Positions 1 through 64,000 of a stretch of 64,000 bases of DNA are shown in pieces. Positions within the stretch are counted from its first letter, which is position 1. Each line of letters starts with the position of its first letter. A program made the translations under genes and the position numbers. Source of the DNA: Hirudo medicinalis (taxonomy: Eukaryota; Annelida; Clitellata; Hirudinida; Hirudinidae). The notes beneath the pieces were generated by a model. The model had not been told where the DNA came from, ran no database searches, and saw nothing but the letters and a program-made list of their open reading frames with translations. Location: assembly GCA_011800805.1 (NCBI GenBank), contig MPNW01000139.1, positions 1 to 64,000 of the forward strand. The letters are read 5' to 3'.

Positions 1-470
1 GATCGGTAAAGATAAAAAAATGCACGAACGCCGGTCGAAAACATAACGAGATTGTCGACTTAACAAAAGACTTTGGCGGTTTAGACGTCGATCGGCACGT
101 CGACACTTCGCGACGTCCGAGAGCCGAACCCCGAAGCCGTGGAGCGGCACAAACGGATCGCCGGCAGCAGGGAGGAATGGATCCATGAAAGGTTTCGAGC
201 CGGGGTTTCGACTCGAAACCCGACTCTCGTTTCGACGCTTCGAAGGCAAGCCTGCGACGAAGGGCGAGCAGAAGCATTGGCGACCGGAAGGGCAGCTTCC
301 CTACGGGAAAAACATCGGCAGTGAAATACAAGAGAAAGTACGGCACGAGTTTTTCAAGAAGTTGTTTTCGTTCCGTTCGGAGATGCCAAATTTGGTCTTT
401 GGAGGGACGGCGCACGACACGATCGGTTGTCACGGCGAAAGCGTCACGGTTTGTCGCCGGAAACTTTCTT
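1..470. other. Probable UBTD 3' untranslated region
   Basis: The stretch lies directly downstream of the UBTD stop codon on the minus strand. Short open frames occur on both strands, but none carries a motif I recognise or ends at convincing splice sites. I read it as 3' UTR plus flank. No poly(A) signal was located. Confidence 0.4.
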
Positions 471-2119
471 TCACGCGTCTTCCACCTCATGGAAGTTCTC
501 CGGTTTTCGATAAATTTTACGTTGCTCGGCGTCGTCGTCGCCGGCGTCATCATTGTCGTCGTCGTCCAACCTGACTTCGATGCTCGACTCTGCCATTTCG
601 GAAGCCAATTCGAGAGTTCCTTCGTCGGCCGTCGCGCCCGAGCTCTTTTGACGACATTCCGATTTGTGCTTGGACTCCCTCGCGGGTCGTTTCGACGATT
701 TCTGATCTCCCCTTTCGAGCGTCGGCACGACGACCTGGACGACGTAATTCTTTTTAATTCTTGCCTCCTTCACTTTAACCCTGTTTTGCAGCTCTGCTCC
801 TGCAAAAAACATCCTTTGTTTTGAGGGTGGAATGTTCTCAGACTGACTGATGAATTCTTTGAGTCTGAGAATCGGGTCGTTGGTTCGGACATTGGTTCTC
901 AACTCCTTCCCAGTCGAAAGTTGAAGCTTGACTAGTATTTCTGAGCCTCTGTGTGCAGTCAAGGATTTCTGCTCCTTGGGTTTGTCCAGGAACGACGACG
1001 AAGGCGTGTGACATTTCATCGTCGGGAGTTTATCGGTTAATTTGTTGTCAGTTTCGAGCAGCAGATTGGTCGGTTTGGAGAGGACGTAGGAGGGGAGCTG
1101 GTACCTTGTACCCAGCTCGTCGTAACAGTCTGACAACGTGCCTTTGAAAATCAAGATTTGCATCAGTTGGAACCTTTTTCAATTGAACGACCATATAAAA
1201 AGCTATAAAAACAAATATGTTTGAGACCGGATTTTCGAGCACGTACGAGCATCTTAGTCGACTCACCGTTCGGCAGAGAAATTCCTGCCCCGTCGATGAT
1301 GGCCTGCGCCAAGTCAAAGTCCCCGCCCTCAACTGCAACGGCAGCAGCCTTCAGGGCATCCCATATTTCCCTGTGGCCCTCGAAAACAGGGGCTGTGTCC
1401 CAAAATTCATCCCTCCTGGACGAACAATCAGATTCATTCAACTGAATTTGCTGCTTAACTTGCTCTCAAAAGGAAATAGCCAATAAGGTAATAATTAGAA
1501 TGATAATCCTGCAGGGAGGGGGCCAGGCTGAATCATTAAGAACACTGGATTCACCATTTACTGGCTGATTAGCAAAGAGGTGCAGCCAATAAAAATATAT
1601 TAATATCTAATCCATGATTAATGAATAAGAAATTATGATTAACATAAAAATAATAATTTGTCTTTAAAGAATAAAGCCACTAATTTTTTAAAGTTAGATG
1701 CTGATTAAATGTGACCTTAAAAAGAGTCAAAAACCCATCTTCACCTCCTCCTCAACTGCTCTTCATTTATTGGGATGTCACTTTTCCACTTTGGACAGTC
1801 TCTCCTTAGAGGTTGGTTTCTGCCTATAGATACTTAAAAAAAGAAGTTTGAATTTAATAAAGTTGAAGGAAAGTCACAGTACTGTTGAACAAGAGCATGC
1901 AAATATCTGTGCATCAAATTACAGTCTTCCTAGTGCATTGATAAATTATTAAGCATAGGTTGTATAAATTCTAAGGATAGAAAACACGCCTTGAATTCGT
2001 AATAATGCTGACAGTTTCGCTTATTTAGTTAACAAAAGGGTATCACCTCCTCCTGAAATCTCTGACGAATCCCTCTCTGGATAAGATATTCTTCGCGGTG
2101 AACCCAGACAACCTCCCAT
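471..2119 (-). CDS. UBTD: Ubiquitin domain-containing protein (UBTD1/2 family)
   Basis: Minus-strand exons are 2119-2047, 1823-1745, 1415-1267 and 1141-471, with phases 1, 2 and 1 that join cleanly into 323 residues. The start [10 protein letters not shown] matches the family's MG-x-C N-terminus, where Gly2 could be myristoylated (inference). Next come WKSDIP and [19 protein letters not shown], then [12 protein letters not shown], which together form the conserved UBTD N-terminal domain. A ubiquitin-like fold runs from about residue 170 to 245 ([13 protein letters not shown] to NYVVQVVV). UBTD proteins are known partners of E2/E3 ubiquitin enzymes. The protein is about 90 residues longer than the human proteins because of a lysine/serine-rich and then Asp-rich C-terminal extension. 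It lies tandem with ABCB7. Whether it is closer to UBTD1 or UBTD2 cannot be told here. Confidence 0.93.
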
Positions 2120-2967
2120 GTTATGTTATGAGCTAGTGAATCAAAATATAAATCCGATATAAACCGTATTATACTTTATGCAGTTGATTTTTTCAAAGAC
2201 CGATTTAGTCAGGAACCACTTGACTTAATAACTATACTGATAATCCAAAGCACATCCCTGTCAGTTCATTTAGAAAACCAAACCCTATTGTTTGCTTGAC
2301 TCCAACTTTCACAACAATAGCTCAATTCACTTTTGTTTTCAATGCAAACACCAACTATGTTAACAATTACAATGAAATATGTATATACAATTAATTTATA
2401 CAAAAAATAATTAAAATTTACGAATTACTCAAACGAATTTCAAGGCTCGTTGCCGATAAATAATACCGCACTAGACGCTTAAGAGATTAATCGAATTATT
2501 GATAGCCATCATGCCAACTACATTTCCAGGGTAATCCGATTACTTCCTATGATAACCTCGAAATGTGAGATCTTAGCCTCCAGGCAGCAGGAAGGAACTC
2601 ATCGACGAAGGCACGCCCACGAGGAAATGCACCCCCTAGGCTTCCTCGAAAGTTTAAGATTTCCAGCCCCCAAAACCCTTAGCCCAGTAGAACACTCGCT
2701 TTATAAATGGCTTTCTTAAAGTAAAATAGACGAATCAACACTGAGACCACCTACACGAAACGATAATAACATTTCAATTATCCTAAATTCCTCTCAAATA
2801 AACTTGCACAATTTCTAATAAATGAATTTATCCTAAACATCACAAGAATATTAGAAATCTGGAAAAACGCCAGCATGGCTAGATTTCAAAGCTAGCTAGT
2901 ACTAGCACTCTAGTACTAATCCTACTCCCTGAACTCCATCACACTCCTCTAGAAGCCAGCCATTCTC
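2120..2967. other. Gap between UBTD and ABCB7
   Basis: AT-rich, with no coding exon that I can support. On the minus strand it must contain the UBTD 5' UTR and promoter and the ABCB7 3' UTR. I saw no repeat. Confidence 0.5.
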
Positions 2968-5900
2968 TTAGGTGTGGCATTCGGTGCAACCTCCTTCACC
3001 ACCGTGCGTATCGGGACCGATTCCGGTGCCGTTCCTACTACCTTTAGGAGGGGCATCATTGCCATGGGTGATGTTCAGAGCTGCTTCGTGCTGTTTCTTC
3101 CAGAGTTCTGAGTACAGACTCGAAGGATTGGAGAGTAGATCGCTGTGGCATCCGCTTTCAGCAATTTGGCCGTCCTTGAGGACGTAAATGCAGTCAGCAT
3201 CAACGACGGTCGAAAGCCTATGGGCTATAACGATCGTCGTACGATTCTGCGTGGCCTTCTTGAGGGCTCCAAGAATTTTCTGATGAAAATGGTGGTTGAT
3301 TCAGACATTTTTGTCGTGTTCAATGGTAAACCTCACTTTCACAGCGAGCGAGCAATGAACTAACATGTTCGGTTATGGTGTCCAGAGAAGAAGTCGCCTC
3401 ATCGTAAGCCAAAATCAGCGGATCCTTCAATATCGCTCTTGCTATGGAAACTCTCTGCTTCTCTCCACCTTTATATAATAAATAAATTAAAAGTGAATTG
3501 AATGCAAAGTATTACAAATAAATAATATAATTAGTTACTCTAATTGACCGAATCATTTAAAAATTAATTGCATTAATTATCAACCTCCGAATCATACCTG
3601 AGAGTTTCAGACCTCTTTCTCCGACCTGGGTTTCGTACTTGTCGGGCATGCTCTCGATGACGCCGTGTATCTCGACCATTTTAGAGGCAGCGAGGACTTC
3701 TTCGTCGGAGGCGTTCATTTTGCCGTACTTGATGTTGTAGTGGATCGTGTCGTGGAAGAGAACGGAGTCCTAAAATGGGTTAAAAGAAACGACAATGCCG
3801 ACCAATGAACAATAAACGCAAGCGATCTAGTGCATTAATTCATCCGCTCACCTGAGGCACGATGCCGATGACCTTCCGAAGACTGTCGAGGTTGATGTCC
3901 CGGATGTCCTGTCCGTTGACCAGAACCCTCCCGGAAGCCGGATCGAAAAACCGATACAAAAGACGAATGATGGTGGACTTCCTGAAGAAACAAATGAAGA
4001 CATCCATTCACGCGATGTCCGAACCATTCAACTGCCCTGCCGCACATTCAGTTCGAGCGGCGTCTACCGACCCGGATCCGCTGCCTCCGACTATGGCAAT
4101 CTTCTTCCCAGCCGGAACCTCAAAGGAAACTCCCTTGAGGATCTCCTTGTCGTTGTACCCGAACCTCACGTTGTCGAAAACCACAGACGACGTCTGGGGA
4201 CTGACAATGAGGGGAGGAGCATTCGACGTGTTCTAATGAAAAGGGACATAAATTTATTTTTGAAATTATTGTAAATTATTACAATGAAAGTCACCCAAAC
4301 ATACAGGTCATTTGCACGATGGATGCACTACAAAATGGTATCACCTCGATTGTCTAAATAAACTGGCATCCTGCATACATAACATGCTCAAACAGTGATG
4401 TGCTCGAGATGTTGAATAAATTCACAAAACCTGAATGTCGGTCTTTAGTTGGAGAAGGTTGAACATGGACTCCATGTCGATGAGGGCCTGCTTGGTCTCC
4501 CTGTAGACCGATCCAAGGAAGTTCAGGGGGATGGAGAGCTGGAAGAGCAGCCCGTTGACCATGACGAGGTCCCCCACACTCATAGTTCCTAACGGCAATG
4601 CACTTATTATTATGCCATAACAAATAATATCACTATTGATTGCAACTTTTAATTGATTAAAATTAATTTTAATAACTCATAATTTACCTAATTACCTAAT
4701 TAATTACAACCTTCTAATATTGATTTGCTGGCCAGGTACATAAAGATGGTCAGTCCAGTACTGAAGATGGCATTCTGACCAAAGTTTAGTACTGCCAGGC
4801 TCGTGGTTGTCTTGAGTGAAGCCTGCTCGTACTTTGACTGGACCTTGTCGTACCTCTCCGCCTCATAGTTTTCGTTGCTGAAGTACTGAGCAAGAACGCA
4901 CGATCCATTTCAATATTATTTATTCAAGTTATTATGAAAATCATCGTATCTACGATTAATAGATTCCCAACACTGATCCAAAAACTGATCCTGTTTTTGA
5001 TCCAAAAACGGGTTAGACCCTTATTTTGGACACTTGGACTTAAAACTAAGGCATAAATTAAGACTATAAAAAAAACATATGGCGCTATATAAATGGACTA
5101 TATTTACATTTACACAATCTTGCTCGTCGTCATCGTCGTCATCCTCATCGTCACAGAATGTCTTTTCATACTTTCCTTTACACATGTCATAGTGACAATT
5201 ATTAGTCACTACATGAGCAAATGTCAATATCAATATCTCACAAAACATTACTGACGTTATACCAATCATGAACTTATTAACATATTCGAGTCACACCTTG
5301 ACCGTCTCGTAGTTAATCAACGAATCGACGGCCTTGTTCCCTGCCTCTTGGTCGGCCTTGTTCATCTGAACTCTGAACTTGGTCCTCCAGGAAGTCACTG
5401 AAAGCGTGTAGGCGGTGTACAGCCCGATGCAGCCGAGGGACACCAGAGCGTACTCCGGACCGCACTTGTAAAACTACGAATCGGAAAAATCACGTTTCAA
5501 ACTTAAACGATGTGTCGAAGACAAGGACGATGAATGATTAACATTGATAAATAAACATTCCATTGTTTATTGTTATTGTTGACGCTTCATCTCTATGAAA
5601 AGCTCTTAGTGGTTTTAGAATTGCAAAGAAATCGCCAAAACCAATAGCATCCCATCCGACCGACCAGAATTCCCGTGACGAGTCCGACTTCGAAAATGGT
5701 GGGAACGATGTTGAAGACGATGGCACCGAGGATGAAGTTGAGACCCCTCGTGCCTCTGTCGATGGCCTTGGAAAGGGCTCCCGTTTGACGAGAGAGGTGG
5801 AAACCTAAGTCCAGGGAATGCAGGTGTAAAAAGACCTTGAAAAAAGCAAATTGATCGGCATTCACTCTAGGATCGCTCTAGTTCGACAAAATTTCGACGA

Positions 5901-7555
5901 AAGACAAATGAACGAATTCCAGAAAATCCTTCAAACTCGCCTTCTTCGAGAGGTTTCTTATGGAGCTCTGAGAGACTTTTGCGAAAATGGCATTCCGGAG
6001 TTCGTTCATCCCGGAAGCTCCCGCTCTTGCCAACCCGTCTGCAGAAGGAAGGATCGCATAAGAGCATTACGATCGACAGTCCCGAGTCTGGACCGTTAAA
6101 ATCTAAGTAACAGTAACGGGGTCCAAAACGTACATGCCAGCACAAGAGCGACGACGCTGGTGACGATGGTGGTCGGAGCGTCGCTGAGATTCAAAACGCC
6201 TCCAGAATGTTCGTTGAGGCTGTCGACGAGGTATTTGAAGATGAACGGCACTTGGACGTTCAGGAGCTACAAACAGAGTCCAGCATTCGCGTCGCGTTCG
6301 GGTAAATTCGTAAATATTGCCTTAAGATGTCGACGGGAGAATGCAACGAATCAAAGCGACAAGTCGGTGCAAAAGTGAACAAAGCTGCAGATGGCAGACG
6401 AGCATTTTGCAGTAAATTATTGAACGTGCTCGACGCACTGTCATCGCCGAAATGCGTTTGCCGAACAAACAAAAAATACAACCTTAGCACCGATAAGCAG
6501 ACTTATAGCAGTTAGGACTCTCCCCTTGATTTTCCATTTTCCCTCTGGCCAGATGTGGTTAAAAATGGTCTTTAGCATCAGCTTGGATTGAACTTTTCTT
6601 TGCTTCTTATTATCGACATCCTCCAGAGATATGTGATAGATCTGGCCAGAATGCGTTCGCGTCTGTGCTATCCGAGCGGAGGTGGCGGATGCATCAGGCA
6701 GTTTCGTAGATCCGGACGGACCGGGGATGAAAGGGGTGGGATGCTTGCCTCCCGTACTCAAGCAATGATTTTGAGTGGTCGTTTGTTTTTTAACCTGATA
6801 AGTTAACGAATTGTCTTACAATAACCTTTTGATATATTTAAATCCAATATTTAAATGTTTTGTATTTAGCCGATGTTTTGAGTGCCTTATGTATCTGAAT
6901 GGGATGAAGGCACTTTTTAATAGTTCTACCATTTATACAGCACCCCTACCCTAGGGCGCTCCCTGGCTGTGCAGGCTGGGTTTCGAACACGACACATTAT
7001 GACTGCTGCCATTAAGACCGCATGCAGGAACACAACCTGTTAGGCCAACCTGCATGCCTTTACATGATTTATATCAAATACAAAATTTTGTATCTTTGTT
7101 TTGAATTTCTGTGCATTGATTGTATTTTGTGAGTTTATTAACTAGTTGAGAAATGTAATGTTAGTGCAAAACATTTTGTGGTGAATTTTAATGTTAGCAA
7201 ACTTTGATAAGATCAGTTAGAAGCAGGATTATTTCACTAATAATCACTAATATTTCATTAACTTGTTACAATTTTTATGTAAAGTGAATATTAGCGTGTT
7301 TTAACATTAGCCTGAATACATATATTTATATATTTAAGTCTTAAATCCACTTAAAATCTAAAACATAATCCTCACCTGTGTAAAATCTTTGTGAAAGTTG
7401 GTTGTTTGTTGAATGTAAAAAGTTGGCCTTTTCACGTTCGTTAGTGGTGTGACAAAATTGTTAAAATGCCTTAAGAAATTGTTGCCGCTAGTCCGAAAAT
7501 TGACAAATTTTGGATACGAAGCTCTATAGATATTATAAGTAATTAAAGATGCCAT
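2968..7555 (-). CDS. ABCB7: Mitochondrial ABC half-transporter ABCB7 (Atm1 type)
   Basis: Thirteen exons: 7555-7376, 6794-6483, 6266-6134, 6038-5941, 5835-5665, 5473-5297, 4885-4711, 4588-4431, 4232-4072, 3981-3852, 3769-3598, 3468-3365, 3279-2968. They join in phase to 760 residues, the usual ABCB7 length. Residues 1-60 are rich in Arg/Lys/Asn and poor in acids, as in a mitochondrial presequence. The membrane domain contains [19 protein letters not shown] and [15 protein letters not shown]. The nucleotide-binding domain has Walker A GGSGSGKST (split between exons 9 and 10), signature LSGGEKQR, Walker [14 protein letters not shown] and H-loop AHRLST. The family exports a glutathione-linked Fe-S precursor from the matrix for cytosolic Fe-S assembly. 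The intron after exon 4 uses a GC donor (GCGAGT), required by phase. The C-terminus GGCTECHT keeps the Cys-rich end seen in orthologues. Confidence 0.96.
5115..5152. repeat. Trinucleotide (CGT/CAT) repeat in ABCB7 intron
   Basis: An imperfect run of cgt, cat and cct triplets inside the intron between ABCB7 exons 6 and 7. The acidic residue runs it gives in antisense frames are not coding. Confidence 0.7.
6940..7065 (-). mobile_element. tRNA-derived SINE-like element
   Basis: Read on the minus strand, this piece has an A box TGGCCTAACAG (7037-7047) and a B box GTTCGAAAC (6980-6988) at a spacing that fits RNA polymerase III internal promoters. It lies in ABCB7 intron 1. The text around the B box (a GTGTCGTGTTCG block, then a CAGGGAG block) recurs at 19960-20085, so it is a dispersed family. 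No tRNA cloverleaf can be completed, so I do not call it a tRNA gene. Confidence 0.6.
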
Positions 7556-8348
7556 TATACTCCCCTTTTATTTATCACTATTTACCAAACAGTTCATCTG
7601 CAAACGCCATATTATCGCATCAATGATTTGTAAACAAAAAATATAAAAAAACTCTGGTGACACTATTATTATGACAGATTAACAGTTAGGTGATTACATA
7701 TTCAAACTAGCGTAACTGCATAATTGAGTTATGTATTTAAATTATTAAATTTACGGTTTCCGTAACTTGTTCTCACTATTGTAAACCTACTTCAAAATTT
7801 AATCGACCATTTTGGAAAGATAATATAAAATATTAAGATCTTATCATGTTATTTATGTGGCACTGCATAATTGGACAATTTCTGAACTCATTTTAAAGGG
7901 ATTTTGTTGGTGTAAAGGTTCTAGAGCCATCACGTGAACGAATATTTAATGCACTGAATTCATACACCGGGCGGACTATCTCTGGAGATTTTGAAAACAA
8001 AGTGACGTGGAATGGTGGCGGTTCACCACCCAATGGTAATTGTAATGGAGTGTAAAGAATAAAAGTGTCATTTAGTGGCGTAATTAAGTTTTTTGACTTG
8101 AGTTCCAACGTGACTGTTTAAATTGAGTTTATTACGTTGGACCAATAAAAAAAAATGTCTTTCATTTTAAGGGCGCTTATTTTAAAATTTTCACTGAATA
8201 TTTACTCATAAACTCTACATAATAAAGTTTTATGTTGTACGTTGGATCTTTGATTCCTCATCCTGCAAATTAATCTTAGAGTAGAACATGTTAATTTACA
8301 TATATCATTATTCGCATTTGACAAAATATTTATTTGTGTTAACTTGAT
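7556..8348. promoter_or_regulatory. Head-to-head intergenic region, likely promoter
   Basis: About 790 bases separate the ABCB7 start (minus) from the start of the unknown plus-strand gene, so promoters of both should lie here. On the minus strand an open frame of about 70 codons (7893-8108) ends in TAA and begins without an ATG. It resembles an orphan terminal exon, but I find no partner exon or family. Confidence 0.35.
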
Positions 8349-11300
8349 ATGGCCGAGCATTCAGAATCTGATAAGGCTTCAAGAAAAAGACGTAGAGAAA
8401 AGATGAAACATGGTAAAAGACAGTTTTCATAAATTCAAAACTCATACGACCAAATAGTGTAATAGTATTATTTTAATTTAAACAAAAATACTCTTAATTA
8501 ATAGTGAAAATGTGCGATACTAGCGTTCCAGGAATTGAACTCCCAATCACACCAATAAGTAGGGCCTATCAGAGGGGGCCACTTGGCCCGTGCCTCTGCT
8601 TCAAAAGGGGCCTCAAAAACTGAATCATGACTCTTTTATTTTTGCTTTTCCATTACTAAAATTGACATAACTTGAAAATGAGACATAAATTTAGATAATT
8701 ATATTTTAAAACAAGATGTCAACATTGATTACAGATATCGACCAGTTATCAAATTCATTGGACTTGGTCTCAAAAGCCATAAACTATAACCGAGCGGTTA
8801 GTATTTGATTTGTTCAATATATTATTTCAAGAAATAATTCCGAAGAATACACGCTGTTGTTTTATCTGCGGACTAAATATTCAATATGTTGAATTTAATT
8901 TATTAATTTTTTAGCTTTCAAAGTATGATTTCGCGATTTTCAAAAGCGCTGCCATAGCCATGAGGTAACCATGATAATAAGTCAAAACATTAATTTGATA
9001 AGATGACATTAAATAATATGTCACAATTAATGATATGTTTTAAAAATAATATCAACCAATTTTCCAATAATTTGTTTTGCTGATTCCTCGATATCATGTT
9101 ATCATGTCTGATCTTTCAAACATTTTCATTTATTTCAGCTCTTTCTTTCCTGAAATAAAAGATTCTAGCGTCTGTGAAATCGACGACCTGTTGTACCCTG
9201 TCGAGGATAAGCCAATCAGTGACGAAACGGGTTAGTGATCTGCTTATTTTGCAGCTTCTTGGTGGATCCAAGAATCCAAATTAATCTTCTCACAAAAAAT
9301 AAAACTTATCGCAGTCCGACCCTCCATTCAACCAACCGTTGTAAATTAAAAAAAACTTCTCAAACATACCGATTCAAAATATGCGTTCGATCATCCAGGT
9401 AAATATTCACAAAAACCAAGTGCGTATTTATTGGAGACGAAATTCAAGCAATTTCAAGATATCTACAATTACATTGTCCACGTTAAATTGACCAACAATA
9501 CCGATGTTAGTATTCATTGCATATTTCGACAAATATTTAAGTCTCTAATTGAGATAGCTTCACTCCTGACTCACATTTAGCTACAAGGAAAAAACTTCCA
9601 GTCGATGGACAACACGTACATTCAGATGATAGAAAGCTGGTCAAACATATTCATTATGGTGCACTTAAATGAGTACGAAACATAATGGCTCCGGCCGTGT
9701 TAAAATTGACACTTATGATTATTATTTCCAATTTTATTAAAGATACATTCGAGCCTTTTCAAGAAGCAGATCGAATTTGTGTCGTGCAATTAAGCTTCTC
9801 AAGGTTGCCGTCGATAAAAATGCAAGAGTTATTCAATACCAAATATCAAACGATGAATCATGTACAGTTTTTAACTGTTATAACAACATTAAATGTACTT
9901 ATTTTAATTCATGTAAATCCATTTATCACAGACTTTACCTTATTCATGTGGTTATCTAAATTGAAAGCAATTCCTGAAGCCAAAAATCCCCAGATTATGA
10001 GAATTACATCCTGGTTAACCCGCCAAAGTAATAATAAGGCATATCATAAGTGATTATATAATTCAAATATATTATGATGTATATTTTAACAGTGGCATAG
10101 ATACATTCACTAATTCGATTTAGATTTACCTTCACATTTACTTGTACTTTCCAAATTTAGCACCTAAAATTTGATACCCAACTTAATTATAAAATTGTCA
10201 GGCAAATTGATTTTTGAGAAACTCGAACTTGTAACAAGCGATAGAAATCTGAAGGAACAAATGGAAGTGCATGAGATGCTACAAAAGGTTAGGAACATGC
10301 AAACTAAAACATCTTAAAATTTTAACTATTCCACTGAATTCTTCATAAAGTTTCTTCCTCTTCCACTTTGCCAAACAACATTTGGACAGATGGCTTCATT
10401 CATTCTTTCAACATTTGACAGACTGACATTTTCAACGCAAGTTACATCAAACTTGTCAGAGCAATTCCAATTTCGTATTTACAAGTTGACCACTTGTATC
10501 GATATTTCTCATCTGCCACAAATGACGAAGAGAGATTACAACGCAAGATCGACTTTCTTAAAGGAAATATTGAGGTAAATCCCCCTAAATCAAAATAACT
10601 CTCAATAATAGTGCGATTAATGTACTGAGTAGATCATCTTTATATCAATTGTTAACTTTTCGTGTTATAAATAAAGCATTTCTTTTTTTGTAGGGTCATG
10701 ATGTGCCCGAAACTTCCACCATAATTAGCAGGTGTCTGCATGTGTACAATAAGCTGGAAGATTTCTTCTATGTTGATGTAAGTTATTTCATAATAATGTT
10801 ATTACTGTTCAGTGGTTATGAACATTTGCATCCTTACTTTTAAATTTTATCATTCTAGGAATGCGATTATCCTGACTCTGTCATGAAGCTGGTTGACAAA
10901 TATCACTGCAATGACATTGAACCTTTTATAACCGTAAATAATTCAGCCGACACTAACGAGGACTCAAATAACCCCAATGAAGATCAACATGACTTCACGT
11001 TGGAAAGATTTTTCTTTTACAACGATTACCTCAAAAGTCTCTACGTCCTGTCGATGGTTTACGAAGCGTGCCTGTCGTGCGAGGACCTACTGCAGGTTGG
11101 TCAGAAAAATAAGTCGTATTTAAAAATCCTGGCTGCACCACTGAAAACAAGTTTTATATTCATAAAAGAGCTAAAAATATTAACATGTTATCTAACTAAC
11201 TTCAGACGAAAGGAGATCTTAACGTGGAGGTTTTTAGAAGTGAACGAATAAATACCTTCGTCAAGAAATGGCTTTTGGATCCTTCAGACAGCTTGCCATG

Positions 11301-11761
11301 GTGGTTCCACACAACACTGAGAAAATGGTGAATAAATTTAAACTATCAAATTTGTTATTATTAATAATCGTTATGTTACAATATAATATATTATTGTTAT
11401 ATATTAAAAAATTTTTCCCTACAGCCCATTTTTGTTTGTAACCAAGTGCCACGAGTACGCTATCGAAGATTTGTTCGGAATACCGGAAAGTGAAGTCATT
11501 GATGATGTGAGTGTTTAGGTTATAGTTTGGTTATTAGTTTCTTGCAAATCCAGGAAGGAGAAGGTTGTAATAATTCCATTAACTAATGGTATATCAATTT
11601 GACAGTTGACTGTTAAGTCATTGCTATCCTTCGCCTCTGACGCTATGCAAATGGCACATTATAAATTAACTTATTATTATTTTTCGTTGTTCTTGAAAAA
11701 TGGACGTTTTCATTTTTCTAAATGTCAGCACCGCCTTATAGCGGATTTTATTCAGATTTAA
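8349..11761 (+). CDS. Unrecognised multi-exon protein
   Basis: I do not recognise this protein. Exons with matching phases: 8349-8412, 8735-8796, 8915-8964, 9139-9230, 9399-9505, 9581-9672, 10202-10287, 10422-10574, 10694-10777, 10859-11095, 11206-11327, 11425-11506, 11606-11761. One junction (9672 to 10202) is out of phase, so a small exon between them is missing or a donor is misplaced. The N-terminus is basic (KASRKRRREKMKH), which could be a nuclear signal. The rest is soluble and apparently helical, with acidic loops, a PWWFHTTLRKW motif and a Phe/Tyr-rich C-terminal segment (YKLTYYYFSLFLKNGRF). No signal peptide or membrane span is seen. The product is roughly 460-480 residues. Long exon-by-exon phase agreement makes the gene real. 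Its role is unknown. Confidence 0.72.
8515..8615 (-). mobile_element. Possible SINE-like fragment
   Basis: On the minus strand there is a perfect B box GTTCAATTC near 8537 and a near-match A box (GGGCCAAGTGG, first base off) about 40 bases upstream. It lies within intron 1 of the unknown gene. The match is weaker than for the copies at 6.9 and 20.0 kb. Confidence 0.35.
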
Positions 11762-12590
11762 ATCATTTAAATATTTGTCCTTTATTAATTCGTTGTCAGG
11801 CCACCTGGGAATCTCTGTACTTTCTCTCAAATATGTGTCTGTACCATGAATTTGATGAATTCGATGATGAATTTGTTGCATGGTAGTCCTAAAGTGTTCA
11901 GAACCAACCATATTTTGTACGGATAAGGAGGCCGATCGATGTTCTGTAATAAATCCTTCTTTTTTGTTTTTGATTTAACGTGGATCGTAAGGTCTTACAA
12001 TCATGAATATCATCATCGTCGTCATCGTCATCACAATCATCATCATCACCATCGCATATAGCGTGCAGGTCAGCTCAGAGGCTTGAGTACCACCTGCGTG
12101 TGATTTTGAGGGAATGGATGCTCGTATTTGTGTAGTATATGCTATAAATGGAAAAAAGAGAAAAAAATAAAGCATTTATGCTTGAAAGTTTTTAAATATT
12201 TATTATTTATTATGTCTTACGTTTATTATTATTTATTATTTATTATCATTCGCGAAGACTTGAACATATTCAGCATGAACAACACCAAGGCAATCCAACA
12301 AGGCAGACAATCACTTTGTCAGTCATTTGCTTAAAGCAATTATCTAGCGCACGATTCTTGATTCTTGATTCAAACTCCTGAGAACTGATCCAAGTTTTCC
12401 CCTAACCATCTTCTTGTTTTCCCCAGAAAACTATTTCCCAAAATTAAACTAAACACTTGCGCACATCTTCTGAATCTTTCTTGTTGATATCTTTCCTGCT
12501 ACCAGCGATTCAGATAATACGTTTAAAGGATTCATCGGACGAAATTAAGAGTCACAAATCGAAAAGGTAATGATAATGAAACAGAGTTTG
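11762..12590. other. Gap after the unknown gene, with simple repeats
   Basis: Contains a CAT/CGT trinucleotide run at about 12004-12052 and a TTTATTA-rich stretch at about 12190-12247. No coding exon could be supported. Confidence 0.55.
12004..12052. repeat. CAT/CGT trinucleotide repeat
   Basis: An imperfect microsatellite of cat, cgt and cac triplets in intergenic DNA. Confidence 0.75.
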
Positions 12591-12594
12591 ATTA

Positions 12595-12850
12595 TAGTGA
12601 CGCATGTTCAAAGCGGTACTCCCAGACCACTTCAACATAGGAGGGTAGCTCTCTCTGAATAGGAACGTTTTGAGGGCAGAATGAAAACTGGCTGGAGCGG
12701 TATTGATAATAGAAGGGGGGAGTCTATTTCAGATCTGCTGGCCTACGAAGGCCACAGACCTGCCATCCAGTGTCGCACGTCGGGCGATTTGACGAGGTGC
12801 GACCCCAAACCGATATCCATGCTTGAGACCAAGTTTCTGGCAGAAATATT
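12595..12850 (-). pseudogene. Dead non-LTR retrotransposon (LINE) reverse-transcriptase C-terminal fragment
   Basis: Read on the minus strand, the translation contains GRSVAFVGQQI, a stop where Trp is expected, NRLPPSII, then SFHSALKTFLFRESYPP. This order (a W-N-x-L-P block followed by F-x-x-x-L-K-x-x-L-F) is characteristic of the C-terminal end of open reading frame 2 in CR1, L2 and jockey-like LINEs. The TGA in place of TGG and the lack of any upstream polymerase domain show it is a 5'-truncated relic. The clade cannot be assigned. Confidence 0.6.
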
Positions 12851-15072
12851 TTAAGATCTTATCTTTGAAAATGATTCAAGGTAAAGCTAAAACATGGCGA
12901 TCATCCATGACATCTCCAATTCAATTCTAGCAGCCTACTCCACCAACAATTTAAGGTGCTCTCTGTCGTCCTTTAAAAAGAATTTTAAAAGAAATTTAAG
13001 AATTTATTATTAGAGGTCGGAGCTTTCATATTAATTTCGATAAATAGCCATTCAAAATAGTTTTTTCATAATTATTAATAATATATTTTACATTTATAAT
13101 GCAATTATAATTGCCTTTTGAAATTTTATTTCAAGCAGTGTGATTTAAAAAAAATGCATAATTAAGGAAATCTGTTTTTTGGGCACTGCTCCGTCCTAAA
13201 GAATATCCAGCTATCCAAACTAAATCGCTAATAAACAATAGGTTTTAGTTATTAAAACTTGGTAATTACTTAATACTGTTATCATCATTGCCTCAGCATG
13301 CAACTCTAGATTGCGCAGGAAAATATTAATTTCGGAACAATAAAGCTCCTGAGTTTGTTGTTATTAATCTTACATTATTCTAAACATCTGAAGCCCATAA
13401 AACTGTTAACAGTCAGAATGCAGAGGTAGCCTGATGTAACTAGACCTTACCATGTTCACGACCCGATGACAAAACGCCTGCTCTCTCTAACCCGATGGCT
13501 CATCGGGGCCTATTGACTCAAGGACGTTCGTCTCCCAAGACGGCATTCTCAGAAGTCACATTCCACAAAATCTACCCAAAAAAATGCAGGCCTCCCTGCC
13601 GACTACACAAATCCTCCGTCGTGGCTGGCTTCGGCACTGCTTCAAATTAGTTACATTAAATATCAAGCAGCAAGGTTCAAAGGTTAAAAGCACACGACCG
13701 GCTTGGTGGGCGACGGATTTAAATCATTCGTCGAAAGAGAAGTCCTGAAATTCGTTAGCTTTATTCGGTAATTTGAAATCAACACGTAACTTATCGGTGC
13801 GAAGTTAGCACGAACATCCTACATTAAAAGCTACGACAAAAGATACAAGCCGTGAAAATATTCGCAACCACAAGGGATGATGGAACGATCGGAATAGTTG
13901 TAATGATACGCCTAATGATCGTGTCATGGCAAAAGTTAAGCATACCGTCACTAATAAAGCTGTAGGTTAAACATGCACGAGAAAGTCGATCGATTTTTGT
14001 AAACCACAATTGATCGTCACTTTTAAGAAGAGCACAAAAAAACACATTCGCGACGTTCACAGAGTTTGTCGTTTGACATCGATTATTACGCCGGCAGCAT
14101 TTAGACACTTTCACACATGTCATTAAGGAAATTATAAAATAAAATCCGGCATCATCGGAAAACGTACGATTGAAAATGACCGGGCGGTCGTCGACCCGAT
14201 ACCCAATTAAACGCAATCATTTTTTGACGAACGTTCCAGATTGAGACGACTGGCCCAAAACAAGCAACGACGGCATCGTCGTCGGAATGAGCGAGTTCCG
14301 GATAGACGATCGGAGATGCAGACGAATTCTTAAACAAACAATACCTAACGGCAAATGGCAACAACGTGGTCCTGCATAAACACCGAGGTGGAAGTCTTTA
14401 AGAATTCCACAAAATAAACGAAAACAATGCCGAACAATAAACGATCAGTGCGATTACAATTCGAAGATGAAACTAATTGTCAAAGGTCGCAAACGAAGTG
14501 GAGTGTACGGGTTCGTGAGCCGAGAATTCCAAAACGAGAGGAAACACTTCGACAGTGAGACGCACGACTAGATATCATTCGAGGACATGCTTTGAGAGAT
14601 GCAAACAAGGTCATGGAAAATATTTTCAGAAACAACGAAGGGATGCAGTAAGAGGACGACTTCTCGCATGCCGACGATCGATCGACAAATTTACTATATG
14701 TCACACCGACCGACGTGAACTCGGCTTTGGAATAAAATTAATCATGATGAAAATACAACAATGAAATCAATCAACAATCGATCTTGGAAGCGGACGTCGT
14801 ACTTCAAAAGAACCATCGGGAGCATGGCTCAGCAAGCAGCTCCGTCCCTCCTCAAGGGAGATGGCGACATCTCCAAGCAAATTGACAAAAACAACAGAAC
14901 CTCGAAACGAGCTGCATCACTCGAACAACTTAGACAACTACTATCATGATTTCATCCGACCATGTCTCATTTAAGCTCGTAGTCTTGCAAAGGTAGCAAA
15001 ATGTATTTCAATCAATTAAGCTTCCCTCTCTAATTTGGATCTTGCCCCTCCGAGGAGCACCGAGGTCCCCCC
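12850..15072. other. Non-coding stretch, including probable GDI 3' UTR
   Basis: The right part probably belongs to the GDI 3' UTR on the minus strand. Several open frames of 60-130 codons occur (for example 13824-14216 on the minus strand), but they lack recognisable motifs, supporting splice sites or sensible composition. I see nothing else. Confidence 0.45.
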
Positions 15073-18000
15073 CTACTCCGTCTCTTCTAGGACGTGTTTC
15101 ACTTTCGAGAAGTCGAAATCGGAGCCGGTCGATCTTCTGAAAATGTCGAGGACGTCCTCGCAAGTGGTCTCGAAGTGACTCGTGGCATCGTAGCTGGTCG
15201 ACACGAAGATCTGAAACGACGTTTCAAACAAAAATTACAAAACACGTCCGCTCGGACAACCACGTACGACGAACAACCTGAGTTTCTTTTCCATCATCGA
15301 CTGGTTCAAATAGATCGCTGACAGCTACAAACCTGAATCAAAAAAGAAAACATTTCGTCGTCTAATCACACGTGCCAAAATACGTCCGACCGACACTTCC
15401 GATATATTTGCGAACGCACAAAATGCACGCAAAAAACGTCAAAGATATAAACACGATATCATAATGCACAATGACTTTGCAAATCACTCCAGTGAAGCAG
15501 TCAATTTCCGCAGAATGAAACTCCTGTGAAGTATTAATCCCGGGAGCATCGTGAACCCCGTGATTTATTGAACATTTCAAATCTGAATGTTTAAGGTTAA
15601 TTCTAGAAATCTGAAATTTCATGGCAGAGGTCCATCACCTTGCAGAGGTTCGTTAGCATTTTCGACGGTCCCAATTTTACCGCTTGTGCCGATGCCGTCC
15701 TTAAAAATTTTAATTCCTAAAAACGGTGAAAACGCACTTCTCTCTGATCGGTCCGAGGAGATCGAGTCCCGGCTTCAATTCCAGCTCCGGTTGGTCAGTT
15801 TCTACGGTCGTGGCCACGATGACCAAGAAGAAACCTTTGGCTGTGACGTTGTGTGTTGAGCTCACACAGGAGATGTAGATGTCTGATTCACAAAGACACA
15901 TTGCCAGTCATCTAAGAAGTTGAGTAGAAATATTAAAACACAGTCTCACCATTCTTTCGTCCAACTTGTTTCTGTGGGATTATCACTTGGCAGGAGGCAG
16001 CATCATTGGTGTCAGGAACGGGGTGATCCAGGATGCAGATGGCTCGAACCACCTTAAGAAAGAATTTTTAAAACGACTAACAAAGACAATAAATTATAAA
16101 CATCGACTCATCGCAAAGAGCTCTGCGCAAAAGCAACAAAGGAGGTGACAAGTGATTAAAATCACCTGGCCAACTTTCTTGCACCTGTCAGGGGCATATG
16201 TCGGGTCGCAGATGACCATGTCGCATCGGGCCACGTCATTGCCGGACCTCACGCCGATCAATTTTCCACCATCGCAAACGATTTCATCCACGGGTTTGTC
16301 CAACATGTAAGTCCCCCCATAAACGGCACTCAGTCTTGAGGTTACATAGTAGAAATCGAGTTGAGGTCGTTTACTTCCAAAATTGTTGATATAAAGTAAA
16401 CCAGGAAAGTGTTTTACCACAAATTATTATTAACATTATTACTATTATTATTATTATTATTATTAATGATATTATTATTATGGGGCACAACTGAATTTTG
16501 CATTAATTTAGAATTTTATCGGTAAAACACACACACCTAGCAAATCCTTGTGGTAGTTCTCCCAGACCATACAAGGGGTAGAGATATGGAGACTTGCCAT
16601 ATCTGGCCAGTGAATCACTGTACAATTTGATCTTCGTCAGTGTTTCTGCAGCAGGATCGTCCAGGTAACTGTTAAAAAATGTCAGGTGATGAAGTCCAAA
16701 GGTGTGAACATCCATCATCAGTCATCAGGCCACTCACTCATCATTAAGATGAAGGGCTAGGGCATGTCCCGTAAAATCTGCCACACTGGGATCGAGACTG
16801 AACTTATCGTAGCATTCCTTCATCGTTTGCTTCGAAGCATCGAACCCGTCCCAACCGGACGGGTCGCTTAAATTGTACTCCTGGATGAACTGCAAGAACG
16901 AACGGTACCTCGGCTTTTCCGTCATGCTCATCAGGTCTGAAGAACGCATTCAAAATTTGTGACGTCATCAGCTTCCCTCGTCGGTTAATTATATTTGCGC
17001 AAAGTAGCTTAAGGATTGGGCTCTCTTAGCAAATAAATATTTATCTCCGTTTAATTGTTTCAAGTACTTAATAACTTAATCACTAAAATCAAACTTTGAC
17101 TAAAATGGGGCTTTCCCCAAGCTCAAAAAGCTCAAAGAATTGGACAAACAAAGTCAATATTATAATGCACCTGAATGATGCATCAACTTAACTTGTATCA
17201 AAAGTGATCAATCACTTTGTCTGTGCCTATAGCCAATTCGTATGTCTTGTTATTATTAACATGTTAATCATGAGCATCACGGTCGGTGCAATCGGCCTCT
17301 CATTGTATTTTAAAAGTGACATAATGTCTCGGAAGACGTCAATATGAATCTCTAACTCGAAACGTAACAGCAGGATATAGAAACCTGATACTAGGGCTTC
17401 TTTTTCATTAGCAGGAACTTTGTGGATCTTTCCGGCCTTGTAGACGTAGCTTCCTTCTACGGATTTGAATTCTAAGTACCTGGTAACACCGGTGTGGATT
17501 AGGAGCTTTACCAGCTCTCCTGGAAAAAAGTTTTCATTGCAAATATAAAATCCTTGTTGCTTATTATAACCCGTCAGAATGTAATCTTTTTTTTATTATT
17601 ATTATAAGAAAATTATAAATTCTCATGCAATTATGTAAATATTTATAAAGCCTCATTTTCTAACCACTGGCCATGAGAAATTTTGGAATCAAATCAACAT
17701 TCCAGTCTCTTGGTCTCCCATACTCATCCAGATTTGGCTTATTAACTTTAAAATGGGTAAAAAGCTGCAGAAAAAGCATGACATAATCAGCTTCATTAAA
17801 AATCAAAAGGCCAATTACACTTATCAAGTGATAAGCCTGATTTGCAAAAACATTGAATAACCTCATTAAGAGGGGTCAACGATGTGCTTTCTCCTCCATA
17901 ATACTTATTTCTATCCATATGCAGTACCTTCTTCCCACTGACAGACATCAAACCACTCAAAATGCATTCCTGTACAAAAATTCAAAATTTAAATTAAAAG

Positions 18001-18216
18001 TATTGTCAGTTGCGAGAAATCCTATTATGGTATGCGTCGGGACGTCTGCATTGAAAAATTAATCTCAATGGTCAACCTCAAATATGATCAAAATTGTTAC
18101 GTCGGCACGTCATCACTGACAAAAAAATAGGGTTCTAAAGGATGAAAGTGAATAATAAACAAAAATAAAACCTTGAGACCAGTGCCGAGCACAATAACGT
18201 CATATTTCTCGTCCAT
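15073..18216 (-). CDS. GDI: Rab GDP dissociation inhibitor
   Basis: Eleven exons: 18216-18172, 17969-17862, 17764-17665, 17519-17385, 16936-16738, 16668-16537, 16334-16166, 16052-15950, 15882-15738, 15332-15278, 15210-15073. All phases agree and give 442 residues, close to the usual 447. The N-terminus [20 protein letters not shown] is the conserved dinucleotide-fold-like start. [36 protein letters not shown] and [16 protein letters not shown] are hallmark GDI/REP segments forming the Rab-binding platform and the C-terminal region. GDI extracts prenylated GDP-bound Rab proteins from membranes and returns them to donor membranes. The Cys-free C-terminus separates it from REP/CHM proteins, which are larger. 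The gene is head-to-head with the SYNJ2BP-like gene. Confidence 0.97.
16424..16482. repeat. (ATT)n microsatellite in GDI intron
   Basis: A run of att triplets with a few interruptions inside the intron between GDI exons 6 and 7. Confidence 0.85.
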
Positions 18217-18793
18217 TTTCGTAAAATTTTCAAGGGATAAACCTCAGAAGACACCGACAGCAAACCGCTCCGTATGAAAATTCGCGAAGGCTATCTAGCA
18301 TATAATCTTATTCCTGTACCATTGAATATTCAGCTTACTTGCGAGCGCCAATGTTGATGATGACAACGCCACAGCAGCAGAAGCAACGCCCATCTTTGGC
18401 CAGGCAGGGATATTTAGTCTGCTGCAAGGAAAATTTGGTATTCTTTCGCGATTGAAAATAAATCTTTCGTTTGTTGACTTGTTCGTTTTAAATTTTTTTA
18501 ATTCATAAATTCTTTGCGGTGTTCGGTCTTCACTAAATTTAAATTTATTTTTTTAAATTGGATCACATAATTTATTTCGAATATTGTTGAAATATTTAAC
18601 AACTTTATCTTAGAATAGCTAAATTTACATGAGAAGTATGTGCACTAAATAGGACGATAATTAGTAGCTCTAAGTATTTTTTCGGACTGGTCCTATAGCT
18701 GTTGAGGTTTCAAGGTGATGCTGGTGTTGTATGAGGCTTTTTGTTTATTTTACTTTTATTCACGTTACAGCAAAACTCTTTTAGGTTTGTGAA
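18217..18793. promoter_or_regulatory. Shared head-to-head promoter region (GDI / SYNJ2BP-like)
   Basis: About 580 bases separate the two divergent start codons. No coding exon is seen. A bidirectional promoter is an inference from the spacing. I did not identify a TATA box or other core element with confidence. Confidence 0.4.
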
Positions 18794-20288
18794 ATGGCCG
18801 ACAAACGAATTAATCTTCACCTGAAGCGCGGCAGTAAAGGTATACATGAAGTATCGAATGTTATGAGTAGCTATTGTCGCTGAAAACATTTAATTAGTTG
18901 CCTTATTTTATGTCAATATGTTTTAATGATTGCTTAAATGCATTTCCAATGGTTATTATAAGTGTTTTTACTTTTTGAGGCTTGGGGTTCAACATTGTGG
19001 GTGGAACAGACCTACCTCACCATGCAGGAGATTGCGGTATCTTTGTTTCTAAAATAAAAAGAGGTGGTGCAGCTCAAGTTGATGGAACTTTGCAAGTTTG
19101 GGACCGCATAATTGAGGTTGTTTTGTAAACTCTTGTCCTGGTTAAAAAATATGTCTTAATCAAAATTGTAGAGTGTGACAAGTAAATAAAGCATAAGCTG
19201 ATAACAGTCAATCCATTGACCATAATTATATTATTTTATGAATTTGCTACAAACAATAGCCTAGCAGAAAGAACGACTACCTCGTCTGCCGATTTCCATT
19301 TACCTGGGCATCAGTAGCCGAGTGGTCAAGGCTTTCGGTGCGGCTTTGTTAGGAGTTCAAATCCTAGCTGCTCGCAAGAGTTTCTAGGAATAACTAAATT
19401 TGCTTCAAACGATAGCCTGCCTTAGAATCACACAATTTTGAAAATTTGTGAATCAAACCCTGGTAAATGCTAATTCACAAAATAAAAACGAGCAGCAGGG
19501 TTTATGTCATAAAAAAAAACAAGCCAGCAAATTGCTTCCATTCTAAAATTGATTGATTGTCTGGACATTAGTTGGATGGTGATTTCAAGCAGCAGTTGAT
19601 TTCATTAATTAAATACAACTAAGCAATGTTGTTTTTGAGAGGCCAGTTTTCTTTACTAAATTTACAATGCTAAATTTTCTAAGGTCAATTCAATCAATTT
19701 GGAGTCTGTGACACACCAGCAGGCTGTGGACATCTTTCTAGCCTCTGGGGACGATGTTCATCTGGTCCTCGAACGGAAAGTAAAAGAGGATGTGACGGAC
19801 AAAGGAGAGGTTGTAAATAGCTTTGGTCCTCTGTTTTGCATTGTATTAATTATGGCAAATGTAATTTGCATAATTTATTTCTTTTATTATTCTCTAAAAC
19901 AATACAAGGATCAGTCTAAGCTTATTTATATTGTGCCACAAGCATCAGGGGAGCTTGGACCGTTTATGCATCACCGACTCCCTGGTGCAAGATGGGTTGC
20001 GAACACGACACGTGACGAGTGCTGTTTGTCACCTTTGTTCGCAGGAAGGCAGCCCTCTGGGCTAACTTGCACGAGAATGCATCCGAACAGTTTTAAACAA
20101 ATGGATGATTAATCTCATGATAGTTTGAGGTTCATTGTTCAGTTTAGTAAATATCTGACTAAATTCTATCATTTCAACTTTTCTTTCAGCCAATCAAGCG
20201 AGCGCTCAGGTGGACTGTGCCCATCTTAATCTTTGGTGCTGTGGTCGTCACGACTGTCATCATAGCCAAGAAGAAAAACCTTTTTTAA
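18794..20288 (+). CDS. SYNJ2BP: Tail-anchored PDZ protein, SYNJ2BP/OMP25-like
   Basis: Exons 18794-18839, 18980-19116, 19684-19809 and 20190-20288 join in phase to 135 residues. One PDZ domain fills about residues 5-98. Its carboxylate-binding loop GLGFNIVGG and the following GIFVSKIKRGGAA block match synaptojanin-2-binding protein closely. The last 30 residues hold a hydrophobic segment (WTVPILIFGAVVVTTVIIA) followed by KKKNLF, the arrangement of a C-tail anchor for the outer mitochondrial membrane. In vertebrates this protein tethers partners that carry C-terminal PDZ ligands to mitochondria. Human SYNJ2BP is 145 residues. Partners in this animal are unknown. Confidence 0.9.
19305..19380 (+). 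mobile_element. tRNA-derived SINE head with intact pol III boxes
   Basis: Perfect A box TAGCCGAGTGG (19315-19325) and B box GTTCAAATC (19355-19363). The T arm pairs (TAGGA with TCCTA) and the D arm has GCC/GGC, but no acceptor or anticodon stem can be formed. It resembles a tRNA-Ser-derived SINE or a tRNA pseudogene, in intron 2 of the SYNJ2BP-like gene. Confidence 0.55.
19960..20085 (-). mobile_element. Second copy of the SINE-like family
   Basis: On the minus strand it has A box TAGCCCAGAGG (20054-20064) and a B box with one mismatch (GTTCGCAAC, 19996-20004). It shares the CGTGTTCG block and the CAGGGAG block with the element at 6940-7065. It lies in intron 3 of the SYNJ2BP-like gene. Confidence 0.55.
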
Positions 20289-23275
20289 CTTGGAAAGTGT
20301 TGTTCATGACCTTCTTTACAACTTTCGCATTGAAGTTCTGAGTCGGTGGCAAGCTTTAGAAATTCCATGCTTCTTTTTTCTTACGCAACATTAAACATGT
20401 TCGAGCCCACTTAGGAGACATTTCGATTTCAGTGGATAGGATTGCTCGTCATGGAAATCTTGTTTTATGTTCTGGCGGTTAGTGGCTAATTCGATGTGAC
20501 ATGATATACTCGCTCCCTTGGAACGGGACTGGAATAGACTTGTCGGATGGATGGATGTGTTTTTGATATCAAGATTTCTTTTGATGGTCCCAAATGTGTG
20601 CTATGAAATGAAAAAAATGAAAGCTGTTTTTTTTTGTTTCTTGCAAGGGAATTTTATGCTTTGAAAATATAAGTAGTTCAAGTGAAAAGTGGGGAATAAT
20701 GTTTGTAAAGCTTTTGATTACTCACTTGTGGAATGAGGCTCTCTGCACTTATGTGTCACAAATTTTATCGATTGACTTTATTTTTTTGTCCTATTTTGTG
20801 ACAAAATTTGTTGATTGGAATTCGTTGGTGATGGCTAAATGAAGAAATAGCTCCATTCGGGCATCAGTTTCTTGCACCTCGATTGCTTTACTGCGATTTC
20901 TAGATTGGAGAGATGGCAAAAAGTTTCAAATTTCAACTGGCCACTTATTATGATTGCCTGATTCCGGAATCACTACATTAGTAGCGTTTTGTGTTACTGT
21001 AATTACCAACAGGCCTCTTGGGCGTCCATCCTCAAACTTGTGATTATTTTTACCTAAGGTCTTCCACTCAGAATGCTCTTCCTTCTAGAGACAATCACCT
21101 GATACCTGTTCCAAATAAGGCTTATTATTTTGTCAGTTCCATTGCGGAGCGCCTCACTGTGCATGTCAATCTCACCAAAGACGTCTCAACTAAATAAAGC
21201 TCATCGCTCTTCCAGGTTCTCATTGCAAATTACCCACAAATACCACGACAAAGACAGCAGCATCAAAGAGTACTGAAGCTATATAATAATTCATTCATCA
21301 TAGGCTACTGGAAATGCTGCTCCTAACGGCTTACAAAGGAAGGCAACTCATAGGCGACATGGGAATCACGTTTTGTTTTGAACTTGAGGATATCCTACCA
21401 TGTTCCACTTGCTTGGTAAGACAAACCACTGCTTAAGATTCCAGTGAAGCCACCACCACCACAAGCAATCTGAGCTCATTCTAAATTAACCACGACTCGA
21501 TAATCAGAAGTTTGAAATAATACTAGCAGCCTGCAAATCATGTTACGTCGCTCGCACCCCGAGTATTTTGTCTCGATTACCGTCACGATAACAATAAAAC
21601 GTGCACCGTCGCAGCAGACTGTCAAAATTTTTAAAAGGTGAAACCTCTAAATATACCATGCCGATCGGCAAGTCAAAATAAAATCGTTTCCATTAATACG
21701 AACGATAAATCGGAATTCGGGTCGATCTGAAAGCAAAAAGCTCGGACAAACCAAAATCACCCGGAGCTAAACGGTCTCGCTCGGGCGGAAGGCGCTCGAC
21801 AGTAAACAAACGAACGTGTCTCGAATAACAAAAGAAAAGTCATCATCATCATCACTTCAAACATTAGAAATAGCATTGATATGTAGAACCAAAACAAGCA
21901 ACTGTCATTGTCTTCTTTTATCGTGTCGTCGGAGTCGCAAGCTCCTAAAGCATGTCACGAAGGCATGAGAAATTGCAATAATCATCTCAGATAACAAGTT
22001 CTACATTCATTCATTCTCCGGCCAAAGTTTGCCGAAAATTCTATTTCAAGATTAGAACTAGGAGAGGTTGTAACATGAAATAACTACCTGAGAAACTCGC
22101 AAGAGAAATAAGTCCACCAAAGACGTAGAAGGAAATCAATTGACGAGCAGTAGCTCGACGTCACAAACTATTCCTGATCGACGCTAAAGAAAACAAAACC
22201 ATTAACTTAATATCTTCGAAATGAATGGGCACACAAAGCACAGACCCCAAAGACGTTGAATGGAAACCGTAGCACAATAAAAAAAACATCGTGAAAGCCA
22301 GAAACTAGCTAAGAAGAACGCAAACAAAATAATGCCAAACTGCTCCGGGCTCGTTCTTCGGGAGTCGACGCACGAGAAGGTGAACGGCGCGGTCATGAAA
22401 TCGTAAGCTGCCGATAAATCTTTTCCTCGGCAGTGACGGAGAAAAAAATACGTTGTGCAGTTACGACAAACAAAGCAGTTGCATGAGCCAACCGGCTGAA
22501 AGTCTCGGTCGCTAAAGTTTAGATGTAATCCGAAGGATGAAAAACAAAGAGACCGCTAAAACGGACCCCACGCACGTTCGCCATCATGATAGAAAAGGAA
22601 TGGAAATGCCCCAGGTCTGGGCGAATTCGCACGACACGAGAAGCTCAATCGTGCCAAAATTGCTTCAACCATTTCACTGACTAATGCAAGTTAAAAAAGG
22701 ACATGTAAAAAGGCTCGCATTACGATTTACGTGTCAATAAAGCACGGCGTGTTGAGAACGATCTCGTGTACTCCACTCAAAATGACTCAACTATCAAATT
22801 TCTCCTTAAAACTATTCAAAAATCAGCCAATGCTTAAGCATATTTAAAACATCCAGCTTTAGTTCAATTCCATCATCTGCCAGAGCAATCTTAGCCAACG
22901 TGAGGAAAATAGCCTCAACAATCAACATTTACGGGGTCACAAAACTTATTAGACAAATTTGTTTCGATTCACACTAATTTAGTCAATAGATTTGAATGCA
23001 ACCACCATAACCACCACACGCATCGAGGTCCAAATTTCTTTCGGAGCAACCGGCCTCATCAAACAAGTCATCAAACACAAACGAGTTAATGCTGCCGAAC
23101 ACACATGTAACAAATTTAGCAACATTACCACATCAAAACAAAACAAAAATGAAACTGGGTATAAATGGCAGCAAATCTAACAAAGAACTAGGGAAATTGT
23201 TAACTCCAAGCATCAAGAGCCTGTCAATTCATGCAACATTAAGAAAACCTGTAGTTTGATCATATCAAGTAGAAA
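20289..23275. other. Convergent intergenic region, no gene seen
   Basis: Between the plus-strand SYNJ2BP-like gene and the minus-strand PNRC-like gene. The left part is probably the SYNJ2BP-like 3' UTR. An AATAAA at 21193-21198 is a possible poly(A) signal. I could not support any exon in the remaining 2 kb. Confidence 0.5.
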
Positions 23276-23701
23276 TTATACCATCTGAAGCAACATTTTA
23301 ATGTGCCTTGCCATCTCATGGCAGGGTTGAGATGGATGACACTTGGGTGAGATCCAATGAGAAGGAGGGGGAGGTAGGCTTTTTGGAGTCGGGGATGAGC
23401 CAAACTTTGAACCAGCAAATGCAGGGCTCTTTGGCACATCGATCGGCATCGAACTCGAAGAACTAACAGGGCTTGACTTTGCCGACCTTGGCGTCGTTAC
23501 AGTCGAACAATCTTTCTTAGAAATGGTATTTGACGGTCTGGATTCGGAATGTTTTCTTTGACACATCACTTCGAACTGGAAAGGATCGGTAAAATACGAA
23601 CTCTCGTTGACTCGATAGCTATAATTCGATAAAGTTCTGTGACTCAGGCAACTGTAATATTCAGCAGGATCTACTTTCGACCGTTCAAAATAAGTCTTCA
23701 T
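23276..23701 (-). CDS. PNRC: PNRC-like proline-rich nuclear receptor coactivator / decapping adaptor
   Basis: A 141-residue frame starting at an ATG. The C-terminus FAGSKFGSSPTPKSLPPPP continues into SHW and ends HIKMLLQMV. This matches the diagnostic PNRC block: a GAKF-like start, then SPSVLPKPPSHW, then an LKTLL-like helix. In PNRC2 the PPSHW segment binds the decapping factor DCP1A, linking nonsense-mediated decay to decapping, and also contacts nuclear receptors. The middle is Ser/Pro-rich and disordered. The frame stays open upstream of the ATG to an acceptor at about 23730 (TTTCCAG), so either there is a 5' exon or the ATG at 23701 is the true start. Length is close to PNRC2 (139). Confidence 0.75.
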   Translation of the reverse strand: MKTYFERSKVDPAEYYSCLSHRTLSNYSYRVNESSYFTDPFQFEVMCQRKHSESRPSNTISKKDCSTVTTPRSAKSSPVSSSSSMPIDVPKSPAFAGSKFGSSPTPKSLPPPPSHWISPKCHPSQPCHEMARHIKMLLQMV

Positions 23702-24495
23702 CTTCGTCGATTCAATTGCCGGTTGCTGCCTGGAAAAATCGAATCAAACCACTTTGCTACACTTTTCTACAGAATCGACAAACCATACGAACAAGGCGGC
23801 CTCGAATTTCGACCTCCCAAGGCAAAAACACACAAAGGACACCCTAAGATCGGAAACCAACCAGCCCCATGTAATGCCGAATAAAACGGTGACGCACAGC
23901 AAGCACGCACTTCAGCTGCTTATGCTAATTAGATGATCACGTGCTGCTTAAGCAGCAATAGGAGAGAAGATCTAAAATTAGTTCGGCTCTCCTTCCTGGT
24001 CCTTAACTGCTCGGAAGTTTAATAATCAATTCAATTCAGTACAAATAGCTATTTATCTACTTGAAAACTAATCATTCCTTAGAGTTTCGACCCAGGTTGA
24101 TGCACGAACCTGAGCATTTCTGCTCAAAGTTGACCTGCCTACTTTATAACACACTCTGTTGTCAAAAGTACGTTCGAACCTACACGGAAATCTTTAAACT
24201 TATCTACATAAAAAATTGTTCTCCATTGTAATTTTTAAAGAAGATTAATAATCAACAAAATCTAATTAAAATAACGTACGAAAATTATTACTCTTTTTAT
24301 CATACTTCGAAAAATACAAAATATTCATTTTAATAGTTCCCGTAGAAAAGATCCGAATCTGTCCAAAACCATTAAATTTAAAAGGCCGTGCTTTTATTAA
24401 CCTTAATTTATCGGTTTATGAAATTATTTTGCTGCTTTAGGAAGCTGAAACATAGCTTATCATCCAAAAAGACCATTCTTCTCCGAGTCACTTAC

Positions 24496-24646
24496 GCTTT
24501 TGCGACAGGTTCAAAACAACTAATTGGACGTCATGCGAACCTGGACTCTCATTTATCTGCTCACCCAACCTTGACAACGCAATAATCAAGCCAACTACGC
24601 ACGCAACGTAGACAAACACTAAAAGTACCAGTTCCCAATATTTCAT
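24496..24646 (-). CDS. Possible small membrane-protein exon upstream of PNRC
   Basis: An ATG at 24646 opens MKYWELVLLVFVYVACVVGL and continues through one hydrophobic span to LNLSQK. A strong donor (C then GTAAGT) follows at 24496-24495. Spliced to the acceptor at 23730 it would add about ten residues and stop at a TGA overlapping the PNRC ATG (ATGA). This is only a model. I do not recognise the peptide, and without transcripts the exon could equally belong to nothing. Confidence 0.33.
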
Positions 24647-24926
24647 AACAATGCAAAAACCTTCACCTGGGCCAACAAGGAGCACCAATCTAACAAAAGT
24701 TGGCACGGTTAGATATGCGGGATTCACGGCCTAGCCAAGACTTTCATTTGCACTCGGAGCGCAATAAATAATAGTACATCCATTCGAACGCACACAAAAT
24801 GGAAAAAAAAACAAAATATTTTTCATACGGGGTTAATCTCAACAGAAAATCGACGTCTCATAAAGTCTACATAAAAACTCGCTAATGTCATTAAAGGAAC
24901 TGGTTAAAATAGTTATTTACAAAACG

Positions 24927-24932
24927 TTTATT
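24927..24932 (-). terminator. Candidate PNUTS poly(A) signal
   Basis: AATAAA on the minus strand, 33 bases downstream of the PNUTS stop codon. Confidence 0.5.
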
Positions 24933-24964
24933 TACTATTGTCATCATTTCGTTCGCAGTTATCA

Positions 24965-27900
24965 TTACCTGGGATGTACATTACGACAATTAGTGCCAAA
25001 TCGACAATTGCCCGCCATGAAGAATTGGCATATCTGACCTCCAAAACCTGGATTAAAAAGAAATACATGTTCAGATGACTTTAAACACAATGTATGAAAA
25101 CAAAACAAAACGCGACAAAAGATGCGCGATGCAAACCTCCGTGTCTCGGCCCTGAGCCTCTACCCCTGAAATCATTTTGATGGAATGGGGGTCCGGGATT
25201 CCGGGGTCGGAAATGGTTTTGAGGGTCTTCCGGATAATTAAACATATCCCTGTGATTATTAAACTGCTGCATTGGGAAATTAAAGTCGTTTCTTGGAGGC
25301 TGTTGAAAGTTTCCTGAGTCCATTGGCATTTGATGGTTGGGGGGCTGATTGTAGTCATACCTCTCGTCGGGCGGATAGGGAGAACGGTGGATATTTGGTT
25401 CTATGTCATCCATGGGTGAGGATGTTGAGGTGACATTGTCGATGTTAGGTGATTGGTTCATTAAGTTACCAAATAAATTTGTTAAAATAGGTGGTAGAGT
25501 GGCTGGTGATTTTGATGTACTGGTTGGTTCGGGGTTTGATTCAAATTCCATCGGTTCCTCTTCGTCATCTAATGGGATAATTCTGCATTCGCCTTGACCT
25601 GCAGTAATCGTCTCTTCTTCAGGTTCACCCGGAGAATCGGGAACGCTAAAATGCACAGAAACAAGCCAATAAATAATTTTTTATGTGCAAAAATTGGAAC
25701 CTAACGACCCATGTAACCAAAAGATACCCACCTGTCCTGGCTGAAGTATATGACTTGAAGAACCTTAGTTTCTCTCTCTGATTGAATAAATTTTTCTTTG
25801 CTCTCACATCCAGGAATGACCGACCTATCCGGTCCATCGATTGCAGGAGGACAGCGCCATTCTACTAGAGATATGCCTTTCTTGCCTGAATGGCACATGC
25901 CAACTAATGCACGCCTCTCCATCTCAATTTCATGTCGTCGGTGATCATTGAAATCTGAACTCGATTGAATGGTTTTGTTTACGTTGACCCTTTCGTCGGG
26001 ATCAACCTCAAAATAAAAGTAGTCGCAAAGGTCATTGTCAGAAGCCCATGAGACATTTTTTTTTGTTTTTGCACGTTTGACGGGAACTTCTTCAATGTTG
26101 GAACCGATGGCATCAGAAGACGAGCCCTCCTTTTCCGTGACATTCAGACACTGAGCTGCACTTTTCAAAGCGGCAGCTATTTCGTCCTTATTCAAGTCCA
26201 AAGATGCCTGGCAAATTTCAAGATTTATTAATTAAAAGTGAAATATTGAGTGATAATTTGCATTTTCAAAAAAGTATTTTCAAATTTCCCAGTAGTTTCT
26301 AGCATTTTATAGCAAAATAAAATATAGAGAATAGAAAATATACAAATTGTCCTAACATTTCAAAAGAAATAAATAAGAGCCTCATGCTCCTCCAATAAAA
26401 TTCATGTTTATAAATAATAATTGCATAACAAATAAAATGACAATGGTTGTAAGAAACAATCACAACAACTTACTGAAGGTGCCACTTTGGATGGGGAAGA
26501 TGGTACTTTCCTTTTCCTTCTTATAGGACCTGATGATGAGCTTTTCAATGCATCCAGGAAAGCTGACTTTTCTGACAACTCAGGTTCTATTAATTAACAA
26601 GTCGGTTTCAGAAAAATTTCAACTGTTTGCTAATTTCAATATTTCAATGAGCAAAAAAAAAAGAAACCCACGCAACGGTCTCGCCGGTATGAGTTTAATT
26701 TTCGATGACTTCGGGGACTGCTGATTAGGAGTTAGCGGCTTGTTCAAGAAGCTAGTAATTGAACTGGAGCCGTTAATTGACTTTTGACTAACACTCCTCT
26801 CTACTGGCTTAACAGGTGCTTTGGGGATATTCTCCGGCTCTATGCACTCAAGACCTACATAAAAATGTCGAAAGCATTTACGCTAATGAATATTCATCGA
26901 GTATTATACATTTTATATGCCGAGAGCTTAGCGCCGCACGTGTTACCGTCCGACACCACTAAAGCAGCTCACGCTAAACTCGCCTGCTTTTCAGCATAAT
27001 TGCTTACTAGAAGGGAGTGTCGCTCATATATACAGAGGTTGGCAAACCACGAAAATGTATTTCGAGATGCATTCGAAGACATTCGACAGAGAATATCGAA
27101 ACAATACTTTGGTTGTACAATACAGCACGGTTCCTGCCATGTTTGAAGTACACAAACAAAAGCTCAATGAAAGCCTAAGGACGTAGCGCGTCCTCGCGTA
27201 ATAACCTGTGGATCTAAATTTTATCGGTAAGGCTTTCACAGTCTTAGGACGAGGTCTTTCCCTCGTCTCTGTTGTGCTGTCGCCATCAATAGGCGATTTC
27301 GTGTCCGATTCGATGGGTATTTCCTCGACCACGGGATTCTCGGGCTGTACGGGAACCATCTTGGGGGCTTCAAACTTCCGATTTCTCTGCTGACCTAATT
27401 TTAAGAAAAAAATTAGTCAAAAGTTTAAATTACATAATCGGCCGACAACACTCGATCCCGCGCACACAAGGCCCCAGGAGCTCAGCTCAAAGCAAAGGCC
27501 TAAATCTGACGCGTGCGATCTATGCGCAGCGCCTTTGAAAAGGCCCTAATTAACCTAATCTGAAGTCCTACTGCAGTTGGCTTCTAAACTATTTTTGATT
27601 TTCAATAGCTTAATTAGATCTTGGAACTTTCAAACTTTAAAGATAGAAATGGGTCAGCATTTTCACTCAAAATTGATCTTTCTCAAATCACTTTTCTTAA
27701 CTCATATTAAAGATATTTTGACTGACATTAGAGCAGATGGCATACAAACTTTGAAAATCCCATGCCATAACATTTTCCTAAGTCATCTTAGCAAAAAATC
27801 TCAAACTAGCATTAATCAGTATTACCACTAATTCTATTACTGTTATTAGTTTAAGTGATAGCACGAATGGTCGCCGCACGTGGAGACTGAGGCCTTGTGG

Positions 27901-29305
27901 CACCAGGGAGAGTCCCTGCATTGTGAAATGGGGATCCTACCAGTTCAGCCACCTAAAAATACGTCCCCAGTTGCTATCAAAACCATCAATCACGAATAAC
28001 ATCATCTACAACTTTAAAATGTCACCACCGACCTGATGATTTTGAACTGCTATTCTTGACGCCCGTGACCAGTCTGACCCACTCGTCGACTATGACCTTG
28101 GCAAGTCTTGAAATTCCTACAATGGAATCATCATTTTAATTGCACTTAACCTATAATCGACCTAGAACAGGAATACAAGCTCCTCGAAGGCTTACTTTCG
28201 TCTGCATATTTTATTAGTTGTTTTATGTCTTTGGCAAAGCTGTTGGTCTTCAGCAGCTTCGTGTTAACGGGCATGAGTTTGCACAATTGTAGGATTTCCA
28301 TCATGAGTGGCTTATTATTTTGTGTTCTAGCCTCCAACAACCATCCATGAAGAATTGCCCACATCCCTTCACTTAGAAGCCTGCAGTCACATTAGTAACT
28401 ATTACTGGCACATATTTGCACATTGAGAGATTAGACATTCCAGCTCATAATAAAAACATAATAAAAAGTTGACCAGAAATCATGATGACATTTATGAATT
28501 GAATTGATTTTAATCGATATCATTAATGTGCAGGTACAATCAGAATTTAAGATAAGTCACCTCTTTAGTGTCACTTTGCTTGTTGCTCTGAGGACATTTA
28601 TGAGAATACACTGAACTGGCATCAGGCTAGAAGACTCCATAATCCTACAAAGAGCACGTGCATTACGCACCATTTAGACTCCATTCTAACTCAAACGCAC
28701 GATTCACATGGATATTCGACGCTTGTTATGCCCTCATTTACAAATTTAACGTAATAAACATATCGAATAAATTTTGCATAGCGCCCGCTCCTGCCCAGCC
28801 AAATACGAGCTCGCGTTAGTTTGCAAGTGCACTAAATTTTCTTAATTCTGAGACAAAGTACTTACTTCACAAAAACCTTGTCTTTGCTATCGACTCCCCC
28901 AGCACTGTCTAGCATGGTTGAAAGCGACCGTAGAACAGACGCGGGGTCGCTGGGGAGTTCGATTTTTAGTTGGTAATCTCTACTGTTTTGTCCGTCATCA
29001 GACCCCTCCTGGCTCACCGATTCGCCGTTAGGAGTTTCGGTGGATTCACGATTTTGATTCATGCAACTATCGATAATATCGTCCGCATTGAAAGGCTCTT
29101 TGCACTCGGAATCAATACTTCTTAAAACTGAGTCGTTGTATTCCAATGCGTCGCTATTCTCGAACAAGGCTCCATCCGCGCTGAAATACTGCATGTCGCC
29201 GACGTCATTAGTTGTAAGTTCAGTTGGAGACCACAAATGATAGTCAGAACGGGTCATCGTGATGTCTTCCTGTATTACTCCGCTATTTGGCCCGTTACGA
29301 TACAT
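24965..29305 (-). CDS. PPP1R10: PNUTS, nuclear targeting subunit of protein phosphatase 1
   Basis: Ten exons: 29305-28866, 28644-28561, 28380-28196, 28116-28033, 27394-27206, 26854-26672, 26586-26474, 26207-25732, 25645-25137, 25047-24965. All phases agree, giving 781 residues. Order of parts: an acidic N-terminal extension (1-115), a TFIIS-N/LW-type helical domain (about 116-263, including RISRLAKVIVDEWVRLV), KFRSTG (about 315), FLDAL, the PP1-docking RVxF-type motif KKNVSW (about 475) followed by CDYFYFEVDPDERVNVNK, LPPILTNLFGNLM, a Pro/Gly/Asn-rich region, and a C-terminal CCCH zinc finger (CQFFMAGNCRFGTNCRNVHP). The human protein begins directly at the LW domain, so the extension is unusual. 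PNUTS recruits PP1 with WDR82 and TOX4 to RNA polymerase II. An AATAAA lies at 24927-24932, 33 bases past the stop. Confidence 0.92.
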
Positions 29306-30338
29306 ACGTGGACAACGGCGCGCTACAAGGAAAAAATTTATTATCGCAATTGTGGCAAAGCAAGTTTGAGAACCAGCACACAGCCTATTCTAATACAAAA
29401 CTCAAGTGTTCAAATCTAATTTTTGATCGACTAAGCGTTTTACTTTTTTGTTTAAACCACAAGCCCATTCAAGGAAACCGTAGTTTATTAACAAACGCCA
29501 ACAAGCGACCACACTAAATAACACCAACGTAGACCTCACACATATAGCTAAGAATTCTTACTAATTTTCTCAAAAATCGGTGAAGAAGCCAGGCAAAGTA
29601 ATATGGCAATTATCGGGTCGCTCCAAAATGGCGGAATCGATTCTTTAGAATATGAATCGCAGAGCTAAGGCTTCAAAATATCATGGAATCTAAAATAAAG
29701 TAAGGCCTTGAATAGTTTTGATAGGCGATTTCCTTAACGAAAGCTAGAAAAATTCGACGTACAGATTAAATTTATAACAAAACGCAGAACAACGCCCGAC
29801 CAAACGATTCAATTGTTTGACGGCCGTATGACCCAAATAGCTCAGCTAGCTATGTTACTTTGTCTATTATTCGGATTTGGATTATTAAAATTACAAACTT
29901 TAGAATATACAAGCAACACAAAAATTTATTAATTTAATATTTTTCTTTAAATTATTTATAATTTATAAAATTTAATTTTTATTTGCAATTTAATCTAAAC
30001 TTTGCGATAGCGTTCAACTTATAGAGTTAAAAATGTTAAAAACTACATTTTATTGTATGTAATTTAATAAAAATTTAGGTTAAAATGAGATAAAAACTCG
30101 ATATAAAGAACTCACCAGATATTTTCGTATTCATGACCGATGACATAAAATACCTGAAGAGCGGTTCATATCGCCGCGAAGTTTATTGTTTTGTCAAAGT
30201 AATGCATTTTGAGGTTATTGAACAATAACTTTTTATAAAACATCAGTGCATCTCTGTGTTTCTATTGTGTTTTATAGACGGTGTTTTGACATCATGCTGA
30301 TGTTTCTGTGAGGTTGCAGAGATTGTTTTGATTATGCA
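29306..30338. promoter_or_regulatory. Head-to-head intergenic region (PNUTS / FAAP24)
   Basis: About 1 kb separates the divergent start codons. It is AT-rich, with no coding exon seen. 5' UTRs and promoters of both genes are expected here. A non-coding first PNUTS exon cannot be excluded. Confidence 0.4.
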
Positions 30339-31795
30339 ATGGATTATGATGGGGAATCAAAAACGGATAAGCAAGTCATCAAGGTGCCCCAGGGATGTGT
30401 TGTCGTCAGGCGAAAGTGGAAAGCGTCTAAGCTAATTTCCAAATTAAGAGGTCTGCATTTCGTTTACTAATACATTTAATTTGGTTTATTTATACATATT
30501 TGTCGAAAGATTCAGGCAATGTGATGTTCGAGGAAAGGCTTGATTATGTGGATATTTTTACACCTTCGAAACTGGCGATTTTGATCTTAGAAGAAACAGA
30601 TTTAAATGCAGAATCTAATTTTAAAAGAGCACTTGTTAAACTCAGACAGGTGAGTTATATCTTCGACATTATATAATAAAGACACTTGCACTCCCTAAAA
30701 ATAGTTTAAACAGATCCAACCAAACATTAAGCATACAACAATGTGCATTGAAATGAGAAGAATTTGAAACAGCATTAAATACTTCTTTCTGAGTGAAACT
30801 AGTTTAATGGATTTTAAAAATTTGGAACCCATAAGTTGATGACAATAATTTAAGAACTTAATACAATAATTTTCAGCTTAATGGTTATAAAGGTATAGTT
30901 CTTGTAAAAAGACCTGTTTCAACACAGCCCTTTATCAGTATCCAGAAATTTATATCTCTTGACCTTGGTCTTGTATGTGTTCCATTTAATGACTTGAATG
31001 AAGCTGGGTCTTTTCTTGCTGAGTTGGTGAGTTTTTGTCTGATTTATGTGTTAAAATAAGTAGAGATCTGTAATTCCTATTGCATTACTATAAAGGATTA
31101 TAATATCAGGCTTTTATGGACACTACCACAAAACAAATAGATAAGAAGAAAGTGCACATTAAGTCAGCAGATGAAAGTATTTTGACAAGTTTGTCTGTCA
31201 TACCAAAGCTGGGATTAGCAAAATCTAAAATTTTGCTGGGGCGATTCTCAAGTTAGATTTGAATTTAGATTTTGAATTTCTGTACAAACAATTTTTCATC
31301 ATTCTCCTGGAGTTCACTGACAGGCATCCTCAAAAGAGCTCCCCCCAATATTGACAAATTCAGATGTGGGAATTTTTTGAGGGTGGTTCAGACTTTGCAA
31401 TCAGATGGATGTCTCTGTCAGTGGGACCAACATCTCGTTTTGCATGGCTCTTCCAAAAATTGCCAAATTTTCATCTATATCCTCCTCTGACAAATTATAG
31501 ATCTGTATAAAGCTGTCTGAATATAAAATCTTCTGCATAAATTTATTGGACCCTTTCTATTGGTTGCAAAATTTACATCAATAATACAAAATTGTTAATT
31601 GAAACGCAAGTTTTTATTTTTTATAGCTTTGTCTGCGATCTGCAGTTCAACTGAAGAGGTGCATTTCCATTCTTTGTTCTCTGGTTTTAGACACTTTCAG
31701 AGCAATTTTTTTTCCAGGAATTATCAGCAATTGTTGGTCCCAGTGCTGCCTTCGAAGTTAAGAGATTTCTCACAAAGTGCACTGAAGAAATCTGA
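30339..31795 (+). CDS. FAAP24: Fanconi anaemia core complex-associated protein 24
   Basis: Exons 30339-30450, 30516-30649, 30877-31026, 31110-31251, 31627-31658 and 31718-31795 join in phase to 215 residues, the same length as human FAAP24. The N-terminal part is the inactive XPF-like nuclease fold (VPQGCVVVRRKWKASKL, then LNGYKGIVLVKRP, then ISLDLGLVCVP). The C-terminal tandem helix-hairpin-helix runs from IPKLGLAKSKILLGRFS through ELSAIVGPSAA to FLTKCTEEI. FAAP24 pairs with FANCM to bind branched or single-stranded DNA and load the Fanconi core complex. Exon 5 is only 32 bases, and without it the frame ends early just after 31251. With it the domain aligns residue for residue with the human helix-hairpin-helix. 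Confidence 0.93.
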
Positions 31796-32289
31796 CTGCA
31801 TCTTGATAGAATTAATACCTGTAGTTTTCATGATATGATTTGGCTCTGAGTATTTATTGACTGAGTATTTACTCATTTGTGCTAGTCCATCCACTCAGCT
31901 CCTATTGCTCCAGAAGAACGTGCCATCCCTATCGACGTATTTTTCAAATGTCTGCTACCTCTGCATATATCATTATTTAGACGTCATTTTTTGTACATTT
32001 TTGTAGTTTTTTTTTTGTTGATAAAAATTAATAACTTTTTGAAATAAAAAAGGCTTAAATATTTTCAAATTTATCGACCCCTTCTATTTTTATGATTTAA
32101 ATTGATAATTGGTCGCTTCCATAATTTTCAACACTGGTCGGAAATGAGTAAAATTGGACAGATGATAAAAAGCATTTATTGAACTGAATTCAGGTAGAAC
32201 GAACGTGTTAGATTAGCACGTTAAAATTTGAGGAATATGAAATGTCTCGATAAAAAAATTAAAAATGTTTTGTCTGAGTAATTGCAGAT
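31796..32289. other. Convergent gap between FAAP24 and the collagen gene
   Basis: Holds the 3' ends of both genes. A plus-strand AATAAA near 32043 could end FAAP24. A minus-strand AATAAA at 32175-32180 lies about 110 bases past the collagen stop. Confidence 0.5.
32175..32180 (-). terminator. Candidate collagen poly(A) signal
   Basis: AATAAA on the minus strand, about 110 bases downstream of the collagen stop codon. Confidence 0.5.
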
Positions 32290-32985
32290 CTAGGTAGATA
32301 AGTGGGTTCCTCTGTGATGTAGGTCTTCATTTTTCATTTTTGCCTTTTTTCGAGGTACACAATTTTTCGACGAGGTTCCACCGTGTGGTTCGATGTCATC
32401 CTGCATCTCATCGACTTCGTCGAAAAATTCCTCGAGCTGAAAAGGATATTTATTTTTATATATTAAAATAGAACCATTTTTTTATGATCAAACAGCTTGC
32501 TAAAAATTAATTATATTTGCAAAAAATGTCTGCTAACAAGGAAATGGATAGAAATGGTGAACTCACGTCAGAGTCATATTCATCAGATGAGAGTTCTTGA
32601 CCTTCTCCGTTCGACATACCCTCCGATTGATCCACGTCTAGTGTCACATTCTGCCTATAAGCATTTTCTTTTTCGTAGTCTGATGGCGAAGACTTCGGCC
32701 GGGATTGATTTTCGTTTTGCTTAGAAAGGAAGATTATTTATATATCATAAATTTTTAAGAGCAAACTGATCAACAAATTTAATAAATTATGCCTTACCAC
32801 GACTCTAAAATGATTTTTAAGTCTTCTGAAGGCCACGAACGATCCGACAATGAATGTCACTGTCATGAAAGCCAGCCATATTACTAGAACGGCAGAAGCG
32901 ATAAATAGTTTTGATTTCGTCTGGGTTATCTTTTCTCTTTGTAGTTTTTGTGTATTAACGACATCCGTGTTGTCATCCACAAGAG
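32290..32985 (-). other. C-terminal membrane anchor and cytoplasmic tail of the giant collagen
   Basis: Three exons. The first (32985-32798) follows the last Gly-X-Y exon with a linker of about 29 residues ([19 protein letters not shown]), then a hydrophobic stretch of 27 residues (begins [14 protein letters not shown], ends IVGSFVAF), then RRLKNHF. Arginine and lysine right after the span predict a cytoplasmic C-terminus. The second exon (32719-32567) is Ser/Asn-rich with [11 protein letters not shown] and ends SSDEYDSD. The third (32436-32290) begins [14 protein letters not shown] and ends in a basic segment ([10 protein letters not shown]) before the TAG stop. The Asp/Glu/Ser cluster resembles CK2-type acidic sorting clusters, which is inference. 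All three join in phase. Confidence 0.88.
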
Positions 32986-35900
32986 CTGAAAAATAAATTA
33001 ATTAATTACCTCAGATTCACTCGACATCATGATATATAAAAATAGTAAATGTCTCTCAAGCTATGGTTGATTTCAACAATACGACAAAAGCCTTGCCTGC
33101 CGCTCCTACTCCTGCAGAACCTGGCCTTCCCTGAATTCCAGTGGCACCCGTTGATCCAGTGGATCCTGTTCCACCAGTATAGCCACTAGATCCTGTGCTT
33201 CCAGTCGGACCCGTTCGCCCTTTTGATTTTTAAATTTACATTTAATTTGTTTAAAATATCTTTATAAGTGAATGCAATTCACTAATTAGTAGCTTTATCT
33301 TTACCTGGAGGACCAGTATATCCCATGGGACCTGTCATTCCTGGCATTCCCATACTTCCAGGTTCACCTCTGGATCCTGCATTTCCTCTTGGCCCTTGTG
33401 GACCCTGCTGACCAGGTGACCCTGGACTGCCTGGTGATCCAGGTTGTCCATCATTACCAGGATTTCCAGTTGGACCAGGAGCTCCCTGACTACCAGCAGG
33501 ACCAGCATAACCTAAAAATTTAATGTATAAGTAATATATAAGTAATTTAATGTACATATAAGTAATTATCTATCTATTTGCTTCCTATACCTTGGGGCCC
33601 TGGGCGTCCCTCCTGACCAGTAAATCCTGTAAATCCTGGTGGTCCAACCAAACCAGGAGCACCATATCCACCTTGACTACCAGGATATCCAGTTTGGCCT
33701 TTAGGTCCTATTGAACCTATTGATCCTGTGGCTCCGACAGGACCTGTTGCTCCAGTATAACCTGTTTGTCCTGCTGATCCACTCTGACCTGTTGATCCAG
33801 TGTCTCCTAAAATGTTGGAAATAAAAATCGAAATGAAATTGTTATTTTTTGCTAAATGTCAGTTTGAAATAACTTGAGAAAATATGGAAGTTAAAGCATA
33901 CCAGGAGGTCCTGCAGGTCCAGGAATTCCTCGCTCACCGGGATTGCCCATAGGTCCGGGAGAACCCAATGGTCCCTGAAGTCCCGGTTGTCCTTGCATCC
34001 CGATGCTACCAGCCGGTCCTACAAATCCAGTATATCCAACAGGTCCTGGTAATCCTGTAGGACCAGTAGATCCTTGTTGGCCAGTGAAACCAACCTGTCC
34101 TGTCATGCCCGTATTACCAGAGTTTCCTATTGGACCAACTTCTCCCGGAGAACCACGATCTCCCTGAGGTCCTATGGGACCTGTAGGCCCAGGCAGCCCT
34201 TGTGATCCAATATTACCTATATCACCTCGAGGACCTTCAGGTCCTATAGGTCCAATAGGACCAACAATTCCAGTAGCTCCAACAGGACCGGGCTGACCCA
34301 CAGGACCCTGTGATCCTTGAAATCCGGATGGACCCGCTAGACCTGTATCTCCCAGGGCCCCAAAGGTCCTGGTGGACCAATTGGACCTTTAGGCCCGGTG
34401 GCGCCACTTGATCCAGTATCTCCTGGAGGCCCTACATATCCAATTGAACCTTGCGGCCCGACGGGACCTTGAGGTCCAGTAGATCCTGTATCTCCCATTA
34501 GACCCTGTTGTCCTCTTTGACCTGGAGATCCTACTGGACCCTGCTGTCCCGCTTCTCCATTAACTCCCGTAGGACCTCTTAGGCCTTGACTTCCCATTGG
34601 CCCTTGAGGACCAATAGGTCCAATATATCCAGGCAAACCCGTCACACCCCTGGGACCTCCAGCTCCCGGAGGTCCATTAGGTCCAATCGGACCGGTTGGC
34701 CCCATAGGACCTGTATTTCCTGTTTCACCTGGATCGCCTACATCACCTCTTGGACCTAAGGGTCCTAGGGATCCAACTGGTCCCGCGGGTCCCGTTGCAC
34801 CTACTGGTCCTTGAGGTCCTGGTAATCCCATTTCTCCTATTTGACCGGAAGGTCCAATATCGCCAGATGGTCCTGTTGAGCCTGTGGAACCTGTAGATCC
34901 TGGTGGACCCATTTGGCCTATATCCCCCTTTGGTCCTCCTGGCCCAGTAGCTCCTGTTGCACCAGGCAAACCTTTCAAACCTTGTTGCCCCGAATCTCCC
35001 TTTTCTCCCTTTGGTCCGGAAGCTCCAGTAGCTCCTAGGGGACCTGGAGGACCCTGAGGTCCTTGATTTCCGAGCGGACCTGTTTCACCTGTATTTCCGG
35101 GTAATCCAAGGCTTCCGACTGATCCAGGTAGACCAAGTTCTCCTATTGGACCAGTCGAACCTGTTGGGCCTGCAATTCCTGCCGCTCCTGGGGGACCAGG
35201 AGGTCCTATAGGGCCCAAGGGTCCTTGAGGGCCAGATTCGCCTTTTGGTCCAGTGGCACCAGGCGAACCGATTGGACCTTGAATGATTAGATTAAATTAT
35301 AATTAAATTTTACTTCGATAAAAATTATAATATGTCTGAAAATTACCTGCGGGACCAATCGGTCCGCCGTCACCTTTCGGTCCCTTGGGCCCGGTTGCTC
35401 CCTGAAAACCTGTACCAGGTGGTCCTACTGACCCAGGATATCCAAGAGGTCCTCGAGGTCCTGCTGGACCGGGCAAGCCTGTGTCTCCTTGTGATCCTTG
35501 AGGACCCTGAGCTCCAACAATCCCAACAGGGCCTTTGGGTCCTTTCAATCCTGTCGAGCCTTTAGGACCTAGTGGACCTGGTTGTCCAGGTGACCCTTGG
35601 CTGCCCGTATCTCCGGTGTCTCCAAGAGAGCCCTGAAATCCAGGGGCACCAATTGGTCCGATATTTCCATCCTGACCAGTCGGTCCGGTATCTCCAGACG
35701 GTCCCGCAGGACCACCTGTTCCCGGACTTCCAATGGATCCTGGTGAACCTCTATCACCTTTTTGTCCCGCTAAACCTGTAGCTCCAGTGGCACCTTTAGC
35801 ACCAGAATTACCATTTGGTCCCATTGGACCACGCGAACCAGTGTCGCCAGAAGGGCCCTGCAATCCAGTAGCTCCCTGAACCCCTAAAAGTGAACATTAG

Positions 35901-38900
35901 TAAATTTTATTTTTTAGTTTATACATTTCTTTAGCAAGCTTTATAATTCAAATAACTGTAAAGCAATGACATAAAGAAATATCACTCTCATGCTTTTGCT
36001 TGTTACTATTTTGAAATTTGTTGAGGGTTGAATGACATTCATGAAATCACTTGGAAAGGGATACACATTTATTCAATTAATTAACACTTGTAAACATTAG
36101 AAACTAGTCAATGATATCCCAAAATTTGAAAAATATTTATGTTTGAATGATGTTCAAAATATACCTTGAGGTCCTGAAAGCCCAACTTCACCCCTTGGAC
36201 CAGGTGCTCCAGGTTGTCCTGCGGGTCCAACCGAACCTGATGAACCTGTGGCACCTGCTGGCCCCACCGGTCCGACTATTCCATCCTCTCCTGGTAAGCC
36301 AGGAAAACCTGTACTGCCAGTATCACCCTGAGGACCCACGTTTCCTACTTGTCCAATCGCTCCACTAGAACCAGTTGTCCCCGTATCTCCAGTTGCCCCA
36401 GTTGGACCTGTTGCACCCATAAATCCAGGAGCACCAGATGGACCCTGAAGACCGGCTAAACCGGGAATTCCAGATGACCCTTGAGGACCCTGGGCGCCAG
36501 GATAGCCAACAGGACCTTTGGTTCCAGGTGCACCCGATGGCCCAAGATTTCCTGGAGCTCCTGGTAGGCCAATATCTCCAGGGGGTCCAACTGAACCTGA
36601 CTGACCAGTGTCGCCCGGAAGACCTTGAATTCCCTGTTGACCCTGAGGGCCAGCTGATCCCATTTCTCCGGTGAATCCCATTGGACCCGCTGGACCCGTG
36701 GCTCCATTAGGTCCCGGAAGCCCAGGATTACCTATTGATCCAACAGGACCCTGCGCTCCAGTCGATCCTTCGGACAAAAGCATCTATTATTGAAGCTATC
36801 TGACATTGTGATAGGCTTTACTAGTTTTAGAGCTGTGTGTATTTACCAGTTGGTCCCAGCAGTCCGGTTTGTCCCTGTGGACCTTGAGATCCCTGTTGAC
36901 CAGAGAGACCAGTTGAACCCGTATCCCCTACTGCTCCAATAGGACCTGGAACGCCGGGCGATCCAACTGATCCCATATCTCCAGACTGTCCTTGAGGACC
37001 AGAGAATCCAGTGGCCCCTTTTGTTCCAGTCATTCCCTGCGAACCAGTACTTCCAGTTTGTCCAGGCTGACCTGACAGACCGATCGCACCTGTCGCTCCG
37101 ATACTTCCAGAGATTCCAGGCTGTCCAGGAGCGCCATCATTACCAGGTTGGCCAGCTGGACCAATCTGTCCGGTTCGTCCAGGAAGTCCAGGCAAGCCTG
37201 TATCTCCTTGTGGACCGATCACTCCAGTTCCACCGATCGATCCAGTTCGTCCTTGTGTTCCTTTTGCGCCCGGCTGACCCGACAAACCGGGCTGACCATT
37301 GGGTCCGGGCGAGCCTTGTAAACCAGTAAGACCTCTTGGTCCAGTGGAGCCAGTTGAACCAGGAAGACCAGGAGCGCCCGGGGAACCATTAGCCCCTTGA
37401 GGACCAGTAAATCCTGTTTCACCTTTAGTTCCAGTGTTGCCAGGAAGTCCTTGAAGACCTTAAAAACAAAATAAAACCGATTTTATATCAGTTACATTAC
37501 TTTAAAAAAGCTTATAATACATTAAATAAGTTGCAAGAAATTAACCTTGTGATCCCATAGGTCCCTGACTTCCGCTGTCACCGGTTCCTCCTTTAGGTCC
37601 TTGAAGTCCAGCCACACCCAGAGATCCAAATGGTCCAGGTAAACCGGCATCTCCCGACGGACCAGGAAGACCTGAGATACCTGTTGCACCGGTAGCTCCG
37701 GGCTGTCCCACCGCTCCTGGATCGCCAGCTGGCCCAACCGGTCCCATTGCACCGGTATCTCCTATGACTCCACTAACTCCGGGCTCGCCTTGAGAGCCTT
37801 GCTGACCTGTAGCTCCCGTACTGCCTTTTGGACCACTAACTCCCATGAGACCTGTCGCGCCTCTAGCGCCAGGCGCCCCTGAAGGACCAGGTGAACCTGT
37901 ATTTCCGGTTGCTCCCACCATCCCAACAGTTCCCTGAAGGCCATTTTGTCCAACCTGACCCTGTTGGCCAATGGATCCTGGGTCCCCAGTATTGCCCTTT
38001 GAACCAGATAATCCTGGAAGTCCAGTTGCACCTGGGGCTCCTACCGGTCCAGATAAACCAGTGTCGCCTTTTTCTCCTTGGGGTCCTGTTATTCCTTGCA
38101 ATCCTCTCGTTCCTTGATTTCCTGGTGATCCTGCATCACCAGCCGGACCAGGTGTGCCGGGTGATCCTGCGGCTCCAGTGGCACCAGGCTGTCCAGCTTG
38201 GCCAGGAGATCCGATGCTACCTGGCTGACCAGGGGAACCCTGTGCTCCCATACCTCCTGCAAGCATGGTTTGATGAAATATTTAAAACAAAAGGCGAATT
38301 CAAACATCTCAGTTAAGGAGATTGCCTTTTCTAGCGTTCTAACACAACCACCGCTTGTTTTCACATAATTGTTACATCCTTGGGGCGGAAATATTATCAC
38401 TTAAATAAGAGAGGTAAACATATTTCAACCTGGTATTCCACTTTGTCCTGGTTGCCCTGGAAAGCCAGATTCTCCTTTAGGTCCTTGATTTCCTTTAGTG
38501 CCCTGAGGTCCAGCGTTTCCTTGTAACCCAGGAACACCTTGTTGCCCTTGATCTCCCATTAAGCCTTTAGCACCGGACAATCCGGGTTGACCTGTAGCTC
38601 CTTGAATACCTTGTGAACCACGATTTCCAACGGAACCAATATTGCCCTTTGGTCCTGGACCTCCTGAAACACCTGTAGCCCCTTGAGGTCCCTGAGAACC
38701 TGGCGAGCCATTATTTCCGGGCTGACCCGCATTTCCTCGGATACCCTTGGCGCCAGTGGCCCCAATTTCTCCAACAGCACCCTGAGACCCTGGTAACCCA
38801 ACAGACCCAGTTGCACCGGTGGCGCCTGGAGCTCCCATTTGGCCTTGATTTCCTGGTGAACCAGGTTGTCCCAAAGGCCCTAAAATTTGAGAATTAGTTA

Positions 38901-41900
38901 ATTTAATTTGGCTCTAAAATAAATCTATTAAGCTTGCCTTGGGGTCCAGTAGATCCGGTTGACCCGGAAGGTCCTTGGACTCCTTGAATTCCATCCTGTC
39001 CCCTTTGTCCTTGATTTCCAACTGCACCTTGCAATCCAGATAAACCTACAGCTCCTACATCGCCTGTCGCACCATTGCTTCCTGGAAGTCCAACGGAGCC
39101 ATTTTCACCCGTGAAGCCAGTGTCTCCATTCGGACCTGGAGCTCCCGGAAGTCCGGACTGCCCCATAAGCCCATCTGTCCCGGTTGACCTGTAAAGCCCG
39201 TTGAACCCTGTTGTCCATTTTGTCCTGGGATGCCTGCCTGTCCTTGATCTCCTCTTTGTCCAGGACTTCCACCGATACCCGGTTGTCCCTTAAAACCTGT
39301 TTCGCCGGTGGAACCCTGTAAACCCGTAGCACCAATTTGTCCAGAACTACCTGTGAAACCTATTTCGCCTTGAGCTCCTGTAAATCCAGGAATTCCAGGT
39401 TGGCCGGAAATACCAGTTGAACCGGTATCACCTCGAGTACCTGGAGCCCCCTGAAAACCTGATTCTCCTCTCAAACCGGTTGCTCCAGGCACACCTTGAG
39501 AACCAGTAAAACCTCTTTGTCCTGTCGGTCCAGGCACTCCTTGTTGTCCTTGCTGACCCGGTGAACCTGGTTGGCCAGGACTTCCAGAAGACCCAGTTGC
39601 ACCTTGTTCGCCAAGTGCTCCTACAGCTCCTTGTTGGCCAAGCTGACCCGGAGCTCCAGTGCTTCCACTGGGACCCCTTTGTCCAGGATTGCCATCGGTT
39701 CCCGGAGATCCTTAATAGAATTAAAAAATGAATTTGTATTGACTACCATGAAAATAATGCTAATTAATATTATTGCTGCATATTAAATACACATAAGGGA
39801 AAATTTGTGGCTGACGTAAAACGTGATGGTTTTTATTTTAAAATTTACCTGGATTTCCTGAATTTCCAGTATCTCCAGTAGCACCTTGAGGACCTCTAGC
39901 GCCTTGATTACCTGGCAATCCAACATCTCCCCTCTGCCCTCGAACTCCCATAGATCCAGAAACACCTGTTGCACCAACGCTACCTGGCTGACCGTCGGGT
40001 CCCGGCTGTCCAGTTCCACCCTTTTGCCCAGTCAAACCTGTAGCTCCTGCTACACCTTTTTGACCTTGAATACCTGGATTTCCTGGTTGGCCCGTAAAAC
40101 CCGTCGGACCGGGTAATCCAGGCAAACCTGGAGAACCCTGTGAGCCACCATCTCCTCTTATTCCAGTGGGACCTCTTGGCCCTTGGGCACCTGGAGAACC
40201 AGAATCGCCTGCAGGCCCTTGCTGACCCGAGGGTCCTGGAGCACCTACTTGACCAGCCTGACCTGTATTACCCTTTGAACCCGGTAAACCTAGTGCACCT
40301 TGCAGACCTACAGAAAATTTTTAGGCGTGATAACTTCATTTATCACTTAAAGCTTTACATTTAGATATAATGGTATAATTAATTGACCTGGTTGTCCCGT
40401 AGATCCAATTTCTCCTATTGACCCTTGTTCGCCTGGTGAACCCATGTCTCCGGTTGCCCCCTTTAAGCCTTGAGGTCCAGGCATTCCACTTACTCCGGGA
40501 GAGCCTCTGAGACCCTTAGCACCAGATTCGCCTAAAAGCCCTGGTGCTCCGACTGGTCCAGCTGCTCCAGGAGATCCAGGCAAACCAATCACTCCTGAAG
40601 AACCTGTTGCGCCCGTAAATCCTTGAGGACCTGGTAATCCTTGAGAACCTCTTTGCGATGAGGTCCTGGGGGTCCTGGAAGTCCCTGTTGTCCTAAAGTT
40701 CCTTTATCGCCAGTAGAACCTGTGAAACCTTGAATACCAGTAGATCCGGAGTTACCGAGGACACCCTGATCACCCTGCATTCCAGGTTCTCCTTTTGTTC
40801 CAGGCTGGCCAGGCTGTCCAGGACTTCCAATGGAACCTGTCGGACCCATTGGTCCGGTGTCACCTGTTGAACCGGTGGCACCAGGTTGCCCGATATTGCC
40901 ACTAAAACCGGTGGTTCCTAGGGCTCCAATTGGACCTTGACTTCCTTTTTGACCTGGTTGTCCCTGAGGACCCATAGGACCTAAATATAGAATGACAGTC
41001 TTTGTAACATGGAAATCTTAACGGTCTGCATACATTGTGAAATAAATTGCTAACCTCTCTCTCCAGGCTGCCCAGTTTGACCTGGAAAACCCGGAAGACC
41101 TCTTTGCCCTTGGGATCCAGCTTGCCCAGGAAATCCCAGAGGTCCAGTGCTCCTTGAAGTCCTCTCTGACCAGTCGCACCAAACAATCCTGTATTGCCTT
41201 GTATGCCAGGAGCTCCGATGGGACCCTGAGCACCTAAATCGCCAACTGATCCAGGATCGCCTCTTTCTCCCTGAAGACCAGGTAATCCTAATTGTCCCGC
41301 CTGTCCTTGAGGACCGGGTTGACCTGTCGACCCCTGAAAACCGGGAACACCTATTATCCCCTGCATTCCAGGCTGACCTTGAGCACCTGGATCTCCTCTT
41401 TGCCCAATAGGTCCTGTGTCACCCATAGAACCAGGAGATCCAGCTTGACCTTGAGTCCCTGGTTGTCCAGGATTACCAGGCAAACCGCTTTCCCCTTGCA
41501 ATCCCGGTTCACCATTTAATCCAGGCATACCAACTGAACCTTCTAAACCGAAGGCTCCTGGACTTCCTGGTGAACCAATTGATCCAGGAAGTCCTTGACT
41601 TCCTAGCTCTCCTTTAGAACCTTGTACGCCTTGCATGCCCTGCTGCCCAGGATTTCCGGGCATTCCAACATCTCCCGCAAGACCCTTTTCTCCCTTTGCT
41701 CCAGTCTCTCCTGGTGTTCCTGGCTGTCCAACTGCTCCTGGAGAACCCATTTGTCCAGTTGATCCTTTTAATCCGCTAGGTCCCTGAATGCCCTGTTGAC
41801 CCGGTGCTCCTGGATTGCCTTTTGGACCCGCATCACCCCTTGGACCCTGAGGGCCCTCCAAGCCTGATGCACCTGCCGGTCCTTGAAACCCAGGTTCTCC

Positions 41901-44900
41901 TTTTTGTCCTACCATACCAGGTATTCCCGTCGCCCCAGTGAAGCCTGTGTTACCTGACATTCCAGTAGCTCCTGTTGATCCAAAATCTCCAGGAATTCCT
42001 TTAGATCCGGCTTGGCCCATATTTCCAGGTTGTCCTGAACTTCCAGCTACTCCGGGTGAACCTTGGGAACCAAATTCGCCTGTGTATCCTTGTCCTCCTG
42101 TGGGTCCTGTATCTCCGGTATTTCCCATAGTTCCTTGTGAACCTGGTAGCCCTGGAGAACCTTGAGGCCCTACCATGCCTGACTGACCACCGGCTCCAGG
42201 CAAACCACTTTCTCCAAGTGTCCCTGGCTCTCCTGGTTGTCCTGTTGCGCCCTGAGATCCTGGATTTCCTCTGGTACCCGATTGGCCAGGTACTCCCTGA
42301 ATCCCGCTTTGTCCATTTGAACCAGTGTCTCCTCTAGAGCCAGGCTGTCCGGTGGGTCCAGTAGCGCCTTGAAACAGATGTTTTTGATAAACATAAACTT
42401 CATTTCTAATCGCGTAATCTATTTCAATTTATATTTTTATTTACCTTGGGGCCCTTGAAAACCTTGTTGTCCATTCTGGCCTGAAACACCAGGAAGTCCC
42501 TGCAAGCCAGGAAATCCTTGAGTACCAATATCTCCCCTTACTCCCTGAGAACCAGTGGAACCGGTTGAACCAGTATCTCCTGGTAGACCATTTAAGCCAG
42601 TTGCTCCCTGAACGCCACCAATACCCTGAGCACCGTTTGAGCCTGGATCACCTCTAGGACCTTGACTCCCCTGAGTTCCTGTAGATCCAGTTGCCCCTGG
42701 TAGACCGGCAGCTCCTGGTGCACCTGAATATCCGGTGAAACCTGGCTGTCCATTAAAACCTGGAGCACCACTAGATCCAGGTATTCCAGTTAAACCCTTA
42801 GGACCCTGAGGTCCAGCTTGCCCTGGCTGGCCGTTATTCCCTTGTTGACCGGGTAATCCAGAAGATCCCTTGGCACCAGCTGGACCTGACACTCCAGGGA
42901 TTCCTACAATAGGTCGCTAACTTTATTAAAAATAAATTAATTATATTAAATTAATTGAAGATTTTAAAATTATATTTTATGCATTTATCTAAATGTACTT
43001 ATTGTATTAAAAATCATATGGAAGTGCAATATTGTTATATTAAATGAATGGTACATAAATTGAAGATTGAAGTCCATACCTACTTACGATCATATACATG
43101 TGGCATACGAAATTTATTTGGGTTTTTTTTTACCTATGGTTAGAATTTTTAATCTTTCTTAAAGCATTAAATAAATAAGAAATTGGGTACCTGTGCTGCC
43201 AGTCGATCCCTGTTGCCCTTGAGAACCAGATTCTCCTTTGGGTCCCTGATTACCTTGACTACCCATGGATCCCTTTTGTCCAGTAGCTCCTGTAGGTCCA
43301 GTATATCCTGTTTCACCTTTGGAACCGGGTGTCCCTATTTGACCGGACATTCCTAAAGGACCTTGTGGTCCTTGATCTCCAGCAAGTCCTGGAAGTCCAC
43401 TCATACCCTGCGCACCTCTTGGACCTTGCTGCCCAGGCTGTCCTATAGCTCCCGTGAAACCTGTATTTCCATTAGCACCTGAAACTCCAGAATCACCTGG
43501 AGATCCGGAAGCTCCAGGATCTCCAGCTGGACCTGTATCTCCCGTTGCTCCTGTTGCACCCTGAAAACCAGGACCACCCACTGATCCGGATTCCCCTTTT
43601 GGTCCTGCAGGGCCAGTGGCTCCTTGAGGTCCTGTGCCACCTCTAATTCCAAGCGCGCCTTTTTGACCAGGTTGTCCTAAATTACCTGGGGAACCTTTTA
43701 ATCCAGGTTGGCCTGGTTGACCATTAGCACCTTGTGGACCAGATGGGCCGGTGTCACCTGTTGTTCCTTGTTGACCGGGCGTTCCTTGTTGGCCTAAAAT
43801 TTTGATAGATTCGACGTTGATTGTGATATCTTAAAGCAAAATGACAAATCAAGCACAAATTTTTGCTTTTAACCAAACCTGGTTCTACTTTAAACATGTA
43901 TCAACTTATTTAAATTTTAACATAGCGAACAGCTATTATTCTTTTTAAAAATTTGACAAAAACTGACAAGACTCGGACTTCAACAAGCCTTTCAAAGTGA
44001 AAAAATCTTTAATTGATCTTACCAGGTAAGCCAATACTTCCAGGGGAACCGACGGATCCCATTTCTCCTTTTCCACCAGAAGTTCCCGTTGCTCCAGTGG
44101 CTCCGGGAAGACCTGACTGACCTGACTGACCCCGTGTTCCTTCCAAACCGGCACTTCCGGTAAATCCAGTTTCTCCTTGTAAACCGGTAAACCCTGTATT
44201 TCCAGTAAGACCAGTGAAGCCAACTTCTCCATTAGGACCTGGCTGACCGACTGGACCCTGTTGACCAATTTCTCCTATTCCCCCAGATGCTCCTTGCATT
44301 CCAGAAACTCCAGAATTTCCTTTTGTGCCCATATTTCCTGTAAAACCAGTGTCTCCAGGAAGTCCCTTAGGACCCGTTGCGCCTTGTGGACCGACAGATC
44401 CTGGAGAACCTGGCTGACCACTAGGCCCTAAGTTACCAGGTTGCCCAGGTGTTCCTGCTGCTCCTCTTGTTCCTGGAGTTCCACTTTGCCCTTTCAAACC
44501 TTTAGGGCCAGGTTGGCCCTGTTGACCAGGATTACCCATCAAACCAACAGGTCCGCTGATTCCCATTTCTCCTTTTTGGCCACTTGGTCCTTGAACTCCG
44601 GTGAAACCTTTGAAAATTACAAGGTTATAAGATAAGTACTAACAAAATTATAATGTAAACAAAGCATGAATAATTTACAAGATTGAAGTCAAACCTTGTG
44701 GTCCAGTGACTCCTGTAAATCCTTGAAGACCTTGCTGGCCGGGAGATCCAGCGTTTCCTGGGGAACCGGGATTACCTGACTGGCCCGGAGCTCCAGGAGA
44801 TCCTATTTCTCCTCTCTGACCTTGACTTCCTGTATTGCCGAGGGTTCCAGAATTCCCAGAATATCCGGTATTTCCAGATGATCCAGTATCGCCTGTAGCA

Positions 44901-47900
44901 CCGACCGACCCAGGCTGGCCAGTAAACCCAGTTGACCCTTGACCTCCCATTCTACCTGTATCACCTCTTACTCCTTGAACACCCGTCGGGCCTGTAGGAC
45001 CTGTTGATCCTTGATCTCCAACGGATCCGGGTTGACCTGCAATAAAGGAATTTTTAAACTAACGAAATCATAAGGGTATTGCAACGGGCTTTAAAGAAAC
45101 ATTAATTATCTGCTACTTTGCTGTTTTGGATATATCAGGAAAATAAAACAAGATTATTCAATTTATCTAAAGCTTCTTATTTAACAAGGGCAAGTTAGTG
45201 AACCTCTGTTTCCGTCTCTTCCAGGAGATCCCTGAAATCCACGTTCGCCTTGCTGACCCACTGCTCCGGCTATGCCAGTGGCACCCATAGCACCTTGCTG
45301 TCCCGGTTGACCAGATTGACCGGGTTGTCCTATAACAAAAGTTGCCTCGTCTTTATTAATATTGCCCCAAATTTTTATTTGAAGCTATAGATAAATAAAT
45401 ACTTCACCCAATGGTCATGTAGTGGATAGTGGATAGAATTTCTCTTACAAAAGCATTTATATTGCAACAGTTTCAGACTTTGGCCTATGCAATCATCTAC
45501 AAGTCTCTTACCTTGATCTCCGAGTGAACCCTGAGGTCCTTGCTGGCCTTGCAAGCCCTTTGCTCCTGGAGCTCCCTGATTTCCTCTAGATCCGCTTGCC
45601 CCTCTCATTCCTTTCATTCCTTCTACCCCAGGTTGGCCGGTTGAGCCAGGAAGTCCCTTGAGACCCTGTAGACCTTGATTTCCTGGTTGTCCCATGTCAC
45701 CTTGCGATCCTCTCGGGCCAGGTAATCCAGTAGAACCAGTAAGACCAGTGGAACCTGAACTTCCCGGTAATCCAGGCGAACCTTGAGCTCCAACTCTGGC
45801 TGGTGTACCTGGATCACCCATTGGACCAGTATCACCTACTAAACCTTTCTGACCGGTGGCACCAGTGACACCTGTATATCCGATTTGGCCCGACTGTCCA
45901 ATAGGACCCTGTGAACCTATGGCATTTGAAAGTAAATTTAAATTTTGAGGAGATATAATTATATTTTCTAATGTGGCACAATACCTGTTGCACCAGGAGC
46001 GCCAGCACTTCCTTGCGCTCCCTGAATTCCAGATACGCCAGGAGTTCCTTTCGTGCCTTGCGAGCCTTGCTGTCCCTGCTGGCCGGGTGAACCTGATTGA
46101 CCTTTGCTTCCACTTGGTCCTTGAATACCTGTGTCTCCAGGTAGGCCAGAATTGCCCTGCATTCCCTTTGGACCTGGAGAACCAGCTTGACCGCTTGGAC
46201 CTGTGGCTCCTGTGCCTCCAATGCTTCCTGATATTCCCGTCGATCCAGTTGCACCGGTGGCACCCTGACTACCCTGTGCACCTTGTACTCCTGTGGATCC
46301 AGTAGCGCCGGTTCCTCCAGTATCTCCGGTAAAACCATTCATACCCAATGATCCAATATCTCCTTTTAATCCTTGCAATCCTTGTTGTCCAACCTGTCCT
46401 TGCTGCCCAGGATTTCCAGGCTGACCATTGTTGCCTGGTTGACCGGTGGCACCTTGAACACCTTGTAATCCAGGAGAGCCACTATCTCCTTGCGCACCAG
46501 TAACTCCCGTAAAACCTGTCGAGCCCGTATATCCCTGAAGTCCTTGAAAGCCTGTATCTCCCGTAAATCCACTAGCTCCAGTAGCACCGTCACTTCCTTT
46601 CTGACCCTTATTTCCTGAAACTCCACTTAAACCTCTAGCTCCTTGCTGTCCTTGAGATCCAGGAGCTCCAGATGATCCTTGCAAACCAGGTGAACCTGAA
46701 GTACCTTGGTTACCTGGTAATCCTGGCGATCCTTTTTGTCCTGGTAGTCCAATTTGTCCAGAGGCTCCTGTGTCGCCCTTTGTTCCTTGAATTCCTGCTT
46801 GACCAGTAGATCCTATCATTCCATTCACTCCAGAAGAACCGGTTTGACCCTTGTTTCCAGGAGTACCAGGTTGTCCTTTAGGAGATGCGATTTTATCACT
46901 TTAGTTTTATCATTCGAATGCAGTACAAATGCTATTTAAAATTAATTTAACACACTTTACCCGCTACTCCAGGCGCACCAGGTTGACCGGACTGTCCAGG
47001 TAAGCCATTTTGCCCCATACTTCCAGGATTTCCGATAGAACCTGGGCTTCCTGTTGGCCCAGTTGCTCCTTGAGCTCCTGGTGATCCTTGTTGTCCTGGA
47101 TTTCCAGCGTTCCCTGGAAAACCCGATTCTCCCTTCGCACCTGTTAATCCTTTCGCCCCAACACTACCAGTCGCTCCAGAAGCTCCTTGTACCCCTGTCC
47201 AGCCTGTAGCTCCAGTAAATCCTTGAGGCCCAGTGAAACCCATGGATCCTGGATTTCCTATTTGACCCGAACTTCCAGTATCTCCGGAATTTCCAGGAGC
47301 ACCACTTGAACCAGGAAAGCCCATTTGCCCCATTGGACCGGCTTGTCCAGTGGCCCCCGTATCTCCTTGTGCTCCCATCACACCAGAAGGACCTGGCTGT
47401 CCAACTGATCCCGGAACTCCAGAAAATCCTTGTGGACCTGGATTGCCTATAGCACCTGGTTCTCCCCTACTTCCGAGCGAGCCAGAAGTTCCAGGATTAC
47501 CTAAAAGAAAATTTTAAATCATATTTAACAAGTAATATGATAATGTCATCGCTACCAGCCCATTGCACTCGGGGTTGGCTGAATCCTGCAATTACATCAT
47601 GTGCATGTAACTCGGGCGCATCATTTTTGTGTTTATGGAGATGCGTTCAGGCTTTTCCAGGTTCATTAAATAAAGTTAACTATATGGAAATGCAGTCTGT
47701 TCAATGATTTCTAAAGCAATAAAATATGAGATATTTTGTTTCTCAAATCATATTTACCGGGTAATCCAGGCGATCCAGTAGCTCCTCTTTGGCCAACGGT
47801 TCCTGGAGTTCCGGATATACCTTTTTGACCCGAAATACCTGAGACACCTGTTGCACCTGTTCCTCCTGTGGCACCAGGACTACCAGAACTTCCTTTTTGC

Positions 47901-50900
47901 CCAGCCTGCCCAACCGATCCTTGCTGTCCAGGTAGACCCGAGCTTCCAGTAGCCCCTTGAAGTCCTTGACTTCCTGCTGTACCTGGTGAGCCTAAAGATC
48001 CAACTGAACCAGGTGTTCCTGTCGCTCCCTGCGAACCTTGTCTGCCCTGCATTCCTTTGATACCCATTTGACCAGACTGTCCAGTGAAACCTGCAATAAT
48101 TTATTTTTATATTTAAGATTGTATTGCTGAATTTTAAGAATAATATTACTTAATTTGAAGAATTATTTAAATGAGAATAGTTACCTTGAGCACCGGTGCT
48201 TCCAACGACTCCTCTTTGACCCTGAGATCCAGATGATCCAGGAGTTCCGGTTTCACCCTTTGAGCCTGGAGAGCCTGTAAATCCCTGAAAACCAGCATCT
48301 CCAGGAAGCCCAGGTTGTCCCTGTGCTCCTTGTTGGCCTCTTGATCCTGAAATTCCTGATATGCCTTTGAGACCAACAGACCCCGGTTGACCAGTAGCAC
48401 CCTGTTGGCCAGGTTGGCCAGCAGCTCCTGGTTGACCCTGAGATCCCATATCACCTTGGCTTCCGGCACTTCCGGTTCCACCTGTTTGTCCAGTAAATCC
48501 AGAGGCGCCAATAGCTCCAGCATTACCCCTAGTTCCAGGTGAGCCATTTTGACCTGTAAAGCCAGTATAACCTGTTTCTCCTTTTAATCCCGACAATCCT
48601 TGAACACCGGTTGCACCTAAAATAGGAGATGCGGCATGAGAAGTACAGAAAATAAAATAACATTTCATGTACTACTATTACCTGTTTGTCCTGTGAATCC
48701 GGTTGCTCCCTGCTGGCCCGTTGGTCCGGTGCCACCAGTACTGCCCGTTCTTCCGGAAGAACCAGTAAATCCAGCTAATCCAGGCGACCCGACATCCCCT
48801 GGAGTTCCAGCCTGTCCAGGTGTTCCAGTATTACCCTGTTCTCCCTGAGGTCCTTGAGGACCAGTATAACCTTTCAAACCTTGTTGTCCCAGGGATCCGC
48901 TTTCTCCTTGTTCACCTTGTTGACCCTGAGGCCCCTGGAGTCCTACTGAACCAGGTTCTCCAGGCGAACCGGGATTTCCATTTTGTCCAGGAGTTCCTAA
49001 TAATTTTATTATTGCAAAGTAACTATTATATTAATAGTTAATTTATGTGGCACCATGAGTAAAGTCATCACTTCTCGCATAGTAGATTTAATTCAATAAA
49101 CCTTGTAAGCCATTGGAACCAATTGCTCCCATTTGTCCTACTGGACCAGTGTCACCGGTTCCTCCGTTTAAACCAGGTTGACCTTGAATCCCTTGAGGCC
49201 CCTGGACACCAGATTCTCCAGCAATTCCAGTAAAACCAGTAAAGCCAGTTATTCCGGTAATGCCTTGAACGCCGGTTATGCCGTTCCCTGAGGGTCCCCT
49301 AAGCCCTTCAAGTCCTTGCTGACCAGGACGACCATCACTGCCTCTTTGCCCTGGCAATCCAGGCAGTCCAGCATTTCCTGCAAAACCGCTGTCACCCGGG
49401 TTTCCTGGCTGCCCCGTAGATCCTTTAAATCCAGTAAAACCAGTGGCTCCAGGGAATCCAGGAGCTCCTTGAGGTCCTTGAGATCCAGCTAAGCCACTGA
49501 AACCTGACTCACCCTTTAAACCCACAACTCCCGTAGGTCCAGTACCTCCTGTGTTACCCACCTGCCCTTGCTGCCCTCTGACCCCTGAGGTTCCTACCTG
49601 GCCAGTAACACCCTTAGATCCTTGTTGACCTGCGGCTCCAGTGAATCCTGTAAATCCTTGTTGCCCAGTGTTTCCTTTTTGTCCAGTTTGACCAGGCTGC
49701 CCAGAGGTACCTTGTGGTCCTTGAACGCCAGGTTCTCCTTTAGCACCCTGTGAACCCCTCGGTCCACTCTGTCCTTTGCTTCCAGTGGCACCTGGAAGTC
49801 CAGTCGATCCAGTCGATCCCGTCAAACCAGTAGAGCCCATTAGTCCGGTGCCTCCTTGAGTGCCTGGTGATCCATTAGCTCCTTTGAAACCTTGTTCTCC
49901 TGGAACTCCTGGATTTCCAGTAGACCCCGGATCGCCCAAAGCTCCCACTGAGCCAGGTTGGCCTGGACTGCCAGTGGAACCAGTACTTCCCTGAGCTCCC
50001 TTACTACCTTGTTGTCCAGGACTACCAATATTACCAGTAGCACCCTTTTGTCCCACTGCTCCATTAGTGCCTGTGGAGCCCGTGTAGCCTACTTCGCCTC
50101 GTGCTCCTTTTTGGCCTGTTGATCCCGTGCCACCTATGATAAGAATGATATTGTTTAGTTTAAAATGTAGACTTGTCTAAGAAAACAATTTTAAATTTTA
50201 ATTTACCAGTAATTCCATCAATTCCTGGTGCTCCAGATTGACCAGCATTTCCTTGCGTTCCTGTTATGCCTGGCAAACCTACCTGGCCTGTCCAACCACT
50301 AGATCCAGTGAAGCCCGTTTCGCCCGTAGCACCTTTTGATCCCATGGCTCCAGGTTGCCCATCGGCTCCTCTAACTCCTGAAACACCTTTTACACCCGAA
50401 ATTCCTGTTAAACCTGGCTGACCGGGAGAACCATTAGAACCGGGCACCCCCTGAGATCCAGCTGAGCCTATTTCACCTTTTTGACCAGTACTACCTGTTG
50501 AACCCTGCTGACCTGTACCCCCTTGAGTTCCTGTTGCACCTGTGGCCCCACGAGGACCGGAAACACCTGAAACTCCCGACGCACCCTGTACTCCAGTTAT
50601 TCCTGAACTACCAGTAAATCCAGTGTCGCCTGTTGCTCCATTTGTACCCGGTAATCCAGAAACGCCTAGTTAGGATTTGTTTAGATTTGTTTAAATTCTA
50701 CGAAATATTAATAACGAAATAAATTGTGAAATATTCATTATGAATTTAAGAAGAAGGATGTTGTATGAAGATATACCCGGCAATCCTGTTTGTCCTTGTT
50801 GTCCTTTTACACCACTCTGACCAACTGACCCGGTATCACCCTTAGGACCAGTAACACCAGGGCTGCCTGATTGTCCAGGAAGACCACTTTGACCAGTATC

Positions 50901-53900
50901 ACCCCTAGGGCCAATCATACCGGGAGAACCAGGTTGACCAGCATTTCCTAAAGAGCCAATTTCACCAGGATTTCCATTTGCACCCTGTGCACCAGTAGGT
51001 CCAGTAAATCCTTGCTGTCCTTGTTGTCCTGGTTGTCCTTTTTTTTTTTTTTTGTAAAAAGTGATAGTATAACAAAAAACCTCTCATTATGCTGTGTTTA
51101 GCATTTTTATAAGCTAAAATCAATTTCATTACAGCTAAGATCGTGTAAAAAATTAGAGGAGAAAGATATTCTTACCATTTTGACCCGGACTTCCTGGAGT
51201 ACCAGGTGACCCGGTATTTCCAGCCAAACCCGTATTTCCTTTCTGGCCAGTTTGTCCTGGTTGACCCGCAGCACCATTTTGACCCGAGGGACCCTGTAAC
51301 CCCGTAATGCCAGACAAACCAGTGTCTCCTTTTCCACCTGTCGCACCAGTGAAGCCGGTATATCCAGGTCCACCCACCGCACCGGAGAAGCCTGCTTCTC
51401 CTGGATTTCCAGAAGACCCTGTGTCTCCTTTTACTCCCTGTTGTCCTTGTTGACCTTGTGGACCAGTGGCGCCTTGAGATCCTGGAGAACCAGACGATCC
51501 CGGAGATCCAGAAACACCAGTTGAGCCTAAATTTGAAGCGGTTTTTTTTAACAAATGAAAATTCTTTCATCAAGGAAATTCTTTCTGATAATTTAGAATA
51601 TAAGTTTCAGCTAAATAAGAATGATCATCTATGTCCAGAATTATGAGAAACTGCGTGGTCGTCGAACGTAAAATTCCTTCCCACCTTTTATTCCCGTGGC
51701 TCCAGTAAATCCTTGCGAGCCTCTTTGACCGGGAGTACCAGATATTCCTTGGGCTCCAGCTGGACCTTGTTGACCCAGTGATCCAGTGGGCCCCGGAGAT
51801 CCTTGCTGGCCTTTTGCTCCTGGGGAACCAGGATCTCCATTCTGTCCGGTTTGACCCTTCGCACCTTGAGATCCTGGTGAACCCTTGGGTCCTGCACTGC
51901 CGCTAAAACCGGTATCACCGATGGATCCTGATTCACCCATTGAACCAGATTGACCCGCCTGGCCTGTAAAACCTGTTTGACCTTGAACTCCTTTGGCTCC
52001 AGGAACACCTTCGTTTCCTGGTTGTCCTGCATCTCCTTTAGGTCCTGGTTGTCCAATATTACCAGGAGCACCTGATTGTCCAGGACGACCTTGAACTCCA
52101 GGAGACCCAGCAGTTCCAGCATCACCTGATGTTTCAAGGATTGATTTAAAATATGTACAGGGATTGCCGACAAATATATATCTTACCTCTTAAACCAGTG
52201 GCACCAGTGTTTCCTGTGGGACCGGTAAACCCTGTTAAACCCGTTGAACCAGTTGAGCCTTTTTGCCCAGACGCACCCGATGCTCCTGGAAGACCAACAG
52301 CTCCCGGTTGCCCGGGTTGACCGTCTGAACCTGGACTACCGGGCGTACCGGAAGTTCCACTGTCTCCAGGTAGTCCAGTCGCACCTTTGCTTCCTGTATC
52401 ACCAGTACCACCTGTGACGCCATCCATTCCCATTTGACCAGAGAAGCCTGTGTAGCCAGTAGCTCCGGTAAAACCAGTAAATCCAGTTTCTCCAGTGGCT
52501 CCAGTAAATCCTGCAGATCCGCTTGAACCCTGTTCGCCAGCGGCTCCAGGTTGACCTGGAAGACCTGCTGAGCCCGCGAACCCAGTTTCTCCCTGAAGAC
52601 CAGGCTGTCCTAACATTCCCACAGATCCGGTAAATCCAGTGGCTCCTGTTGAACCAGTACCACCGGTGCTTCCTCTAGGCCCCTGAGCGCCATTAGCACC
52701 TAAGTTAATAAAAACGAACATTTAATAGTTACAGTGAATGTCCTTCCGCTTAGTTTATACTAAGTGAATTGCAATTAATGCTGAGTTCTCGTTGCTTAAC
52801 AATAATACGTTTATGGCAACATTTGCGTAATTTTTTAACATGTTTTAAAGATTTGTTAAAAGTTGATATTGATAAAAGATCACTTCACCTGCTGCTCCGG
52901 GTGAACCGTTTTCGCCAGTAAAACCCTGAGGGCCTCTAAAGCCTTGCTGTCCTGTAACGCCGGGAGTTCCAGTCGCACCTGTAAATCCAGGATCTCCTTG
53001 GATGCCTGAAGCACCCGTGTCACCTTTTACGCCTGTGTCTCCGATTTGTCCAGGTGATCCAAAACTTCCAACAGGGCCTGGGATACCAGGCAATCCTGTG
53101 CTACCTACAAAACCAGTTGCTCCTTGAGGGCCTGTGCCTCCAGGAGAACCTTGTGATCCTCGATTCCATGCTGGACCGGGAAGTCCGACGGGACCTTGAA
53201 TTCCGGTGTCGCCTAGAGATCCGGTAGCTCCTGTAGAGCCCGGTGCTCCAGGTGTTCCATTAGATCCTGTGGCTCCAGCGGGGCCTTAATCAAAATTTAT
53301 TAGTTAACTTAAAGTTTGTAGTTGTTATAAAGTCATTTTTATTTCAATTTAATGTCATTTTAGCCATTTAAATCAGCGGAACAAATATTTAAGAAAAAAA
53401 TCTAAATACTTTTGGCGCTTTGTTGGTTAATTTCAAGATTTCACATGAAAACTGATCATTTAGAAATATAGTATTGACAACAAATTCACCAATGATAGTC
53501 AATGTCTACTTTTAAGTCAAAAGGTTACATTATGTCTTTGTAATTTTGGTGTATACCTGGCATTCCGAGAGAACCACTTAGTCCCGATGGACCAATCATG
53601 CCCGTTGCTCCTTTATTGCCTTGAACACCGGAAAGTCCCACAGAGCCAGTAGCACCGGTTGAACCGACTTGACCTGAGGCACCAGAATTTCCCTTAGCTC
53701 CAGTAAATCCTGCTACTCCTTGCATACCATTGGCACCAGGGCTGCCAACGTCCCCTTTAGGACCAGTTGAACCAGTAGCCCCAGTATATCCAGTAGCTCC
53801 AGTTGCACCAGAAAACCCGCTGCTCCCCGTAGCACCTTGGACTCCAATCGACCCAGTATCGCCCGGAAGACCTGTGAAACCAGTCAAACCAGTGAATCCG

Positions 53901-56900
53901 GTATCACCTGCCGATCCAGCATTTCCTGAAAATCCAGTTTCTCCTTTATCTCCAGTTGCCCCAAGCATTCCAGTTTGTCCAGGTTGTCCTTGTTGGCCAG
54001 TGGCGCCTGATAATCCCGGAAGTCCCTGATTTCCAGGTGATCCCTGTGAACCACTTCTGCCTTGAACTCCTTGCAATCCGGCGGCACCAGTACCTCCAGT
54101 AGCACCCGTAAATCCTGGCAAACCACTGTCTCCTTGTGTTCCCGCAGAACCTGGCAATCCTGAAGATCCCATAGAACCTGTGGCTCCACGTTCACCTGTT
54201 GAACCCTGTTGACCTGGAGTTCCAGCGTTTCCAGGAGAACCAGAGGAGCCTGTATCTCCAGTAGGCCCCTGCTGACCAACTAATCCAGTAGCTCCTTGGA
54301 CTCCGCCAGTCCCGCTAACTCCTTTTGCACCCGTAGAACCAGTGTTTCCGCTCAAGCCCTGCTGACCTTGAGCCCCTGTTGATCCTCGTTGGCCGGAAAT
54401 TCCAGATGTACCTCTATCACCTGCAGCACCTTGTGGACCTGGTTGTCCTTGGCTACCTGACTGGCCAGTTCTTCCAGGCACACCTGGTGCACCGATCGGC
54501 CCCTGTTGTCCTTTAAACAGTTTTATTTAAAAACTTTTACTATTGACCAATTTTAAATACGCATAAATAATGGCATGCAGATACTTTTTTTTTTTAATTT
54601 TTCGCTACTTCTAATTTAATATTCACATGAATTTTAAATTCTGTTTCTCCAAAATTTACCTTGCAACCCGTTTGTACCGGTTGATCCCGTTGCTCCAGCC
54701 GCTCCACCTACGCCATTGTCACCTGTAGCACCCACAGCTCCTGATTGACCCTGGGCACCTGATGAACCAGGTAAACCGGGCATTCCTGTGGAGCCTTGCG
54801 ATCCGGTAAACCCTTGCAATCCTGATGAACCATAACTTCCTGAAAATCCAGTATTTCCCGGTTGACCTTGATAACCAGATATTCCTTGGGCACCGGCCTG
54901 CCCAGTAAAACCAGTCGACCCTGTGAGCCCTGTGAATCCAGTTCCTCCGGCCGTTCCGGTATCTCCACTTAAACCTTTCTGTCCAGTCGCTCCCGTTGCT
55001 CCTGTGAAGCCAGTTGTTCCAGTCGTTCCTGTAAAACCCATTTCACCTGCTCTTCCGGCTTGTCCAGGATTTCCCGGTGCACCAGCGAACCCGGATTGTC
55101 CAGCCGGTCCCGTAAATCCGGTTGCACCTTGAGTTCCTGACTGGCCTGTGGCTCCCATGGCTCCATTAAAACCTGAATTGAAAGGCGAACGAATTATGTC
55201 AATCAAATTTTGTTAAAGGCGTTAACAACAAATCGCGTTATCAAAGGAACATTTCAAACAATTTTATTAATATATAAAGATTTTTAATGTTCCATTCTTG
55301 AAGTTAAACAATTTTATTCGCATCATAAATTTACTAGTCCATGGATACAAAAGGGTTGCACACCTGGAAGACCGGACGGTCCTTGAAAACCCCTATTCCC
55401 AGCGACTCCACTTTGACCCTGAGCTCCCTGAATTCCAGAAGTACCCTTGGGACCAGTTGCTCCAGAATCTCCCTGTGGTCCAGAAGTGCCCTTCTGACCT
55501 GGATTCCCTGATTGTCCCGGAGCTCCCTGACTACCTTGCTGTCCTGTGGCGCCTCTTTGTCCTGTCCATCCCTGCACACCAGTATCTCCGGTATCTCCAG
55601 AAATTCCACTTTGTCCCAAAACTCCCTGTTGACCCGTCTGTCCCGGCATTCCGTTTGTTCCGGAACTTCCAGTATCACCTGGACTACCTGATGTTCCAGG
55701 TGACCCCATAGGTCCTTTAGGGCCCCTTAAACCACTAAATCCTGGCATTCCAAGAGCACCGGGGCCTCCAGATTGACCAGTGGGACCCGTCTGTCCGGTA
55801 TTTCCTAAATTAAATACAAATCAAATTGCTTAAAGTGATAGACCAGAAGGCTGGTACATAGATGTACAAAAAACTTATTTGTCTCAAGTATGGGACTCAT
55901 AGTGACACTGTAATTATTCAATTCTAATTCTTATAGAGATTTATAAAATAATATCAGTTTTTATCTAACCTGCACTTCCTTGATTTCCTGGTAACCCTGG
56001 AGCTCCAACTGAGCCACTTGGACCAGGAGAACCAGGCGAACCTGCTGATCCCGGTGCACCACTTGGTCCAACTTGCCCAGGTGATCCGGAAAACCCAGTT
56101 GCTCCTTGCAGTCCCTGACTGCCTGGCGCTCCTTTGTTTCCAGATGATCCAGGAGTTCCATTAGCGCCGGAAAAACCTGTTCCACCAGTAGCGCCCATTT
56201 GACCGGAAGGTCCGGTAAACCCGGAAGCACCAGTTGCGCCAGTATAACCAGTAAATCCTGTTCACAATGTATTAATATTGCATTTGGACAATTATTTAAA
56301 GTTATAAAATGTAATGAAACATGGCAGCGTTACCCAGAATGCCAGAAGCTCCAGGTTGGCCAGTGAAGCCGGTTGTTCCTGTATCACCAGTCTGACCGGC
56401 ACCACCAGGTTGGCCAGATTGGCCTGGGGTACCTGGGATGCCACTAGCACCTGGTTGTCCCGACTGGCCTTGGGAACCTTGAGGACCCGGCAAACCTATC
56501 GTGCCTGAGGAGCCTGTGGAGCCTTGAGCTCCTGCATTTCCAGGTTGACCTTGAGAGCCAGCTTGACCTTGGCCGCCAGTGGCACCGGTTGCTCCTTTAA
56601 TTTCAAGAAAATTTTAAGCATGCATTGTTTAAGGAACGAATTAAATTAAATGTCATTTTTATTTGTATTGTCTAGATATTGTTTGCCAGAAATATTCCTC
56701 AAAATTTTGTATACCTTGCATTCCGGTTAAGCCAGAAGAGCCAGTTGCCCCAGTTGATCCAGTCGATCCCTGCGTTCCTTGCACTCCTGTGACGCCACTT
56801 GAACCTTGAACTCCAGATGGGCCTTTGCTTCCTGTTGAACCTTTCTGACCGCTAGCTCCTGACAGACCAGTAGCTCCAGCGAAGCCTGTGTACCCAGGTG

Positions 56901-59900
56901 ATCCGGTATATCCGGTTTCACCTGTGACACCTTGTTGACCCAATTGTCCAGGTTGACCTGAAATTTATAAATAATTTTGAATACAATTTTTAATTTTATT
57001 TTAAAATAACATAAAATTTACCTGTATTTCCGGCAAATCCAGGTTGACCAACGGTTCCTGTTGAGCCCGTGAATCCAGTTTCTCCGGTAGAACCGATGTT
57101 ACCTGTCCCTCCTGTGCCTCCTTGGAGTCCTTGTTGGCCCAAAGCACCGTTGGACCCTGCCTGACCAGGACTTCCAGGCAAACCACTTGGACCTTTCATA
57201 CCTTCTTGTCCCATTTGGCCCTGGCTACCCGGTTGACCCTTGTTGCCAGTATTACCTTGAAGGCCGGGTTGTCCTGAGCGATAAAAATAATAATGTAATC
57301 ACACTTCGAAAAATATTTAAACAACTCTCTTATAAAGTAAAAATTGAATGTTTTCTCTGCTTTTATAGATAATTTGTCACCTGTCAATCCTTGCAATCCA
57401 GAACTTCCTTGTTGTCCATTGTCTCCGGTAGCACCAGTGAATCCTGTAAAACCTGTGGCCCCTTGTGCACCCTGAGAACCACTATTGCCCGTAACTCCTT
57501 TCGCCCCTTGAGGACCAAGTTGGCCTGGCGTTCCTGTGTCACCTGGCTGCCAGGTAATCCAGATTGACCCTGAACTCCTTGTTGCCCAACATTCCCTTGT
57601 TGTCCTAAATTGCCAGTTGCCCCTTTAGCACCTCCTGGACCGCTAGCTCCCGTCGATCCTCTAGCACCTTGTTGTCCTTGTGGGCCTTGATCTCCGACAA
57701 TACCCTTCTGACCTGTGGTTCCAGTTCCTCCAGTTGAGCCTAAAAGAATATTACAAGCATGAATTTGCAGTCACACTTTTGAAAAATAAGTACCAAATAT
57801 TTACCTGGTTGGCCTATGTTACCAGTATTTCCAGTCGCTCCTTTCACGCCAGACTGTCCTTGAACTCCCTGCGAACCTTGTGAGCCACTCTGACCTTGCT
57901 GTCCCGTAAATCCAGTTATACCTGTTGCACCGGTGGCTCCTGCCATTCCAGTGTCTCCTGATGAACCCAGAGTTCCCTGCATTCCCTGTGCCCCTGTTGA
58001 TCCAGTAGCCCCTTGACTTCCAGGCAACCCTTTAAAAATAATTTTTTATATTTGCATAATTCATTTTAGCCATGTGAGAGACCAAAATGTTTTATCTGCA
58101 ACACTGTTTTATGCCATGTTGTATTAGTTGCTAATTAATTATTTAGTTTTTATGGACGAAGGCCATTCGTAAAATTAACCTGTAGGCCCAGATTGCCCAG
58201 TACTTCCGAGTGAACCCGGCTGCCCTACTGGACCTGCAATTCCTGATCCGCCTGCTAAGCCAGTAACACCTTTAGGTCCAGGCATTCCCGGAGAACCATC
58301 TGATCCTGCTAAGCCAGTTGCTCCCATGCTCCCTTTTCCACCTGGCATTCCAGAACTTCCGGAAGGTCCTGCGAAACCCGTTGCTCCGGTTGCTCCAGTC
58401 TCTCCAACACTACCAGGATTTCCGGCCTGACCACTATTACCAGCAGGGCCGGTAAAACCTTGAATGCCTGGCATTCCTGACTGACCTTGGCTTCCTTTGG
58501 TTCCTTGTTGTCCAGTCTGTCCAGTAAATCCTTGGTAAGGGCAATCAAACGGTTAATTACCAACCGTTTCAAAAATGTCTATCAAATTAAAAATTCTAGC
58601 CTCTAGGTCCAACTTGCCCTTGAGCTCCTTGTGATCCTTGTTCACCTGGTGATCCAGAAGGTCCAACTAAACCAGACTGCCCAAGGGAACCAGTGGCTCC
58701 GGTAAATCCAGTGTCGCCTTTTAGACCAGTGGCACCGCTAGCACCCGTAGAACCTGGTGTACCACTAGATCCTGTGTATCCTGTAGCTCCTGTAAATCCA
58801 GTCTGCCCTGCAACTCCAGAAATACCTTAGAAAGAAATAAATTAAAGCTATTTAAAAAAAACTGCTTACAAATGCTATATCTAATAGTATTGTATTAAAA
58901 TGATTTTGTAAACTGATTTAATAAGAAATAAGAATACTTGATTTCGTAATACAGCGATCATCTTAAATATTAATGAATTACCCGATTGTCCTTGGAATCC
59001 CGTGTTGCCAGTTGCCCCGGTAAAACCGTTGGAGCCCTGAACTCCAAGAACTCCGGGCGTTCCAATCGCTCCAGTCGCTCCGGTGGCTCCTGTCATACCT
59101 GTAGCACCACTTTGGCCGGAAACGCCCATGCTTCCTACCTGACCGGATGATCCTGTTGCACCAGTACTGCCAGTGACTCCACTGATGCCTATGCTACCAG
59201 GTGCTCCAAGTGAACCACTCTGTCCCTGTGCTCCTGAATCGCCCATTTGCCCTGGTTGGCCTGTTTGTCCTGTTGTTCCAGGAACTCCAGAGATTCCTTT
59301 GAGACCGGTGGAACCCGTTTGGCCCGTGCCTCCTAAATTAAAAAAAAATGAATATTGAATATAGTTTGGTTTGTTGCTTAGTTTAGCAAAGTTTGTTATT
59401 TTTTTAAATAAAAATGTGTCAAGCTAATTACCTTGAATGCCTTGTTGGCCACCAGTTCCTGACTGGCCGGTGCCTCCTTTTGCTCCATCCATACCACTAG
59501 GTCCTTGAAGACCTGTCGCTCCGCTCAATCCATTTGCACCGAACTGACCTGGCAAGCCTTGAGATCCAGTAGACCCGGTAAATCCCTTTGCACCCGAGGC
59601 ACCAGTTAATCCTGAAAGGCCGGGCGCCCCAGATTGGCCAGGTGTACCGGTCGGACCTTGTTGAGTGGAATATGGTTTAAAATTAGAATAAATAAAACAG
59701 TAGAATTTTGTATGTTATAATGCAGTTATTCAATTTGCATTATAAAAACACAAAATGCCAAAGAAAAAAACCTTGCGTTCCAGGTGTTCCAGGTGAACCT
59801 TGCGCACCGGCAGGTCCTGGCGAACCTTGCGAACCTGGTTCACCTTGAGAGCCAGATTGGCCAGATGGACCTTGTGTACCCTGTTGGCCTGTAAATCCCG

Positions 59901-60560
59901 TAAAACCCTGCAAACCTGATGTACCTGGTTGTCCTGGCTGACCGTTAGGTCCCGGTCTTCCCGCTTGGCCAACCATGCCAGGATCGCCTGGAAGACCAGT
60001 TGCCCCTAGGCTTCCAGGCTGGCCGACATTCCCAAGAAGTCCCGTAGAACCTCTGACACCTGTTGCTCCCGCTGTGCCTGTCGGCCCTTGCTGACCTTGT
60101 GGTCCAGGCTGTCCTTGCAATCCTAGATGCAAGGAATCATTTTAAATAATCTCTGAAATCATAAAATTATGTAAATAATATCAATACCTGTTTGACCAAT
60201 CTGTCCTGTATTTCCCTTTGCTCCGGAAAAGCCTGTAGCTCCAGTGGAACCGGTAGATCCCGCCTGGCCCATATTTCCTAATACACCACTCTGGCCAGTA
60301 TCCCCCGTGTAACCTGTTAATCCAGTAAAACCTTGAACTCCCTTATTTCCCGAGCTTCCAGTTGCACCAGTTTGTCCGGTTGTACCCGTTGAACCTGTTG
60401 CTCCGGTTGAACCTAAGAACGTGAGTGAATGAAATTTTCAAATAACACGAATCAATAGACGTATCAAGCATCCTAGAAAGTTATTATATTGTACATTATT
60501 TAGAGCCTTCTAAAGTCGCTCGAATGACATATTTTTATATTATTATTATTATTATTATTA

Positions 60561-60604
<44 letters not shown>

Positions 60605-63600
60605 TGTTACCCCACTCAATCCCGATGATCCGGGTTGCCCAGGTTGTCCTGAAGCACCAGGTGAACCTGAAGATCCCTGTTGGCCTCTCTGTCCAGCTAA
60701 ACCAGGCATTCCTGTAAAACCTAGAGATCCAGTGACCCCGGTAGCACCAATTGCACCTGTTGCTCCGGTAAATCCTGAAGAGCCAGTCACACCTTGAATT
60801 CCAGGTGTACCTTGAGCACCCGTGGCACCTTGAAATCCGCGTTGACCTGTGGCGCCCACTTCTCCAATTTGACCAGGAAACCCGGCAATACCATTGGATC
60901 CACTTGGACCTGTTGACCCTGTGGCTCCTTGGTTGCCACTTGCACCGGTTGTACCTGTCCCTCCCTGTGGTCCTAAATTTCGGAAAATTTCGGAAGCATT
61001 TTGTTACATTTAGAATCTGAGTAAAAAGTAAATCACAGAATAATTTCTTTTATCTAATATAAAAATAAATAAAATAGAAATAAATAACATACGTTTAATT
61101 AAATGAAACATAACTATTAAAATAAAATATCATTTATAAATTCAAACCAATTAAAAATTCAATTATTTACTGTGCAACAAATTTGATGTGAAATATAAAA
61201 CAAAACCTTGTAATCCTGAAATCCCTGGCTGTCCAATCATTCCAGGTTCTCCTGATGCACCAGGTAATCCAGGAAATCCGGTAGCTCCAGGTGATCCAGT
61301 ATTTCCGGGGCCACCCGGAATTCCTTGCGACCCCCGTCCGCTTTCTCCTTTTTGACCCTGAGGCCCGGTAGCACCCTGATCTCCGAGACTTCCCTTAGGC
61401 CCAGTTCCTCCTTGAGGGCCAGGTTGTCCGGGTGATCCAGCTGTGCCAGGCGATCCAGCGCCCCCGCTCGAACCTGTAAATCCTTGGGGACCTGTTGGTC
61501 CCATAAAACCTGGCTGCCCTTGTTGGCCATTGTCACCTGTAGCTCCCGATGGTCCAGTACCTCCAGTAAATCCTTATTTTTAATGAGAGATTTATTAGAA
61601 AATTATGTTCTAAGAACAAATCACAATCTAAAGTCACCTTGTGCTCCTTGTTGCCCTAAGTTCCCAGCAACTCCTGTGGGACCTTTGATACCTGTGGCTC
61701 CAGTGGAACCAGGAAGTCCGGGTATTCCATTAGCTCCAGGTTGTCCATTGGATCCCGAAGGCCCTGGTGAACCGACATTACCAGGTGCGCCTGAGGGACC
61801 GGTTTGACCTGTTGCGCCAACAGCTCCAACACTTCCTGATACGCCGTTAGGGCCTGGAAATCCCTTTGGACCTTGTTGACCCGCTTGTCCTGGCTGACCA
61901 GGTGTGCCAACATTTCCTTTTGGTCCTGGTTGACCTGACTGCCCAGTGGGACCTTAACATTAATTAGTAAAATTTTTCAATCAGGTAAAGCAATTGCAAA
62001 ATGTACTTTTCCACAAATTACCTGCAGGGCCAGTTGATCCGGTTCCGCCTGTAAAGCCTTTGGGTCCTTGAGATCCAGAAGGTCCAGAAGATCCTGTCTG
62101 TCCAGTTGATCCCGTACTTCCTGTGAAACCATTTTGGCCTTTCAATCCAGGTGATCCCTGAGAACCTGTCGGACCAGGTGAACCAGATGAACCTGTTGAA
62201 CCCGTTGCGCCTTGGGATCCTTGAGTTCCTGGAGAACCTGATTGACCTAGAAAATTCAACAGAATCATTATAAAAAAATACTTTATACATTTTCTGTTAA
62301 CATAGCAACCTTAATAATATCAATAATTTTATAATAATTTTATTTACCTTGAGATCCTGGGAAACCTGTACTTCCAGTACTGCCCATATCGCCTTGCAAC
62401 CCGGTATATCCAGTTGAACCAGCCGGGCCAGTGAATCCCAATTGACCAGTGGCACCAGTAAAACCAGTTCCGCCGGTGGCTCCCATATCTCCAGTTGCTC
62501 CTTTAGCGCCAACTATTCCGCTTGCACCTGATGGCCCACTAAAACCAGCAGTTCCCTGAAATCCAGGAAATCCTTGAACTCCCTTTGGACCTGTACTGCC
62601 GAGTGACCCCGTTGGGCCAGATAACCCTGGCTGACCCATCTGACCAGGTGAGCCAGGTGAACCACTCATACCAGGTTGTCCTGGTTGACCACCAGTTCCT
62701 TAATAAAAATTGGTATGACAATAAGAATAGAAATTTCGAAATCCTATTTTAAAAGAGGATGAGTAGAAAATTAATTAGCACCTGGTGAACCTCCTTGCCC
62801 CGGAGAACCGGCGGACCCGGGTTGGCCTGGATTTCCTGCTAGCCCAGGAAAACCGGATAATCCGTTTTGACCATCAATCCCTGTGGGTCCTGTTGAGCCT
62901 TTTGAACCTGACTGTCCAAGAGTTCCTGATTGCCCTTGAAATCCAGTAGAACCAGTGGCACCTTTTGAACCTTGTTGACCTTGGGAACCGGTTAAACCTT
63001 GTGGACCAGATTGTCCGGATGGACCCTGCGATCCCTGAGGTCCACTCGGTCCTGGAGAACCTGCAGGCCCCACTGCACCGGACAAACCTGATGCACCTGA
63101 TGGCCCAGTGTCGCCATCCGGTCCTTTTTGACCGACTGCTCCCGAAGATCCTGGTAGTCAAATAGAATATTTTCTGTTGTATGAACACCAGTAATGCTAA
63201 GGTCACTCGAAGTATAATAACCTAATAATAAAATTTTCGTAATCATACAATATTACTTCATATCACTCATATAATTCTGCTTCTTAACTCACCGGTTGCT
63301 CCTTGTGATCCCATCCCTCCTGGGCTTCCGGCATTTCCTTGTGGTCCCGATGGTCCTGTAGGTCCTACCTGACCAAGCGGACCTGCCATTCCAGCAGTTC
63401 CAGGTTGCCCGGATTGTCCCATCGAACCAACCGATCCTTGCTGCCCACTTGAACCGGTGCCACCCGTGGCACCTGGGCTACCTGATGGTCCAGATAGACC
63501 GGTATATCCTGTATCGCCTTGAGGTCCAAGCGGTCCTTGAGGTCCTGGTTGTCCTGAGGGTCCAGAAGGACCAGTTGGACCGGTGAATCCTGTGAATCCT

Positions 63601-64000
63601 GGAGCACCACCTTGGCCAACTTGTCCAGGTTGTCCAACTGATCCTGGGGAACCAATATTACCCGTCGATCCGGTTGCGCCTTGTTGTCCTGGATTACCGG
63701 GCAAGCCTTGCACACCTTGGTCGCCACCGTCGCCTATTTCGTAGAAATTCAAATTATTGGTAGGGAAAATTAAGATCTCTTCCATTTATTGTAGAACTGC
63801 TTGTAGTCCAAATAAAAGATATATAATTTCGTTGTTCACTCGACTATTCTGATAACTAATTTAAAAACTAATTTGTAAACAGTTTTAATGACATGCCTGG
63901 ACTCCCTGATGAACCAGTAGCCCCTGTAGAACCCTGAGGACCAGTATTTCCTTGATTTCCTGGTGCTCCTTGTGAACCAGCTCCTCCTGACTGACCTGGT
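32290..64000 (-). CDS. Giant transmembrane-anchored collagen (5' end outside window), candidate annelid-type cuticle collagen
   Basis: Fifty-four Gly-X-Y exons run from beyond the window edge down to 33097, followed by three non-collagen exons (32985-32798, 32719-32567, 32436-32290). The helical exons sum to about 24.2 kb, or about 8,080 residues. There is no fibrillar COLFI, type IV NC1 or C1q-like domain and no Cys that I noticed in the helix. Thr, Ser and Gln are very frequent in Y positions (GATG, GFTG, GSTG, GQQG). The C-terminus is a linker, one hydrophobic span and an acidic tail, so the helix is extracellular and N-terminal to the membrane. Annelid and vestimentiferan cuticle collagens are known to be about 2.4-2.6 micrometres long with galactosylated Thr in Y, so size and chemistry agree. 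That identity is my inference. Five exons carry a one-base deletion. The signal peptide and N-terminal domain are not in view. Confidence 0.96.
34348..34366 (-). other. Single-base deletion in collagen exon 4
   Basis: Above this point Gly-X-Y runs in one frame and ends GPLGPWEIQ before a stop. Below it the repeat resumes as [10 protein letters not shown] in another frame. The exon measures 1376 bases, one short of 1377 (153 triplets), so one base is missing around the ccc/gggg/aaa runs. Confidence 0.85.
39158..39170 (-). other. Single-base deletion in collagen exon 10
   Basis: [11 protein letters not shown] in one frame becomes [10 protein letters not shown] in the next. The exon is 773 bases, one short of 774. 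Confidence 0.85.
40647..40664 (-). other. Deletion and base errors in collagen exon 12
   Basis: [10 protein letters not shown] leaves register and [10 protein letters not shown] resumes in another frame. The exon is 593 bases, one short of 594. The local text also loses an expected Gly, so more than one change occurred here. Confidence 0.8.
41141..41152 (-). other. Single-base deletion in collagen exon 13
   Basis: [14 protein letters not shown] leaves register, while [10 protein letters not shown] continues in the neighbouring frame. The exon is 1313 bases, one short of 1314. Confidence 0.85.
51036..51056 (-). other. Collagen acceptor preceded by poly(A) instead of a pyrimidine tract
   Basis: On the minus strand the AG used by exon 27 follows a run of A residues (poly-T on the plus strand at 51038-51055). 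A weak TTTTTAC lies further upstream. Phase requires this acceptor. Confidence 0.6.
57543..57554 (-). other. Single-base deletion in collagen exon 39
   Basis: The repeat reads GQSGLPGS and then resumes as [10 protein letters not shown] one frame over. The exon is 359 bases, one short of 360. Confidence 0.85.
60540..60602. repeat. (ATT)n microsatellite in collagen intron
   Basis: About twenty att triplets with one gtt, directly abutting the donor side of helical exon 47. Read through, it encodes poly-Asn, which is not part of the protein. Confidence 0.9.

Follow-up and report, generated by a model that had tools for sequence, protein, structure and literature searches.

The 64,000-nt stretch analysed here (the window; positions 1 to 64,000 of contig MPNW01000139.1) holds the 3′ nine-tenths of a collagen gene, C139, encoded on the minus strand and extending beyond the window as far as contig position 68054. 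An exon-chaining model resolves the gene into 68 exons (58 touching the window and 10 more at contig positions 64263–68054) with 26.9 kb of coding sequence for 8,963 residues, and places its TAG stop codon at the very coordinate where the initial annotation had begun the gene. The encoded chain consists, in order, of a signal peptide, a von Willebrand factor A (vWFA) domain, a giant Gly-X-Y helix, a single C-terminal transmembrane segment and a predicted cytoplasmic tail (Table 1). GT-AG intron boundaries were imposed by the model or picked by hand; intron phases are consistent at both ends of the gene, and the model is open. All 61 modelled helix introns split a codon after its first base, and at 60 of them that codon is for glycine; the single exception, a 51-nt intron, is probably an interruption inside one exon rather than an intron.

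Table 1. Coordinates of C139 features in the window
Feature	Position	Strand	Basis or remark
Gly-X-Y helix exons within the window	33121..64000	-	55 of 62 modelled helix exons; helix continues to contig position 67093
Final helix exon, donor GTTCTG after ...GIQGRP-G	33121..33219	-	Hand-chosen phase-1 donor, in-frame join to next exon
Exon for juxtamembrane linker and single C-terminal transmembrane segment	32798..32985	-	Hydropathy (19 residues, 2.51)
Exon for first part of predicted cytoplasmic tail	32567..32719	-	GT-AG, phase 0
Last exon, end of predicted cytoplasmic tail, acidic then basic	32290..32436	-	TAG at 32290-32292
Doubtful 51-nt modelled intron	49288..49338	-	Sole helix intron not at a Gly codon (1 of 61); raw Gly-X-Y runs abut here
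Modelled frame break, one base short	40657	-	At helix interruption; same alignment column interrupted in C561
Modelled frame break, one base short	34354	-	C139 model
Three further modelled frame breaks	near 39156, 41147, 57545	-	C139 model

The complete C139 helix comprises 8,561 residues in 2,847 triplets and, at the collagen triple-helix rise of 0.286 nm per residue, would measure 2.45 micrometres. Its portion inside the window, ~23,955 nt (7,985 residues) by the exon-chaining model, agrees with the ~24.2 kb and ~8,080 residues that the initial annotation had estimated for a giant Gly-X-Y gene here. Runs of at least eight Gly-X-Y triplets on the minus strand between 33001 and 64000 total 2,741 triplets (longest run, 136), more than the model's 2,661 triplets for this interval because raw runs slightly overrun splice sites. 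Such runs were absent from 50 order-1 Markov controls (longest run, 6), and across the entire window the plus strand held only 30 residues in runs of at least five triplets. The initial annotation described the chain as Thr-rich in Y; threonine is indeed the most frequent Y residue (24.7%, and 29.9% in the paralogue C561 described below), but at a quarter of Y positions it is no majority; proline fills 12.0% of X positions. A 234-residue period of the fibrillar type was absent from the five highest spectral peaks for charge and hydrophobic residues in C139 and C561, and no long internal repeat appeared among the top autocorrelation or spectral peaks of the helix.

The C139 model requires five one-base frame breaks in otherwise open exons, at positions uncertain within a few bases, compared with two in C561, one in C155 and none in C35 or C457, all members of the same collagen family. 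Five such breaks in one coding sequence could mark a decaying pseudogene in which the breaks are real, but the helix retains glycine in 2,847 triplets and is interrupted only four times, the gene is open at both ends, and its splice phases do not vary. Moreover, the breaks share a form, a two-base codon right before glycine (4 of 5 in C139, 2 of 2 in C561 and the only one in C155), which suggests a common technical cause. We read the breaks in C139 as probable assembly errors and regard a pseudogene as the least credible account of the locus.

Outside the helix, the vWFA domain (N-terminal to it and beyond the window; Pfam E = 3.8e-11) has collagen alpha-2(VI) as its only PDB sequence match at an E of 0.01 or better (E = 0.0065), and carries D-V-K-L-Y instead of DxSxS, the metal-site motif of vWFA domains. 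A vWFA domain also adjoins the helix in type VI-like collagens; however, the type VI helix spans ~335 residues, so that of C139 is ~25 times longer, and C139 adds a membrane segment and lacks DxSxS. On end domains and helix length, membership of C139 in the fibrillar, type IV and type VI classes was rejected. Only two strongly hydrophobic segments (mean Kyte-Doolittle >1.7 over 19 residues) occur along the chain, namely the signal peptide (2.46) and the C-terminal segment (Table 1), with a maximum of 0.97 in the helix; topology by hydropathy is thus an N-terminal signal peptide with a lone C-terminal membrane segment, not type II. The C-terminal 162 residues have no Pfam match and hence no COLFI NC1 domain. 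No RXXR site occurs in the first 240 residues or C-terminal to the helix, where the only basic sites found are KLQR, located in the linker, and RR, which follows the membrane segment. A heptad pattern in the linker, evaluated as a coiled-coil test, reached p < 0.02 in four of seven sequences and was not significant in C139 (p = 0.62), C561 (0.076) or C457 (0.068); a juxtamembrane coiled coil in C139 was accordingly dropped. The vWFA domain, the membrane anchor at the C-terminus and the length-matched paralogue had all escaped the initial annotation.

If unspliced, the last helix exon stays open as far as a stop codon at ~33056–33058, as might be expected of an unanchored, secreted collagen; the exons for membrane segment and tail would then be part of another gene or of a minor splice variant. 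Against this, the C139 splice sites are phase-compatible, and the same order recurs in all five family loci whose 3′ end could be read (C139, C561, C35, C457 and C996), each of which codes for a hydrophobic stretch with basic residues after it. Splices were resolved for C139 only; in the other four, the membrane segment lies in an open segment downstream of the helix. (The 3′ end of C155 is unreadable, and the 5′ end of C561 is cut by a contig end.) Furthermore, two database proteins from different sequence sources, P0001 and P0141, contain helix, linker, membrane segment and tail in a single reading frame. A profile of their non-helical ends scored 16.3 bits on C139 and 21.2 bits on C561, scores reached by none of 300 shuffles in which the membrane segment was kept in place; the C139 membrane exon alone matched P0141 weakly (E = 1.75, 26%). 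We judge an unanchored product highly improbable. A further candidate membrane end, C103:124303, was rejected as it is helix followed by intron-like sequence and more helix. Elsewhere on C103 (137–147k), a shorter Thr-rich collagen is followed by stretches that by eye are EGF-like and vWFA-like; the piece examined showed no evident membrane segment, so anchoring may not extend to every Thr-rich collagen here.

C561 encodes a helix of 8,529 residues (2,837 triplets); it shares with C139 a helix length of ~2.45 micrometres that no other gene modelled here has. A whole-helix alignment of the two was uninformative (non-Gly identity 27.4% versus 25.6% in one shuffled-triplet control) and was replaced by a comparison of exon lengths, which agree exactly in 42 of the 57 exon pairs aligned, giving a score of 122 where the best of 100 shuffles scored 12. 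In the whole-helix alignment, 21 of the 61 C139 introns lie within 6 columns of a C561 intron (mean 5.1 and maximum 14 in 1,000 circular shifts). C35 and C457 form another matched-length pair (1,700 and 1,706 triplets; ~5,100 helical residues, 1.46 micrometres), with an identity of 25.9%, close to the shuffled control built for the C139–C561 pair. Because exon lengths in C139 and C561 are equal while X and Y residues stand near composition level, we infer selection on length, with the two products as putative matched chains of a heterotrimer. A protein-database search for full-length annelid relatives gave 20 matches among 3,930 candidates (~5.4–17 thousand residues), none of them named as annelid; the best, P0121, looks bacterial and was rejected.

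The annelid source presumed in the initial annotation was borne out by marker genes. Exon-level matches above the curated cut-off in the genome numbered 6 for the haemoglobin linker (PF16915), 2 for hirudin (neighbouring pieces on one contig), 9 for destabilase and 46 for antistasin, whereas 14 control genomes, a weak control in that the named ones are bacteria, yielded no such matches. So far as is known, the haemoglobin linker and hirudin families do not occur outside annelids and leeches, and by these markers the host is an annelid, most likely a leech.

For decades, the cuticle collagen of annelids has been recognised as a protein rod of exceptional length, with a helix of 2.4–2.6 micrometres and glycosylated threonine. 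The full C139 helix falls into that range; the initial annotation had proposed the match from length and composition. The cuticle collagens of Riftia, Nereis and earthworm, known as proteins with partial sequence, have Thr-rich Y positions, more than one chain type and globular domains, and in mature form are extractable matrix molecules; we know of no membrane anchor in any of them. C139 resembles these molecules in helix length, more than one chain type and a globular domain, and to some degree in Y-position threonine, which is lower in C139 than is known for Riftia; a second gene of near-equal helix length, C561, is in line with two types of chain in cuticle collagen. A Thr-rich composition in Riftia and a globular domain beside a very long helix are described for annelid cuticle collagen (PMC11766948), the latter represented in C139 by the vWFA domain. 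The initial annotation knew of no described full-length gene, a statement overtaken by a 2025 report of predicted collagens of 7,719–8,859 residues with thousands of Gly-X-Y triplets in Alvinella and Paralvinella, and a similar one in Eisenia (PMC12403961). C139 is close to the alvinellid giants in size, and differs from the alvinellid and earthworm chains in X-position proline (33–40% in Table 1 of PMC12403961), a trait not shown to define cuticle collagens; the longest Riftia chain in the same table has 13%. That report treats giant annelid collagens under cuticle and tube composition, and a term search of its main text found no mention of transmembrane, vWFA, von Willebrand or EGF.

Known membrane collagens of the MACIT group (XIII, XXIII and XXV) are described as type II proteins that are anchored close to the N-terminus, have interruptions in the helix and carry a conserved cysteine motif at the C-terminus, and none has been identified in Annelida according to the same source (PMC4678570). 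C139 is likewise predicted to be a single-pass membrane collagen with a mostly extracellular chain, but its predicted anchor is C-terminal and its helix nearly uninterrupted (4 interruptions in 2,847 triplets). This reversal of the known type II arrangement seems to be a new architecture; no earlier description of a membrane-anchored annelid collagen was found among the matches listed (titles and abstract openings, with subscription literature mostly outside the search).

On sequence grounds, C139 is a plausible cuticle collagen, and we consider it probable that it encodes a chain of a giant, membrane-tethered annelid (leech) epidermal collagen, most likely that of the cuticle, assembled as a matched-chain trimer. 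Alternatively, C139 might serve a different surface, such as that of cocoon-secreting, sucker, gut or glial cells, as a giant membrane collagen of type I, with the main cuticle chains supplied by the shorter, Thr-richer C35 and C457; these have 34.8% and 39.2% threonine in Y, nearer to the Thr-rich cuticle collagen of Riftia (PMC11766948), and are likewise matched in length. Neither reaches the helix length of C139 and C561, however, and other annelids have giant chains near the size of C139 (7.7–8.9k residues; PMC12403961), so we hold this assignment to be unlikely.

In the cuticle model, the signal peptide would take the C139 chain, with its N-terminal vWFA domain, into the ER, where the C-terminal transmembrane segment and cytoplasmic tail would keep it tethered as a type I membrane protein. 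Length-matched chains, such as C139 and C561 products, would come together in threes at the membrane, and the triple helix would zip from the membrane end toward the N-terminus. The resulting 2.4-micrometre rod may project into the cuticle from the apical cell membrane and then be shed or left anchored. Extractable mature cuticle collagens fit a membrane anchor only if the anchor is cut or the rods stay tethered. Also counted against the model were the frame breaks, the low X-position proline, the missing RXXR site, the heptad result for C139, the weak membrane-exon match and the C103 collagen.

An anchor beside the C-terminal helix end would suggest, in concrete terms that can be put to the test, how annelid cuticle collagen is nucleated and oriented as it is trimerised, exported and layered in order. 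An anchored rod of ~2.4 micrometres may help to explain how the collagen skin of worms is laid down and, if true, would mean that evolution has produced membrane collagens anchored by the C-terminus as well as by the N-terminus. More broadly, we give about even chances that the annelid cuticle is built from giant type I membrane collagens, nucleated and patterned C-terminally at the apical surface, with an origin separate from MACITs and with length-matched chain pairs conserving a ruler rather than a sequence. In such a ruler, chain pairs stay codon-for-codon equal over most exons while X and Y residues drift almost freely. The exon lengths retained by C139 and C561 as their sequences decay to near composition level point to selection on length, which is useful for collagen design and evolution.

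Gly-X-Y coding runs pack the minus strand of the window from 33104 to 63996 and are almost absent from the plus strand, the longest run on the real strand reaching 136 triplets; not one run of 8 triplets arose in 50 trials of order-1 Markov random sequence modelled on the same stretch. The giant helix of this collagen gene (C139) is almost certainly real. Our splice-aware model places ~23,955 nt of helix inside the window, within ~1% of the ~24.2 kb initially annotated, and the start coordinate then given (32290) proves to be the stop codon. C139 extends beyond the window to position 68054 of the 335,993-base contig; in the model, 68 exons make up 75% of a coding region 35,765 bases in length.

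With GT-AG imposed as a requirement of the model, all 61 helix introns split a codon behind its first base, and this codon encodes Gly in 60; the sole non-Gly case, a 51-nt intron (49288-49338), is doubtful. Once frame breaks are allowed for, 57 of the 62 exons of the helix have a length divisible by 9; the first and last of them and three others, 366, 795 and 186 nt long, do not. Split-Gly introns are the style of non-fibrillar collagens, fibrillar genes following a 54-base phase-0 style.

The predicted product (8,963 residues, ~810 kDa before modification) begins with a signal peptide, followed by a vWFA domain (Pfam E 3.8e-11) with a cysteine on either side and by a helix of 2,847 triplets (8,561 residues, 4 interruptions). 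Beyond the helix come 26 linker residues, a single transmembrane segment and a tail in which acidic and basic blocks occur. Mean hydropathy rises above 1.7 only twice along the protein, in the signal peptide and in the C-terminal segment. GT-AG junctions in matching phase connect the exons for linker and tail to the helix. Cysteines occur only at positions 39, 233 and 8940, and a disulphide knot is therefore missing from the helix end. C139 is very probably a single gene with a C-terminal membrane anchor.

Database relatives of this end were sought with the C-terminal 315 residues. Among the best 120 of 1,073 matches (8,000 candidates scored), P0001 ranked top at 158 bits, followed by a MARCO protein at 95 bits; when the non-helical end of P0001 was in turn compared with 1,027 candidates of restricted length, P0141 was the only match besides P0001 itself. 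These two proteins, from different sources, each carry helix, linker, membrane segment and tail in one reading frame and have in common the tail motif GEGRTVxIxxEDSDVEVxR. On a profile of the two, the ends of C139 and its partner locus, C561, outscored 300 of 300 segment-preserving shuffles; the profile was weaker on the collagen loci C35, C457 and C996 (matched by 1, 2 and 3 of 300 shuffles, respectively), and direct pairwise comparison of the C139 membrane exon with P0141 was weak (26%, E 1.75). At each of the five loci whose 3′ end can be read, a membrane segment followed by basic residues was present, the splices being resolved for C139 alone; the end of a further locus, C155, is unreadable. 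Proteins about 5.4-17 thousand residues long yielded 20 matches, none named as annelid.

In C561, likewise, the N-terminus is a vWFA domain, truncated where the contig ends; 2,837 helical triplets (8,529 residues, 3 interruptions) follow, and a membrane segment lies at the C-terminus. With lengths corrected at frame breaks, 42 of 57 aligned exon pairs are identical in length, including both terminal exons, whose outer ends were set by the model; the alignment score was 122, compared to at most 12 in 100 shuffles. Within the equal exons (2,052 X and 2,052 Y positions), identity was 13.0% at X and 17.6% at Y versus 10.0% and 14.7% expected by composition. Length is preserved while sequence has diverged nearly to background, and the two are quite likely a matched chain pair with selection acting on length. 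Two interruption columns are shared (C139 3192 and 6507; C561 3162 and 6468), a coincidence weighted moderately because the second sits on a C139 frame break and next to a PGPPGP common to both; the remaining interruptions (two in C139, one in C561) do not coincide in this alignment. C35 and C457 form a second pair matched in helix length (1,700 and 1,706 triplets), in which EGF-type domains stand between helix and membrane segment; the C996 end is of the same kind. An RLQIWRP motif is common to the N-terminal domains of C35, C457 and C155 (stretches L031, L032), for which Pfam returned no match.

A marker-domain search of the whole 133-Mb genome (1,557 contigs) gave exon-level matches to the haemoglobin linker domain of annelids (6), antistasin (46), destabilase (9) and the leech-specific hirudin (2, neighbouring pieces). 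On the strength of hirudin, the host is almost certainly a leech. PMC8789280 describes the cuticle of Riftia as long fibres of collagen that the epidermis secretes at its apical side. We favour, with some reservation, C139 as the principal cuticle collagen. The initial annotation knew of no described full-length giant gene; however, PMC12403961 reports giant collagens of Alvinella (8,859 residues), Paralvinella (7,719-8,689) and Eisenia (similar) under cuticle and tube composition, and a giant annelid collagen gene is therefore no longer unknown. Those chains carry 33-40% Pro at X, compared to 12.0% in C139, and transmembrane, von Willebrand, vWFA and EGF are absent as terms from that paper's main text. 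The membrane collagens XIII, XXIII and XXV (MACITs) are type II, with none identified in Annelida, according to PMC4678570. Among matches listed in the open literature (subscription papers lying mostly outside this scope), none concerned a membrane-anchored annelid collagen. The membrane-anchored form appears to be new.

We infer a mechanism in which the anchor, lying next to the C-terminal end of the helix, would collect three chains in two dimensions, with the helix starting there and folding toward the vWFA end. MACIT folding proceeds from an N-terminal anchor, of which the proposed direction would be the mirror image. An apical anchor would also set the orientation of each rod at the epidermal surface, and release through proteolysis is conceivable, but an RXXR site was found neither past the helix nor within the first 240 residues of C139. 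A linker heptad pattern was significant in 4 of 7 tested, C139, C561 and C457 not among them.

Coordinates of further features (L-numbers, sequence stretches of the same genome)
Feature	Location	Strand	Remarks
C139 vWFA	C139 67159-67872 (L009), outside window		DxSxS metal-site motif missing, D-V-K-L-Y in its place
Second giant Thr-rich collagen class	C35:293-313k, C457:12-33k (L020-L029)		~5,100 helical residues
C103, shorter Thr-rich collagen	C103:137276-147000 (L006, L038)		EGF-like and two vWFA-like stretches downstream, by eye; no membrane segment seen within the stretch
Rab GDP dissociation inhibitor exons	window 16094-17592	minus	Pfam GDI
Ubiquitin-like and ubiquitin-binding domain exons	window 471-1465	minus	Pfam PF00240, PF16455
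Dispersed repeat containing GTTCGAAACC	window 6970-6989	minus	also L016 430-449, L006 2238-2257

The readable part of the C561 vWFA contains GGSTN and ITDG, and the partner chains may differ in ligand binding. The GTTCGAAACC element resembles a tRNA B box, and the dispersed repeat is perhaps, at a guess, a tRNA-derived SINE of the leech.
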